Both the position numbers and the translations under genes were made by a program. From a virus, in the IMG/VR virus record IMGVR_UViG_3300009285_004618, positions 1 through 45,725 of that record: DNA of 45,725 bases; one strand, 5' to 3'. The notes beneath the pieces are model-generated. The model saw only the letters and a program-made list of their open reading frames with translations, did no database searches and had not been told where the DNA came from. Shown here in pieces: positions 1 through 45,725 of the stretch. Numbering within the stretch: the first letter of the stretch is position 1; each line of letters begins with the position of its first letter.

Positions 1-71
1 CCGAGCGTAACCACGGGTACTCCAATAACTGCTCTGGGATCCCACCTGATCTCGGGAAACTCAAAATTCAT
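1..71 (-). CDS. 5' end of a minus-strand gene that may continue across the window ends
   Basis: An ATG on the minus strand at 71 opens a frame (MNFEFPEIRWDPRAV...) that runs off the left edge with two bases of a codon left over. If base 1 is joined to base 45725, the frame continues without a stop into the deoxyribosyltransferase-like frame at the right edge. Together they would make a protein of about 148 residues. The upstream stretch TAGGTA gives only a weak ribosome binding site. The same bases are also open on the plus strand (ending in TAA at 76-78), so the call rests on the join. The first 23 residues alone are not recognisable. Confidence 0.45.
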   Translation of the reverse strand, partial: MNFEFPEIRWDPRAVIGVPVVTL

Positions 72-180
72 TACCTAATTATATACATTTTTAGCTTCAA
101 AATCACTTCAATAATTCGGACTCAATTTTTTAAATACAAGCTCCTAAATTTTTTAAGATATAGCTTTTCCAAAAACTAAT
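72..180. promoter_or_regulatory. AT-rich intergenic region with imperfect direct repeats
   Basis: This divergent intergenic stretch is much richer in AT than the genes around it. It contains two copies of a 19-base element, at 124-142 and 147-165, both of the form AATTTTTTAA-N5-AGCT and offset by 23 bases. A shorter related TTTTTAGCTT lies near 88-97. Spacing and position between divergent genes fit a promoter or operator region for the late virion genes to the right. No consensus -35/-10 pair is clear, so the role is inferred. Confidence 0.3.
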
Positions 181-429
181 TTGTCCAATATTAAGAAAAT
201 TGAAGACAAATCAGAAACTCCTGATATCAAAAAATTCGTTGACCATAATTGGACAAACGGTTATTTTGAAGATTTGAAGAAAAATTTTACCACATACCAG
301 AAATCCGGAGTTGATGCGGGAACCGTATTAAACAAATTGATTAAACAGAAAACATCTATGGCTACGACACAACCCGGATGGGGCGATAAAGTTATTAACT
401 TCTTGAAGAGTTTTCTTTTGGGGGGATAA
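181..429 (+). CDS. Small hypothetical virion-region protein
   Basis: An 82-residue frame opened by TTG, with no good ribosome binding site. The first ATG lies 59 codons in, so the true start is uncertain. The protein is charged and lysine-rich, and its last 17 residues (GWGDKVINFLKSFLLGG) look like an amphipathic or membrane-active helix. The stop codon directly abuts the ATG of the giant muramidase gene, so the two are probably co-translated. On a circular map it lies between the internal virion genes of the right end and the muramidase gene, so a small virion or ejection role is possible. I do not recognise the family. Confidence 0.55.
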   Translation: MSNIKKIEDKSETPDIKKFVDHNWTNGYFEDLKKNFTTYQKSGVDAGTVLNKLIKQKTSMATTQPGWGDKVINFLKSFLLGG

Positions 430-3400
430 ATGCCGACTTTGAGGCTTCTCGAAATTCCTACTGAAAGAACCGCTAAATTTGAGGGTGGATTTACGGTGGA
501 TCACGCTGGCCCTACGAATTTTGGCGTTACTCAGGGTGCCTACAATACCTTCCTTTTGCGTAAAGGTGAGAAATCTAAACCTGTCCAAGACATCTCCGAA
601 GATGAAGTTGCCCAGATACAGAATTACGACTACTTCAAAAAGCCCAAAATAGACCTTTTACCTACGAAGGTCGGGAGCGTAGTGTTTGATTATGGCTATA
701 ATTCAGGCCCCGCGAAGGCTATAAAGGCCCTACAATCCATCATAGGAGCTAAACCTGATGGACAGATAGGCCCTGAAACTTTAGGCAAGACTAACGAGTA
801 TATAAAAGTAAACGGTGAGTCCGCACTCATAAAATCCATACTTGACGAACGAGAAGGCTTTTTAGATACCCTTATACAGAAAAATCCCGATAAGTATAAG
901 AAATTTGAGAAGGGTTGGAAGAATAGGCTCAATTCCCTACGAGAGGAATTTGACATATCCGAGTTTAATCCTTTTAAAGTAGGAGAGGCGGAGGCTTTGG
1001 GAGAAAAACCTATACCCGAATTACGCTTACTTCAATCCGGCGGTCGTCCTATTACTCCTGAAGAGGAAGTGGCAGCCCGCAAAGTTTCCGAGAAAAAATG
1101 GGAAGCAAGGGGTGTTAAGCCTTATATAGAACAGGAGTCGCCCGGAGTTAAGTTTTTGATGGAAAGATTAAGTTGGGCCGTAGTCGCTCCTTATTACGCT
1201 GTCGCAAGGGCCGTTCAAGATGTGGCTGTCCCACTCATAAAAGGAGAAGGTGCTGAAGCCGCACAAGCCTCATTACTCGGGCAAGAACCATCAAGAAGTT
1301 TTGCCGAGTTTCTACCTGACAAGTTTAAGGAAAAGCATCCGGTCTTAACTGAACTTGCGGGGGTAGGTATAGACTTAGGTCTTGTGTTTAGCCCTGCCGT
1401 AATAAAAAGTTTATCTCCGGCGGAACTATCCTCAAGAACAGTAAATAACTTTTCCGAGCAAGCATTAAAAAATCCTAAATATGGCGATTATGTAATGAAG
1501 CGCTCACAGGAACTTAATATCTCCCCCGATGAAATACATCAGACATTACTCCGTAAGGTTTCTGAAGTAGTGAAGGATATGCCATATCTAAAGAAACTTA
1601 ATGTTGCGTTAGGGGAAGGTGGGTTTGCAAGGATGGGTAAGGAAGCCAAAGCCGATTTAATTAGTAAAGGTTTTACTGAAAAACAATTAGAAAAGGCTAC
1701 GCCCGTAGCCATACAAGGAATTATAAGTAGGGGCCTATTGCCGGCACAAGTAAGTATATTAAAATCAGGCGATTTGAAAGTAATAGGGGGAGAAGCACCC
1801 CCCACAGAAGTAGCCCCGGCTAAAGAGGTAACGCCAGAAATAAAGCCCGAAGGATTGCGATTGCTTAAAGGATATAAACCTAAAACTCTTACGGGTTATA
1901 TCAATTCTCGTGGAGGCATAGACCCTGCCAAATTAAAGGCGGCTGGTATAACCATACAAGAAATGAAGGACGCTGGTTTAGGGCATATTCTTAAAAAAGG
2001 CGGACAACCGATAGATACTCTCGCCGAGGAAATGATGAATAGTGGCATGCTCCAAGTGCCGGAGAACCTTACACCTACAAATGCCTTATTTGAGGCGCTT
2101 CAAGGTAAGGAAACCCGAAAACTCCCTACCGAAAAATCTACGGCACAGATAGAAAAAGAACATAGAGCATATCTAAAAGAATTGAAAACCAAAAAGGAAG
2201 CAAAGATACTTAGAAAGGGCTTGGAAGAAATAGAACCCGAAGAAGAAGTAACCTTTGAACCTAAGCAATTAGAACAGGAATTGGAAAATACCCCACGCAT
2301 AACATCTGAAGGGCCTTTATTCAAAGCCGCTATTAAAGCCGGTGCTGAATGGCGAACTGTGTCCGGTGAAAAGATGACTACTTCAAAATTTCTTGATAAA
2401 GTCAAGCGAACATTAGGAGAAGGTAGATATAAGGTTACTGGTGGAGAAAAAGCCGATGAGATACTTATTGAAGAAATAGAACCTACGACACCTTTACCCG
2501 CACCCACAGAAAAGATAAGAAAAGAAGGTATAGTGAGGTTGACCGAGGAACTTCGTGGCGAAAGATTAAAAACAATAGCCAATCAACTTATCAAGATAGC
2601 CGATATCGCTCCGCGCCTTATAACACCTAAACAGATAGCGTACATCCATATTTTAAAAAATAAGAACTTACTTACCGATAATCAATATGCCCGTCTTAAA
2701 AAGATATTCACAGGTAAGCGAAGTCTTAAGGTAACCACTCCTACCGGACGCCTTAAAAAAGAACCTATGATGAAAGAAGAAGCGGCCGATATAGTCGAGG
2801 CATTAAAGGGTGTAGTGCCTCCGAGAGGGCCTCACATAACAGGGCAACCGCCTAAAATACCTACTTCAACGGCATTGGTGGTATCCGATTGGCAACATCC
2901 ATTCAAAGATTTAACTACCTATCAGGCCGCACAACTTTCAGGGCTTGACCCTATTAGGGCTGCGGAACTCGTAGACGGCTCATCTAATGGGCCGGTAAGA
3001 AGATATATCGTAGAACCCGCAAGAGAGGCAGAGAGAAGCTCTAAACACGAATTAAAGCGAACCCTTGATACTCTTACAAAAATATCAAAAAGTATGGGTA
3101 GTGGATCAAAACCGTCCGAACTCGTATTCAAATATATAGAGAATACTCTTACACCCCAAGAAGAAAAACTCATTACTCCAGAGATACGGGCAACTGCTGA
3201 ATATATAAAATCAAAGTATAATTATTTACTGGATAAGATAAATGAAACCCGACGATTACTTAAAAAAATAGAGATACCGCGTCGCACAGACTACATAACT
3301 CATATACGAGAACTTAACATATTAGATGAATTTTATCAGGGCTTCTCGAACATTCCCGAAGAGGCAATAAATGTACCTTCCTTCGCAAAAACTAACAGTC

Positions 3401-4647
3401 CTTACTTTAGATTTGCACTTCAGCGATTAGGCGGAGAGTTTAAAGAGGATGCGATTGATGCTTTTAGAACTTATGCAGATAAGGCATATTCCGTCATATA
3501 TCATAGCCCAATACTGAAGGCCGTGCGACCTCTCGTTGATAGATTACCTTATAATGCCAATAAATACTTTACGCAATATCTCGACGAGACTATGGCTATG
3601 CGACCTGTTCAGGTGGATAAGATAATCCCTAAACCTTTATTAAAGGGAATGGTATGGTTGCGAGGGAAAATGGGGAAAGGTGCCATACTTGGAAACATAG
3701 CCTCGGTATTCAATCAGATATTTACTATGCCGAACAGTATATCATCAATAGGCCCAAAATATATGGCTTCTGCTCTATTAAAAGCGCATAGACCGGAATG
3801 GCGAGCATTTGTAGAGGCCAATTCCAAGATGGTGCAGAACCGCATATTTGAAATAGACTTTGATCCTACTATATTAAGTAAGGTAGATAATGCTTTAGGA
3901 TTTATGCTCCAATGGGCTGACCGAGAAATGGTAAGAGTATCGTGGGGAGCTGAATTTGAAAGACAACTTGATTTGGGAAGCACCTTTGAAGATGCCATAA
4001 GAAAAGCTGATGATATGGCGTTTAAGACACAATCGGGATTTAATAAGGCAGAAATACCACCGGCGTTTAGAAGTAAAGTAGGTGGCACTTTCTTACAATT
4101 CCAGAATACTGTAAATAATGGATATAACTTTTTAAGATTTGATTTAGGGAAAAATGAAGGTGTAAAAACTAAGTGGAGCGTATTTAAGGCAGGTCTTATG
4201 TGGACGGGAACATTGCTTTCATTAAATTATATGTATAGGCAGATGGGGATACCATCTCCGATTGAAGATGTGACTGATTTAATACCATTGACCTCATTGG
4301 CCGAATACGGGCCTCCAGTGGCGCTTTCCTTGCCTACGGCGATTATTCAAAGGATAGTTGCTAAAACGCCTCAAGACCAGGTAAAGGCAAACAAGGCTAT
4401 CCGGCGATCCATATTTCTTTTTTTGCCAGCTGGAAACCAAGTAAGAAAAACTCTTGAAGGTATATACGCTGTTTCTCGTGGTGGGAAGTTTGATAAGCGT
4501 GGGCGATTGCAATTTCCAATTCGGGGAGTTCCGGAACAGATAAGGGCTATTACTTTCGGCCCCTATGGAACGAAAGCTGGAAGGGTATATATAAGGCGTG
4601 GGTTTAAGCCTGAAAAGAAAGGTACAGGGCTAAGACTTCTTAGATAA
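430..4647 (+). CDS. Giant internal virion (ejection) protein with N-terminal GH108 muramidase
   Basis: A 1405-residue protein. Residues ~8-175 form a GH108 lysozyme-like domain with EGG (catalytic Glu18), the GPTNFGVT motif and a peptidoglycan-binding subdomain (KPDGQIGPETLG, ~110-170). A long charged helical middle follows. The C-terminal third (~1060-1405) has hydrophobic stretches such as MVWLRGKMGKGAILGNIA and WTGTLLSLNYMY, as in DNA-ejection proteins that insert into membranes. T7 gp16 has a similar plan: a murein-cutting domain fused to a ~1300-residue ejection protein. The likely job is to be injected, cut peptidoglycan locally and help form the DNA channel. The motif LRLL occurs at residues 4, 198, 476 and 1401. 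The start follows GGGGGA. The domain call is firm; the virion location is inferred. Confidence 0.85.
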   Translation: MPTLRLLEIPTERTAKFEGGFTVDHAGPTNFGVTQGAYNTFLLRKGEKSKPVQDISEDEVAQIQNYDYFKKPKIDLLPTKVGSVVFDYGYNSGPAKAIKALQSIIGAKPDGQIGPETLGKTNEYIKVNGESALIKSILDEREGFLDTLIQKNPDKYKKFEKGWKNRLNSLREEFDISEFNPFKVGEAEALGEKPIPELRLLQSGGRPITPEEEVAARKVSEKKWEARGVKPYIEQESPGVKFLMERLSWAVVAPYYAVARAVQDVAVPLIKGEGAEAAQASLLGQEPSRSFAEFLPDKFKEKHPVLTELAGVGIDLGLVFSPAVIKSLSPAELSSRTVNNFSEQALKNPKYGDYVMKRSQELNISPDEIHQTLLRKVSEVVKDMPYLKKLNVALGEGGFARMGKEAKADLISKGFTEKQLEKATPVAIQGIISRGLLPAQVSILKSGDLKVIGGEAPPTEVAPAKEVTPEIKPEGLRLLKGYKPKTLTGYINSRGGIDPAKLKAAGITIQEMKDAGLGHILKKGGQPIDTLAEEMMNSGMLQVPENLTPTNALFEALQGKETRKLPTEKSTAQIEKEHRAYLKELKTKKEAKILRKGLEEIEPEEEVTFEPKQLEQELENTPRITSEGPLFKAAIKAGAEWRTVSGEKMTTSKFLDKVKRTLGEGRYKVTGGEKADEILIEEIEPTTPLPAPTEKIRKEGIVRLTEELRGERLKTIANQLIKIADIAPRLITPKQIAYIHILKNKNLLTDNQYARLKKIFTGKRSLKVTTPTGRLKKEPMMKEEAADIVEALKGVVPPRGPHITGQPPKIPTSTALVVSDWQHPFKDLTTYQAAQLSGLDPIRAAELVDGSSNGPVRRYIVEPAREAERSSKHELKRTLDTLTKISKSMGSGSKPSELVFKYIENTLTPQEEKLITPEIRATAEYIKSKYNYLLDKINETRRLLKKIEIPRRTDYITHIRELNILDEFYQGFSNIPEEAINVPSFAKTNSPYFRFALQRLGGEFKEDAIDAFRTYADKAYSVIYHSPILKAVRPLVDRLPYNANKYFTQYLDETMAMRPVQVDKIIPKPLLKGMVWLRGKMGKGAILGNIASVFNQIFTMPNSISSIGPKYMASALLKAHRPEWRAFVEANSKMVQNRIFEIDFDPTILSKVDNALGFMLQWADREMVRVSWGAEFERQLDLGSTFEDAIRKADDMAFKTQSGFNKAEIPPAFRSKVGGTFLQFQNTVNNGYNFLRFDLGKNEGVKTKWSVFKAGLMWTGTLLSLNYMYRQMGIPSPIEDVTDLIPLTSLAEYGPPVALSLPTAIIQRIVAKTPQDQVKANKAIRRSIFLFLPAGNQVRKTLEGIYAVSRGGKFDKRGRLQFPIRGVPEQIRAITFGPYGTKAGRVYIRRGFKPEKKGTGLRLLR

Positions 4648-4890
4648 CCATTTGCCAACAGCAAAAAGGGATACGATATAAATAATCATGGCACAACCTA
4701 TATCAGAAAAAAAGGGAAATATCATCGCGAAGTATTTATCTATATCAGTTAATTTTATAAGCAGAAATGTAGGAATAAGAGGCATGAATAGCCATATCAA
4801 AATTCGTAAAATGTTTTTAATATCTTGGGACAAAGACAATGGATAGGGGTGTTCGGGAAAGTTGCATATATATTCTTTTAACTTTATCAT
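4630..4890 (-). CDS. Possible small antisense membrane protein
   Basis: An 86-residue frame on the minus strand fills the only sizeable gap (4648-4937) between the muramidase and fibre genes. It has two strong hydrophobic segments (around residues 30-47 and 63-79) and ends in a lysine-rich tail, as expected of a small inner-membrane protein. The ribosome binding site is poor, and the frame overlaps the muramidase gene by 18 bases tail to tail. It may be a moron gene or a superinfection-exclusion protein, or not translated at all. I see no family signature. Confidence 0.4.
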   Translation of the reverse strand: MIKLKEYICNFPEHPYPLSLSQDIKNILRILIWLFMPLIPTFLLIKLTDIDKYFAMIFPFFSDIGCAMIIYIVSLFAVGKWLSKKS

Positions 4891-4937
4891 AGCACCATAA
4901 ACTATACCCTGTTAACCCGTACTTGTAAAGGGAAAAG

Positions 4938-6566
4938 ATGAAGTATCTGATTAGCTTAATAATACTGTGTTTTTCGCTCTCTCCGGCCTATGGAGATATT
5001 GTAGATGGAAAAATTAGCGATTCATTTGAGGTAATCGAAGTGGATGGTATTTCCGCGCCTTCAGTATCCCCTTCCAACACCGGAAGGTTATACTATGATA
5101 GCACGCTTGACTATATACTCTTATCCGAAAACGGGGCGGCATATGCAAGATTATTAAGCACATTAGCGGCGGATCTCCTGTACTTCCTTCTCGACCAAAC
5201 CACCGGCCAGACTGTCTCCAATGTTGACTCTTGGACTTTCTCGAACTTTGACAGCATAAGTTTAACAGGTTGCCCTTTTACTACGGATAGCACGATAGGC
5301 GCAGGAACACTACTTTTACAATCTGGCTCAATTACCGACTCTACAGGTGCGATTTCCTTTGATAACGAAAATCTCCTCACCACAGGCACTCTCGGAGCAG
5401 GGGTATCTACATTATCTACAGTAAACTTCGGTTCCGCCACAGGAGTATCCGCTACCGCTATAAATGGCACTCTTACCTTGCAAGGTCTTGGTGACGGGTT
5501 TGATGAAAGTATGACTATTGACCTGAATACCACTACCAATAGAATATCTATCGGCACAACAACTGGTGCTACAACATTCGGTTTAACAGGAACATTCACG
5601 AACTTTGGCTTACCTAATGGAGCATACTGGGGACAGAATGGTTGCTATATACCAAGCAACTTTTCACTTCTCCAATATCAAGCGGCGGCTGGATATATAA
5701 CGCCTTTTAGGTCTTACAACACTGGAATGATTGAGAATACTCTTATTCTCTATACTGGTCATGTCGGTATTCAGACTACCGCTCCCGATAGGCATTTGGA
5801 AATCAATGTAGGTGCGGCGACTGGTGGTATACGCCTCACTTATAATGACGCCGATGGTTCAGCCATAGTCTACGGTGATATTCTGCTTGATAGCTCAGGC
5901 AATATGTCAATCACCCCTACGGGCGGGACGCTTACAGTCAACGGAGATATCTCGGTATCAGGTAATTATATCCCTCAAGGTGATCTCAATCTCGGCGGTT
6001 ACGGAATAACCACAATCAATCAGGCAGGTGGAGATTATGATACTGTTATCGAATCCGACACCGACGCAAACTTCTTCTTTCTTGACGCCGCAGGGGCAGG
6101 GCATCTCGGACTTGGGATAGGCACAGCACCGACAGCCCTACTTCATCTTGGTGCAGGGACTACAGCCGCAAATACTGCACCGTTTAAACTTACATCAGGG
6201 CCGTTATTAACTGCCGCTGAAGCAGGGGCTATTGAGTTTCTTACTGACGACTATTACGCTACTATTACAACGGGCACAGCCCGCAAGAGGTTCGTCTTTG
6301 CTGATGCAGGTGGAACGGGTGGGGCATTGACCGCTACAAGAGTTCCGTTTGCTACTACAAGCGGAAGATTGACTGACGATGCTGATATGATATTCGCAAC
6401 TGATACTTTAACGATTACAAAATTAGTCATTACCACAAGTCTTACTACAGTTGGTGGAACAGCTCCTGTAGCTGATGGCACATATAATGTAGATGGAAGT
6501 GCTGGGGGAACGGTTTCAAGTTTTACTACAAAAAGTGGCATAATAACTGCTATAACTACGAGATAA
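4938..6566 (+). CDS. Tail fibre/spike-like protein with Sec signal peptide
   Basis: A 542-residue protein that opens with a signal peptide (MKYLISLIILCFSLSPAYG, cleavage after A-Y-G). The rest is rich in Thr, Ser, Gly and Asp with repeated short beta-strand patterns (GTLTVNGDISVSGNY, LLHLGAGTTAANTAPF), typical of trimeric phage fibres. A stretch near residues 380-410 (GLGIGTAPTALLHLGAG) matches the repeat often seen in fibre shafts. The start follows AAAGGGAAAAG. It probably mediates adsorption. The signal peptide is odd, because phage fibres are normally assembled in the cytoplasm. Confidence 0.7.
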   Translation: MKYLISLIILCFSLSPAYGDIVDGKISDSFEVIEVDGISAPSVSPSNTGRLYYDSTLDYILLSENGAAYARLLSTLAADLLYFLLDQTTGQTVSNVDSWTFSNFDSISLTGCPFTTDSTIGAGTLLLQSGSITDSTGAISFDNENLLTTGTLGAGVSTLSTVNFGSATGVSATAINGTLTLQGLGDGFDESMTIDLNTTTNRISIGTTTGATTFGLTGTFTNFGLPNGAYWGQNGCYIPSNFSLLQYQAAAGYITPFRSYNTGMIENTLILYTGHVGIQTTAPDRHLEINVGAATGGIRLTYNDADGSAIVYGDILLDSSGNMSITPTGGTLTVNGDISVSGNYIPQGDLNLGGYGITTINQAGGDYDTVIESDTDANFFFLDAAGAGHLGLGIGTAPTALLHLGAGTTAANTAPFKLTSGPLLTAAEAGAIEFLTDDYYATITTGTARKRFVFADAGGTGGALTATRVPFATTSGRLTDDADMIFATDTLTITKLVITTSLTTVGGTAPVADGTYNVDGSAGGTVSSFTTKSGIITAITTR

Positions 6567-6567
6567 A

Positions 6568-7077
6568 ATGGCAGAACTCATAGTCAGACCAATACGCAAT
6601 GTTTTAAAGTCAGCGAGTTTATCGGACTTTTCTTATATCGATGACGTAGTTACTTATCCCGATATAGACGGAACTGCTGATTATAATAGATTTAATAAAA
6701 ATGACGATAACGAGGTAGAAAAATATGCCTGCACGACGATTGACCACGCTATCGTTTCACAAATTGACATATATCTTTTGGCAAGAGCGTTAAATACTAC
6801 ACAACCACTTACAGGAAATTACAACATCGGCGGTTCGTCAGGTGTAGCAAAGTCTTGGACTGTAGCTCTAACCAATTGGGTTTGGTATACGGATTCTTGG
6901 ACAGGATTATCACTTATTATGAACAGGATTTGCGAGATATGGCCAGGGGCGGGTAACATGGGTAGCAGTGGTTCGGACTACTTAGACGTTGCCGTAGCAT
7001 ATCTTAATCTTACTTACACGATAGGCACTTATCACGGTATTCAAGGCGGTAACATTCGAGGAGGTAATATCCGATGA
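6568..7077 (+). CDS. Hypothetical virion-associated protein
   Basis: A 169-residue protein two bases downstream of the fibre gene, without a signal peptide. It is rich in aromatic residues and Asn (NWVWYTDSWTGLSL) and ends in the tandem repeat GGNIRGGNIR. At the DNA level that repeat supplies a GGAGG upstream of the next start. Its place between fibre genes suggests a baseplate or fibre-accessory role, but I recognise no domain. Confidence 0.7.
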   Translation: MAELIVRPIRNVLKSASLSDFSYIDDVVTYPDIDGTADYNRFNKNDDNEVEKYACTTIDHAIVSQIDIYLLARALNTTQPLTGNYNIGGSSGVAKSWTVALTNWVWYTDSWTGLSLIMNRICEIWPGAGNMGSSGSDYLDVAVAYLNLTYTIGTYHGIQGGNIRGGNIR

Positions 7078-7535
7078 GTTGGGAAGAAATACCGCAAGGT
7101 GATGTAGATAGACTTAGTAAATACGCCAAGATGATGTGCGATGTCGTCCCTCAATGTAATCTCTTATCTTACGAGGATATGAAAAGATTTCTTCGTAAAA
7201 CAGGGGATTATTTTGACTATAAAGATGATGAACATGAAATAGTATTAGGATTTACTTACGCCAATGGTAAAGAGATGTGGAAGATTTCACAGCTCGCTTT
7301 TAAAGGGCTGCTTAACCGTGAGATATACCGAAAGATAGTTGGCGGTATTGTTGACTTTATGAAGCAAAAGAATATTGACAAGGTTTACGCTGTCCGTCCA
7401 AAGCTTCCCGACGATAATATAATGAAGAAGTTTTACGATAGGATAGAAGACTCTACTTACTGGAAGATAATAAAAGAGAAAGACGGAACGTGGACACTAC
7501 CGCTATCAGGGGCGGTGGAGATAAAGGGAGAATAA
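7074..7535 (+). CDS. Hypothetical protein (fibre-operon accessory)
   Basis: A 153-residue soluble, charged protein starting at an ATGA overlap with the previous gene. It contains an alternating helix/strand pattern (EIVLGFTYANGKEMWKISQL, then a basic helix REIYRKIVGGIVDFMKQK), weakly reminiscent of an acyltransferase-like fold. No catalytic motif is convincing. The tight coupling implies co-production with the fibre proteins, for example as an assembly factor. Confidence 0.7.
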   Translation: MSWEEIPQGDVDRLSKYAKMMCDVVPQCNLLSYEDMKRFLRKTGDYFDYKDDEHEIVLGFTYANGKEMWKISQLAFKGLLNREIYRKIVGGIVDFMKQKNIDKVYAVRPKLPDDNIMKKFYDRIEDSTYWKIIKEKDGTWTLPLSGAVEIKGE

Positions 7536-7574
7536 ATGGAAAATCTTTATGAGCAGTATGAGGTGAAAAAATGA
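7536..7574 (+). CDS. 12-codon coupling mini-ORF
   Basis: ATG at 7536 after AAGGGAGAATAA opens a 12-residue peptide (MENLYEQYEVKK). Its TGA overlaps the ATG of the next gene (ATGA at 7571-7574). Several other joints in this genome have the same layout. It probably delivers terminating ribosomes to the next start rather than making a functional peptide. Confidence 0.4.
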   Translation: MENLYEQYEVKK

Positions 7575-8587
7575 GATGGATTATCGGATTACTCTTTTTA
7601 TGGTGTAGTATTTCTTACGCTGGCGATGTGGTAATTACAGGTGGCGGCGCTCCTACTGACGCCGACTATCTTGTAGGCACGGCAAACGGAACACTCTCCG
7701 CTGAAATTGTCGTAGGGACAAGTCCGGGCGGGGAGCTTGGGGGAACGTGGGCCTCGCCTACAATAGATGATAGCCTTGCCGTAACCTCTTGGAACTTAAC
7801 CACTCCTACCATTACTACAAGTTTAACCACAAGTACGCCTACCACGCTTACAGCAGCCGAATTAGACCGATTAGATGGGTTAACTTCTGCTATTATTGAT
7901 GATGATAAAATAGATACTTATACCGAATTAAACACTATCGTTGCCGATGTAACCCTTACTCACAATGGGTTTATAGACACCTTCTCCGAATTAGATGCTA
8001 TTGTGGCGGATAAATCATTAGTGGAAACTACAACTGCCTTTGGGGGGGATGTTTCAGGTACTATCGGTGCGACAGTAGTTGCCAATGACTCCCACGACCA
8101 TTCCGCCGCAGGTTCAACGGTAACTATAAATGCCACCGACATTGTGGATTTAAACGCAGGCACAGACCTTACTGCAGATTTAGAGGAAGAAGTGACAGCA
8201 GGAAGAAGTCTTACTAAAACTGTCCAAGAAATTTTAGCGGACGCCGAACTTTATACTGATTTTAAATCCATAACAATAGAAACTCCCACCGACGCTGATA
8301 ACTTCTTTATGTTTGAAGCCCCACTTGCCTTAACAATAACAAGGATTCATGGAATCGTAGAGGATGTCACAAGTGTTGTAATGACATTCCAAGAGTGCGA
8401 CTCTGCCGGAGATAATGCAGTAACTATAGAAAGTATCACCGCAGATATAAACGGAACTATTGTTACGAGCGGCGATATAGATAATGCCGGAATAGACGCA
8501 GGGGATATAATCAGAGTAGACGTTGGAACGGTTACAGGAACTGTCGGGCAAGTAAACGTAACAATAACATTTACGAAGGATGATTAA
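7571..8587 (+). CDS. Fibre-like protein with Sec signal peptide
   Basis: A 338-residue protein with signal peptide MRWIIGLLFLWCSISYA followed by GDV. The mature part has low-complexity Thr/Asp/Ala beta repeats, a GGDVSGTIGATVVANDSHDHS segment (~157-177) that recurs in phage tail fibres, and a C-terminal compact beta domain (TITRIHGIVEDV...). It starts by coupling to the 12-codon frame. Likely a receptor-binding or fibre-shaft protein; the exported N-terminus is unusual. Confidence 0.7.
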   Translation: MRWIIGLLFLWCSISYAGDVVITGGGAPTDADYLVGTANGTLSAEIVVGTSPGGELGGTWASPTIDDSLAVTSWNLTTPTITTSLTTSTPTTLTAAELDRLDGLTSAIIDDDKIDTYTELNTIVADVTLTHNGFIDTFSELDAIVADKSLVETTTAFGGDVSGTIGATVVANDSHDHSAAGSTVTINATDIVDLNAGTDLTADLEEEVTAGRSLTKTVQEILADAELYTDFKSITIETPTDADNFFMFEAPLALTITRIHGIVEDVTSVVMTFQECDSAGDNAVTIESITADINGTIVTSGDIDNAGIDAGDIIRVDVGTVTGTVGQVNVTITFTKDD

Positions 8588-8596
8588 GGAGAGAAT

Positions 8597-9046
8597 ATGA
8601 AAAAACTATTTATAGTCTTATTACTTTTATGTTTCACAATGCCTTGCATGGCACAGGATAGAATCAAGGTTCAGGTAGAATTTCGTAAAGCTCTCTGGAC
8701 TTGCCCTGTATGCGGGATAGAGGAAATAGAGAATAGGCCAATGGAAGGCGGAGCTTCCTACGAGCATATCTGTAAGAACGGGCACAAGTTTAATCAATCA
8801 GCAGGGGCTATGAAAGAGTATAACAGTGTTATCTCTTACCCTTATACCGACTATCCCACAGTTACTCAAAAAGAGATAGATGATGAAAAGACGGTAAGAA
8901 TGGATAAGTGGATATACGAGATTAAGCATCCTGCTCCGTATACACCTCCTACAAAAGCCGAATTAGAAAAAATGAGAGATGACAAATTGCAGGAAGCAGA
9001 AGAACTACAAAGGCAGATAGATGAAAAAACTATTATTGACCGTTAG
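8597..9046 (+). CDS. Exported zinc-ribbon protein in the fibre operon
   Basis: A 149-residue protein with signal peptide MKKLFIVLLLLCFTMPCMA (C-M-A before QDR). Next come a treble-clef-like pair (CPVCG at ~35-39 and C-x-NGH at ~58-62) and a C-terminal coiled coil (KAELEKMRDDKLQEAEELQRQ). The start follows AAGGAGAG. The last 26 bases overlap the next gene. The layout suggests a periplasmic or virion-bound adaptor holding a metal ion. I do not recognise a named family. Confidence 0.65.
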   Translation: MKKLFIVLLLLCFTMPCMAQDRIKVQVEFRKALWTCPVCGIEEIENRPMEGGASYEHICKNGHKFNQSAGAMKEYNSVISYPYTDYPTVTQKEIDDEKTVRMDKWIYEIKHPAPYTPPTKAELEKMRDDKLQEAEELQRQIDEKTIIDR

Positions 9047-10868
9047 TATTTTTATATTCCTATGCTCTCCAGCGTGGGGGGCTGTCGTAACTTGGCAAGG
9101 CGACGATGTAACTAATCCGACTTTTTGGAATGACGCTGATAATTGGGGCACTGGAACTGTTCCTGTGGCTGGTGATGATGTTATTATAGCTAACGCTAAT
9201 AACTGTTTTGTCAACGCTAATACAGCCGCCCTCAAATCCCTTGATATGACAGGATATACAGGTATACTTTCAGGCACTTTCAATATCACCATAAGAGGGT
9301 TAACGGCTTCAACCAATGTTTGTAAAATTGTAGGGATAGGAACTTGGACAGGGACGCTTATATTTTCTCCTGCATCTACTACCGCCGTTATTCAATTAAC
9401 CTCTAATGCCAATGCCTTGACTACTATGACCGTAACTTCGGGTGCGGCGGTATCTCTCGTAGTTTTGCAAGACAACCTTACCTTCACCGCAGTAAAAACC
9501 TGCTCAATTACTCTTACCGAACGAGGGCTTGATTTAAATGGTAAAACCATAACAGGCAATTCGGCGGTTAATAAATTACTTATAACTTCTAACACGCTCG
9601 GTACTTCAACGAATAGAACTATAACAGGTGCTACTGCCACTTCTTTTAACAACGTAGACTTCCGAAATATATCTTTTACAACCGCAGGGGCATTAGACCT
9701 TACCAATAGTCAGGTTAATTGGATAGGTGATTGTGGAGGCAATTCAGCGACAGGTGGGGCTTTAACCTTCACCACCGCAGATGATTGGTATTGGAACGGT
9801 TCAGGCACTCGTAATTTCTCAGATTATACATATTGGTATACTGCTACTAATGGTGGTGGAACACAGATGGCTTCTACAAGATGTCCTCTACCACAAGATA
9901 ACTGTTTCTTTGATGGTGCTTCAATAGACGGTGCTACTACTGTTGACCAAGATATGCCTCGTGTATGCAAGACACTTGATTTTACTGGGTGTGCGGCAAT
10001 GAATTTTGATATGAATAATATATCCCAAACTTTTTATGGAAGTTTAATTTTTGTAAGTAATGTCACTATAAATTTAGGTGGTTCTTCACAAGTAATCTAT
10101 TTTCAAGGTGATAGGTCAGGAACATTTACATTTACTCCCAATTGGTCAGGTACCGAGAGTACGAAATTCTATATTCAAACTATTGGTGGAGCAATTCAAT
10201 TAGGTAGCAATTTAATTTTAGGTGTAGGTTCAGGTGGTTCTATGTTGCTTCTTGACTATGGAACTTTTGATGCTAATGACTATGATGTAACAATAGGGCG
10301 ATTTAATTCTGATAATTCCAACGCTCGGAAACTCTTAATGGGTAACGGCACTTGGACACTCTTAAACAATGTCGCAGGTATCGAATGGGATATGGGTGTT
10401 ATAACTAATTTGGATGTTGCCTCGTCTGCCGAAGGCTCAATAATAATTACTTCAACTTCAAATGTAAATGATACTTTTGAGGGTGGTGGGTGGACTTATA
10501 ATAATTTAACTATATCTACTTCAACGGGAATTATGACCTTCACAGGCTCCAATACCTTCAACACCTTCACCATAAACGCACCGAAGACGGTGAAGTTTAC
10601 TTCTGGCACAACTCAATATGTCAATTCTTTTGTAGCCACAGGTTCAGCGGGAAACGACATAAACCTTCAAGCGGTAACTACTAATAGTATTGCCACAATA
10701 TCAGATTTAGATGGTGGGACTAATGTAAACGACTACTTAATTGTAGCAGACATAGTAGCAAACGAGGCGAACACATTTTACTACGGGGCAAACGGAAGTG
10801 CTGATGCGGAGAGTACGAATTGGTTGAGTGTGCCAGTAAGCGGACGAAGGATATTTTTAATACAATAA
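9021..10868 (+). CDS. Beta-solenoid adhesin/spike-like protein with Sec signal peptide
   Basis: A 615-residue protein with signal peptide MKKLLLTVSIFIFLCSPAWG. Just after it comes a 'WNDADNWGTGTVPVAGDDVII' type repeat, seen in bacterial surface and autotransporter passenger repeats. The rest is a long run of Thr/Asn/Ser-rich strands (SLDMTGYTGILSGTFNITI, KTCSITLTERGLDLNGKTI), consistent with a right-handed beta-solenoid. Likely a tailspike or surface-binding protein. Its start overlaps the preceding gene by 26 bases. I see no clear catalytic pocket motif. Confidence 0.65.
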   Translation: MKKLLLTVSIFIFLCSPAWGAVVTWQGDDVTNPTFWNDADNWGTGTVPVAGDDVIIANANNCFVNANTAALKSLDMTGYTGILSGTFNITIRGLTASTNVCKIVGIGTWTGTLIFSPASTTAVIQLTSNANALTTMTVTSGAAVSLVVLQDNLTFTAVKTCSITLTERGLDLNGKTITGNSAVNKLLITSNTLGTSTNRTITGATATSFNNVDFRNISFTTAGALDLTNSQVNWIGDCGGNSATGGALTFTTADDWYWNGSGTRNFSDYTYWYTATNGGGTQMASTRCPLPQDNCFFDGASIDGATTVDQDMPRVCKTLDFTGCAAMNFDMNNISQTFYGSLIFVSNVTINLGGSSQVIYFQGDRSGTFTFTPNWSGTESTKFYIQTIGGAIQLGSNLILGVGSGGSMLLLDYGTFDANDYDVTIGRFNSDNSNARKLLMGNGTWTLLNNVAGIEWDMGVITNLDVASSAEGSIIITSTSNVNDTFEGGGWTYNNLTISTSTGIMTFTGSNTFNTFTINAPKTVKFTSGTTQYVNSFVATGSAGNDINLQAVTTNSIATISDLDGGTNVNDYLIVADIVANEANTFYYGANGSADAESTNWLSVPVSGRRIFLIQ

Positions 10869-10881
10869 AGGAGAAGAAACT

Positions 10882-11166
10882 GTGGAACCTTGTAAATGGG
10901 ATGAAGAAATAGGCAAAATAAAAGAGTTTATGAGTAACACCAAAGGCTTGAAAATGACTATGTTCACTATTTCAGTTGCTATCTTAATTCAAGTGGGGGC
11001 GTTTCTGATAATGTGGGGAAGCCTGACCGAAACAGTTAAGAACCACGACAAGTCAATAAATAGAATTTTAACAAAGTTAGACAATGTTAAAATAGTCGGT
11101 TATGCTGTTGCCGGTGAACGGGGCGAGAAAGGCGAACGGGGAGAGGCGGGAAAGGATGCCGAATAA
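10882..11166 (+). CDS. Membrane protein with collagen-like tail (holin/haemolysin XhlA-like)
   Basis: A 94-residue protein starting at GTG after AAAGGAGAAG. It has one transmembrane segment (~27-47) flanked by a short N-terminal domain and a coiled coil (TVKNHDKSINRILTKL), an arrangement like XhlA-type lysis accessory proteins. Unusually it ends in collagen-type Gly-X-Y triplets (GERGEKGERGEAGKDAE, residues 78-94). It leads the lysis cassette. Holin accessory is the best guess. Confidence 0.6.
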   Translation: MEPCKWDEEIGKIKEFMSNTKGLKMTMFTISVAILIQVGAFLIMWGSLTETVKNHDKSINRILTKLDNVKIVGYAVAGERGEKGERGEAGKDAE

Positions 11167-11416
11167 ATGCCTCAAATGCAAAACAGGAAATACTTACAGA
11201 ATAAGCAATACCCTGAATATTATGGAGCGTTGTTATAGTTGCGACTACGAAAAAACGATACCAGACCAGCGGGTAAAAGTAATTTATATTCATTTTGCTG
11301 ATCGAAGGAAAATACAGGAATTGAGATTGGGCGAGGTCGTCGGGAGTTGCGCGGATATTACAAAGGTATTGGCGGAGAAGATTAACGAAATGGTAAGGAG
11401 GCAAAATGAAAGATAA
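11156..11416 (+). CDS. Small zinc-ribbon protein
   Basis: An 86-residue protein. I place the start at ATG 11156 (MPNKCLKCK...) after GCGGGAAAGG, overlapping the previous stop by 11 bases. The N-terminal half has CLKC (5/8) and CYSC (26/29), a four-cysteine zinc ribbon. The C-terminal half is a charged helix. The function is unknown; it lies between two lysis-type membrane genes. Confidence 0.6.
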   Translation: MPNKCLKCKTGNTYRISNTLNIMERCYSCDYEKTIPDQRVKVIYIHFADRRKIQELRLGEVVGSCADITKVLAEKINEMVRRQNER

Positions 11417-11579
11417 ACTACTGTCGGGCCGGTTTATTATGGTGGTCTGCTTCACTATTACTGCTTGTTATGGGTTTATAATAGGCAAGTTATCCGGCGA
11501 GGCATTTCTACCGATAGTTATACTGATAGCGGAATGGTATTTTAAGCGGTTCAGACCAGAAGAAGATAAAAAGGTTTAA
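11406..11579 (+). CDS. Holin-like small membrane protein
   Basis: A 57-residue protein starting at ATG 11406 after AAGGAGGC, overlapping the previous gene by 11 bases. It begins MKDKLLSGRF and has two hydrophobic segments (~11-27 and ~33-44) and a basic, charged C-terminus (KRFRPEEDKKV). That is the usual plan of small two-helix holins, whose N-terminal pattern it resembles. With the envelope genes downstream it fits a pore-forming lysis protein. It is too short for many gene finders. Confidence 0.65.
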   Translation: MKDKLLSGRFIMVVCFTITACYGFIIGKLSGEAFLPIVILIAEWYFKRFRPEEDKKV

Positions 11580-11995
11580 CTTCTATGAATATTTATATGT
11601 TCGGATTTATTACATAACATTAAATTTTTAATTCTATTATCTGAGGAATTATGATTAATATGGTGGACGATTTCTTTAGGATTAAGATAACGCCCAAGAT
11701 GTTTCTCCATAATAAGCCTATGTTCAGAAACATATTTATTCTTTTTTACGAAGGGATGTTCGGGCATTCTTATCCAAATATAACCTCTTTTCGTAACATG
11801 CCTACCTCCTTTCCAAGCATTAGTTTCACTACCTCTTTTCCCTTCCATAGATTTGCTTATTTTTTTTCTTGTTTGGAGAGATGCTTTTTTACCTTTATAG
11901 CCTTCATGTTGACATTTTTCAGAACAATATACTACATTCCGTCCACAATTAGATTGATAGTGTTTTTTGCAAGTTCCACATATTCTGTTTACCAT
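11576..11995 (-). CDS. Antisense HNH homing endonuclease
   Basis: A 139-residue protein on the minus strand behind a perfect AAAAGGAGGT ribosome binding site. It has a zinc finger (Cys6, 9, 24, 28), a NUMOD3-like basic stretch (KKISKSMEGKRGSETNAWKGG, ~43-63) and an HNH core (SEHRLIMEKHLGRYL...HHINHNSSDNRIKNL). Its stop overlaps the holin stop. Free-standing homing endonucleases of this make-up insert between phage genes. Its orientation against every neighbour marks it as a recent mobile arrival splitting the lysis module. Confidence 0.85.
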   Translation of the reverse strand: MVNRICGTCKKHYQSNCGRNVVYCSEKCQHEGYKGKKASLQTRKKISKSMEGKRGSETNAWKGGRHVTKRGYIWIRMPEHPFVKKNKYVSEHRLIMEKHLGRYLNPKEIVHHINHNSSDNRIKNLMLCNKSEHINIHRS

Positions 11996-12079
11996 ATTAC
12001 CTCCTTTTGTAAATTATTATATCATGGCTGTTGAAATATGTCAAGTAAAATATTTTAAAAGAGAAGAAAGAAGGGCAAA

Positions 12080-12898
12080 ATGGCAAAGTATAATCTTGGA
12101 CTTTATAAATCTCCCAGAGATGACCGTGATTATCTACTCCGCAGTTTTTTAGGTTATGTCGCACTTCCTCCCGAATACGACCGGACACTTGAGATGACAC
12201 CTGTAAAATCGCAAGGGAGTGAAGGTGCTTGTGTGGGCTTCGCTATGGTAGTGGGAGTTAAGGAATATCAAGAGCAGATTGATTATAATAAATATATACA
12301 ACTATCCCCACGTTATCTATACGAAGCGGCCAAGAAAATATCTGGCCACGCCGAAGGGACTACTTTGAAAGCCGCAGTTGAGGTGGCCTCTAAACTCGGC
12401 ACTTGCGAGGAGAGATACTGGCCTTATAAACCTAATGATCCTTCAGGAAAAGACACTATCGCCGAAGTTAATGCTTTAAAATATAGGATAAAATCCTACG
12501 CGAGAATTACGAATATAGAGGAACTGAAAAGGGCTATCATTGAGATAGGGCCGGCCTTAATCGGCGTCAATGTTTATAAGGGTATGATTTCAAACCAAGC
12601 AAAGGAAACGGGTGTTGTCCCCGATCCATCCTGTTGGGATAGGATGAATGTATTAGGCGGACACGCTCTCTGCGCTGTCGGATATATGGACAATTCCCAT
12701 TATTTTAAGGACGGGCATATCAAGGCAAAGAACTCTTGGGGAAGTTTCGGGAACGAAGGGTATCTTTATTTATCGTATAAATATATACGAGCAAATATGT
12801 TGGACGCATTTTCTTCGGTGGACATCCCCGATAACCAGCCGTGGATATTTACAGTTGCTAATTTACCTGAAAGGAAAAAAAAGGAATTATGGGTCTAA
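12080..12898 (+). CDS. Papain-like (C1A family) cysteine peptidase
   Basis: A 272-residue protein, start ATG after AGAAGGGCAAA. The peptidase signature is complete: oxyanion Gln45 and catalytic Cys51 in VKSQGSEGACVGFA, His195 in LGGHALCAVGY, Asn218 in AKNSWGSFGNEGY. The N-terminus (LYKSPRDDRDYLL) resembles the short propeptide region of bacterial C1A enzymes. There is no signal peptide. It lies in the host-envelope module, so it may attack envelope protein at lysis. It could also process virion proteins (see the LRLL finding). The family call is firm; the substrate is unknown. Confidence 0.9.
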   Translation: MAKYNLGLYKSPRDDRDYLLRSFLGYVALPPEYDRTLEMTPVKSQGSEGACVGFAMVVGVKEYQEQIDYNKYIQLSPRYLYEAAKKISGHAEGTTLKAAVEVASKLGTCEERYWPYKPNDPSGKDTIAEVNALKYRIKSYARITNIEELKRAIIEIGPALIGVNVYKGMISNQAKETGVVPDPSCWDRMNVLGGHALCAVGYMDNSHYFKDGHIKAKNSWGSFGNEGYLYLSYKYIRANMLDAFSSVDIPDNQPWIFTVANLPERKKKELWV

Positions 12899-13287
12899 AT
12901 CTCGCCTGTAATTTAGAGTGTAAATATTCACCGATAGATACTAAGCACTTTCCATTACCGATACATACCAAGTGGCTTGGCGGGCGAAACTTTGAGTTGT
13001 TGTCGCCTTTTCAATATGTCCGAGATAATGGAGAAATTATACAAGCTGATACTGGCTTTGTAACAGATGGCGCGAGCATACCGCCTGTTTTGTATTCTTG
13101 GATCGGGCCGCCCATAGGCCCGTATTTCCCCGCCGCGATCACTCACGATTACCTCTGTCAGAAAAAACCTTATTCATATGTGAAAATAGATCACATCTTT
13201 TTTGAGGCACTGCAATTCTGCGATATGCCGAAGTGGAAAAGATTGCTATTTTACTGGGGCGTTTCTATTTGGCACATTGCTGGTTAA
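12889..13287 (+). CDS. DUF1353 family protein
   Basis: A 132-residue protein overlapping the peptidase gene by 10 bases. It carries the DUF1353 hallmark: TDGASIPPVLYSWIGPP followed by YFPAAITHDYLC (residues ~60-93). The conserved Asp and His suggest a metal-binding or hydrolytic site, but the function of the family is not established. DUF1353 genes often sit beside phage lysis genes, as here. The C-terminus has a short hydrophobic aromatic stretch (LLFYWGVSIWHIAG). Confidence 0.8.
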   Translation: MGLNLACNLECKYSPIDTKHFPLPIHTKWLGGRNFELLSPFQYVRDNGEIIQADTGFVTDGASIPPVLYSWIGPPIGPYFPAAITHDYLCQKKPYSYVKIDHIFFEALQFCDMPKWKRLLFYWGVSIWHIAG

Positions 13288-13322
13288 TCCTCGACGGTAA
13301 AATTTCGCCTTCCTTAATATAT

Positions 13323-13348
13323 GCGATTTTCGCTTGGTGAGGCGATTT
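13323..13348. promoter_or_regulatory. Operator-like repeats upstream of a promoter
   Basis: Two direct copies of GCGATTT lie at 13323-13329 and 13342-13348, offset by 19 bases. The first belongs to a perfect small palindrome (GCGA-TTT-TCGC, 13323-13333). They end four bases before the -35 hexamer of the promoter at 13353. The position fits a regulator binding site. No repressor gene was recognised, so the binding partner is unknown. Confidence 0.4.
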
Positions 13349-13352
13349 GGTA

Positions 13353-13381
13353 TTGACATGGGCAGGTTCTTGTGGTATCCT
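13353..13381 (+). promoter_or_regulatory. Sigma70-type promoter for the replication module
   Basis: TTGACA (perfect -35) at 13353-13358, a 17-base spacer and TATCCT at 13376-13381 (4 of 6 matches to the -10). It is the clearest consensus promoter I found in the window. It lies in a real gap after the DUF1353 gene and points toward the recombination and replication genes, so it is a good candidate for the main early promoter. Confidence 0.75.
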
Positions 13382-13412
13382 TATAGCGACCTTAAAAAAG
13401 GAGAAGTATGAG

Positions 13413-13655
13413 ATGAGAAATGCCAAAACGGGAGAAGTAAGGAGTGATTTTATTATGTCTAAAATTGCCCGGCAGGTTGAGTTTATCACTCGCACCGAAA
13501 GGTGTAAACTTTCCCGTTTCCTGCCGGGCGTTTTATTTGCGTCAGGTTGCGATATGGCGAATGTTGAGGGTATTTTGCCTTTTGGGGGCTACACCCCTCG
13601 CCAGAGCCTTGTAATAGCGAAAGAAGGGCAAAAACAGGGAGATTTATATGTTTAA
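13413..13655 (+). CDS. Small hypothetical protein overlying a structured leader
   Basis: An 80-residue frame, ATG 13413 after AAAAAGGAGAAG. The start sits about 30 bases after the expected transcription start. It is basic (SKIARQVEFITRTERCKLSR), has no family signature and ends inside the next start (ATGTTTAA), so it is coupled to the RlpA-like gene. Much of its DNA also forms a strong nested hairpin, so it may be a leader peptide, a genuine small protein, or an accident over a non-coding RNA. Confidence 0.45.
   Translation: MRNAKTGEVRSDFIMSKIARQVEFITRTERCKLSRFLPGVLFASGCDMANVEGILPFGGYTPRQSLVIAKEGQKQGDLYV
13467..13529 (+). ncRNA. Candidate structured RNA / attenuator after the early promoter
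   Basis: A perfect 10-base inverted repeat (GCCCGGCAGG 13467-13476 / CCTGCCGGGC 13520-13529) encloses a second 7-pair stem (13479-13485 / 13505-13511, one G-U) and an inner CACC-GAAA-GGTG hairpin with a GNRA tetraloop. The run GTTTTATTT follows. It lies about 85 bases after the -10. It could be an intrinsic terminator or attenuator, or a cis-acting antitermination RNA like the put sites of HK022. Pairings are seen directly; the function is inferred. Confidence 0.5.
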
Positions 13656-14235
13656 CATACCAGATTACCAAAGGAAGGAAAACAGCGACCTCGTAAAAGA
13701 GATTAACGCTATGGCAAAAGAAGATCAGCGCAAACTCCTAAGTGCCAAAATCGCCAGAGAAATAGAGGGTATCAATGGAGAAGTGGATGCCCTTATAAAC
13801 CTTGTAAAGAAAAAAGAGGCAAGAGGGATAACATGGCTGAGGCGTTGGTATCGCGTCAACCAGAAAGTAGTTTTATCTATAATGATTTCCTTTATACTCA
13901 CCGGCTGCGGGCCGATAGCGTTTGCGGAAACCGCCTCTTACTATACCTATGAAAGTTGCCGCAAAGAGGGGACTTCCGGCGTTTACACAGCGTCAGGCGA
14001 AGTTTATAACGAAAACGATCTTACCTGCGCCATGCCTCATCACAATTTCGGCGGGGTATATAAGGTAACAAATCTTGCGTCTCATAAATCGGTAATTGTG
14101 AGACACAACGACTACGGCCCAAATAAGAAGCTTGTAAAACAGGGTAGAATAATTGACTTGTCAAAAGCCGCCTTCCAAAGTATCGCTAACCTTAAAGACG
14201 GCGTTATAACTGTACAGATTGAGAGGATAAAATGA
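13648..14235 (+). CDS. RlpA-like double-psi beta-barrel protein with membrane anchor
   Basis: A 195-residue protein coupled to the previous frame. Residues ~1-65 are charged and helical. A hydrophobic stretch with a lipobox-like LTGC (Cys87) follows, then an RlpA-type barrel (~97-195): TASGEVYNENDLTCAMPH, VIVRHNDYGP and IIDLSKAAFQSI. RlpA domains cut or bind denuded glycan strands of peptidoglycan. An internal ATG (Met79, MISFILTGC) would give a short classical lipoprotein signal, so two forms are possible. With the peptidase and DUF1353 genes nearby it suggests envelope breakdown at lysis. Confidence 0.8.
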   Translation: MFNIPDYQRKENSDLVKEINAMAKEDQRKLLSAKIAREIEGINGEVDALINLVKKKEARGITWLRRWYRVNQKVVLSIMISFILTGCGPIAFAETASYYTYESCRKEGTSGVYTASGEVYNENDLTCAMPHHNFGGVYKVTNLASHKSVIVRHNDYGPNKKLVKQGRIIDLSKAAFQSIANLKDGVITVQIERIK

Positions 14236-14387
14236 CCGACGGCGAATTAAAGTGTCAAGACTGCGGAATTGTTTTCGTTACTACAGAGGATACCGACTCA
14301 GACTATCCGCGCTGCAAGAAGTGTGAGGATAAGTCGTTAAAGCAGTTAATAGAGGAACAACGCCATCCGGATCAAGGGATGGCATAA
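14232..14387 (+). CDS. Small zinc-ribbon protein
   Basis: A 51-residue protein starting at an ATGA overlap with the RlpA-like gene. It has CQDC (8/11) and CKKC (28/31), a compact four-cysteine zinc ribbon, followed by a charged helix. It lies just before the recombinase gene. Such ribbons are common in phage early regions, and the exact role is unknown. Confidence 0.6.
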   Translation: MTDGELKCQDCGIVFVTTEDTDSDYPRCKKCEDKSLKQLIEEQRHPDQGMA

Positions 14388-14403
14388 AGAAGGAGAAGAT
14401 ACG

Positions 14404-15246
14404 ATGACAGAGAAAGCAGTAGCAAAGAAACCAAGTGTATTAGGGCTTATGGCAGCGAAGTTTAAACTTGACGAAGTTATGTTTTTAAACACCGTCAAGG
14501 CGACAGTTATGAAACCGGCAAAAGACGGAAAAATACCGTCTAACGAGGAAATCGCGGCGTTCTTAATTGTGGCAAATAAGTATGACCTCAACCCATTCAC
14601 AAACGAGATATATGCCTTTCCTAATAAGAAGGGCGGGATTATCCCTATCGTTGGAATCGACGGATTCGTAACCATTATGAATCGGCAATCCGATTATAAT
14701 GGTTATGAGATAACCTATGATGAGGACGAGACCACTATGGAAGGCGCGAAGTCTTGTCCTAAATGGGCCGAGGTCAAGATTTACCACAAGGACAGAGAGC
14801 ATCCTACGGTGGTAAGAGAGTACCTTGACGAAGTGTATGTATCGGCAAGGGGGGGTTATTCCGGCCCATGGCAGTCTCATACTAAACGTATGTTGAGACA
14901 CAAGGTCTTAATACAGGGGGCGAGAGTGGCCTTCGGCATAACAGGTATCTATGATCCAGATGAAGCGGATAGGATCATCGAAGCACAAATAGAAAAACCT
15001 GCCTTAATGGAACCACAGCCGTTACCGTCTACGGAAGTACCGGTAGAAACAAAAACGGACTATACGCCAGAATACCGCGCGATGTTAACCACTTTCTCCG
15101 CGGCCAAAGAGGTTTTAGGCGATAAGAAGTATTACGAAATACTTGGCGGCGCGGGTTTCGAGCATGCTAACCAGATACCTACCGTAAAAGACGGCGAAAA
15201 GATACTTGCTGATATGAGGACAGCGACGAAAAATGCCAAAAAGTGA
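14404..15246 (+). CDS. bet: Bet/RecT-type single-strand annealing protein
   Basis: A 280-residue protein, ATG after AAGGAGAAGATACG. The core (~15-200) shows the Bet/RedB pattern: LNTVKATVMKP, EEIAAFLIVANKYDLNPFTNEIYAFP, KGGIIPIVGIDGFVTI, and the later WQSHTKRMLRHKVLIQGARVAFGI. The family anneals complementary single strands during phage recombination and replication. It overlaps the exonuclease gene by 14 bases, the classic annealase/exonuclease pair. The C-terminal 70 residues are variable and may bind a host SSB or partner. Confidence 0.95.
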   Translation: MTEKAVAKKPSVLGLMAAKFKLDEVMFLNTVKATVMKPAKDGKIPSNEEIAAFLIVANKYDLNPFTNEIYAFPNKKGGIIPIVGIDGFVTIMNRQSDYNGYEITYDEDETTMEGAKSCPKWAEVKIYHKDREHPTVVREYLDEVYVSARGGYSGPWQSHTKRMLRHKVLIQGARVAFGITGIYDPDEADRIIEAQIEKPALMEPQPLPSTEVPVETKTDYTPEYRAMLTTFSAAKEVLGDKKYYEILGGAGFEHANQIPTVKDGEKILADMRTATKNAKK

Positions 15247-15859
15247 TATTCAACTTAACGAAGCAACACACATCTACACTCTCGACAAGGTAGTGATACC
15301 TTCTGTCTCACAAGTCTTAAAGATTGCTGGATTGAAGGATATATCTAAATTCTGCGCTCCAGAGGACTTGATACGAGGTACCTATGTCCACAAGGCTATC
15401 TCCCTGTACGAAACAGGGAACCTTGACGAGAGTACAGTTGATCCTCTCATAAAACCCTACTTTGACGCCTATCTGAAATTCCGTAAAGAGACTGATTATA
15501 AACCTATGGCAAGCGAACAGAAGGTATATTCCACAAGGTACCGCTATGCTGGCCGTCTTGACTCGGAAGGTATGTTCAAGGAGAAGTTTATGATAGTGGA
15601 TTACAAGACAGGATCGGAGTTTCATCCGGCGGATGCGATACAGGTAGAAGCCTATAAAGAGGCGCGGAACGAAACGATACAGGATAGGAAGTTAAAGGCA
15701 AAGGATAGGCTTATAGTCAGGCTCGATAAGGAAGGATCGTACTATCTTCCACCGGAGAAGTTTTACGGCAAGAATGATTTTAATGTATTCTTGGCGTGCC
15801 TTACAATTTACAACTGTAAAAAAGCATGGGGGGTTTTAAATGGAAAAGATAAAAGTTAA
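15233..15859 (+). CDS. PD-(D/E)XK exonuclease, partner of the annealase
   Basis: A 208-residue protein of the RecB/Cas4-like nuclease class. Visible motifs: RGTYVH (~49-53), GRLD (catalytic Asp110), IVDYKTG (Asp123, Lys125) and Q-x-x-AY (from Gln137). These make a complete PD-(D/E)XK site. Sharing bases with the annealase gene, it most likely resects DNA ends to provide single strands for annealing, like lambda Exo with Bet. Length is normal for the phage version. Confidence 0.9.
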   Translation: MPKSDIQLNEATHIYTLDKVVIPSVSQVLKIAGLKDISKFCAPEDLIRGTYVHKAISLYETGNLDESTVDPLIKPYFDAYLKFRKETDYKPMASEQKVYSTRYRYAGRLDSEGMFKEKFMIVDYKTGSEFHPADAIQVEAYKEARNETIQDRKLKAKDRLIVRLDKEGSYYLPPEKFYGKNDFNVFLACLTIYNCKKAWGVLNGKDKS

Positions 15860-16511
15860 AGACATTGATGTAAGTATAGTCAAAGAGACGGATCAAGAAA
15901 CGGCGTTAATAGTCCGAAGTGCCGAGGTGCTTGTCATTAAAGACCAGACAACCTACGAGAGTGCAGGCGAGTTCCGTAGTAAGATACGAGAAGGTATAAA
16001 GAACCTTGAAACCTTACGCAAGACTATTACAGGCCCGTTGGATCAAGCAAAATCCGCTGTAATGAATCTCTTTAGGCCGAGTATAGACATGAGAACCGCA
16101 GTAATGGGTAAGGTAGATAAACTTTTAACCACTTACGATACTGAACAAGAAAAAAAGCGCCAAGAGGAAGAGTCACGACTTGCCCGTGAAGCAGAAAAGA
16201 AACGTCAGGAAGCACTTAAAAAGGCAGAAGAGGCGCGGGCCGCTGGCAAAGAGGAGAAGGCTGAGAAGTATGAAGAGAAAGCAGCTGCCGTCATATCTCC
16301 TGTCTTGGCTCCGACAACCACAAAGCCTAACGGTATACAGTATCGCGATCATTGGACGGTTGAGGTTATAGATTTCAAGCTATTACCGGACACATACAAA
16401 CTCCCCAATATGCCTATGATAAACAAGTATGTGAATGCCGTTAAAGGTATGGTGCCACTCTCAGGGGTAAAGTTTATAAAAGAACGTATCGTCGCAAGTC
16501 GCACAACATAA
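15840..16511 (+). CDS. Coiled-coil recombination-module protein
   Basis: A 223-residue protein overlapping the nuclease gene by 20 bases. Residues ~25-160 form a long coiled coil with a very charged segment (EKKRQEEESRLAREAEKKRQ). The C-terminal domain (~165-223) has YRDHWTVEVIDFKLLPDTY, LPNMPMINKYVNAV and GVKFIKERIVASR. Proteins with this same coiled-coil plus tail plan commonly sit next to annealase genes in phages, but no biochemical role is assigned. It may bridge the recombinase or replisome. Confidence 0.75.
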   Translation: MEKIKVKDIDVSIVKETDQETALIVRSAEVLVIKDQTTYESAGEFRSKIREGIKNLETLRKTITGPLDQAKSAVMNLFRPSIDMRTAVMGKVDKLLTTYDTEQEKKRQEEESRLAREAEKKRQEALKKAEEARAAGKEEKAEKYEEKAAAVISPVLAPTTTKPNGIQYRDHWTVEVIDFKLLPDTYKLPNMPMINKYVNAVKGMVPLSGVKFIKERIVASRTT

Positions 16512-16550
16512 CCGCGTCGCCGGTCGCGTAATACCGGCAGGGATTTATAA

Positions 16551-16772
16551 ATGCGTCAACAAAGAGAAAACCTGAAAGTATATTTCGAAGCCCGTAAGAA
16601 TACTTGGATACCCTTGACTCAAATCATGCCCTTCTCGGCTCAATACAATGCCCGGCTGTATGAGCTTCGGCAATCGGGTATGTGCATTTTGAACAAGACT
16701 GAAATAATAAACGGGGTGAAGAACTCTTGGTATAAGTTTGTGCCAAGTGGACAAAGGGAAATGGTGCTATGA
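16551..16772 (+). CDS. Small winged-helix-like DNA-binding protein
   Basis: A 73-residue basic protein after GGCAGGGATT. The pattern ENLKVYFEARKNTWIPLTQI ... YNARLYELRQSGMCILNK resembles the small phage winged-helix regulators in which the second helix plus 'LYELR-x-x-G' forms the recognition unit. It lies directly before the replication initiator gene and may regulate the module. Confidence 0.6.
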   Translation: MRQQRENLKVYFEARKNTWIPLTQIMPFSAQYNARLYELRQSGMCILNKTEIINGVKNSWYKFVPSGQREMVL

Positions 16773-16812
16773 CCTTGTCTTTTAAACGAGCCCCTTTTAT
16801 TTTGGAGTTATA

Positions 16813-17577
16813 ATGGCGAATCCGCAACGTGAAAACGGACATATTGATGTGGCCCACGAAATAGTAGAAAAGTTTTGCAAATATAGGTTGTCTGGCGAAG
16901 AATGGCAGGTTTTATGGGTTATATTAAGAAAAACTTATGGATGGCAAAAAAAGAAAGATAAGATAGCATTATCACAATTTAAGGAAATGACTAAATTACC
17001 ACGTTCTAAAGCCTGTTACTTGTTATCTAAATTGGTAACAAGGGGTGTTATCAAAAAAGATAACACTATACCTACAACCTATTCATTTGTAAAGGATTAT
17101 GATAAATGGAAGGTGTTACCTAAAAAAGTAACAAGCTCTAAGGTGTTACCTAAAAAGGTAATGAGTGTTACCCAAAAAGGTAACACATCTGTTATCAAAA
17201 ATGACAATCAGGTGTTACCTATATTAGGACAAACAAATACTACTCTTACAAAAGAAACTATAACAAATAATACTATTACAAAAGAAAGGTTCATTTATCT
17301 TGCAGACCTAAATTTTACTTCTATTTTTGAAAGTTACCTTAAAAACCGAAAAAAGAAGGCTACGGATCATGCGAAAGAGTTAATCCTTAAAGACCTGCAT
17401 AAAGTTGATAAGGTTATGGCTATCGCCATGCTTGAGCAATCTATTAAAAATGGGTGGATAGGTATATTCCCGATAAAAAAGGAGAATGAATATGGACGAT
17501 TTAAAGGAGACGTTAAACAAGATAACCGAGAGGATAAATACGCAGGAGTCGGAAAAACGGTTAAAGAAGTGCAGTAG
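16813..17577 (+). CDS. Replication initiator, phage O-protein-like
   Basis: A 254-residue protein. Residues ~1-95 match the phage replication protein O N-terminal winged helix (NGHIDVAHEIVEKFCKYRLSG, RKTYGWQKKKDKIALSQF, LPRSKACYLLSKLVTRGVI). The middle is low-complexity and repetitive (KVLPKKVTSSKVLPKKV) because the DNA holds origin iterons. The C-terminal ~155-254 domain would contact the helicase loader. The gene layout, with the origin inside the initiator gene and a loader overlapping its end, mirrors lambda O and P. Confidence 0.85.
   Translation: MANPQRENGHIDVAHEIVEKFCKYRLSGEEWQVLWVILRKTYGWQKKKDKIALSQFKEMTKLPRSKACYLLSKLVTRGVIKKDNTIPTTYSFVKDYDKWKVLPKKVTSSKVLPKKVMSVTQKGNTSVIKNDNQVLPILGQTNTTLTKETITNNTITKERFIYLADLNFTSIFESYLKNRKKKATDHAKELILKDLHKVDKVMAIAMLEQSIKNGWIGIFPIKKENEYGRFKGDVKQDNREDKYAGVGKTVKEVQ
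17021..17219. other. Replication origin: dyad iteron array inside the initiator gene
   Basis: About seven copies of a unit of the form GTGTTAYC-(A-rich 6)-GRTAACAC. Two are perfect 8-base dyads: 17045-17066 (spacer AAAAAA) and 17065-17086 of the next hundred, that is 17165-17186 (spacer CAAAAA). Imperfect units begin at 17021, 17112, 17142 and 17190, and a half site lies at 17211-17219. Spacers are A-tracts, which bend DNA. Location in the middle of an O-like gene is the lambda ori arrangement. Function is inferred from layout. Confidence 0.8.
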
Positions 17578-18178
17578 ATGCAGCAATGAGTATGCGGAAT
17601 ATTATTATGATAATGGCCGTTGCCAAAATTGTGCTGATATTATAGAGCAAGAGCGCGAGGTTTCAAGAATTGAACGCGAAATCCAGAATGTGATACCTAA
17701 ATTATATCAAAGCACAGATACGGATAGAGACATTAAAGACTTTGTTAATAAGTCTATATATTGTTTTGGATTTGCAGGCACCGGTAAGACACAATTTATC
17801 GCAACTTTAGCTAAGTTTTACCTTCGCTCGCATGGCGGGGTTATATGGTTATCATATCCTACTTATATTATGAAACTGCAAACTATGTATCGAGATGATA
17901 AAAACGATCCTTTTGAATATGTAATAGGAACGGCGAAATCTGAAAAGACTGTAATCCTTGATGACATAGGTATTGAAAAAATGAGTGATTTTGTACGGCA
18001 GGTAACTTATATGCTTATTAACGAGCGCTACCAGAGGCAGTTATTAACGCTTATTACCTCAAATAAAACCCTCACAGAAATTGATAATCTTATACATCCG
18101 GGCATAGCTTCTCGGATCGCTGGAATGTGCCAAGTTTTAGAGTTTAAGGGTAAAGACTTACGGATACGAAGGGCATAG
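17486..18178 (+). CDS. DnaC-like helicase loader ATPase
   Basis: A 230-residue AAA+ ATPase. It has an N-terminal zinc ribbon (Cys29, 32, 46, 49), Walker A GFAGTGKT (95-102), Walker B VILDDIG (156-162) and a sensor-like TLITSNKTL (~188-196). Members load replicative DnaB onto the origin. The start at ATG 17486 follows AAAAAGGAGA and overlaps the initiator gene by 92 bases; ATG 17492 is an alternative. No phage helicase or polymerase gene is seen, so host replication enzymes are probably recruited. Confidence 0.9.
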   Translation: MNMDDLKETLNKITERINTQESEKRLKKCSRCSNEYAEYYYDNGRCQNCADIIEQEREVSRIEREIQNVIPKLYQSTDTDRDIKDFVNKSIYCFGFAGTGKTQFIATLAKFYLRSHGGVIWLSYPTYIMKLQTMYRDDKNDPFEYVIGTAKSEKTVILDDIGIEKMSDFVRQVTYMLINERYQRQLLTLITSNKTLTEIDNLIHPGIASRIAGMCQVLEFKGKDLRIRRA

Positions 18179-18235
18179 AGAAAAAAGGATTTAAATATAT
18201 GATACCGCAAAAGAACTGAAAGGGGCGGAGAAGAA

Positions 18236-18391
18236 GTGAAGCAGGTAATTCATTGCAAATATTATAATGCTGGAAAATGTGAACGCGTAATAGAAGGATT
18301 TACGCAGCGGGTAATTATAGATTTTGATTGTAGAGGTATTTGCCGGAAGTGGCGGAAAAAAACTTACATTTTAAAGGGAAGGGATCAATGA
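18236..18391 (+). CDS. Small cysteine-rich protein
   Basis: A 51-residue protein, GTG start at 18236 after AAAGGGGCGGAG, ending in an ATGA overlap with the next gene. It contains four cysteines (7, 15, 32, 36) in a basic context (CRGICRKWRKK), suggesting a small zinc or nucleic-acid binding module. No family was recognised. Confidence 0.5.
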   Translation: MKQVIHCKYYNAGKCERVIEGFTQRVIIDFDCRGICRKWRKKTYILKGRDQ

Positions 18392-18807
18392 GCAAATTCA
18401 AAAAATGTGATAACCTGTTCCGCGCCATGTTAAAAAAGGAGAGGCCCTTAAAGTGCGAGATATGCGGAAAAAGCCAAGAGGAGTTGCGCTTTCCTCTTTC
18501 CGTCTTTCATATACTCAAGAAATCCACACATCCAAGACTAAGATACGCCCAGATTAACGTGCTACTCACCTGTTTTGCGCCTTATTATTGGGGAAAACAA
18601 TGCCATAATAAATACGAGGATAATAGGCCGCCAGAGATAAAACAGAAGATAGCGGAGGCAAGGGGCCATAAAACTTACGAGGACTTAGAAAACGAACTCC
18701 GCGCCCTCCACGCCACTATGCCGAAACTTGACATAAAAATGCAGGAGATAATCTTAAAACAGGAATGTAACCCCCTTAACCGAACCAAGAAGGAGGAAGT
18801 AAGATGA
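18388..18807 (+). CDS. NinG/HNH-like recombination nuclease
   Basis: A 139-residue protein; I choose ATG 18388 after AAAGGGAAGGGATC. It shows a treble-clef HNH layout: CEICG (~25-29), a 'FHILKKSTHPRLRYAQINVLLTC' segment typical of phage NinG/Rap-like and HNH proteins, and a closing CHNKYED. Cysteine and histidine positions fit a structural zinc plus nuclease centre. Being next to the replication genes, it may process recombination intermediates. Confidence 0.65.
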   Translation: MSKFKKCDNLFRAMLKKERPLKCEICGKSQEELRFPLSVFHILKKSTHPRLRYAQINVLLTCFAPYYWGKQCHNKYEDNRPPEIKQKIAEARGHKTYEDLENELRALHATMPKLDIKMQEIILKQECNPLNRTKKEEVR

Positions 18808-19145
18808 AGAAACTTTTAGTGTTGATAGTAATTATGGTGTGCTTTTGTTCGTCAGGTTGTTTTGTAAAAGGTCAAGGCAGAACAGTAGGGTATGTTACAA
18901 CAATAGAAGATACAAGCGTGATTTTTGGTTGGGATACTGTGTGGTTTAGGGTAGAAACGGGAACTTTTTCCTCTGCACAAAGTCAGCCAGAAGCATATGG
19001 TATTTTGCACTCAAATATGACATTACAAAATGCCTTAATGGAAACTTGCCGAAAACATCAAAAGATAGAGTTAATTTATGACGCCCATATACGAACAGTA
19101 GCAAAGTCTAATGATATTGCTATTGGTTTTAATGTTATTGAATAA
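18804..19145 (+). CDS. Small lipoprotein
   Basis: A 113-residue protein with a lipoprotein signal (MKKLLVLIVIMVCFCSSGC, lipid-attached Cys19) and a start overlapping the previous stop (ATGA). The mature part is a small mixed fold with no recognised domain. Phage lipoproteins encoded in early regions often act in superinfection exclusion by blocking DNA entry, so that is a reasonable but unproven role. Confidence 0.65.
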   Translation: MKKLLVLIVIMVCFCSSGCFVKGQGRTVGYVTTIEDTSVIFGWDTVWFRVETGTFSSAQSQPEAYGILHSNMTLQNALMETCRKHQKIELIYDAHIRTVAKSNDIAIGFNVIE

Positions 19146-19150
19146 CCCCC

Positions 19151-19183
19151 AAAGCGAGGTAAAAGCGAGGTGAGTGCGAGTGA
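19151..19183. repeat. Three tandem 11-base repeats
   Basis: AAAGCGAGGTA, AAAGCGAGGTG and AGTGCGAGTGA follow one another. The period of 11 is close to one turn of DNA. They lie in the short gap after the lipoprotein gene, and a further AAAGCGAG copy occurs at about 19378-19385 before the YopX gene. They may serve as a regulator binding site, or simply supply GAGG ribosome binding sites. Confidence 0.4.
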
Positions 19184-19203
19184 GTAGCATATGCGGTGGC
19201 GTA

Positions 19204-19374
19204 ATGAGTTTCTCTATGATGAAGCGAGGAATGAAGAAATACGGAGCATATTATGGCATGATGTCTTTTGTAATGCGGGATACTCAATACAAACGATGGG
19301 TAAAATATAAAAAGCAAGGTAACGAGAAAATGGCGAAGAAGGTTTTTGATAGATGGGGTATTTCACAAATTTAA
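19204..19374 (+). CDS. Small basic hypothetical protein
   Basis: A 56-residue Met-, Tyr- and Lys-rich protein (MSFSMMKRGMKKYGAYYG...). GTG and TTG starts exist further upstream, but ATG 19204 avoids the tandem repeats. A ribosome binding site is not obvious for any choice. The C-terminal helix (YKKQGNEKMAKKVFDRWGI) looks like a small DNA-interacting module. No family was recognised. Confidence 0.4.
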   Translation: MSFSMMKRGMKKYGAYYGMMSFVMRDTQYKRWVKYKKQGNEKMAKKVFDRWGISQI

Positions 19375-19392
19375 CCGAAAGCGAGCCTAATC

Positions 19393-19728
19393 ATGAGAGA
19401 AATCAAATTTAGGGCGTGGGATAAAATAGGCAAGCAGGGAATGTTAGGTTGGAGTAAGATTATCGAGACTGGTATCGAGTTATTTTTTAAGGATAATTTT
19501 GGCTTTGAACTTATGCAATTCACAGGTCTTAAAGATAAGCAAGGCAAGGAGATTTATGAGGGGGATATAGTTAAGCAAGAAGATACTATTAACGAAGTAT
19601 ACTTTCATAAGGGAGCATTTAAGATAGGCTCGACCATTTGGAATCCCGATTATTTACAGTATCCTGAAGGAGTAGAAGTCATCGGCAACATCTACGAAAC
19701 CCCTGAGCTTTTAAAGGAGCCTAAATGA
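19393..19728 (+). CDS. YopX family protein
   Basis: A 111-residue protein with the YopX signature: MREIKFRAWDK at the start, LMQFTGLKDKQGKEIYEGDIV in the middle and VIGNIYETPEL at the end. The family is widespread in phage early regions with no settled function. It is followed by a 17-codon coupling frame and then the methyltransferase gene. Confidence 0.9.
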   Translation: MREIKFRAWDKIGKQGMLGWSKIIETGIELFFKDNFGFELMQFTGLKDKQGKEIYEGDIVKQEDTINEVYFHKGAFKIGSTIWNPDYLQYPEGVEVIGNIYETPELLKEPK

Positions 19729-19778
19729 CTACCGCCCAATGTATTGAAGTAGCACTTATTGAGGGTTTAACAAAATGA
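19725..19778 (+). CDS. 17-codon coupling mini-ORF
   Basis: ATG at 19725 overlaps the YopX stop (ATGA), and its own TGA overlaps the methyltransferase ATG at 19775 (ATGA again). The peptide would be MTTAQCIEVALIEGLTK. Its double overlap suggests a translational relay that couples methyltransferase output to the upstream operon rather than a functional product. Confidence 0.45.
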   Translation: MTTAQCIEVALIEGLTK

Positions 19779-20929
19779 TACACCTTGATGTATTCTCAGG
19801 CATATGCGGTTTTGCATTAGCGGTAGAAGAAGTGTGGCCTGGAAGCGAACATATTTTCTGCGAAATAGACCCGTTTTGCCAAGCACTAATTAAAAAACGA
19901 TTTGAAGGGAGTGTGATTTATGGGGACGTCAGAACTCTTACCAACACCAAGAGCGGGCAACCCGGGCAGTCGTCCGAACAAAAAAGGCGGGAAGATATTG
20001 GCGGAAGTAGTTGCGACCTCCTCACGGGCGGATTTCCCTGCCAACCTTTTTCCCAAGCAGGAAAAAGACGAGGCACAAGCGATAATCGCTATCTCTGGCC
20101 GGAAATGCTCCGAGTTATACGAGAGTTCCACCCGACATGGATCATCGCTGAAAATGTGCGTGGGCTTCTTACTATCGAGCAAGGCGTGGTATTCGAACAA
20201 GTGTGCCTTGACTTGGAAGGAGAAGGTTACGAAGTCCAACCGTTTATTATTCCAGCTGTTGCCGTCAACGCTCCACACAGAAGGGATAGAGTGTGGTTTG
20301 TTGCGCACTCCAGACACGGGAATGGACAGAGGACCAAGGTCAGACGAGAACCTGAAGGACAGATACCTTGTGCGGAAAATGCCGCTGAACCTGAACGACC
20401 AAATAGCGATGCGAGAGAAGAACCTATTAGCAACACCACAAGCGAGCGACGGAACATCGGGGAGTGTGATAGGCAAGGACGACAAATTTTACCAACTGAA
20501 ATCAGGACGAATGAGGAAGATAAACAAGAACGGAATAGGCGGCTCAATAGGGTTAGCGAGGGAGATAGCAATGCTTCCAACACCCCAAACTCAAGGGTTG
20601 AAAGAGTGTGTGAACGGAAAGACGAGGCCAATGAAGATATTGATAGACACGCCGAGCGTCTCAATGTACAAGGGGTGCGAAAGCAACAAGACAATAAGAA
20701 ACAGAACGGATTATACAATAGAGAAAAACAGGGATGGAACAAAAACTGGCTTGAAGTTGCAACCGAACTTTGTGGAGTGGATGATGGGCTACCCGCAGAA
20801 TTGGACGGACTTAAATTATCAAAAGCCAGACACCGTGTCGAAAGACTAAAGGCTCTTGGCAACGCAATCGTGCCGCAGGTAGCGATGGAAATTATGAGAG
20901 CAATACAAGGAACTATTTTAACAAAATGA
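19775..20929 (+). CDS. C5 cytosine DNA methyltransferase (Dcm-like)
   Basis: A 384-residue enzyme that transfers methyl from SAM to cytosine C5. Motif I is DVFSGICGF, motif IV is GGFPCQPFS (catalytic Cys89), motif VI is ENV (126-128), motif VIII is PHRRDRVWFVA (~167-177), motif X is KALGNAIVPQ (~359-368). The expected target recognition region (~180-325) is a very hydrophilic, low-complexity stretch (Arg/Glu/Asn) that looks disordered. That is the stretch where a second frame is open. No cognate restriction enzyme is nearby, so it probably protects phage DNA from host cleavage. Confidence 0.92.
   Translation: MIHLDVFSGICGFALAVEEVWPGSEHIFCEIDPFCQALIKKRFEGSVIYGDVRTLTNTKSGQPGQSSEQKRREDIGGSSCDLLTGGFPCQPFSQAGKRRGTSDNRYLWPEMLRVIREFHPTWIIAENVRGLLTIEQGVVFEQVCLDLEGEGYEVQPFIIPAVAVNAPHRRDRVWFVAHSRHGNGQRTKVRREPEGQIPCAENAAEPERPNSDAREEPISNTTSERRNIGECDRQGRQILPTEIRTNEEDKQERNRRLNRVSEGDSNASNTPNSRVERVCERKDEANEDIDRHAERLNVQGVRKQQDNKKQNGLYNREKQGWNKNWLEVATELCGVDDGLPAELDGLKLSKARHRVERLKALGNAIVPQVAMEIMRAIQGTILTK
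19920..20849 (+). CDS. Overprinted +1-frame protein inside the methyltransferase gene
   Basis: A 309-residue frame nested within the methyltransferase gene, opened by ATG 19920 after AAGGGAG. It is not random: it carries repeated TP motifs (LLPTPRAG at 6-13, RTPDTG, ATPQASDG, LPTPQ, DTPSVS), a CALTWK segment (95-100) with LLFQLLPST, and a C-terminal PNFVEWMMGYPQNWTDL (282-298). I recognise these from phage proteins usually found beside or fused to C5 methyltransferases; their function is not established. It may be a target-recognition or partner subunit. That it is translated is inferred. Confidence 0.6.
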   Translation: MGTSELLPTPRAGNPGSRPNKKGGKILAEVVATSSRADFPANLFPKQEKDEAQAIIAISGRKCSELYESSTRHGSSLKMCVGFLLSSKAWYSNKCALTWKEKVTKSNRLLFQLLPSTLHTEGIECGLLRTPDTGMDRGPRSDENLKDRYLVRKMPLNLNDQIAMREKNLLATPQASDGTSGSVIGKDDKFYQLKSGRMRKINKNGIGGSIGLAREIAMLPTPQTQGLKECVNGKTRPMKILIDTPSVSMYKGCESNKTIRNRTDYTIEKNRDGTKTGLKLQPNFVEWMMGYPQNWTDLNYQKPDTVSKD

Positions 20930-21067
20930 AAGTGAGAGCCGATGTCAGAAATGACCGACCTATTGCCGAGCTCATGGGATATGAAAGCAATAACTACCCT
21001 TCGTGGTAGAAGTTGCGAAACAATAGGGTGTATCCGAGTGAGTTATCGGCTCTCTCTACTTAAATGA
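20926..21067 (+). other. Short overlapping reading frames over a structured region
   Basis: The 150-base gap after the methyltransferase holds two small frames: ATG 20926 (27 residues, to 21009, coupled by ATGA) and ATG 20942 (41 residues, to 21067). Neither has a family signature and their codon use is unremarkable. The strong nested base pairing of the same DNA explains the region better, so I do not call them genes. Confidence 0.3.
20934..21054 (+). ncRNA. Candidate structured RNA with alternative pairings
   Basis: A perfect 10-base outer stem (GAGAGCCGAT 20934-20943 / ATCGGCTCTC 21045-21054) encloses a GTCA-GAAA-TGAC hairpin with a GNRA loop (20944-20955), a 7-pair stem CCTATTG/CAATAGG (20959-20965 / 21021-21027) and a CTACC/GGTAG hairpin (20994-21009). 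An alternative stem ATTGC/GCAAT (20962-20966 / 20987-20991) competes with the 7-pair stem. This multibranched, switchable plan is what one expects of a riboswitch, a ribozyme or a phage regulatory RNA. I do not match it to a known class. Confidence 0.5.
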
Positions 21068-21077
21068 AAGGGGAAAT

Positions 21078-21455
21078 ATGATGAAATGGTATTATTACTT
21101 GCATACAAACGGAGATTTAATAGGCAAGAACCCTGTTGCTTATAATAATGCGGATTTTGATGATAGTCCTTTTGTAAAATGTTTTTGGTATATAGACACC
21201 ACGGATAGAAGCGACGCTTGGAAGTTAGTTATAGAGGCATTGGCTCGTGGGGCAAGAATAGACAGGGTAAAAGAATTGGTGGAAAAATGGAGCTTAACAG
21301 AAGCAGACTTGGAAGAATTTATTGTTAGAAATGCTAAACCAACAGAAGAACAGAAAGATGGTATGGATAAGTTTATACGAGGAATTTTAAACAAAGAACC
21401 TAATACTTTTTGGGACAATTTAATCAAAGTTAAAGAAAGTGCTAACTCTAAATGA
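21078..21455 (+). CDS. Conserved phage hypothetical protein
   Basis: A 125-residue protein after AAAGGGGAAAT. Its N-terminus (MMKWYYYLHTNGDLIGKNP) and the segment SPFVKCFWYIDTTDRSDAWKLV ... ALARGARIDRVKELVEKW match a small family often found in phage accessory regions. The function is unknown. The aromatic N-terminal motif and the central Trp suggest a nucleotide- or protein-binding fold. Confidence 0.75.
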   Translation: MMKWYYYLHTNGDLIGKNPVAYNNADFDDSPFVKCFWYIDTTDRSDAWKLVIEALARGARIDRVKELVEKWSLTEADLEEFIVRNAKPTEEQKDGMDKFIRGILNKEPNTFWDNLIKVKESANSK

Positions 21456-21467
21456 AAGGGGTAGAAA

Positions 21468-21917
21468 ATGGAACACAAAATTGTAGAAGGATTTATTAGG
21501 GAAAACTATGATGGGCAATATATTACAGATGGTAAGGATTGTTTTGTTGATGGACGGCATAAGACTAAATTATCCAATGGGGATTATGTTGTTATGGTGG
21601 TCTTAAAAGATTTTAATGGCAATTCTGTCCTCCCCGATAAGCCGAAGGAGTTAGAACCTGAAAATGTGTGTATTCATTGTGGTGGTGATAAACAGATAAG
21701 AAACCCTAAAGGATATTGCGACCACTTATACTATCCCGATTATTGCGACAGGTGCAAGGAATTGCTTAACAAGAAGCCCCCCAAAAAGGTGGAATTGCCT
21801 GAGAAGATTACTGAAAAATGTATGCAGGAAAGTAGTTATCCCTTTACTTATGAAAGATTTTTAGCAGTTAAAATAAATGAGATATTAAACTACCTCAAAG
21901 CAAAGGAGAGTGTATGA
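21468..21917 (+). CDS. Zinc-ribbon hypothetical protein
   Basis: A 149-residue protein after AAAGGGGTAG. It has a small N-terminal beta domain (GFIRENYDGQYITDGKDC) and a cysteine cluster, CIHCGG ... YCDHLY ... YCDRC (~69-101), that fits a zinc ribbon. The helical C-terminus ends NEILNYLKAKESV. The ATGA overlap with the next gene indicates co-translation. No family was recognised. Confidence 0.6.
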   Translation: MEHKIVEGFIRENYDGQYITDGKDCFVDGRHKTKLSNGDYVVMVVLKDFNGNSVLPDKPKELEPENVCIHCGGDKQIRNPKGYCDHLYYPDYCDRCKELLNKKPPKKVELPEKITEKCMQESSYPFTYERFLAVKINEILNYLKAKESV

Positions 21918-22129
21918 AATACGAAGAAGTTGTTAGAGCATTATTTAAGACTTGTCCTTTTTGTGGGGAAGAACCTAATATATTTAAAGTTTTAGATAAA
22001 CGATATGATAAAAAAGGAGAAATGAATTGGATAGTTGAATGTAAAAATATGGGTTGCATTTTTAAGCGTAGTTCTCCTAATGTTAGTTTAGAAAATCTAA
22101 TGCACGAATGGAATAAAAGAGAGAGTTAG
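21914..22129 (+). CDS. Lar-like restriction alleviation protein
   Basis: A 71-residue protein with the Lar-type layout: TCPFCGEEPNI, then W-x-V-x-C-x-x-MGC, and the closing helix LENLMHEWNKRES. The CPFCG, C..GC and W-N-x-R spacing fits the restriction-alleviation (Lar/Ral-like) zinc family. These are reported to modulate type I restriction, which would suit a phage that also carries its own methyltransferase. Confidence 0.75.
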   Translation: MKYEEVVRALFKTCPFCGEEPNIFKVLDKRYDKKGEMNWIVECKNMGCIFKRSSPNVSLENLMHEWNKRES

Positions 22130-22146
22130 AATTAAGGAGACCCCAA

Positions 22147-22380
22147 ATGAGCGGACTTGAAAGTTTAATACTTAAATGGATAGGCGAACCCATTAATGAT
22201 AATCAATCACATTACCCTTTACAGATAAGTGATATTCATAATACAAAAGCAGTTAAAGGATTAACTGAAGCCCTTACCCAATATCTTCGTGGGGAGATAG
22301 TCGCCATACGAGAAAGTGACCACGATGGATTAACCTTTAAAGACGCTTGCGATATTATGATTAAGAAACTGGAGATGTGA
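22147..22380 (+). CDS. Small hypothetical protein
   Basis: A 77-residue acidic protein after AAGGAGACCCCAA. It is mostly helical (LESLILKWIGEP, AVKGLTEALTQYLRGEIVAI) with no cysteine cluster or membrane segment. The stop overlaps the start of the downstream HNH gene. No family was recognised. Confidence 0.55.
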   Translation: MSGLESLILKWIGEPINDNQSHYPLQISDIHNTKAVKGLTEALTQYLRGEIVAIRESDHDGLTFKDACDIMIKKLEM

Positions 22381-22874
22381 TGGATAAGGCAAAAGCATTA
22401 TTAAGAAATCGAAGATGGTTTAAGGCGCATCGGTGGCATAAGTCATATAACTGTGCAAAAGCCCGATGTGAAGACTTTGAACATGTATCATTTAATCGAT
22501 ACGGCGGGAGGGGTATAAAAATGCTAATGACCCCAGAAGATTTTAAATTTATATGGTTTAGAGATAAAGCGTCTTTAATGAAAAATCCCTCAGTCGACCG
22601 CATAGATAATGATGGTAATTATATATTGGAGAATTGTAGATATATGGAAAAAGGAGATAATGCCAGAAAGAGTTTAAATAAAAAAATTACACAGCTTTCT
22701 ATGAGGGGAAAAGTAATAAGGGTATTTGATGGCATAGAAAATGCGGCAAAAGAGTTGGGAATAGCCCCAAGCGGCATTTCAATGGCAGTTAATGAATTAC
22801 GGACAAAGGCAGTCGGTTTTAGATGGAGATTTGCTACGAAAGCCGACCTACTGAAACTACTGGAGCAAGCATGA
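22380..22874 (+). CDS. HNH endonuclease with C-terminal NUMOD-like helix-turn-helix
   Basis: A 164-residue protein, ATG 22380 (GTG 22377 possible) after GGAG. The middle has the phage HNH-like block RYGGRGIKM ... PSVDRIDNDGNYILENCRYM (~40-85), a known form of free-standing nuclease. The C-terminal segment (KVIRVFDGIENAAKELGIAPSGISMAV) resembles a NUMOD1-type DNA-binding helix-turn-helix. Probably a mobile homing endonuclease in the accessory cluster. Confidence 0.8.
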   Translation: MDKAKALLRNRRWFKAHRWHKSYNCAKARCEDFEHVSFNRYGGRGIKMLMTPEDFKFIWFRDKASLMKNPSVDRIDNDGNYILENCRYMEKGDNARKSLNKKITQLSMRGKVIRVFDGIENAAKELGIAPSGISMAVNELRTKAVGFRWRFATKADLLKLLEQA

Positions 22875-23020
22875 AGAGAAAACAAGCTATTTACAAAGTT
22901 ACTTATTACAAAAAGCATTATCTCCACAAAAAGTTTATAGCTGGGAGTGTTGAAGAAGCCACTTCACTTGCTTGGGCTAATTGCCCTAAAGAATGTTGGA
23001 TAGAAAAAGTGGAGGTCTAA
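22871..23020 (+). CDS. Small basic hypothetical protein
   Basis: A 49-residue protein; the start at ATG 22871 overlaps the HNH stop (ATGA). It is basic and aromatic (YKVTYYKKHYLHKKF) with a C-terminal CPKECWIEKVEV. It looks like a single small beta domain. No family was recognised. Confidence 0.5.
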   Translation: MKRKQAIYKVTYYKKHYLHKKFIAGSVEEATSLAWANCPKECWIEKVEV

Positions 23021-23021
23021 A

Positions 23022-23054
23022 ATGCTAACAGAAATGAAAGTGATAGGTGGGTGA
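23022..23054 (+). CDS. 10-codon coupling mini-ORF
   Basis: ATG 23022 after GGAGGTCTAAA encodes MLTEMKVIGG and ends in TGA overlapping the next ATG at 23054. Its opening bases (ATGCTAACAGAAA) recur at 23695, the start of another small gene. It is probably a relay, or a relic of a duplicated gene start. Confidence 0.35.
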   Translation: MLTEMKVIGG

Positions 23055-23218
23055 TGTTATACGAAATAAAATGTAAGGTTGGCGATGCTTTAAGGATTGT
23101 GATTACTAATGATAAAAAAGAATACTCAAGCTACTATATTAAGAAAATCACAAAGGAGCAACTTGAAGGTGATGACTTAAATTTCTTTTTAGAGGAAACA
23201 ACAGGATTTGAGTTATGA
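23054..23218 (+). CDS. Small hypothetical protein
   Basis: A 54-residue protein starting where the 10-codon frame ends, and overlapping the next gene by ATGA. It has an N-terminal beta hairpin (MLYEIKCKVGDALRIVI) and an acidic C-terminus. No family was recognised. Confidence 0.5.
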   Translation: MLYEIKCKVGDALRIVITNDKKEYSSYYIKKITKEQLEGDDLNFFLEETTGFEL

Positions 23219-23379
23219 GCCAAAATAAAGACGACGCCATACTTGACGCTATCAGAAGGACGGGCATAGGTGATGAGGTAATAATCCAAAATGACGATAT
23301 GACTATCTTCTGTCGCTTGCAGGTACTAGAAAAGCACCCTGAAATTCGAGAGGATAAAGAATTAGGAGTGATAAAATGA
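23215..23379 (+). CDS. Small acidic hypothetical protein
   Basis: A 54-residue protein between two ATGA overlaps (23215-23218 and 23376-23379). It is helical and acidic (DDAILDAIRRTGIGDEVIIQ). Strict coupling on both sides supports it as a real cistron. The function is unknown. Confidence 0.5.
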   Translation: MSQNKDDAILDAIRRTGIGDEVIIQNDDMTIFCRLQVLEKHPEIREDKELGVIK

Positions 23380-23558
23380 AAGACAAATATCAATGGACAG
23401 ACGCGGATATCTGCATTAAGTGTGAAGCCTTAATGCCCATTCTAAAAGGTAATGGCTTAAGATATATTCTCTGCAAAGACTGTATAAAAAAATTATGGGA
23501 TAATCTAAAACACTGGAAAAGGAATGGATTATATGCGGAAAAAAGAGGCATAAAATGA
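23376..23558 (+). CDS. Small zinc-binding-like protein
   Basis: A 60-residue protein coupled on both sides. CIKC (13/16) and CKDC (33/36) make a four-cysteine ribbon, followed by a basic C-terminus (HWKRNGLYAEKRGIK) suited to nucleic acid. No family was recognised. Confidence 0.55.
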   Translation: MKDKYQWTDADICIKCEALMPILKGNGLRYILCKDCIKKLWDNLKHWKRNGLYAEKRGIK

Positions 23559-23701
23559 CCAGAAAACGTGCCATTAAAATACTGGAAGATACCTTGAAAC
23601 CAAAAGAGGCAAACGGACTTCCGCAGGATTTAGGATACATAGTAGAACTTCATGACGCAGTAAAACTTGCTATTAAGTATTTGAAGGAGAGGAAATGCTA
23701 A
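23555..23701 (+). CDS. Small hypothetical protein
   Basis: A 48-residue protein starting at an ATGA overlap. It is basic at the start (MTRKRAIKILEDTLKPK) and then helical (VELHDAVKLAIKYLKERKC). The plan resembles small phage helical-bundle proteins, with no assigned role. Its end overlaps the next frame. Confidence 0.45.
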   Translation: MTRKRAIKILEDTLKPKEANGLPQDLGYIVELHDAVKLAIKYLKERKC

Positions 23702-23802
23702 CAGAAAAGAAATCTTTGGTAGCGATGACACCTGACGAACAGATACATGAGTTATGGATGATAATGTCCTGCATTATGGGAATGGGGGATATGTGGATAT
23801 AG
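23695..23802 (+). CDS. Very small hypothetical protein
   Basis: A 35-residue frame after AAGGAGAGGAA, overlapping the previous stop and ending inside the next gene. It starts MLTEKKSLVAMTPDEQ, sharing its first four codons with the frame at 23022, and ends in a Met-rich helix (MIMSCIMGMGDMW). It may be a leader or coupling peptide. Confidence 0.4.
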   Translation: MLTEKKSLVAMTPDEQIHELWMIMSCIMGMGDMWI

Positions 23803-24119
23803 GACATGAAAAGCATTTATGGATGTATAAACTTCAGGAAGCCCTGACGATCCCTTGTATCCTTTTAGGGGTGGCCGGCTTCTCTGGCCTTGCGTGGCTC
23901 ATAGCTGGCATCTCTCCCATTTTATGTGTTTTATATGGTGTAGCGTTAGGCTATGGTGTGTCAAAGCTTGGCCCACGCCATTGGTTGCGAATAGTCTTTA
24001 TCGGTTTAATCTTAATAGCGTTATGGTGCGCACTTTTAGAGAAACTTAACATAATCTGGGGGATTAAAGAGGACACTTGGAACTATTTAAAACAGGAGGA
24101 GTTATGCGATACCTACTAA
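23793..24119 (+). CDS. Membrane protein with three transmembrane segments
   Basis: I choose GTG 23793 after GGGGGA, giving 108 residues; ATG 23754 would add 13 residues but has no ribosome binding site. Three hydrophobic segments (~19-38, ~42-58, ~66-86) with short loops make it a compact inner-membrane protein. It opens a run of four small membrane genes (to 24.9 kb). The role is unknown; lysis timing or superinfection immunity are options. Confidence 0.6.
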   Translation: MDIGHEKHLWMYKLQEALTIPCILLGVAGFSGLAWLIAGISPILCVLYGVALGYGVSKLGPRHWLRIVFIGLILIALWCALLEKLNIIWGIKEDTWNYLKQEELCDTY

Positions 24120-24388
24120 TTTTGCTTTTGTGTCTAGTGTGCATAGGATTTTTTAAGTTAGGCGAGTGGAGTTATGAATATGCTTATAATAGGGGAGTGA
24201 AAGATGATCGACAACAGATATTTGAGGACGAAATAAAATATAATTTAGGGCAATATCCGCGCCGTATGAATGATGACTATATTTGGTTTCGGCAAATGCT
24301 TCCTATGATAGAAATTGAATGGGTAAAACATTATGAGGTCGACGCTTACAAAAACTATTATTTAATAAAAGAGAAAGGAGATAAGTAG
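24104..24388 (+). CDS. Single-pass membrane protein
   Basis: A 94-residue protein, ATG 24104 after AGGAGGAGTT, overlapping the previous gene by 16 bases. One N-terminal membrane helix (RYLLILLLCLVCIGFFKLG) is followed by a charged, Tyr-rich domain that would face the periplasm or cytoplasm. It is part of the small membrane gene run. No family was recognised. Confidence 0.6.
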   Translation: MRYLLILLLCLVCIGFFKLGEWSYEYAYNRGVKDDRQQIFEDEIKYNLGQYPRRMNDDYIWFRQMLPMIEIEWVKHYEVDAYKNYYLIKEKGDK

Positions 24389-24562
24389 ATGAAACAAATT
24401 TTAATCGGTTTAGTCTTGGGTATCTTAATTACCGCCGAAGTCTTATTCTTGTGGTCGTTTAATCAGAGGCTCATAAAAACAGAACAGGCAGTAGTACAAA
24501 TCGTTCAATTTCTTAATCAGGCGCAGCAACCGAAAGTTGAACCGAAAGGAGCAGTAAAATGA
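24389..24562 (+). CDS. Single-pass membrane protein with coiled coil
   Basis: A 57-residue protein after GAAAGGAGATAAGTAG. An N-terminal membrane helix (ILIGLVLGILITAEVLFLW) is followed by a Gln-rich coiled coil (EQAVVQIVQFLNQAQQ). The plan is like small phage spanin or Rz-type proteins but without Rz features. It is coupled to the next gene by ATGA. Confidence 0.55.
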   Translation: MKQILIGLVLGILITAEVLFLWSFNQRLIKTEQAVVQIVQFLNQAQQPKVEPKGAVK

Positions 24563-24753
24563 GAGAGTGGATAATCAAGTCAGCTTTACCTGCTGTTTCA
24601 ATGATAGGCGGTATCGTGGGCATGGTAACCGTGAATTATTATAACGCGAAATTCGGTGATCCAACGCTTGGCCCGTTCTGGTTTATGGCTATATTGGCCT
24701 GCGTGGGACTTTTAGCTATGGGCTTAACAGGGTGGTTATTCTGGAGGGATTAA
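24559..24753 (+). CDS. Two-helix membrane protein (holin-like size)
   Basis: A 64-residue protein with two hydrophobic helices (~5-25 and ~38-61) and short ends. Size and topology are those of a class II holin, so it is a second holin candidate. It lies outside the lysis module, which weakens that reading. It is coupled by ATGA to the preceding gene. Confidence 0.5.
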   Translation: MREWIIKSALPAVSMIGGIVGMVTVNYYNAKFGDPTLGPFWFMAILACVGLLAMGLTGWLFWRD

Positions 24754-24903
24754 GTGATACCCGATTTCTTGAACCGGCTTGATGAAGCATGGTTTGCAAG
24801 TGGGCTGCGCGAATGGGTGATTACTGGCCTAGCTTGCTTAATTTTAATAGCTTGGGGTTGTGATTGTTTGGGCTGGATATGGAGAAAGATAAAAAAATGT
24901 TAA
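24754..24903 (+). CDS. Small membrane protein
   Basis: A 49-residue protein with a GTG start immediately after the previous stop. One membrane helix (~21-43; VITGLACLILIAWGC) ends in a basic tail (WRKIKKC). It closes the membrane gene run and overlaps the start of the first GroES-like gene. Confidence 0.45.
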   Translation: MIPDFLNRLDEAWFASGLREWVITGLACLILIAWGCDCLGWIWRKIKKC

Positions 24904-25175
24904 AAGCCGTCCGTGATATGGTTATTGTCCGTCTTATCTATGCGGACAAGATAAAGACGATAATAGTGCCTGACAAGTCCAAGCCGGCCTCAGCCTCTTT
25001 TTACGGGGAAGTGGTGGCGATCGGGCCGGATAATAGGTATGACCTTAAAATCGGCGATAAGATACACTATGTCCGTTCCGGCGCCTGTCCCGAAGGATTT
25101 GAAGTAAAGTACGATGGCGAAAAGTTATGGGCTATACAGAACAAGTGGATATGGGGGGTGGAACGTGAACCTTAA
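24879..25175 (+). CDS. GroES-like co-chaperonin, divergent copy
   Basis: A 98-residue protein from ATG 24879 (ATG 24897 is possible). It follows the Cpn10 strand order: AVRDMVIVRLIYADKIKTIIVPDKSK, SFYGEVVAIGPDNRYDLKIGDKIHYVRSG, then a closing strand near the end (KLWAIQNKWIWGV). The mobile loop is short and the 'ILA' ending is lost, so it is more diverged than the next gene. Phage co-chaperonins such as T4 gp31 adapt host GroEL to fold capsid protein. Confidence 0.65.
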   Translation: MEKDKKMLKAVRDMVIVRLIYADKIKTIIVPDKSKPASASFYGEVVAIGPDNRYDLKIGDKIHYVRSGACPEGFEVKYDGEKLWAIQNKWIWGVEREP

Positions 25176-25455
25176 ACCCTTACGCGGCAGATATCTTATA
25201 GAACCAGATAGAGGCGAGACAATAAGCCCGGGCGGAATAATATGCGTAGAAGCCGTGAACCCCTACCCCTCTATGACGTGCGGTAAGGTGATAGCAGTTG
25301 GGGATCCGCCCTATGAGAAAAAGGGCAAGATAGGCAAGATGTCGGCAAAAACCGGGGACATAATCCAATACAAAAGATATTCCGGCAAGCGTGTGATGAT
25401 AGATGAGAAACTATACCTATTCGTAAAAGAAGAGGATGTGCTGGCGGTGGAATGA
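25165..25455 (+). CDS. GroES-like co-chaperonin
   Basis: A 96-residue protein, the typical Cpn10 length, from GTG 25165 after GGGGGTGG. It matches GroES from end to end: LKPLRGRYLIEPD, SPGGIICVEAV (mobile loop side), GKVIAVGDPP, KTGDIIQYKRYSGKRVMIDEKLYLFVKEEDVLAVE. It should form a heptameric lid on host GroEL. It overlaps the first GroES-like gene by 11 bases and immediately precedes the head module, consistent with folding the capsid protein. Confidence 0.88.
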   Translation: MNLKPLRGRYLIEPDRGETISPGGIICVEAVNPYPSMTCGKVIAVGDPPYEKKGKIGKMSAKTGDIIQYKRYSGKRVMIDEKLYLFVKEEDVLAVE

Positions 25456-25688
25456 AAAAGGAACCTACATATTACGAAACCCGTTTCTGTAATTTTTTTT
25501 ACCTGTTTACTATATTAGATGTTAGAAGTAAGGATATGTGTGTTATGTTATATCGTTATGCCTATGAAAAGAAATATAGAGAAATAGCAAAGCTCGAGGA
25601 AAAATCTTGGCAGGCTTGCTCAATACAGGTGAATACCGCATTAAAAAAAATACGCAAAAATAAATCTGTAATTGAAAATATAAAATAG
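25452..25688 (+). CDS. Helix-turn-helix protein, sigma region 4-like
   Basis: A 78-residue protein coupled to the GroES gene (ATGA). The sequence 'YRYAYEKKYREIAKLEEKSWQACSIQVNTALKKIRKN' has the helix-turn-helix spacing of sigma factor region 4 or phage late-gene activators, but no sigma region 2. Its place at the boundary between early genes and the head module suggests a late transcription activator. Confidence 0.5.
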   Translation: MKKEPTYYETRFCNFFYLFTILDVRSKDMCVMLYRYAYEKKYREIAKLEEKSWQACSIQVNTALKKIRKNKSVIENIK

Positions 25689-25804
25689 TAGTGTATACTT
25701 ATAGCAAAAGATAAAAACTTGCGATTGATCCTCGCAAGATAACCAATATCGAGATTGAATAATCTCATAAAGGCATTATGGTGCCATAAAGAGAAGGCAC
25801 CGAG
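25689..25804 (+). promoter_or_regulatory. Hairpin-rich leader of an HNH gene
   Basis: Three successive hairpins: CTTGCGA/TCGCAAG (25718-25724 / 25732-25738), GAGATT/AATCTC (25751-25756 / 25761-25766) and GGTGCC/GGCACC (25780-25785 / 25796-25801). The last covers the AAGG just upstream of the HNH ATG, so it could hide the ribosome binding site. T4 homing nuclease genes are known to be controlled by such hairpins. Confidence 0.5.
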
Positions 25805-26173
25805 ATGTGGAATAAAAAATATGCAAAATGCATTATCTGTGGCACTACCAATAGAAAACATAAAGCACATGGGAAATGTTATTATTGTTATAATCGGCCA
25901 TATCAACCCAAAGGTGCAAGAAAACATTGGTATTCTAAAAGATATGGTATAGATATAGATAAAACATTCTTATTGAAAGAGTGTTTTTTTTGTAAAGCAA
26001 GTGAAGATTTACTGATACATCACAAAGATTTAGATAAAAAAAATAATAGTGGAAACAATTTTGTAACTTTATGTAGGAAGTGTCATACAAATCTACATTC
26101 ATATATTAGATTAAAAAAGATTTTTGATAAAACCAGCTTGGTCGCTCCAAACTGGCAAACCATAAAAACATAG
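25805..26173 (+). CDS. HNH homing endonuclease
   Basis: A 122-residue basic protein. It has two zinc clusters (CIICG and CYYC; CFFC and CRKCH) and an HNH core LLIHHKDLDKKNNSGNNFVTLCRKCHTNLH (~75-105), the standard beta-beta-alpha metal nuclease fold. It is flanked by a hairpin leader and a strong terminator. The whole cassette (25690-26212) therefore looks like a discrete inserted module between the GroES operon and the packaging genes. Confidence 0.88.
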   Translation: MWNKKYAKCIICGTTNRKHKAHGKCYYCYNRPYQPKGARKHWYSKRYGIDIDKTFLLKECFFCKASEDLLIHHKDLDKKNNSGNNFVTLCRKCHTNLHSYIRLKKIFDKTSLVAPNWQTIKT

Positions 26174-26212
26174 GGCAATCTTGTGCATAAGCAAGGTTGC
26201 TCTTTTTTATGG
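26174..26212 (+). terminator. Rho-independent terminator after the HNH gene
   Basis: GGGCAATCTTG pairs with CAAGGTTGCTC (11 pairs with two G-U) over an 8-base loop (TGCATAAG), followed at once by TTTTTT. It isolates the HNH cassette from the packaging genes that follow. Confidence 0.85.
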
Positions 26213-26244
26213 TTAACACTCAAGTGCCTTTTTTATTGGAAATT

Positions 26245-26415
26245 ATGCCAAAGAAAAACAAGCTCATTTTTGAAGCCATTAAATATAAATACCAAGATGA
26301 TGAAGATGGCGAGGCAATTTTACTTTTGAGAATCAATATGCAGGATAAATTAAGTGCTTTTGCGGTTCCGGCTAAGAAGAGGTTAAAAATTATTGTGGAG
26401 ATAATAGATGACTGA
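26245..26415 (+). CDS. Small hypothetical protein before the terminase genes
   Basis: A 56-residue protein from ATG 26245 (MPKKNKLIFEAIKY...). An upstream start at 26197 would lie inside the terminator. It shows a beta-strand-rich pattern (AILLLRINM, LSAFAVP, RLKIIVEIIDD). It overlaps the TerS-like gene by 8 bases. The ribosome binding site is weak. No family was recognised. Confidence 0.5.
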   Translation: MPKKNKLIFEAIKYKYQDDEDGEAILLLRINMQDKLSAFAVPAKKRLKIIVEIIDD

Positions 26416-26761
26416 ACCCGTTAAAATCGGTACTAATCGGTTAAAAAATGGAAGATTTGCTAAGGGTAATATTGCTAACCCTAATGGTAGGCCCAAAAGC
26501 CCTGAAAGAGAAGAATTGCGCCAAGCTCTTGAAATAGCTCAAAAAGGTCGCAAAAAATCATTTCTCGTTCATTTTGTAGAGCGTGCCTATATAAATGATA
26601 ATGTTGCGATTGCGTTAGCAAAGAAACTCTTGCCAGACAAAATACAAGGAGAAGGACTTGCAAACGGAGTGTTTGTCTATGTCATCCGAGACGCAAAATC
26701 AGCCTCAGGTGATAGAATCGATATTCCAGCCGCACTTAAATCAGCAGATAATTCGAGATAG
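26408..26761 (+). CDS. Terminase small subunit-like protein
   Basis: A 117-residue basic protein. Its N-terminus has the KGNIANPNGRPKSPEREELRQAL motif of DUF5681-type proteins that precede large terminases. Its middle is helical (NDNVAIALAKKLLPDKIQGEG). Its position directly before the large subunit and an 83-base overlap with it support a role in recognising phage DNA for packaging. Confidence 0.7.
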   Translation: MTEPVKIGTNRLKNGRFAKGNIANPNGRPKSPEREELRQALEIAQKGRKKSFLVHFVERAYINDNVAIALAKKLLPDKIQGEGLANGVFVYVIRDAKSASGDRIDIPAALKSADNSR

Positions 26762-28085
26762 TGAAGCACGATTTAAGGTTGTAGTAGCTGGTCGGCGATT
26801 TGGGAAAACTGTCTTTGCGATAAACGAACTCATAAATAATGCTCTTCTCTATCCCTGGACAAAGAACTGGTATGTTGCTCCCACCTACCGCCAAGCCAAA
26901 GAGATAGCTTGGAAAATGTTGTTTGAGTACCTTCCCAGAGAGTTTATATCCCGCAAAAATGAGGTTGAATTGAGTGTTGAACTTGGACAGGGTTCAGAAA
27001 TAACCTTAAAAGGCGCGGATAACCCTGAAAGCTTAAAAGGCGTAGGGTTAAATTATGCTGTGCTTGATGAGTATGGACAAATGAAGCCCACTGTGTGGGA
27101 TGAAGTCGTAAGACCTATGCTCGTTGACTCCAAAGGGAAAGCTATATTTATCGGCACTCCCGTAGGATATAACCATTTTTGGACGCTTTACAGCAAGGAG
27201 AAGGATGATCCTGACTATAAATCCTTCCACTTCAAGACCATAGATAACCTTGCGATTGCAGATATAGAAATAGAGGTTGAGAAGGCCCGGCTTGAAACCG
27301 ACCCGATTAAATTCTCCCAAGAATATGAGGCTAATTTTGAGGCTCTTGTGGGCCGTCCACGCTTCTCTACCATTACTTTGAGGGATATGTTTGAGAAGGC
27401 AAGACCCTCCATAAAGGGTAATCTTGAATTTAAAGACGGTGAAGTTCAGTTTATTGAGGACACTACTGGTCTATTGGAAGTCTATAACTTCCCCGAAATT
27501 CATACAAGGGGTGTCATAGGAGTTGATATAGCTGAGGGTATTGAGAGTGATAGGTCATCCGCCTCATTTTTGAATTACGACACGCTTACAGAGGATATAG
27601 TGCTAAATTCCGCGAAACTTGATCCTTCGCAATTCGCTATTGAGATGTATAAGCTGGGGCATTGGACAAATAAGAGCTTAATAGCAATAGAGAATAACGG
27701 AGTTGGACTCGCCTGTATTCTCCCCTTAAGAGATGGCTCTAACGGAGACGCTCCTTATAAAAACCTGTATTATCAGCAAATCTTCGATGAGCGGACGCGC
27801 AAGACTACCAAGAAATTCGGCTGGGATACTAACGCAAAAACGAAGCCGATTATCATAGATAGATTAGCCGAGGTAATCCGAGAGAACTTGATTACAATAC
27901 CAAGCGCAGATACTGTCCGAGAATTGCAGACCTATGTAATCGAGGAAAATGGTAAGACTAACGCAGTTGAAGGCTGCCATGATGACCGAGTTATGGCCCT
28001 TGCAATAGCCGTAATGATGTATCACTTAAGACCGAAGGGAGCATTACCTAAACATGCCCCCGAAGGCCAAGAAAGGGTATATTGA
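26679..28085 (+). CDS. terL: Large terminase subunit
   Basis: A 468-residue DNA packaging motor and nuclease. I start at ATG 26679 after ACGGAGT; TTG 26658 is an alternative. The ATPase has a Walker A GRRFGKT (38-44), adenine-side WYVAPTYRQAKE and Walker B YAVLDEYG (127-133). The nuclease shows GVDIAEG (Asp283), IENNGVG and CHDDRVMALA (Asp435/436). Length and motifs are those of a full terminase. A circularly permuted genome would indicate headful packaging. Confidence 0.95.
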   Translation: MSSETQNQPQVIESIFQPHLNQQIIRDSEARFKVVVAGRRFGKTVFAINELINNALLYPWTKNWYVAPTYRQAKEIAWKMLFEYLPREFISRKNEVELSVELGQGSEITLKGADNPESLKGVGLNYAVLDEYGQMKPTVWDEVVRPMLVDSKGKAIFIGTPVGYNHFWTLYSKEKDDPDYKSFHFKTIDNLAIADIEIEVEKARLETDPIKFSQEYEANFEALVGRPRFSTITLRDMFEKARPSIKGNLEFKDGEVQFIEDTTGLLEVYNFPEIHTRGVIGVDIAEGIESDRSSASFLNYDTLTEDIVLNSAKLDPSQFAIEMYKLGHWTNKSLIAIENNGVGLACILPLRDGSNGDAPYKNLYYQQIFDERTRKTTKKFGWDTNAKTKPIIIDRLAEVIRENLITIPSADTVRELQTYVIEENGKTNAVEGCHDDRVMALAIAVMMYHLRPKGALPKHAPEGQERVY

Positions 28086-28429
28086 TGACTGATATTGAAC
28101 TTGTAAAGTCGAAAACACAAGAAGAGATTAAGGCAGAACTGATAAAAGAGTTTACCGAAAACCCTGATGCATTTGTGAGGATGTCGGATTTAATCGTAGG
28201 CGCTAAGCTTCTTGATGGGAATAAAATTGCGACGCTCGTAAAACGTGATGTATCGCTTGATACACTTATCCTCGCCACTACAAAACTATATGCTCTTGTC
28301 ATGCTTGAGTTTCAACAGGTGCATATCGCGGCCACTATGAATAGACAAAAAACAGGCTTATCAGTAGCGAAACCTGACTTTATAAGCGGGTTAAGACAGC
28401 AGTGGGACAATATGCACAAGAAGAATTGA
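28085..28429 (+). CDS. Hypothetical protein between terminase and portal
   Basis: A 114-residue protein overlapping the terminase stop by one base. It is helical (KTQEEIKAELIKEFTENPDAF; LATTKLYALVMLEFQQVHI) and ends basic (LRQQWDNMHKKN). Proteins of this size often sit here in podovirus-like phages and may help packaging or portal assembly. No family was recognised. Confidence 0.65.
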   Translation: MTDIELVKSKTQEEIKAELIKEFTENPDAFVRMSDLIVGAKLLDGNKIATLVKRDVSLDTLILATTKLYALVMLEFQQVHIAATMNRQKTGLSVAKPDFISGLRQQWDNMHKKN

Positions 28430-28435
28430 GGATAT

Positions 28436-28636
28436 ATGAGCCAAAAAATAAGAGCAATATATCGTAAAGCTGGAGTAGAAAGCAAAATGCCAGAAGGAAA
28501 GGGTATCCATACTGAGGCGTTTCATTCGTGTGTTGTGAATTATCTTAAAAAAGGGTTCTCGTATGATGAGGCTGCCAAAAGATGTATGGGTGGTTTGGGG
28601 AGAAATAAGGCGGTTAAAAAGAGTCATTGGAGGTAG
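28436..28636 (+). CDS. Small conserved phage protein
   Basis: A 66-residue protein after TTGAGGATAT. The motif 'GKGIHTEAFHSCVVNYLKKGFSYDEAAKRCMGGLG' with paired cysteines is familiar from small phage proteins of unknown function near head genes. The C-terminus is basic (KAVKKSHWR). Confidence 0.6.
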   Translation: MSQKIRAIYRKAGVESKMPEGKGIHTEAFHSCVVNYLKKGFSYDEAAKRCMGGLGRNKAVKKSHWR

Positions 28637-28643
28637 TTATGCC

Positions 28644-28826
28644 ATGCGGACGAAAACGAAGAAAAAGACGATAGAGTTATCGCCATATGTAAGAAAACAC
28701 GCCGGTGTTTATGCTAACCGCAAGGAAGCTCTATTAGCTTCTAACGGAAATGAACGCCTTGCTGACGCGCGAATGGCCGCGCAGGAACTTGGTGCCGCTA
28801 TTCACAAGGGAAAGGTGAAGTTATGA
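28644..28826 (+). CDS. Small basic protein before the portal
   Basis: A 60-residue protein from ATG 28644. A GGAGG lies 11 bases away but is better placed for an 11-codon frame at 28639 (MPCGRKRRKRR). The protein is basic at its N-terminus (MRTKTKKKTIEL) and helical later (ADARMAAQELGAAIHK). ATGA overlap with the portal gene. It may be a head-associated protein. Confidence 0.5.
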   Translation: MRTKTKKKTIELSPYVRKHAGVYANRKEALLASNGNERLADARMAAQELGAAIHKGKVKL

Positions 28827-30949
28827 AAATACCGCCCGCAAAAACTCCTCCGAGGCTAGAACCGGAAGAAACGACAGATGTCTTTCAGCCCGACGAACAG
28901 GGTAAGATTGTAGATATTATCGTGAAAGACGCCGAGAATGATATTCAGCGAAAATCCGAATGGCTGGATCAACGAGAACTCGATATCCAGCATTACAACT
29001 GCGAAAAACCTTCTATCATAGAGAACCTTACCAAAAAGAAATGGCAGTCTGACCGGAACTTGGGGCTTTGCCCCGCTATTGTGGATATGTACCACGCCGT
29101 CCTTTTATCTACCTGCTGGAATAAAGACACTTTGACTTTCGTGGCAACCGAAGAGAATGACATAGACAATAAAAATAACCTTGAGAGATTTACGAAGGCA
29201 ATCTTAGAAAGTGAGTGTAATGTCGAGCCTGAGATAGATGATTATGTATCGAATAAATTAAAACTCGGCTTCGGTGCGTTAAAGATTTACTGGAAAGTCT
29301 GGCATGAGTGGGTTGATAAGAGAATACCGAATAAGAAAACCGGCAAGCTTGAGATAAAGACCGAGAATATGCGCTTTGAAAAAGGAATTATCGAGTGCGT
29401 CGAAGGAGATGATTTATTATTCCCTGATTTCAAGAAGAACCTGCAATCCCAGCCTCACATAATACATATCGTTCATATCTACGGACAGGATTTACTCGAT
29501 ATGGTATCTGATGGTAAAATCAAGAACTTTGATGAGGAGAAACTTAATAAGCTCAAAGGAAGAATACTTGATTCAAGAAAATCCCAACTCAAGGAAGAAC
29601 AGGCAAATCAGTTAGGCTTAACAGACATTACCGAAGAAGATGTCAAGAGAATGGAGATAGATTGCCACGAATGGTACGGGACTTACAAAAAAGGCCGGAA
29701 GAGGGAGAAATACAGATTTTTGATAGAGCCTTTCACTCAGACATTCCTAGCCGGAAAGCCTTTGCGTAAAATCGTTCGCACGGGAAAATGGCCCTTCGTA
29801 GGCGGTGCGTTTATAAAGGCTCCCGGCTTCACACTCGGAAAGTCTTTAGTCAGGTTAATCGCTCCTATCGTAAATGCGTTTAACAACATATGGAACCAGA
29901 CATCGGATTATCAGACGGTTTCAAATATACCATATGGATATCATAAAGCGAGTGAAGGATATACTCAACAGACCTATGAACTTGAACCCGGTGTATCTTA
30001 TCCTACTGAGGGAAATCCAGCAGAGGATATATACCATCCAAATCTTCAAAGGTCTTATGCATGGAAATATACGGATTTTCAGGTGTTATTCGAACTCCTT
30101 GAAAAGCTTACCGGTGCGGCCGCTTACTTCTTGACGAACCAGCGAAATGCCTCCGGTACGGCTACAAGAGATACAATCGTCAACCAAAAGTCCGAAGTTA
30201 AGTTTAGTCTATGGGTAGGAAGGACTATAAACGAAATATCCGAAGCCGTAACTATGTTAGTTAATATGTATCAGGATTGGGCGCCGCCTACTCTAGCCTC
30301 AAGAATATTGGGAAAAGACGGTAAAAAGCTCTTTCCTAATCTTTCTGTTCAGACTTTAAGGGGAAATTATGATGCTAAGATGTCGCCGAATCTAGCGGCC
30401 GGCTCGCGCGCTTTTGAACAGCAGATGATGACCCTTCTTTCCGAAAAGCTCTCTCAGACCATATGGCTTGACCCGAGAGTGAATCCTAAAGGGAACTGGA
30501 CGATATGGGCCGACACTATAAAAGCTTATGGACAATATAATCCTGAACGCTGGCTTGGGCCCGAACCTAAGATAGAAATGGGTAAATCTCAAGAGGTAGA
30601 GGACGAGTGGTACAGGTTTATGCAGGGTGAGGACTTCGACCCGCCTATGGGCGAGAATACTATGGAACACTACATAGGACATACGCAACAGAAGGAAGAG
30701 AAATACTTTGACCTTGATGAAGAATACAGGGCGAACTTTGACAAACATTTATTTAAGACCGAACTAGCTTTGAGAGATTTTATACGTAAAAGACAAGAAG
30801 AGATGATGGCTAATAATATGGCTATGGCCATGATAGACAATAAAAAGAGGGGAATTGCTGATGAAATCGAATCCGGGGGAGAGCCGGGAAGTCAGCCTGG
30901 AGGAGGAACTCCAGGAGTTGCTAGCGGCGGTCAAGAGCCCAATTTATAA
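28823..30949 (+). CDS. Portal protein, P22 gp1-like
   Basis: A 708-residue protein, the size of podovirus portals. Recognisable segments: the N-terminal WLDQRELDIQHYNCEKPSII, the wing LGFGALKIYWKVWHEWV, FVGGAFIKAPGFTLGKSLVRLIAPIVNAFNNIWNQ (the clip/stem region) and GTATRDTIVNQKSEVKFSLWV. A dodecamer forms the DNA gate and docks the terminase. It ends in a Gly-rich tail (EPGSQPGGGTPGVASGG) that is also read in another frame by the next gene. Confidence 0.88.
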   Translation: MKIPPAKTPPRLEPEETTDVFQPDEQGKIVDIIVKDAENDIQRKSEWLDQRELDIQHYNCEKPSIIENLTKKKWQSDRNLGLCPAIVDMYHAVLLSTCWNKDTLTFVATEENDIDNKNNLERFTKAILESECNVEPEIDDYVSNKLKLGFGALKIYWKVWHEWVDKRIPNKKTGKLEIKTENMRFEKGIIECVEGDDLLFPDFKKNLQSQPHIIHIVHIYGQDLLDMVSDGKIKNFDEEKLNKLKGRILDSRKSQLKEEQANQLGLTDITEEDVKRMEIDCHEWYGTYKKGRKREKYRFLIEPFTQTFLAGKPLRKIVRTGKWPFVGGAFIKAPGFTLGKSLVRLIAPIVNAFNNIWNQTSDYQTVSNIPYGYHKASEGYTQQTYELEPGVSYPTEGNPAEDIYHPNLQRSYAWKYTDFQVLFELLEKLTGAAAYFLTNQRNASGTATRDTIVNQKSEVKFSLWVGRTINEISEAVTMLVNMYQDWAPPTLASRILGKDGKKLFPNLSVQTLRGNYDAKMSPNLAAGSRAFEQQMMTLLSEKLSQTIWLDPRVNPKGNWTIWADTIKAYGQYNPERWLGPEPKIEMGKSQEVEDEWYRFMQGEDFDPPMGENTMEHYIGHTQQKEEKYFDLDEEYRANFDKHLFKTELALRDFIRKRQEEMMANNMAMAMIDNKKRGIADEIESGGEPGSQPGGGTPGVASGGQEPNL

Positions 30950-31121
30950 GGCTTTAGTCAATGTTTTAGTAAGACATAAAGACTATTGCTATAAAGAGGC
31001 TATGCGACTTCTTGAAAATAAACAGGACAGAGAGGCCGATTGCGTCAGAGCCGAAGGCAAATTCGTAGATAAGTTATCGGGACTTATTAACCAAAGAATA
31101 GAAGAATTGAAAAGGGGGTGA
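30861..31121 (+). CDS. Small helical protein overlapping the portal gene
   Basis: An 86-residue protein from ATG 30861 after AAGAGGGGAA, sharing 89 bases with the portal gene. It is helical and acidic-basic (SLEEELQELLAAVKSPIYKALV; DKLSGLINQRIEELKRG). It may be a head completion or scaffold helper. No family was recognised. Confidence 0.6.
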   Translation: MKSNPGESREVSLEEELQELLAAVKSPIYKALVNVLVRHKDYCYKEAMRLLENKQDREADCVRAEGKFVDKLSGLINQRIEELKRG

Positions 31122-31125
31122 TGGT

Positions 31126-31368
31126 ATGCCAGATCGACCAAAAGGGGGAACGGTAGCAAGGGAATTGCGACAAAGAGAACCTGTACGTAATCCCAAGCCT
31201 TATGATGAGTCAAGGAAACACATGTCAAAAGCTGAGGCGGTAGAAGCGAATAGAAAAGCAAGAGAGAAGGCGACGAAGCTTGCCGAATATGCCGCACAAA
31301 TAGACAAGGAGCAGGAAGGCAAAGCAGTTGAAGCATCTGCACCTAAAAAAACAAAAAAGAAGGAGTAA
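31126..31368 (+). CDS. Small charged hypothetical protein
   Basis: An 80-residue Lys/Arg/Glu/Ala-rich protein after AAAAGGGGGTGATGGT. It appears largely disordered or helical (KAEAVEANRKAREKATKLAEYAAQ) and ends KKTKKKE. It resembles short scaffold or DNA-binding tails. A short hairpin region (31385-31407) follows before the scaffold gene. Confidence 0.55.
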   Translation: MPDRPKGGTVARELRQREPVRNPKPYDESRKHMSKAEAVEANRKAREKATKLAEYAAQIDKEQEGKAVEASAPKKTKKKE

Positions 31369-31418
31369 TCCTTTTTAAATAAGGTTGCTTCACTAACCAT
31401 AAAGTGATGGGAGATTAA

Positions 31419-32666
31419 ATGCTAGAAGATAAAAAAGTAACGGCCGAACAGCTTGCCATCAAGAAGCAGGAAGAGATGAAAGCTGACAAGGTTCGGAAAG
31501 ACGAAGAAGCAAAGAAAGCTGCGGAAGCAAAAGGCGCCGCGCCGGCATCGTCAACCGAAATCAAAAAGACCGAAGAAGAAAAGAAGAAGGAGCTTGCGGC
31601 CCTTGAGGCTCAGGCTAAAGAAGATGAACGTATCCTCTCGACTTCCGATGATAAGCTCACGGATGAAAAGGACAAGAAGCGAAAATCCGAACTTATCGAG
31701 ATAAAGAAAAAGAAGGACGAAGAGGAAAGGAACAAGCCGGGCAATATACAGAAACGTATTGACGAGCTTGTGGGTGAAATCAAAGCTCTTAGGGCTGAGA
31801 AATCGCAGGATAAGGAAAAAACGAATAAGCTTGAAAAAGAGCTTATTGACCTACGGAAGAAAACTCAGCCGCCTGATAAGAAAGAACAGGAAGAATTAAA
31901 GGGTGTTGAACAGGCCCGTATTAAAAAATACATAGAAGAGGACAAAAGCTTACCCCATGAAGAACGGCGCGAGATGACGGATGAGGAGTTTGAGGACTGG
32001 TATCTTGAAGCTCCGGGCAAAGCAACTCAATGGTCTACCGAGAGGACTATTCGCAGGATGTCTGAACGCGAGAAGGATAAGCGCACGCATTTTACGAAAA
32101 AGATACTTGATAAACAGAATGAAGTTGCCGATGAGGTTGCCAAGAAACATCCCGAACTCAACACCGACGCAAGGCAGAAGGAGCTTAAGGCTGAGGGGAA
32201 ATCTCCGGATGAGATAAGAAAAATCATCCTTGAGGAAAACCCGAAAGTAAGGATTTGCACGGAGCTTATAACCAAAAACCCCGAAAAATACCTGCTTTCT
32301 GAGGATGGCCCGGAACTCCTAGCGTCTGATATGGAAAAGGAACTCGCGAAAGAACCGTCAGGCGATAAGCCAAAAGGCAAAAAAACCGTTACTCTTACAG
32401 AAGAGGAAGTTGAGGAGATGAAAAAAAAGGCCGTTGAAGAAGAAGATGAAAGGCGAAAAAACGCCGATGATGGCTTTCACTCCACAAGAGACGGTGAACC
32501 GCCAAAGGGGGGTAAGAAAGTGTCCGAGAAAGATAAGAAGTTGGAAGGTATTTTAAAGAAGTCTGGAGTTTCCAAAGAGGCCTACGATAAAGCGGTAGAA
32601 CGACGCAAAAAGATTCGTGGAGCCAATATTCAATCGGAGGAGTCAGTTGGAGAGGAAACAGGATAG
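31419..32666 (+). CDS. Scaffold-like protein
   Basis: A 415-residue, extremely charged (Lys/Glu) coiled-coil protein between the portal and capsid genes. It has heptad-like runs (KRIDELVGEIKALRAEKS; KLEKELIDLRKK) and no globular family. Position, composition and length suit a capsid scaffolding protein that is removed from the procapsid. Its end overlaps the zinc-ribbon gene. Confidence 0.7.
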   Translation: MLEDKKVTAEQLAIKKQEEMKADKVRKDEEAKKAAEAKGAAPASSTEIKKTEEEKKKELAALEAQAKEDERILSTSDDKLTDEKDKKRKSELIEIKKKKDEEERNKPGNIQKRIDELVGEIKALRAEKSQDKEKTNKLEKELIDLRKKTQPPDKKEQEELKGVEQARIKKYIEEDKSLPHEERREMTDEEFEDWYLEAPGKATQWSTERTIRRMSEREKDKRTHFTKKILDKQNEVADEVAKKHPELNTDARQKELKAEGKSPDEIRKIILEENPKVRICTELITKNPEKYLLSEDGPELLASDMEKELAKEPSGDKPKGKKTVTLTEEEVEEMKKKAVEEEDERRKNADDGFHSTRDGEPPKGGKKVSEKDKKLEGILKKSGVSKEAYDKAVERRKKIRGANIQSEESVGEETG

Positions 32667-32835
32667 GAAGTACATATATTACACCTGCGGACAATGTAGA
32701 GATAAACAGTACTATCTTAAGTCTGAAGAGCCTCCTGTTCCCTGCCCTGATTGCGGTTGGATACACAAGGAAATGAAGCCTTCCGATGTCCCTTCCCAAG
32801 TGAAGTTAGACCTAAGAACACTAACAGGAGGTTAG
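32647..32835 (+). CDS. Zinc-ribbon protein in the head operon
   Basis: A 62-residue protein. I choose TTG 32647 because of the strong GGAGGAG upstream; GTG 32617 is an alternative. The ribbon is CGQC ... CPDCG (14/17 and 33/36). It lies just before the decoration gene, overlapping the scaffold gene by 20 bases. The function is unknown; it may help head assembly. Confidence 0.55.
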   Translation: MERKQDRKYIYYTCGQCRDKQYYLKSEEPPVPCPDCGWIHKEMKPSDVPSQVKLDLRTLTGG

Positions 32836-32836
32836 T

Positions 32837-33292
32837 ATGGCGAAAGTAAATAGGTATCAAGCCTCCGGATTTTTATGCCTGAGTGAAGTTAAAAACGTCA
32901 AGCATTATACAGCCGCATCTGTAGTAATCGTCAAAGGCGATTGGTTACACGATAATGGAAGTGGTTATGCTACGAATACTGCTGCTGCTTTTGCGGCAAC
33001 GGGATTAGGCGTAGCTGTTAATGCTTCAGTGGCAGACGAGGATGTAGCAGTAATTCCTTTGGATCCGGAGTATCAGTTCATAGTACCAGTAGAAAATGCG
33101 CTAGCTACGCAGACTGCTGTAGGGTCATTAGTTGATTTGGGTACGGTAAATAACAAAGTATCCCTAGCAGCAAATCCTACCGAAGGTATCGCGTTTATGG
33201 TTGACGAGATAGATGTATCGACCGAAGCCGTAGCGATAAACACCTACGGATATGTAATAGGCCACTTTGTAGTGGTCGGAACACAGGCATAA
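32837..33292 (+). CDS. Head decoration-like protein
   Basis: A 151-residue protein directly before the capsid gene, after AACAGGAGGTTAGT. It has the DUF2190-like beta barrel pattern (ASVVIVKGDWLHDNGSGYA; VAVIPLDPEYQFIVPVENA; EGIAFMVDEIDVSTEAVAI), common in head decoration or stabilisation proteins encoded beside major capsid genes. Confidence 0.75.
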   Translation: MAKVNRYQASGFLCLSEVKNVKHYTAASVVIVKGDWLHDNGSGYATNTAAAFAATGLGVAVNASVADEDVAVIPLDPEYQFIVPVENALATQTAVGSLVDLGTVNNKVSLAANPTEGIAFMVDEIDVSTEAVAINTYGYVIGHFVVVGTQA

Positions 33293-33312
33293 ACTAAGAA
33301 AGGAGTATAAAG

Positions 33313-34236
33313 ATGATTACAAGAGCGAGTTTATCAGCGCTATATACCCCTATCTATGACGAGTTTATGCTCGCTACTTATGACGAAGTGTCGCAGGTAA
33401 ATACGAAAGTATTTAAGCATGTTGACGATTCGACATATCAGTACATAGTAGACGACTTAAGCGGTCTTGGTAGGTGGGTAAGTGCGGATGAGGGTGCAAG
33501 CGGCGGATATGAAGACCCCACGCTTGGATACTCAAAGACGTATACTCAGGGGAAATACTGGAAGAAATTGCAGGTATCCTTTGAGGCAGTAGATTGGGAT
33601 GAGTACGCGCTCCTTAAGAAAGAAGGAGATGCGAGGGAAATGGGACGCGGCGCGAGAGACCTTATCGAATATAGCACAGCAACTATATTTAATGACGGTT
33701 TCGCGACAGCCGGGCCTGACGGTCAGTATCTCTGGGATAATGACCATCCAGCCAACAGAGACGAAACGACAAACTACCGTGATAATCTTTTATCCGGCGC
33801 TTTGTCGCACGATAACCTCGAAACGGCCGAGAAGCAGATAGCGGATGAGTTTATGACGCTTGCGGGTATTCCGATAGCGGTAACCCAAAAGCCCATTCTC
33901 TTAGTACCGCCTGCTTTGATAGGCACGGCTATGAGGATAGTCTCTGACAGGGCTTCTGATGAGCGTCCTGGCACGACCAACAGGGATATAAACGTCCTTG
34001 CCGGTAAGTACATACCCGTAGAATGGCTGTATTTAAGCGCGGCCAACGGCGGGTCTGATACGGCGTGGTACATCATATTCCCGTGGCTTGAACACTTAAA
34101 AGTAGTCTGGACAGCAAGGCCGCATTTTACCTCTTGGGTTGATGAGGATTCAGAGTATTATAAATTCAAGGGCAGAATGTTGGCGGCGTTCGGAGTAGAT
34201 AATTGGCGGGCAGGCTTCGCTAGTACCGGAGCATAA
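33313..34236 (+). CDS. Major capsid protein (Mu gpT / HK97 fold)
   Basis: A 307-residue protein after GAAAGGAGTATAAAG. Features of the Mu gpT-like major head protein: TYTQGKYWKKLQVSFEAVDWD, the DGQYLWDNDHPAN segment (~138-150), TQKPILLVPPALIGTAMRI and the C-terminal WTARPHFTSWVDEDSEYYKFKGRMLAAFGV. It builds the icosahedral shell. It lies between a decoration protein and a secreted partner. Confidence 0.85.
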   Translation: MITRASLSALYTPIYDEFMLATYDEVSQVNTKVFKHVDDSTYQYIVDDLSGLGRWVSADEGASGGYEDPTLGYSKTYTQGKYWKKLQVSFEAVDWDEYALLKKEGDAREMGRGARDLIEYSTATIFNDGFATAGPDGQYLWDNDHPANRDETTNYRDNLLSGALSHDNLETAEKQIADEFMTLAGIPIAVTQKPILLVPPALIGTAMRIVSDRASDERPGTTNRDINVLAGKYIPVEWLYLSAANGGSDTAWYIIFPWLEHLKVVWTARPHFTSWVDEDSEYYKFKGRMLAAFGVDNWRAGFASTGA

Positions 34237-34252
34237 CAAGAAAGGAGACGCT

Positions 34253-35026
34253 ATGAAGAAGTTTTTTGTTTTAGTAATAGCTCTTTATCTTGTGCTTTCC
34301 GGAGTGCCAGCATTTGCCGCAGAAGGAGACCAGATAACAGTAACGGGGTTTAGGGTTGACGCTGATGGAGACGCGATATCCAAGACCCACGTAATGACGA
34401 CGGGGAAATATCGGGAGCTTGACCTTTCTCTGAATGGATTTTTTAGGGATAGTTCATCTACCAGTTCGAAGGCCCTCGTTCAGCTCGGAGTAGCTACTTC
34501 GGCGACACCCTATTTATATTCGACAGGGTATCTGCCGTATATTATCTATCCGATAAACAGTACCATAACTACTACAAATCTTGGAAGGGTTGGTACAAGA
34601 AGGACGGGTAAGAACGCAAGTCCGATAGTACAGACATTCAGGGTGCCTGACGATTACTTAGGTACTTCTGCCGCGTTTATTATAACCTGTCAGAACGAGC
34701 CTACGGTAGCGTCAATTATTACGCCGTGTTACTTGGACTGGGATATAACAATATTTAACGATGGCGACGAAATGGCGGGTACCGCTCCTACACGTTACGG
34801 GCAACAGCCCATAGTGATAGGGAATACCTCAAAATCAGCTCTTACTACTGCGTCCTTAATCGAGCAAATTACGCTTACATATGCGACTCCATCCGGTATT
34901 TCGGCCGGGGATATGATTACACTTAGATTATGGCCGACATATACTTCTGGCGGGAGTTCGGCGTATAGCGCGACACAGGCAGTAAGGATTTATGGAGCAT
35001 CGTTTAAATATCTGGCACAATGGTAA
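34253..35026 (+). CDS. Virion-region protein with Sec signal peptide
   Basis: A 257-residue protein after AGAAAGGAGACGCT. It starts with a clear signal peptide (MKKFFVLVIALYLVLSGVPAFA, A-F-A before AEG). The mature part is a beta-rich domain (TVTGFRVDADGDAI; TFRVPDDYLGTSAAF) that looks like a virion surface protein. It closes the head operon before the terminator. A signal peptide on the gene right after the capsid gene is unexpected. Confidence 0.7.
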   Translation: MKKFFVLVIALYLVLSGVPAFAAEGDQITVTGFRVDADGDAISKTHVMTTGKYRELDLSLNGFFRDSSSTSSKALVQLGVATSATPYLYSTGYLPYIIYPINSTITTTNLGRVGTRRTGKNASPIVQTFRVPDDYLGTSAAFIITCQNEPTVASIITPCYLDWDITIFNDGDEMAGTAPTRYGQQPIVIGNTSKSALTTASLIEQITLTYATPSGISAGDMITLRLWPTYTSGGSSAYSATQAVRIYGASFKYLAQW

Positions 35027-35032
35027 AGGGTT

Positions 35033-35068
35033 AAAGGGAGAGCCTAAAAAACTCTCCCTTTTTCTTTA
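35033..35068 (+). terminator. Rho-independent terminator after the head operon
   Basis: A perfect 10-pair stem (AAAGGGAGAG 35033-35042 / CTCTCCCTTT 35052-35061) with a 9-base loop (CCTAAAAAA), followed by TTCTTT. It ends the head operon. The O-antigen pair starts just 4 bases beyond without a visible Shine-Dalgarno sequence. Confidence 0.92.
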
Positions 35069-35071
35069 TAT

Positions 35072-36169
35072 ATGCAGAAATATTTTGTAGCGGGACTCTT
35101 ATTTTTAGTCCCCTTGATATATCATTCGCAGATGGGTCTTATCATTAACCCATTTGTGTATTCACAGATAGCGGTGGTGCTATTAAGCCTTGCATTTGTC
35201 TTAATAGGCACTGACCTGCCCCTTACTGTCCGTTTATTTTACATATGGTGCTTTGTAGCGACTTTTCATTCCGAGATACCGCAGTTTTCCGCGATAGCCC
35301 TAATCGGAATTACTTTATTTATCCTTCTTTATAAATTCATTCTTAAACTTTCAAAAAGCGATTTGGAGTACTGTTTTGAGATAATAGCTCTCACTTGCGC
35401 AGTGCAGGTATTCTGGATATTCGCTCAGGTTCTTAATAAAGATTTTATAATGAATCTGGGCCGTCCGCAAGCGCTTACCTATGGTTCGATGGGAAATCAT
35501 AATATATTAGGAGCATTTTTCCTATTCTCAATAATACCTATGTATAAATATAAAAAGTGGTCTATTATTCTTCCGATTATAGGGATATTTTATTCTCATC
35601 CCGGGTCGTCTATTTATGCGTTATTAGGTGGAGTACTATTTTACTTCCTTTTCTCTCAAAAATTTACAATGAAAACGAAACTAATCCTCGTCGGAATTAT
35701 GTTGATTGCTACCGTGCTTTCTTTTAAGGTGGATAATCCTATTTATAAGGCAGGTAACGGCAGGTTTCCTGTATGGAAACAGATTATCAAGAAAACAACA
35801 GAAGAAAATATGATAGTCGGGCATGGATTGGGATTATTCAGGTTCGAAGTATGGACTAAAGACGGCGCGGTTTATGATAACAAGACTACAAAAATACAAT
35901 GGCCCCAGGCCCATAATGTCTATATTCAGGCGTGGAGAGAACAGGGGTTAGTCGGGATGATAATAATGATTATGATACCTCTCGCCATGTTTATAAATTT
36001 CTTAAGAAATAGAACTGAGAAGACATTACTTTGGATGTCAGGGGTGGTGATGATATGCTTAAACGCCTTTGGGAATTTTCCCGACAGAAATTACACATTG
36101 GCACTCTTAATAGTTTTCGTGTTCGCCTGTTCGAGAGTATTTGGAAGCAAAGAATCGCTATTTTCGTAA
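35072..36169 (+). CDS. O-antigen ligase/polymerase-like membrane protein (copy 1)
   Basis: A 365-residue protein with about ten membrane helices and one large periplasmic loop (~225-300). The loop carries the Wzy/WaaL hallmarks: NGRFPVWKQI, IVGHGLGLFRF and AHNVYIQAWREQGLVG. Such proteins join or polymerise lipid-linked O-antigen in the outer leaflet of the inner membrane. No ribosome binding site is seen, so it may be read only weakly. It probably alters host surface sugars after infection, excluding other phages. Confidence 0.8.
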   Translation: MQKYFVAGLLFLVPLIYHSQMGLIINPFVYSQIAVVLLSLAFVLIGTDLPLTVRLFYIWCFVATFHSEIPQFSAIALIGITLFILLYKFILKLSKSDLEYCFEIIALTCAVQVFWIFAQVLNKDFIMNLGRPQALTYGSMGNHNILGAFFLFSIIPMYKYKKWSIILPIIGIFYSHPGSSIYALLGGVLFYFLFSQKFTMKTKLILVGIMLIATVLSFKVDNPIYKAGNGRFPVWKQIIKKTTEENMIVGHGLGLFRFEVWTKDGAVYDNKTTKIQWPQAHNVYIQAWREQGLVGMIIMIMIPLAMFINFLRNRTEKTLLWMSGVVMICLNAFGNFPDRNYTLALLIVFVFACSRVFGSKESLFS

Positions 36170-37281
36170 TAGCCCTTCTTGCCATACCAATACTCGGATA
36201 CATACCGGATTCGAACATACCTATGAGCGTAAATAAATGTATGCTTGCCGAGTGGTTGACGTTGGGTTTTGTAGCATTGTTCTTTTTCAAGAATAAATGG
36301 CATAAAGCGTGGGCGCTATGGATAGTGATGTGTATGGTTATGATGTTTAACCGGCTATCCTATATTGAAACGAATACCATAATGTTCTATATGCTGTTCT
36401 TTCAGATACTTGCAAATCGCCTTACTGACAAGAATATCAATCTGATTTATAACGGTATAGCCGTAATAATCTTAATCCAATTTGCTATGGTGGTTATGCA
36501 GTTCTTTCACATATATAGATTTTATATGTTAAAGCCCGGATATGATGCCTTGAGGCATACACCTGGAGTGATGGGAGAAATAAACTCAGGAGGGGCATTA
36601 TTTGCGGCTGGACTACCAGTATTCTTGCGAGGGAAATTAAAGATATGTATTCCTCTTGTTATTATCGGAATATTTCTGTGCCAATCCTTAATGCCTATGG
36701 TATCGGTGGCGTTTGGGGCGTTCGTATATACGAGCATAATGTTTCCGCGTCTACGTTTTTATATCTTTGGAAGCGCGATTGTGGCTACTGTGGCATATGC
36801 TTTAAAACACGATAATATTTCTTTTCTTATGACTGGGAATGGGCGACTTGAGACTTGGAAAAATATCTGGAGCCTCATATCCGACAAGCCGATTAAAGGT
36901 TGCGGTATAGGGCATTTCAGGGTAGTGTTCCCGGCTATTGATATTGCCGTGTTTAGGAAAGGTTCTACCGTCGCTTGGTTTACGGCCCATAACGAATTTT
37001 TACAGGTTATATGCGAACAGGGGATTATAGGGTTTGGTTTAATGATGGGATTTATATGTTCAACGATTGAACGATTTATGAAGAAAATAACGGGAGTGGG
37101 CTTGCCGGCATTGATAGGGGTAATAATAATATTAGTCAATTCAACGGGGCATTTCGTAATGCATACAACAATAGGTTTGATAGCGATAACCTATTTCGCA
37201 ATAATAATCAACCAAATAGGAGGTAGAGATGAAAAAGGTAATATGTTTAGCCGTAATATTCCTTCTTTTAACATCGTATAG
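36055..37281 (+). CDS. O-antigen ligase/polymerase-like membrane protein (copy 2)
   Basis: A 408-residue multispan membrane protein from ATG 36055 after GGGGTGGTG, overlapping copy 1 by 115 bases in another frame. It matches copy 1 in order: NGRLETWKNI, GCGIGHFRVVF, TAHNEFLQVICEQGIIG. It is a second Wzy/WaaL-type enzyme, diverged after duplication or acquired with copy 1. The two may form one enzyme or act on different steps of lipopolysaccharide assembly. Confidence 0.8.
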   Translation: MLKRLWEFSRQKLHIGTLNSFRVRLFESIWKQRIAIFVIALLAIPILGYIPDSNIPMSVNKCMLAEWLTLGFVALFFFKNKWHKAWALWIVMCMVMMFNRLSYIETNTIMFYMLFFQILANRLTDKNINLIYNGIAVIILIQFAMVVMQFFHIYRFYMLKPGYDALRHTPGVMGEINSGGALFAAGLPVFLRGKLKICIPLVIIGIFLCQSLMPMVSVAFGAFVYTSIMFPRLRFYIFGSAIVATVAYALKHDNISFLMTGNGRLETWKNIWSLISDKPIKGCGIGHFRVVFPAIDIAVFRKGSTVAWFTAHNEFLQVICEQGIIGFGLMMGFICSTIERFMKKITGVGLPALIGVIIILVNSTGHFVMHTTIGLIAITYFAIIINQIGGRDEKGNMFSRNIPSFNIV

Positions 37282-37663
37282 TTTTGCGATAGAAGGAGTG
37301 CAGACGCTTGAGAAGGTAACGAATAATACCATGATAAACGGCACGACTTGGACATGGACGCCGGATATCACAAGTCAAGCCAAGATAAACAGCATATCCG
37401 TAGTAACCCGGACTAACTGCACGGAGTACATAACGATTTATTTGGATTCGCAAAACGGCGCATCTTACGACTGCGTGCTTAATGCCACATCGGGATCGTA
37501 TGAATCGTCTTACGATAGATTTCAAAATAGCCGTTATTATTTCTGGCAACCGGATTATGACTTTATTTTAGAGAAAGATGATAACCTGAAAATAACGATT
37601 ACAAGCGATGGGCATGTAGCGACTCAATGGTTTACGGTAACAGTTAAGGGCGAAATACAATAA
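37229..37663 (+). CDS. Exported virion-region beta protein, copy with signal peptide
   Basis: A 144-residue protein after AATAGGAGGTAGAG, overlapping the membrane gene by 53 bases. Signal peptide MKKVICLAVIFLLLTSYSFA. The mature domain has the pattern YITIYLDSQNGASYDCVLN ... LKITITSDGHVATQWFTVTVKG, which aligns with the next protein. It appears to be a secreted paralogue of it. Role unknown; perhaps a decoration or adsorption protein. Confidence 0.65.
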   Translation: MKKVICLAVIFLLLTSYSFAIEGVQTLEKVTNNTMINGTTWTWTPDITSQAKINSISVVTRTNCTEYITIYLDSQNGASYDCVLNATSGSYESSYDRFQNSRYYFWQPDYDFILEKDDNLKITITSDGHVATQWFTVTVKGEIQ

Positions 37664-38010
37664 TGACAAAATGGTTGCGAAGCCCGATAACGACATCGCA
37701 AGATTTATCGGCAGGGGCCCTTCTTTACACGACCTCGATAGGAAGGAACTTCCGCCTTGAGAAAATATATTTCAAGGCAAGCGTCGCTATAACGGAGACT
37801 ATTACCATTACCCTTGATTCTAAACAGGGTGCTAATTATGACATTGTTTTAAGGGTAAAGGGACTCTCCTCGGAGTCGAGTTTTATCTATGTGCCGGAAG
37901 GGTTTGACGCGGTTTTTCTATCAGGAGACGAGATAAAGATACAATGTACAAATGCCAATCTAACGGGAACAATCTATGTTGAAGTAAAAACTTCAGAATT
38001 GCAGGGGTGA
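37663..38010 (+). CDS. Beta protein, paralogue without signal peptide
   Basis: A 115-residue protein starting on the last base of the previous stop. It shares the order ITITLDSKQGANYDIVLRV ... DEIKIQCTNANLTGTIYVEVK with the upstream protein but lacks any signal sequence. The pair is therefore a natural comparison of exported and cytoplasmic versions of one fold. Probably a small virion decoration or fibre-accessory domain. Confidence 0.65.
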   Translation: MTKWLRSPITTSQDLSAGALLYTTSIGRNFRLEKIYFKASVAITETITITLDSKQGANYDIVLRVKGLSSESSFIYVPEGFDAVFLSGDEIKIQCTNANLTGTIYVEVKTSELQG

Positions 38011-38013
38011 ACC

Positions 38014-38889
38014 ATGAATGAACAATTAGAGAAAGATAAGAGAGGAATTGAAGCGGATATCCTGACTTTACGCATAAAGAAGGCTAATTTTGAGAAGGAT
38101 AATACTCATTTACTTAATGTAAAGGCAAGGATAGAAGAGGATATCAATAGATTATCCAAGAGCAGAGAACACTTTGCCGAATTAAGTAATAAGGCCCAGG
38201 ACGAGTATTTGGCAAATAAGAAGAAGGCCGAGGGTGTCTTAAAAGAAGCCGAAGAGCAGAAGCATGCCAATTTAAGAGAGAAGCACGCCTTAGACAATGT
38301 GGCAAATGAGCAAAAGGCGGAAAAAGCAAGCCTAAATGCTTTTGAGGTTAATCTTAACAAAAGAAGCCAAGAGCAGGATAATCGGGAAGAAAAGCAGAAC
38401 CAACGCGATATTGATTTAGATGTTAAAGACAAGGTAATACAAGATGACAGGCAAAAACTTAACGAGGAGAAAATAGAAGTTGTAAACCGCAGGCAGGAAG
38501 CTATAAATGCTCAAGCTGAAATTGAACGAATCAAGACTAAAGAGATTTTTAAGCTTGATGAGATAGAACAGATAAAACAGCAGTATGAGATAAAGATACA
38601 GGCAACGGAAGAAGCTAAAGCCAAATACGACCGCGAGACCGCGAAGAATGTGGTATTGAATAGGCAACTTGACATAGAGCGGACGGATGTCGCCATTTCC
38701 AAGAAAGAGAGCGAGGATAGAACTGCGGAACTTAATAATAAGGAAAAGTCTCTTGATAGGGTTAGAGGGGCTCTCGAAACGAAAGAAAAAGCTTTAGAAA
38801 TTACACAGCTCCGCCTTGAGAAAAAGTTGCGCGAGAATGGTATGGAAAAGGAGCTTGAAGCACTTAAAAAAGAATTGAGGGAATTATGA
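38014..38889 (+). CDS. Long coiled-coil protein
   Basis: A 291-residue protein composed almost wholly of heptad repeats (NTHLLNVKARIEEDINRLSK; RTAELNNKEKSLDRVRGALE), rich in Lys, Glu, Asn and Gln, with no globular domain. Located before the head-tail adaptor gene and coupled to it by ATGA. It may be a tail stalk, a spacer or a scaffold for the connector. Confidence 0.65.
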   Translation: MNEQLEKDKRGIEADILTLRIKKANFEKDNTHLLNVKARIEEDINRLSKSREHFAELSNKAQDEYLANKKKAEGVLKEAEEQKHANLREKHALDNVANEQKAEKASLNAFEVNLNKRSQEQDNREEKQNQRDIDLDVKDKVIQDDRQKLNEEKIEVVNRRQEAINAQAEIERIKTKEIFKLDEIEQIKQQYEIKIQATEEAKAKYDRETAKNVVLNRQLDIERTDVAISKKESEDRTAELNNKEKSLDRVRGALETKEKALEITQLRLEKKLRENGMEKELEALKKELREL

Positions 38890-39530
38890 CACGGACAGAG
38901 ATAATAGAGAATTTCCGAGTTACCAATCCCGAAATTACGGACAGGGTTATTTCCGACGCTGAATTGGCAACTTTCTGCAAGGAAGGGGATAAAGAGGTCT
39001 GCGCAAGGACACGATGTATCGTAGGAGATGAGACTTGGGATGCGGTAGAGGATAATGATAACTATGACCTCACGACATACATATCCAAATTCTACGACAT
39101 TGATGAATACCCTGGGGGCGGGGTTTCCTACGATGATAATAGATTAAAAAAGACTACTATCGCCGAATTAGATCAGCTTACTCCAAGTTGGAGAACTAAC
39201 GATAGTGGCACTCCTACAAAATATTACAGGCGTGGAAAGTACCTATATTTGAACAAGCCGCCGGACGATACCCTTGAGATACATGTTTACGCTGTTTTAA
39301 TAAGCGATGATTTTGACGCTGATAATAAAACTCCTTATAACCAGTTGGCTTATTTAGCGCCGTTTCATCCGGCGATAGTAAGATATTTGACAATGAGAGC
39401 AAAGGCGAAGGTAGGGAAGCCTCAAGAAGCGAAACAGGCGGAAGCAGAATACCTTACGTATAATGTATGGATGAAAAATGAGATAAGTGGAGGAAAGCGT
39501 GGTGCGATTTATTTCCAGCCTAAAGTCTAG
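38886..39530 (+). CDS. Head-tail adaptor (connector) protein
   Basis: A 214-residue protein coupled to the coiled-coil gene. Its pattern of SDAELATFCKEGDKEVCARTR, LTPSWRTNDSGTPTKYYRRGKYLYLNKPPDDTLEIHVYA and HPAIVRYLTMRAKAKVGKPQEAKQAEAEY is typical of podovirus adaptors (tubular A or P22 gp4 type) that extend the portal. It directly precedes the nozzle-like gene, as in T7 and P22. Confidence 0.75.
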   Translation: MTRTEIIENFRVTNPEITDRVISDAELATFCKEGDKEVCARTRCIVGDETWDAVEDNDNYDLTTYISKFYDIDEYPGGGVSYDDNRLKKTTIAELDQLTPSWRTNDSGTPTKYYRRGKYLYLNKPPDDTLEIHVYAVLISDDFDADNKTPYNQLAYLAPFHPAIVRYLTMRAKAKVGKPQEAKQAEAEYLTYNVWMKNEISGGKRGAIYFQPKV

Positions 39531-41829
39531 TTTTTTAATATTCATATTACTGATAAGTCCTGCCCAGGCGCAGGAACTTAAAAATCAGATATATGTAATA
39601 GACGACTTTAGTAAAGGTCTCGATCTTAAGTCTTCTCCCTTCTCTTTATCCAAAGGCACAGCCGATATCTGCGAGAACATAAGGATAAATGAGGAACTTA
39701 AGTCTATTTCAAAAAGAGATGAGATACTTTTATTCGGCACTGCGGATACGGCGGAGTCCATCCTCGGCATGCACCGGCTCTATCTTAAGTCAGGCACGAA
39801 AGTCTTATTAGTCAATCACGGCGATGAGATAGAGACCGCTTCAGATACAACGGGAGTTTTTACACCTATACTTACAGTTACGACAGGAGATCATAGGTGG
39901 AATTGGACAACGTGGAATAATCAGGCTATCGGTACCGACGGATACAACCAACCCGTAAAATATGACGGCTCATCCGCTTCAGCCACTTATTTAGGCTCTT
40001 GCCTTGCGACAGACGCTGGATCGGGCGCCGGCCCAAATGGAACTTATACCTATAAGGTGGTATTTTACACGGCTTCTTATTCTATTTCTTTAGGTGTAGC
40101 TTCCAATTCTATTACTGTCGTAGATAATGATATTACTTTAACTATGATACCCATAGCCCCAGATACAGTCTACGGCGAGGATATCGTAGGAAGGAAGATA
40201 TACCGAAGTGAGACGGGTGGGGCCGGCACTTATAAACTCCTCTCAAACGGCACGATAGCGGATAATACTACGGTTACATTGACCGATTCTGACGCGGATG
40301 GGGCTCTGGGGGCTGCTTTAAGCGTTACAGCAACTTATACCGTGCCTAAAGGCAAATTCCCCCTTATACACAAAAATAGGCTCTTTTTAGCCAATGACCC
40401 TTCTTACCCTTCAAGGATATATTATTCAGAGGACGCTAGCCCTGATTATTTCCTGTCCACGGCTTATTTTAACATAAGACCCGATGATGGGGATGAGATA
40501 ACCTTCGCCAAGACTTTATTAGGCATACTCACAATATCAAAGAATAACACTATACAGAAATTATACACAGACGGGGATACTCCTTCATCCGATTGGGCTA
40601 TATCCGATCCTTACAGTTATATAGGTTGTCAGGCCCCTTATACCGTGCAGGAAAGCCCCATAGGCATTATTTATTTAGGAATAGATGGTTTATACAAGTT
40701 TAACGGGCAGTATTCCACTTTATTATCTGATGTAATCACGCCTGAGATTAAGAATATATCAACTTCAAATGTAGGGAACTCTTGGGGGATATTCCATAAG
40801 AATACCTATTATATGACTTATACTTCGGGAGAGGGTGGATTGTCAACGAATGATAGGGTGTTAGTTTACGACTTATTAAGCAACTCCTACGCGATAGATA
40901 AATTGAGTATAAACGTCTTTTGCGCTTTTAATTCTGGTACCGATTGGGGAGTACTCTATTCAGGTTCGTCCACTAACGGAAAGGTCTACGCCCACTCAAG
41001 ATCGAGCTACGAATTGATACACGGCACTCATTCCGATTTTGCCGGCACTTGGGATGATATGAGATATATTCCTGTAGCGGTGGGCGGAGATGCCGATAAT
41101 CCCATAATAGAAATGGCTTGGACTGCCACGATAGACTCTTTAATAGGTACGATAAATAATATGACCGGAACGATAAATAGAGAAGATGCCGACGGAAATT
41201 ATACTTCGCAAGTTCTGACTTTAGGAGCTTCTGTTTTTGATAAACTATATTGGAACGAATTGCAAACCTCGACAGGCGGTGCTACGACAGATGTTACCAT
41301 GCAGATAAGGGCAGGAGCTACCTCTACTGTTTATGGTGCTTGGTCGAGTGAATACACAAATCCCGCAGGATCGGATATATCGGGGGCCACGCCCAATACT
41401 TATGTCCAGTATAAAGTCAATATGTCCTCATCCGGTGCCGCGTATACACCTTACCTTACTAAAGTGTCTAATTATGTAGTGAAGATTACCTACAATAAAG
41501 AGGGAGCTTCAACCGAAAGTACTATACCCCTACATTGGCGATCGGGTTGGACTCATTTAGGATACCCTGGGTACACGAAGGTACTCCGTAAAGTCTATTG
41601 TTTACACGAAGGCACATCTGGGACATTAGCGTTGAAATTCGAGAACTTGGAAGGGGATAGCGATACCTTTAACATAAACTTGGCGACTAACCCGACGAGT
41701 TATAATAATTATTTCACGAACGGAGCATTTGTTGGGGAATGGTTCAGATTAGATATTTCTGAAACAAGCCTTTATGCTTTGAATGCGAAATCAGTTTACT
41801 TAATTTTTGACGTTGAGCCGATATATTAA
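39499..41829 (+). CDS. Tail nozzle-like protein with Sec signal peptide
   Basis: A 776-residue protein; I place the start at GTG 39499 after GTGGAGGAAAGC. After the signal peptide (VVRFISSLKSSFLIFILLISPAQAQ, cleavage after A-Q-A; only the last part is hydrophobic) comes the well-known opening of nozzle/tubular B proteins: VIDDFSKGLDLKSSPFSLSKG, ICENIRINEELKSISKRDE. A beta-propeller-like body follows (NRLFLANDPSYPSRIYYSED). T7 gp12 and P22 gp10 are analogues. A signal peptide on this protein is highly unusual. Confidence 0.8.
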   Translation: MVRFISSLKSSFLIFILLISPAQAQELKNQIYVIDDFSKGLDLKSSPFSLSKGTADICENIRINEELKSISKRDEILLFGTADTAESILGMHRLYLKSGTKVLLVNHGDEIETASDTTGVFTPILTVTTGDHRWNWTTWNNQAIGTDGYNQPVKYDGSSASATYLGSCLATDAGSGAGPNGTYTYKVVFYTASYSISLGVASNSITVVDNDITLTMIPIAPDTVYGEDIVGRKIYRSETGGAGTYKLLSNGTIADNTTVTLTDSDADGALGAALSVTATYTVPKGKFPLIHKNRLFLANDPSYPSRIYYSEDASPDYFLSTAYFNIRPDDGDEITFAKTLLGILTISKNNTIQKLYTDGDTPSSDWAISDPYSYIGCQAPYTVQESPIGIIYLGIDGLYKFNGQYSTLLSDVITPEIKNISTSNVGNSWGIFHKNTYYMTYTSGEGGLSTNDRVLVYDLLSNSYAIDKLSINVFCAFNSGTDWGVLYSGSSTNGKVYAHSRSSYELIHGTHSDFAGTWDDMRYIPVAVGGDADNPIIEMAWTATIDSLIGTINNMTGTINREDADGNYTSQVLTLGASVFDKLYWNELQTSTGGATTDVTMQIRAGATSTVYGAWSSEYTNPAGSDISGATPNTYVQYKVNMSSSGAAYTPYLTKVSNYVVKITYNKEGASTESTIPLHWRSGWTHLGYPGYTKVLRKVYCLHEGTSGTLALKFENLEGDSDTFNINLATNPTSYNNYFTNGAFVGEWFRLDISETSLYALNAKSVYLIFDVEPIY

Positions 41830-41832
41830 CCT

Positions 41833-42405
41833 ATGAAAAAACTTATATTCATACTTTTATTATTTACGACTTCGGTATTCGCCGCACAGGACATTATCCC
41901 CGAACCGCTTGAAGGCAAGCCTGTTGATGTAATTGCGGTCAACGAGGAGATACGCAAGACTTATGACAAAATAGATACGGAAATAGCTGATGTAAACGCC
42001 GACATAACTACCGCGAATGCCGCTATAACTGCACTTACGGTAAGGGTCGAGGTGCTTGAAGCGAGTTCTGTTTCTTCCGAAAAACTTGTTAAAGGGTGGG
42101 TAGTATTCGATGGTACGACTAATACAGCAGGATACTGCACAATACTTGATAGTTATAATGTAGATTCTGTGGCAGATAACGGTGTTGGCGATTACACGAT
42201 AACATGGACGACAGATTTTGCGAGCGTCAATTATGCGGTAGCTGGTTGGGCTTCAAGGGATTCAGGTAGCAATAGTTGTTATGTTACAGCCGCAAATGCC
42301 AGTCCATTAGCAACGAGTTCAGCAAGAATATTGGTAATTAAGCCTGCTGATACCCCAAATGATACTTCTCTAATTTGTGTGATGGCAATCGGAGATCAAC
42401 CCTAA
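41833..42405 (+). CDS. Fibre protein with signal peptide and coiled-coil neck
   Basis: A 190-residue protein: signal peptide MKKLIFILLLFTTSVFA, a coiled coil (DTEIADVNADITTANAAITAL, ~45-75) for trimerisation, and a C-terminal beta domain (~88-190; VKGWVVFDGTTNTAGYC ... DNGVGDYTITWTTDF). The beta domain is a form widely seen at the tips of phage tail fibres. Likely a receptor-binding tip. Confidence 0.75.
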   Translation: MKKLIFILLLFTTSVFAAQDIIPEPLEGKPVDVIAVNEEIRKTYDKIDTEIADVNADITTANAAITALTVRVEVLEASSVSSEKLVKGWVVFDGTTNTAGYCTILDSYNVDSVADNGVGDYTITWTTDFASVNYAVAGWASRDSGSNSCYVTAANASPLATSSARILVIKPADTPNDTSLICVMAIGDQP

Positions 42406-42482
42406 CGCCTAAAGATATAAAAGGTTTCCAAAAAGGTCAAGTATCAACATAGAACAGAAAAAGAATATAGGGAGATACAGAT

Positions 42483-43352
42483 ATGAAAAAAATATTGTTA
42501 GTGATGTTAATGTTAGGATTATGCGTTAATGCTTTTGGAGCTGATCAGTGGGCGAAAGACGACCCCGCTGGGACAAGAAATGCCAGCGATTTAGATACCT
42601 ACGTTACTGTAAATAATGAGGCATTGGATAGACTTCTCTACCTCACGCGAGTAAACTGCACAGTTATTCCTAATACCGTAGCCACCTTAACAGTTCTTCC
42701 CGGCACACTTGCTCTTCCTAATTCCGACGGTTCAGTTGTAAGATGGCGCAGGAATACCGCGAACACTTCTGTAACTTGGGCGAACATAGATACGGGTTCA
42801 GAAGCGGTATCCACTCAATATTACGTATGGGGAGTTGGAGATGCGGATGCTACCACTTTTACCATAATGATTTCTACAAGTGCCTCAGCTCCTACTGGAG
42901 CAACCTACTACCGTAAAATCGGATACTTCTACAATGACGCTTCGGGAAATATCGTATCCGTCGGAAATATCAAAGAAGGAGATGTACCTAATACCATATG
43001 CGTAACGGGAACTACCGACATAACTACTACATCAACTTCTTATACGGATATGACGGATATGGTGGTTTACTTTGTGTCAAGCGGCAGGTCAGTTACTGTT
43101 ACATTCAACGCTCCGATAGGGATTTCTGCTACCAGTAATGCCTCTTATGCGATTGATATAGATGGAACAGATAAGGTCGAGACGTTTTTTCAGGATAATA
43201 ACGATTACCGTAAGCCTATTAGCATGGGTTGGAGTGAAGTTTTGTCGGCAGGAGCGCATACAATAAAAGTTCAATGGAAAAATAGTTCAGTTACATCGTA
43301 TCAAGACGGTGCAAGTTACGGGGCAAGAGTACTCACAGTAAGGGAGGATTAA
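42483..43352 (+). CDS. Virion-region protein with Sec signal peptide
   Basis: A 289-residue protein after AGGGAGATACAG. Signal peptide MKKILLVMLMLGLCVNAFG, then a beta-rich protein (NTVATLTVLPGTLALPNSDG; TTFTIMISTSASAPTGATYYRKIGYFY) with a C-terminal domain (AGAHTIKVQWKNSSVTSYQDGASYGARVLTV) resembling fibre-tip domains. A further adsorption protein is likely. Confidence 0.65.
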   Translation: MKKILLVMLMLGLCVNAFGADQWAKDDPAGTRNASDLDTYVTVNNEALDRLLYLTRVNCTVIPNTVATLTVLPGTLALPNSDGSVVRWRRNTANTSVTWANIDTGSEAVSTQYYVWGVGDADATTFTIMISTSASAPTGATYYRKIGYFYNDASGNIVSVGNIKEGDVPNTICVTGTTDITTTSTSYTDMTDMVVYFVSSGRSVTVTFNAPIGISATSNASYAIDIDGTDKVETFFQDNNDYRKPISMGWSEVLSAGAHTIKVQWKNSSVTSYQDGASYGARVLTVRED

Positions 43353-43685
43353 ATGAGAACAATAATATTTGTAGTCTGCTTATTCTGGACGGTCAATAGT
43401 TTCGCGTTAGAACTTACGCAACAGCAGTATGATAATCTTGACATCCTTCATAAAGCGGTAAAAGCGAAGCACGCGGATTTTCTGGGATTTTCAGGAACGA
43501 AGGAAGATATGAAAGTCGTAGGGAATGTAAGTGAGAGCGATGTAAAAAAAGAAATAGACAAGGTTAATCTTAATACGGCTATTACCGAAAAAGAAGAAAA
43601 GATAAAGTCTGACGAGAAAAAGGCTATTTTAGATAAATTAGGCATAACAGAGAATGAGCTAACTAAATTGAAAAACTTACCATAG
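43353..43685 (+). CDS. Small exported helical protein
   Basis: A 110-residue protein starting at the base after the previous stop (AGGGAGGATTAA). Signal peptide MRTIIFVVCLFWTVNSFA (S-F-A before LEL). The mature part is helical and Lys/Glu-rich (ITEKEEKIKSDEKKAILDKLG). It may be a periplasmic accessory of the exported fibre set. No family was recognised. Confidence 0.6.
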   Translation: MRTIIFVVCLFWTVNSFALELTQQQYDNLDILHKAVKAKHADFLGFSGTKEDMKVVGNVSESDVKKEIDKVNLNTAITEKEEKIKSDEKKAILDKLGITENELTKLKNLP

Positions 43686-43695
43686 GAGAGAATAT

Positions 43696-44466
43696 ATGGC
43701 TACTGGATGGGGACAACTTATAGGCAGTATTTTAGGAACAGGTATCGGGTCTTTTGGCGGGCCTATGACAGCAGGATTGGGGGCAGGGATAGGTGGAGGT
43801 ATAGGGGGAATGTTTGATAAACAACCCGAGGATGAATGGAGAACGGCTCCTGCGACTTTTACTCCTGCTCCACGATTTGAAGAGTCAGATGCCGCCCGTC
43901 AAAACTGGTGGAGTAAATTACAGGAATGGGGCGGACAACCCGGATATGGCGCAATTCAGCCCGATTGGGACGATATTTGGAACACGGCCCAAAAGCGCGT
44001 TAGAGATTATTTCTGGGGTGGGCCATTAAAACCTGGTCTTGCTGATAAAGTAAAGGCTTCTGCCGCGCGTAGAGGTGTATCTCAATCGCCTGCTATGGAA
44101 GAAACGCTCGCGCGTATGGGAGCCGAGGAAGGCGGGCAACTGCGGGAATTGGCTACCACTCAGGGTATAGAACGGGCAAACCGCAGCGAAGCAGGTAGGA
44201 CAAACTGGCTTACATCTTTGCAAAATCTTACTAATTTACAAATGCCCGGAGCGTGGTCTCATGGACAACTTGTAGAACCGGGTACTACTATGGGGGATTT
44301 CGTAACGAGTGGCGTAACTGGTTTATCAGACTTGTATCAACAACAGCAACAAACAAGTTGGTTTCAGGATTTACTTGAAAAACTTATGAATAAAAAAGGT
44401 GGCACAGGGGATTTTTCCGAATATGCCATGATGCCTTCAGGTGCAGATGTTTACGGAGGGAGGTAA
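43696..44466 (+). CDS. Internal virion/ejection protein with Gly-rich hydrophobic N-terminus
   Basis: A 256-residue protein after ATAGGAGAGAATAT. It starts with a Gly-rich hydrophobic segment (LIGSILGTGIGSFGGPMTAG, GLGAGIGGGIGGMF) as found in P22 gp7/gp20 or T7 gp14-type ejection proteins that insert into membrane. The rest is helical (LADKVKASAARRGVSQSPAMEE) with a Gln-rich stretch. It fits a role in building the DNA channel across the envelope. Confidence 0.75.
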   Translation: MATGWGQLIGSILGTGIGSFGGPMTAGLGAGIGGGIGGMFDKQPEDEWRTAPATFTPAPRFEESDAARQNWWSKLQEWGGQPGYGAIQPDWDDIWNTAQKRVRDYFWGGPLKPGLADKVKASAARRGVSQSPAMEETLARMGAEEGGQLRELATTQGIERANRSEAGRTNWLTSLQNLTNLQMPGAWSHGQLVEPGTTMGDFVTSGVTGLSDLYQQQQQTSWFQDLLEKLMNKKGGTGDFSEYAMMPSGADVYGGR

Positions 44467-44468
44467 TT

Positions 44469-45470
44469 ATGCCGCCAAGAGATAATTGGGACAAAGCGAT
44501 AGCGAATGTCAATCGAGTAATACAAAGTGCTTCTCGCATACAACAGGAAAAGGCCAAACTTATGGGAGCGCTCCTTACCGAAGAACTGAAAAACCGCTCC
44601 AACTTCATGTGGAAAATGGCCGAGAAGGAACAACTTGACCCCATCCAAAGGCTCCTCTACGACAAATACAAACAACAGGGCGGGGGGACTTTTGATAATG
44701 TTATGCCAAACGCTCCCATGTCTGAAAATGCTATGGGTGGGGTTTATGGGGGACGGCCGCCGGCGGGGATAGAACGGCAAGGTATGGGTGCTATGCCGGA
44801 AGAAATGGGAGCCGATTTATTAAGCCCTGAAAGCAGATCGTATGTTGATATTACAGGCGGGGGAAAGTTAGGAGTAAAGACAGCCCCAATAGCCGAGTCT
44901 ATACTTAAAAGGCTGACCGATAAGGAAATGCGAGGTATGCCTTTAAGCGAGAAGGAAAAAGCGTTGAAGGCGCGATTGGAGAATAAGGTATATGGGCGTG
45001 TAAATCAACCCAAAGGAGCTACTCAATATGACCAAGATGCTACAGATACGGTTTATAACAATATAGTGAGTCATATAGAAAATGGGGATGAAGCTGAAGT
45101 AGAGGCTGATATTGAAGATTTGAAGAACTCTCTTAAATTTCTTATGGATAATAGGGATTGGAGAATAAAGATGCGCGGTAAAGCTTGGGAAACGTCCAAG
45201 GGTAGGGACGAGAGGAGAATGTCTTTAGAAATAAACAAGTTATATTATTCAATATGGAGGAGGGAATTGGCTCTGATGAGCGTAATTATTCCGACCAGAG
45301 ATAGGCCTAAAGTATTTATGGAATGTCTTATTGGGGCGTTACAACAGGACTATCCTAAATACGAGATAGTGGTTGCTGATAGTGGTGATACTTCAGTCAA
45401 ACTGATTATAGACGAAGCTAGGAAGCGTTCTGATGTTCCTATTAAATATAAATCATCATCTGGTAAATAA
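44469..45470 (+). CDS. Internal virion-like protein, open in frame into a GT2 start
   Basis: A 333-residue frame. Residues 1-269 are a helical, Met/Gln/Gly-rich protein (DNWDKAIANVNRVIQSASRI; a Gly-Met-rich middle), likely a second internal virion protein. Residue 270 (ATG 45276) onward reads as the start of a GT2 glycosyltransferase (see the separate entry). There is no stop between them, so either they are fused or the internal protein's own end was lost at a DNA junction. The ribosome binding site AGGAGGG before 45276 speaks for a separate start. Confidence 0.65.
   Translation: MPPRDNWDKAIANVNRVIQSASRIQQEKAKLMGALLTEELKNRSNFMWKMAEKEQLDPIQRLLYDKYKQQGGGTFDNVMPNAPMSENAMGGVYGGRPPAGIERQGMGAMPEEMGADLLSPESRSYVDITGGGKLGVKTAPIAESILKRLTDKEMRGMPLSEKEKALKARLENKVYGRVNQPKGATQYDQDATDTVYNNIVSHIENGDEAEVEADIEDLKNSLKFLMDNRDWRIKMRGKAWETSKGRDERRMSLEINKLYYSIWRRELALMSVIIPTRDRPKVFMECLIGALQQDYPKYEIVVADSGDTSVKLIIDEARKRSDVPIKYKSSSGK
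45276..45470 (+). pseudogene. Truncated GT2 glycosyltransferase start
   Basis: From ATG 45276, after AGGAGGGAATTGG, the 64-residue product MSVIIPTRDRPKVF ... GALQQDYPKYEIVVADSGDT ... is the N-terminal nucleotide-binding strand-helix pair of a GT2 enzyme. It breaks off at KYKSSSGK, before the expected 'ARN-x-G' and DXD motifs, at two stop codons. It cannot be an active enzyme alone, so it is a fragment of a larger gene. Confidence 0.7.
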
Positions 45471-45725
45471 TAAGCCTCTTTATTATGACATTTAGGGCAT
45501 TCTTCATTTGTTTTTTCAAAGAGGTAGATTACTGGCTTACCAAGGCCCTCTGCAAAACCTGCTTCCCAGTAGGCCCCATGGTTCCCTTCTGTCAGCTCGC
45601 AAATCAAAAATTTCGCTTGCCGAATTCTGGTTCGGATTAAATCATCAATAGAGCCTGCTTGAGGGCGTTCATCTACCCGTTCTAAGATAAAGCCAGCATT
45701 TTCTGCTGCTTTCTTCCAAATTGTG
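45350..45725 (-). CDS. Deoxyribosyltransferase-like/TIR-related domain protein, 3' part
   Basis: The minus-strand frame entering from the right edge reads IWKKAAENAGFILERVDERP, IDDLIRTRIRQAKFLICE, then LTEGNHGAYWEAGFAEGLG and KPVIYLFEKT. That is the nucleoside 2-deoxyribosyltransferase-like fold, also seen in several defence-associated nucleotide-binding proteins; the AYWEAGFA Glu is a likely active residue. After about 45520 the reading becomes antisense to the GT2 fragment, so the last ~45 residues are probably not native. On a circular map it starts at base 71. Confidence 0.6.
   Translation of the reverse strand, partial: TIWKKAAENAGFILERVDERPQAGSIDDLIRTRIRQAKFLICELTEGNHGAYWEAGFAEGLGKPVIYLFEKTNEECPKCHNKEAYYLPDDDLYLIGTSERFLASSIISLTEVSPLSATTISYLG

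Follow-up and report, generated by a model that had tools for sequence, protein, structure and literature searches.

Tailed phages are assumed to assemble wholly in the cytoplasm. The virion coat proteins of filamentous phages (Inoviridae) do pass through the secretion machinery of the host ahead of assembly (cf. PMC4823517); the phage described below is, unlike them, tailed, with terminase and portal and with signals only on its outer parts, and it is compared with them for mechanism, with no kinship suggested. The original prediction knew of no described tailed phage with signal peptides on virion proteins and, indeed, we found no paper describing such a pattern in the open-access literature. 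However, two cultured Cellulophaga phages that are related to each other, phi10:1 and phi19:1, carry signal peptides on eight proteins (gp091-094, raw scores 8.5, 7.5, 8.6 and 8.2; gp101-104, raw scores 8.5, 8.6, 8.2 and 7.2), although gp092 of phi10:1 falls below threshold once genome-scan penalties apply. All eight are listed by their GenBank records as virion proteins detected by MS/MS, the records being silent on cleavage. Consecutive signalled tail/fibre and pectate-lyase genes are the likeness of phi10:1, phi19:1, phi46:3 and Ingeline_1 to the phage studied here. In phi10:1, which has tape-measure-type tail genes judging by its gene order, only the adsorption end is signalled, which sets it apart from the present clade, and no similarity of the nozzle or the Mtd-like protein presented below to Cellulophaga phages was found in the phage collection.

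The window, that is the whole stretch of 45,725 nucleotides that was analysed (IMG/VR record IMGVR_UViG_3300009285_004618; all features given here lie on the + strand), had been predicted to encode ten proteins with Sec signal peptides. Our own rule-based scorer, used in place of SignalP on mechanical ORF calls, agrees for 10/10: each of them combines a K/R start, a hydrophobic core of 9-12 residues as scored and a correctly placed small-x-small site, as expected for Sec export and signal peptidase I, and the pattern is kept across the clade, which consists of uncultured short-tailed phages. On an E. coli control with labels that we assigned (raw score, to which the genome scans add penalties for start codon and RBS), the scorer recovered 9 of 12 Sec-signal proteins and none of 30 others (50-kb K-12 region). 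With penalties, 11 of the 56 called ORFs of at least 80 aa in the window reach threshold, namely the ten and a lipoprotein-like gene outside the structural module (18804..19145, ..CSSG/C, score 8.5; a slash marks the predicted cut), which probably does not belong with the outer proteins. Phage controls scanned in the same way gave 0/37 for T7, 1/37 for N4, 1/45 for crAss001, 0/33 for the outgroup record G006, 2/51 for P22 and 0/28 for MW202601, i.e. 4/231 pooled versus 11/56 (Fisher p = 4.7e-6). The four matches are an N-acetylmuramidase, a lysis-regulatory protein, Rz and an ORF overlapping P22 ORF56 and abc2.

Among the ten, the protein encoded at 39499..41829 was claimed to be a homologue of the T7 gp12/P22 gp10 nozzle, and its fold bears this out. 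The AlphaFold model (pLDDT 85.8) adopts the nozzle fold over most of its length, with the phage Pa223 tail as best match among the 50 matches listed (Z 28.3, 452 residues), a Z of about 25 with P22 gp10 and a Foldseek E of 7.9e-14 with T7 gp12; among the same 50, nozzles align over 313-471 residues, while the alignments of unrelated beta-propellers stay below 300, with Z values of at most 22. As in T7, P22 and Pa223, which it resembles in both fold and gene place, the gene comes directly after that of the head-tail adaptor (38886..39530, phrog_399 E 5e-10, no signal peptide), an order typical of podophages. It differs from T7 and P22 by a signal peptide of ~24 residues in front (~39499-39570, MVRFISSLKSSFLIFILLISPAQA/QEL, score 9.0-9.7), none being scored in T7 or in the annotated P22 structural genes. 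When several known nozzles are aligned with the model, their residues 1-2 fall on its residues 28-30, and the signal peptide occupies residues 1-24. The signal peptide is thus an add-on in front of a normal nozzle start, known nozzles beginning at about the predicted mature N-terminus.

The nozzle signal is also conserved, as it occurs in 25/27 loci, while its sequence drifts faster than the remainder of the protein (24% versus 45% identity, 171 pairs). Since the first 60 mature codons of the window nozzle contain no ATG, GTG or TTG, a start just after the signal peptide is excluded there. The start codon, first placed at 39499, is a GTG at 39487, 39499 or 39502. Altogether, 6/27 nozzle loci, window included, have a signal peptide and no start codon within the first 60 mature codons, and two of these six (L007 and L013) begin alike. 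By its sequence, the nozzle signal argues against making and assembly in the cytoplasm.

At the other end of the capsid-adaptor region, the first gene after the major capsid gene (33313..34236, phrog_371 E 7e-10, no signal) is signalled in 30/33 loci. In the window, it encodes a 257-aa protein (34253..35026, signal ~34253-34318, ..AFA/AEG, score 10.6) that is a probable head spike on the basis of a model of its signalled homologue L058, which shows a phage-spike fold (E 1.4e-5 and 4e-4). Further downstream lies a small beta protein of 144 aa (37229..37663, signal ~37229-37288, ..SFA/IEG, score 9.6). Its paralogue (E 2e-9), a 115-aa protein conserved across the clade (37663..38010), has no signal peptide (family 0/24) and stands as a counterpoint to an export model.

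The signalled genes beyond the nozzle encode a 190-aa tail-fibre protein (41833..42405, signal ~41833-41883, ..VFA/AQD, score 8.1; phrog_11355 tail fibre E 8e-10), a receptor-binding-like protein of 289 aa (42483..43352, signal ~42483-42539, ..AFG/AD) and a small protein of 110 aa (43353..43685, signal ~43353-43406, ..SFA/LEL, score 8.5). The second contains an Mtd second domain (PF21916, 30.2 bits for a cut-off of 24.6) and is signalled in 12/15 family members, window included; RVT_1, sought as the reverse transcriptase of a diversity-generating retroelement, was found in 0/15 records, many of them fragments. The third is signalled in 2/3 members, window included. They are followed by an unsignalled glycine-zipper protein (43696..44466; weak match below cut-off, family 0/6), which is likely an ejection protein. 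Four further signalled genes are located early in the window: fibre-like proteins of 542 aa (4938..6566, signal ~4938-4994, MKYLISLIILCFSLSPAYG/D, score 8.2) and 338 aa (7571..8587, signal ~7571-7621, ..SYA/GD, score 7.9), a small 149-aa protein with a C..C...C..H pattern (8597..9046, signal ~8597-8653, ..CMA/QD, score 8.9) and a large beta-rich fibre-like protein of 615 aa (9021..10868, signal ~9021-9080, ..AWG/AV, score 8.8). The signal occurs in 5/5 homologues of the first and in 2/2 members of the second family (window included in both counts; a signalled homologue of the second is in G001). Pfam/PHROG searches found no family for the 4938 protein and none above cut-off for the 9021 protein.

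Across 56 records, signal peptides were found in 0/201 inner proteins (terminase, portal, scaffold, capsid, adaptor, ejection proteins and neighbours; capsid family 0/35, adaptor family 0/22) versus 45/54 outer proteins, or 36/45 after removing the window's own nine, the 8597 protein lying outside the families counted. The absence of such starts from adaptor, capsid and ejection proteins was thus correctly foreseen. That all ten signalled products are virion proteins is backed by evidence for the nozzle, the 42483 and 41833 proteins and, via homologues, the 34253 protein; the claim goes further than what is shown for the others. The 4938, 7571, 9021 and 37229 proteins appear fibre-like or spike-like from sequence only, and nothing links the 8597 or 43353 proteins to the virion. 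Mature signalled proteins contain ~20% Ser+Thr; they are not enriched in Cys, a point against the export model.

What is established comprises the signals with their conservation, the split between inner and outer proteins, the fold of the nozzle and the ligase gene order described below. Signals on the outer but not on the inner parts suggest that the two halves of the particle arise in different compartments of the host cell and are united late. We favour, with somewhat better than even confidence, a mechanism in which the head spike, nozzle, fibres and receptor-binding protein would be made as Sec pre-proteins, cross the inner membrane, be cut by host signal peptidase I and fold in the periplasm, while capsid, portal, scaffold, adaptor, ejection proteins and DNA packaging would remain cytoplasmic. 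The seam would consist of the adaptor/nozzle interface and the outer head surface; once lysis breaches the inner membrane, the halves would meet, and nozzle and spikes would dock on filled heads. The export part of the original proposal (late parts exported and added in the periplasm or at lysis) is supported by a signal conserved despite drift, the sharp split and the addition of the signal before the nozzle start, and export and cleavage in the host are very probable; the assembly site is what we infer. That the exported molecules are those found in virions is likely, and joining at lysis is slightly favoured. It counts against the proposal that P22 and T7 heads lacking adaptor and nozzle lose their DNA; if joining is late, something else would have to plug the filled head.

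Besides the signalled genes, the module contains two genes overlooked in the original prediction, which encode membrane proteins of the Wzy_C (O-antigen ligase) family (35072..36169, PF04932 36.3 bits for a cut-off of 31.7; 36055..37281, 47.4 bits). Wzy_C relatives carry conserved motifs on predicted periplasmic loops, and the phage enzyme would work on that side, where it would most likely attach a host lipid-linked glycan to outer parts or to the cell surface. Such a gene occurs in 24/38 records (16 over the PF04932 cut-off and 8 below), usually just behind the signalled capsid-adjacent gene and typically between two signalled genes. The likeness to WaaL/PglL includes, besides the Pfam match, a match of a seven-protein profile to WaaL structure 7tpg (E 1.3e-4) and conserved catalytic Arg (0.91) and His (0.83) columns (23 sequences), whose equivalence with WaaL R288/H338 is drawn from the motif rather than from structure; the difference is one of location, as the genes belong to a late operon of a phage, where they stand between the capsid and adaptor genes with signalled virion-type genes on either side. 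The O-antigen conversion genes P22 gtrAB and Pseudomonas Wzy-beta are located outside the structural module, unlike the window Wzy_C, which lies inside it. The likeness is that of phage genes with an action on O-antigen (P22 annotation; PMC4815439).

Export might then serve mainly periplasmic glycosylation of outer parts by the phage ligase with host lipid-linked glycan, the alternative that survives best, although we regard it as unlikely. Gene order, the Arg and His columns, the Ser+Thr content and a weak PglL_A match in two records favour it, as does the frequent adjacency of PglL-type ligases to a likely substrate gene (21/31, PMC3643930). Yet the PglL_A motif (PF15864) is over cut-off in 0/19 records, below it in 2 and absent in 17, the E. 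coli control being below cut-off as well, and the unsignalled 37663 protein is equally rich in Ser/Thr. Nozzles with and without a signal have overlapping ranges of charge and Ser/Thr content, any shift being mild at most. Glycan synthesis genes are few, glycosyltransferase 2 occurring in 2/23 records, one of which is the window's fragment. Finally, some signal-keeping loci (L059, L063, L065 and L070) have no Wzy_C, which therefore is not the reason for export. Glycosylation of virion parts by the ligase, whatever the reason for export, is a tentative guess.

Less probable still is an exported pool that acts on the envelope (as a decoy, in superinfection block or in receptor masking), with the virion assembled in the cytoplasm from molecules that escape translocation. 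Receptor-binding proteins outside could shield the cell, Wzy_C could change its surface, and lambda Lom is a signalled, phage-encoded protein that is not in the virion (PMC12309495). However, the nozzle and the head spike have no obvious extra-virion job, a virion nozzle would retain an uncut signal peptide ahead of its normal N-terminus, and the signalled phi10:1 and phi19:1 proteins are in virions according to their records. We consider it improbable that the hydrophobic starts remain uncleaved and act as anchors or as membrane-active peptides, the virions being assembled either in the cytoplasm or at the inner membrane. Membrane-touching virion proteins are common in phages, and the nozzle signal is modelled as a low-confidence helix; but small-x-small sites are kept despite drift, and the same signal type is found on spikes, fibres, receptor-binding protein and small proteins, which disfavours the membrane-active peptides originally offered as an alternative. 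Moreover, glutamine is at +1 in 6/8 Cellulophaga phage proteins as scored, and in gp101 as well if the cut is placed two residues upstream, which makes seven. As the residue is typical of most Bacteroidetes signal peptidase I substrates (PMC5837995), this fits host processing and counts against uncleaved peptides. Gln+1 prevails in those phages but is found in 17/132 signalled ORFs of the window-clade sources, a difference between the two groups. Last, untranslated or non-functional hydrophobic ORF starts are hardly credible: the scorer is self-made, the gene calls are mechanical and the nozzle start is a GTG, but the E. coli and phage controls, the nozzle-locus survey, the inner/outer counts and signals kept across dozens of records, several loci having no alternative start, already make such an artefact unlikely.

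To conclude, the full picture would be a two-compartment tailed phage with cytoplasmic DNA-filled heads, a whole outer layer that is exported and then, in the periplasm, processed and glycosylated by a phage O-glycan ligase with host glycan, and halves joined during lysis, a simpler adsorption-only form having arisen separately in flavobacterial long-tailed phages; with all its parts together, it is a doubtful proposition. If true, a conserved export boundary exactly between adaptor and nozzle would mean that tailed phages have a second way of assembling. Virion parts could then undergo periplasmic folding, proteolysis and glycosylation, with particles complete only at lysis, and a host-type sugar coat might mask the virion or tune adsorption. 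Besides, the signal peptide offers a rule by which adsorption proteins can be recognised from sequence, and its +1 residue is perhaps a clue to the host phylum.

All ten window genes that the original prediction named begin with a classical Sec-type signal peptide (10/10 with a basic start followed by a hydrophobic core and a small-x-small site), and the predicted cuts fall, for instance, between AYG and D, SYA and G, AFA and A, SFA and I, and AQA and Q. Scores come from a purpose-written rule-based scorer with a threshold of 7.5 (not SignalP), whose raw score passes 9/12 proteins known to be Sec-exported and 0/30 others in a 50-kb section of the E. coli K-12 genome. When ORFs of at least 80 aa are scanned with a penalty for unusual starts, 11/56 window ORFs exceed the threshold versus 4/231 in a control set made up of T7, N4 (50 kb), P22, crAss001 (50 kb), MW202601 (25 kb) and the outgroup record G006 (Fisher p 4.7e-6). 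None of the four control hits is an annotated virion protein: they comprise an N-acetylmuramidase, a lysis-regulatory protein, Rz and an ORF that overlaps P22 ORF56 and abc2. That all ten are virion proteins holds in part: the nozzle fold is recovered for the gene at 39499, the protein at 42483 has the second domain of Mtd above cut-off and that at 41833 matches a tail-fibre family, but nothing ties the small signalled proteins 8597 and 43353 to the virion.

The distribution of these signals was followed through 56 records, in which proteins were grouped by similarity to 21 window proteins after removal of the first 28 residues, so that the signal peptide itself was unable to generate matches; rows with a cut-off start or at a contig end were left out, and the families do not include 8597. 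In these counts, which contain near-duplicate records (L059/L060, L061/L062, L088/L089 and G002/G014), none of 201 inner proteins is signalled, as had been claimed for the soluble neighbours in the window, versus 45/54 outer proteins (36/45 when the window's own are left out). The inner set comprises terminase, portal, scaffold, capsid, adaptor, the 32837, 37663, 38014 and 43696 proteins, and a 1405-aa protein (430-4647) with a GH108 lysozyme at its start and a peptidoglycan-binding domain, in which a lysozyme carried by the virion is probably fused to an ejection protein. By outer family, signals are found in 19/24 nozzles, 12/15 Mtd-like proteins, 5/5 members of the 4938 family and 9/10 others; four of the five nozzle misses score 7.0-7.3, just below the threshold, the fifth being L003, and the three Mtd-like misses are one at 7.1 plus L002 and L017. 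The boundary falls between adaptor and nozzle; in P22, tail completion adds these two in consecutive steps. The unsignalled 115-aa protein 37663 is paralogous to the small signalled beta protein 37229 (28% identity, E 2e-9).

Homology of the nozzle to P22 gp10 is borne out by an AlphaFold2 model (alignment of 20 sequences, pLDDT 85.8), which VIA-align matches to the Pa223 tail (Z 28.3), the crAss001 muzzle (26.9) and P22 gp10 (~25), and whose 31 top-ranking Foldseek matches in the PDB all come from phage tail or portal-tail entries. Unrelated beta-propellers reach Z ~22, but over fewer than 300 residues versus 313-471 for the nozzle rows. In several known nozzles, residues 1-2 are aligned to residues 28-30 of the model, behind the window nozzle signal (residues 1-24); the signal is therefore an add-on whose cleavage would leave about the usual N-terminus. 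A nozzle-protein search found 27 related loci; counting 25 of these together with the window and L031 (L012 and L017, with truncated gene starts, were excluded), the signal is present in 25/27, the misses being L028 and L003. Identity averages 24% over the signal region versus 45% in the rest (171 pairs), and the predicted nozzle signal is thus retained while its letters drift. A start just downstream of the signal, which had been named as an observation speaking against export, is absent from six signalled loci including the window: the first 60 post-signal codons hold no ATG, GTG or TTG, so translation is unable to begin just behind the signal there.

Unsignalled nozzle relatives are, besides T7 and P22, L028 and the more distant L029, L030, L032, L033 and L034; in L003 an ORF on the opposite strand lies just ahead of the signal core. 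The nozzle tree requires three changes of signal label and has long branches, and is compatible with one origin of the signal or with several. The nozzle homologue is also signalled on L031 (JAHFKK010000004.1), a distant phage-like contig in a MAG of Gottesmanbacteria, which belong to a bacterial group not known to have an outer membrane. No Wzy_C match (PF04932) occurs on this 44.6-kb contig at E 0.01, all seven hits of the MAG lying on another contig of more than 1 Mb; besides the nozzle homologue, five further ORFs of its 19 are signalled. Three loci carry an ORF opposite the start of the signal-coding part of the Mtd-like or nozzle gene: L002 3832-4449, L017 3182-3613 and L003 4213-4653 (minus strand). 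Those of L002 and L017 are of HNH/NUMOD3 type, with a stretch resembling a ribosome-binding site and an MKK/MKR start before the ORF and a hydrophobic core after it; that of L003 has no Pfam hit. An intron as the cause of the three odd loci found no Rfam match.

The gene after the capsid (34253 in the window) is signalled in 30/33 loci (the window plus 32, some near-duplicates). A model of the L058 homologue, not of the window's own protein, has a pLDDT of 81.6 and matches the tailspike CBA120 TSP4 (E 1.4e-5) and the Pa223 capsid spike (E 4e-4); against BFVD it gives 272 matches at E 0.001, of which the 50 best are mostly unnamed phage proteins, with a few named as tail or tail-fibre proteins. 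Behind this gene stands a membrane protein of PF04932, the O-antigen ligase family (WaaL/PglL), with two copies in the window. Such a gene occurs in 6/15 and 18/23 records, 16 of these 24 being over the family cut-off, and the order capsid, signalled gene, multi-TM gene recurs in 20/33 loci. A profile built from seven Wzy_C-type proteins, of which three went without a Pfam hit when the proteins were scanned, finds the WaaL structure 7tpg (E 1.3e-4), and of 23 such sequences 91% keep an Arg column and 83% a His column. Bacterial PglL, the protein-modifying branch, adjoins a pilin gene, its likely substrate, in 21/31 cases reported in PMC3643930. The phage enzymes are not called PglL here, because the PglL-specific motif is below cut-off in 2/19 records and absent from the remainder. 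Since several loci retain signals without a ligase gene, glycosylation cannot explain export in general.

Other reasons for export were sought in composition. Signalled proteins contain 20.4% Ser+Thr versus 11.4% in unsignalled ones; this excess is probably beta-fibre composition because the unsignalled 37663 has 21.7%. Among nozzles, the ranges of signalled and unsignalled proteins overlap for S+T (0.173-0.231 versus 0.126-0.196) and likewise for K+R (0.060-0.082 versus 0.066-0.101). Disulfide bonds find no backing, as Cys is not enriched (0.87% in 110 signalled versus 1.30% in 341 unsignalled proteins) and nozzle Cys counts fail to separate the two groups. Taken over Cys, charge and Ser/Thr, the signalled proteins show no clear sign of having adapted to the periplasm, which counts against a mechanism involving export. 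A diversity-generating retroelement behind the Mtd-like gene was dismissed, no reverse transcriptase being found in 15 records, many of them fragments.

The statement that no described tailed phage has this pattern needs qualification. We recognised no paper reporting signal peptides on nozzle, spike or fibre proteins of tailed phages in the open-access literature covered, to which the novelty claim is limited. Other mentions are one or two signal peptides counted in two Bacteroides phages (PMC5723332), a signal on an endolysin (PMC8951688) and lambda Lom (PMC12309495); the term signal peptide is absent from the main text of PMC8776804, which deals with flavobacterial phages. Cultured Cellulophaga phages, however, hold signalled proteins that their records list as found by MS/MS. 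In phi10:1, the consecutive virion proteins gp091-094 have raw scores of 8.5, 7.5, 8.6 and 8.2 (gp092 is below threshold in the penalised scan), and the nine further structural proteins tested, of portal, capsid, connector and tail, lack one; in phi19:1, gp101-104 score 8.5, 8.6, 8.2 and 7.2. The two phages are not independent, being of one family per their records with some of the signalled proteins in common. Signalled neighbours of like kind occur in phi46:3 (2/3 genes) and Ingeline_1 (3/3). Penalised scans pass 4/66 ORFs in phi10:1, 2/62 and 0/13 in phi40:1, 1/54 and 0/40 in phi14:2, 2/59 in phi38:2, 1/56 in phi19:2 and 2/62 in phi38:1 (first 50 kb). In the stretches scanned of the latter five, no annotated structural gene is signalled, bar a pectate lyase sitting between structural genes of phi38:2. 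The N-terminal 42 residues of phi10:1 gp094, with the signal among them, are shared at 88-93% identity by phi13:2, phi18:3 and Nekkels_1, in genes annotated as pectate lyase or structural protein that do not match gp094 elsewhere; this N-terminus may be an exchangeable signal-plus-attachment module.

Most signal peptidase I substrates of Bacteroidetes have Gln at +1, the first residue after the cut, according to PMC5837995, whose text mentions neither phage nor virus. Gln+1 is found in 6/8 of the MS/MS-listed Cellulophaga phage proteins as scored, and in a seventh if the cut in gp101 lies two residues earlier (gp104 carries Lys), which suggests that predicted phage signals of this kind follow the host export machinery. 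In the window clade, Gln+1 occurs on 17/132 signalled ORFs, too rarely to fit the Bacteroidetes rule, yet on 16/25 signalled nozzles, so it does not tell the host phylum. For the window, a 45.7-kb IMG/VR virus record, searches of genome_contigs returned no close relative (6 weak hits of 62 candidates), megablast with positions 8000-30000 matched none of 50,697 phage records, and no phage relative was found by DNA, nozzle or Mtd-like protein; the portal match has 20% identity and terminase matches ~26% at best. The window holds no tRNA. Its last ORF (44469-45725) breaks off within the first third of a glycosyltransferase-2 domain. Read on the minus strand, the end of the contig would encode another protein, possibly through rearrangement or an assembly end. 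A papain-family protease and a lytic-transglycosylase-like domain (12080-12898 and 13648-14235), with a small membrane protein nearby at 10882, mark a possible lysis region.

Export and cleavage are the simplest reading of signals that are borne only by parts on the outside of the completed virion, persist across divergent phages and lie where their removal leaves approximately the usual N-terminus. Against this reading, P22 and T7 heads without nozzle leak DNA, so late joining here would need another plug. It is very likely that the outer parts are exported and cleaved; they would then be joined late to heads made in the cytoplasm, and that the halves meet at lysis, a less certain step, seems somewhat probable.

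Follow-up and report, generated by a model that had tools for sequence, protein, structure and literature searches.

The locus and its two reading frames

The DNA under study is a virus record of IMG/VR (IMGVR_UViG_3300009285_004618), which was analysed over its whole length of 45,725 nt and is referred to below as the window. It contains a gene for a C5 cytosine methyltransferase, inside which lies a second long open reading frame (ORF), shifted by one base; the question that the locus raises is what the second frame encodes, and how its product is related to the enzyme. The methyltransferase locus is flanked by phage replication and recombination genes, encoding a RecT/Bet-like annealing protein, an exonuclease, a replication initiator, a DnaC-like loader, and NinG-like and HNH nucleases, and a terminase gene is found farther along the window, beyond these genes. 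An HNH endonuclease-like ORF with a GTG start (22377-22874) is located ~1.4 kb downstream of the methyltransferase gene. The kilobase 20001-21000, which consists mostly of the overlapping pair, has a G+C content of 0.479, compared with 0.394 and 0.354 in its neighbours, which perhaps reflects dual coding or a recent transfer.

A preliminary description had placed a +1 ORF within the methyltransferase gene, behind an AAGGGAG site and with one motif of each protein on shared bases, and all of its coordinates were found to be as described. The features of the locus are as follows, with their evidence in brackets.

19775..20929, + strand: alpha subunit, C5 cytosine methyltransferase with motifs I-VIII and X and without IX, 384 aa, ATG start (frame 0; PF00145, E 6e-43)
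19787..19810, + strand: alpha motif I, DVFSGICG (motif position)
19905..19919, + strand: Shine-Dalgarno-like AAGGGAG (19905-19911), +1-frame stop TGA (19914-19916) and spacer, followed by the beta ATG (sequence; clade-wide Shine-Dalgarno enrichment)
19920..20849, + strand: putative beta subunit, +1 frame, 309 aa, ATG start, with an N-terminal helix/hairpin module, a TP-repeat recognition interval and motif IX (phrog_1008, E 9e-30; nested homologues; codon periodicity in relatives)
20027..20053, + strand: alpha motif IV, GGFPCQPFS, which holds the catalytic Cys (motif position; M.HhaI alignment)
20276..20302, + strand: alpha motif VIII, HRRDRVWFV (motif position; M.HhaI alignment)
20301..20756, + strand: putative target-recognition interval, coded in the +1 frame, with TP repeats at 20301, 20424, 20571 and 20643 (substitution pattern in relatives; methyltransferase fourfold sites 0.044 divergent)
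20757..20810, + strand: beta motif IX, LQPNFVEWMMGYPQNWTD, +1 frame (equivalent block of the relative L168 aligns with M.HhaI; hhalign against single-chain relatives)
20855..20875, + strand: alpha motif X, LGNAIVP, frame 0 (motif position; frame-0 periodicity after the beta stop in relatives)

The beta ORF thus lies entirely within the alpha ORF, and VDDGLPAELDG, read in frame 0 from 20777, shares its bases with the motif IX block, one base apart. The frame-0 product is identified as a C5 cytosine DNA methyltransferase by its match to PF00145, its motifs I-VIII and X and its catalytic PC. When frame 0 was compared with M.HhaI using phmmer, the alignment ended at residue 181, after motif VIII, and across 20301..20756 frame 0 is a low-complexity linker.

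Conservation of the nested arrangement

With the +1 protein as the query, 37 viral loci were retrieved; all 37 homologues lie within a methyltransferase ORF and keep the relative frame seen in the window. To avoid circularity, a second set of 80 relatives was collected with the methyltransferase protein alone, the +1 protein being unused; a +1 homologue in the same relative frame is present in all 80. The +1 frame stays free of stops in close and distant relatives alike. In the window the +1 open run extends over 310 codons, compared with a mean of 92 in synonymous codon shuffles (p at its floor, 1/301), and the +1 run exceeds such shuffles at p<0.01 in 75 of the 81 genes formed by the 80 relatives and the window, while the +2 frame does so in none (0/81).

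The arrangement is kept in hundreds of related phage and bacterial genomes. Among the best 80 loci of bacterial genomes, which come from many phyla, the nesting is retained in nearly all, and a handful deviate (e.g. L146, L149 and L168). Within one bacterial order, a match is found in 5 of 147 genomes, and the pair is therefore accessory, as expected of prophages. One Roseovarius assembly contains five identical copies of the nested pair (L154-L158), which are probably repeated prophages. When E. coli genomes were searched at the DNA level, with a relative as the query, the hits were short and confined to prophage copies. Two E. coli prophages (L364 and L365) carry short alpha genes of the same family in E. 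coli chromosomes; the alpha gene of L365 has an internal stop, and its +1 ORF with motif IX is intact.

Selection in both frames

Substitution rates at the three codon positions of the methyltransferase were computed from nucleotide-level alignments of 24 independent pairs. Before the start of beta, positions 1/2/3 change at rates of.168/.116/.430, and over motifs IV-VIII at.104/.050/.200; from VIII to IX the rates are.317/.136/.131, and beyond the stop codon of beta they are.147/.115/.370. A first codon position in the methyltransferase is a third position in beta; the VIII-IX interval therefore evolves as a beta gene does, and the DNA on either side of it as a methyltransferase gene does. 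The window compared with ten relatives gave the same order of rates, with a bias towards beta in the VIII-IX part, whose alignment was made through beta. The stretch of alpha between motifs VIII and X is best read as a linker that is kept open though the DNA there is selected as beta.

The divergence at fourfold sites of the methyltransferase falls from.518 and.560 in the DNA outside the overlap to.223 over motifs IV-VIII and only.044 between VIII and IX; against single-coding DNA, Fisher's test gives 1e-23 and 1e-63 for the two overlapping parts (.22 and.044), respectively. Synonymous sites of the methyltransferase frame are thus constrained within the overlap, where the codon periodicity flips to the +1 frame. 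The homologue, open-frame and synonymous-site checks together bear out the suggestion of the preliminary description that the +1 frame encodes an overprinted partner or target-recognition protein conserved in many phages. In addition, beta starts are preceded by Shine-Dalgarno matches of at least five bases in 112 of 226 loci, against an expectation of 33; in the window only 4 bases agree with the consensus, which by itself is not unusual.

The +1 product as the probable small-domain subunit

For the +1 protein, the best-supported reading is a beta subunit that forms the small domain of the enzyme to which alpha belongs. The protein has homologues outside nested genes: phrog_1008 matches residues 33-301 of the window's beta (E 9e-30), gp5 of the mycobacteriophage Firecracker, and the C-terminal half (residues 258-447) of the single-chain relative L295. 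This family is labelled as a DNA methyltransferase, and the label is silent on the C-terminal half or a nested gene. What the earlier reading had overlooked is that the WMMGYP block of the +1 frame is methyltransferase motif IX, which makes the +1 product the missing piece of the enzyme encoded around it, and that there is a published precedent, M.EcoHK31I.

The assignment of motif IX relies on three relatives, L168, L177 and L185, in which LNPDWVEWLMGYP or FP is encoded in frame 0 immediately 5' of motif X, and on profile comparison. The L168 block was aligned by phmmer with KLHPRECARVMGYPDSY...GNSVV of M.HhaI, from motif IX to X, as a second domain that is weak alone and collinear with a strong first domain. 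Furthermore, comparison of a beta profile with the single-chain set by hhalign gave a probability of 97.8 and an E of 1.2e-12 over the motif IX block. When single-chain, alpha and beta sequences were put into one alignment, the beta rows aligned poorly, and this alignment was set aside. An AlphaFold model of beta alone has a mean pLDDT of 58.8 and no significant match in the PDB, and nothing was found when the beta profile was searched against PDB sequences. In L168, L177 and L185 a shorter +1 ORF still encodes the TP-repeat protein, and it is thus the motif IX block that has switched frame with respect to the remainder of beta.

In the target-recognition domain (TRD) of C5 enzymes, a 'TL' motif of the form P-[STCA]-P-T-[ILV]-[TASV] is located 10-50 residues before motif IX (PMC2413257). 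The PTPxA repeats of beta appear similar to it, which we regard as a lead. The number of TP repeats differs among relatives, and this may, only as a lead, recall multi-target methyltransferases.

Single-chain, split and nested relatives

Relatives of the pair also occur as single chains and as split genes. In L295, L297, L301 and others, a single ORF holds motifs I-VIII, the TP repeats, the IX block and motif X. The AlphaFold model of L295 (pLDDT 69.7, pTM 0.71) has M.HhaI as its best match; the motif IX-X part is well modelled, and the TP-repeat stretch (residues 206-317) is below pLDDT 50. In Firecracker (L201), gp6 carries motifs I-VIII and stops after VIII, and gp5, which overlaps gp6 in the +1 frame, carries the TP motif, IX and X. 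In the commonest layout, frame 0 encodes motifs I-VIII and X, and the +1 frame encodes the recognition interval and motif IX: by regular expressions, and with near-identical loci kept, IX is in the +1 frame and X in frame 0 in 252 loci, both are in the +1 frame in 3 and both are in frame 0 in 6, with no recognisable IX in another 27. The single-chain (L295/L297/L301), partly overlapping (L201) and nested forms can be arranged as a natural series of one enzyme, with motif X in either frame.

A probable two-subunit enzyme and its alternatives

The locus very probably encodes a two-subunit C5 cytosine methyltransferase, both subunits of which are overprinted on one stretch of DNA. Frame 0 would be translated into alpha, with AdoMet binding, the catalytic Cys and motifs I-VIII and X, and translation initiated at 19920, from the internal Shine-Dalgarno/ATG, would produce beta. 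The latter would supply the small domain, that is, the target-recognition region with its TP modules, plus motif IX, and the two chains, both of them presumably needed, would assemble into a single HhaI-like enzyme. The assembled enzyme may methylate the phage DNA and so protect it from restriction, the site being chosen by beta.

It is improbable that programmed frameshifting instead joins the +1 frame to alpha, giving one chain with motifs I-VIII, the recognition region and IX. That a fused chain works is clear from the few relatives in which a single frame holds motifs I-VIII, the TP repeats, IX and X, and L149, with IX and X in its +1 ORF, also fits; however, the +1 ORF has its own start and a Shine-Dalgarno-like site, enriched clade-wide, and its N-terminal part over motifs IV-VIII is constrained (methyltransferase fourfold divergence 0.22 versus 0.52), and no such constraint would be required by a shift downstream of VIII. 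Moreover, frame-0 selection persists on motif X, beyond the end of beta, and an unshifted alpha is therefore needed.

We consider it quite unlikely that beta is an unrelated overprinted protein, e.g. an anti-restriction or regulatory one, merely housed in the methyltransferase gene. Its conserved N-terminal module, of no recognised fold, would be compatible with such a protein, as would its matching no Pfam family, but its C-terminal block is motif IX, absent from frame 0, and in single-chain C5 enzymes its family forms the C-terminal half. Finally, the +1 frame as a passive by-product of methyltransferase codon usage can practically be dismissed: in motif IV the +1 sequence DFPANLFP does follow from GGFPCQPFS, so that similarity there is not independent evidence, but the codon-shuffle test, the flip of codon periodicity and the frozen fourfold sites contradict it.

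Comparison with known systems

The reading of the locus as a two-subunit enzyme has a close parallel in M.EcoHK31I, whose small-subunit gene also lies within the large one, in another frame. M.EcoHK31I (YGGCCR) is described as a two-polypeptide C5 methyltransferase with motifs I-VIII and X in the large subunit and only motif IX in the small polypeptide (account in PMC3404938, citing Lee, Kam and Shaw 1995). The window's alpha, with I-VIII and X and without IX, and its beta, with IX, share this division of motifs, and this kind of enzyme is therefore already known. The two differ in the recognition region: in the window this interval is selected in the small-subunit frame, whereas the same account assigns the TRD of M.EcoHK31I to the large subunit, as a published prediction and not as a tested feature (PMC3404938). 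The +1-frame periodicity of the recognition interval favours a TRD in the window's small subunit. M.AquI (CYCGRG) is a C5 methyltransferase split between motifs VIII and IX into two polypeptides (PMC3404938); its small subunit holds both IX and X, unlike the window, in which X (LGNAIVP) is in frame 0, and Firecracker gp6/gp5 is closer to M.AquI than the window is.

The phage ShiLan likewise has a second protein out of frame within a phage methylase gene, but there it is a mobile insert with an HNH nuclease, whereas the window's +1 frame runs across the conserved motifs IV-VIII and codes for a portion of the enzyme. An out-of-frame HNH insert of the ShiLan type was considered for the window and rejected, with the overlap spanning conserved methyltransferase motifs and no HNH family matched in Pfam or PHROGs.

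Implications and annotation

The pair is a clear case of long overlapping genes on the same strand in phages and prophages, each frame with detectable selection and the two apparently forming one enzyme. In the open-access literature, a scope outside which most subscription papers and the 1995 M.EcoHK31I original fall, we found no description of the overlap as a general phage feature, of its breadth, of direct evidence for selection in two frames, or of a recognition interval in the overprinted subunit. The evidence leaves about an even chance that, throughout a large clade of C5 methyltransferases, the specificity subunit is normally overprinted on the catalytic one, with the recognition domain wholly in beta and built from a variable number of TP modules. 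Phages could then alter specificity through beta, the alpha linker following passively, and since databases list mostly alpha alone, the enzymes would be annotated without a recognition domain. It is predicted that, among C5 methyltransferases annotated as one gene, many lack activity or specificity unless the +1 protein is co-expressed, which bears on the prediction of methylation targets, on cloning and on phage anti-restriction. The series from single-chain through partly overlapping to nested forms also offers a testable route to the origin of such overlaps.

The nested layout is far more frequent than its annotation would suggest. Both frames are annotated as methyltransferase in some phage records, such as that of Paenibacillus phage Tadhana (genes 54 and 55), and many phage records annotate only one of the two. 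In phages FoX4 and Cr-LKS3 (L205 and L208), it is beta, the +1 frame, that is annotated as a coding sequence, and the methyltransferase ORF of frame 0 is left unannotated.
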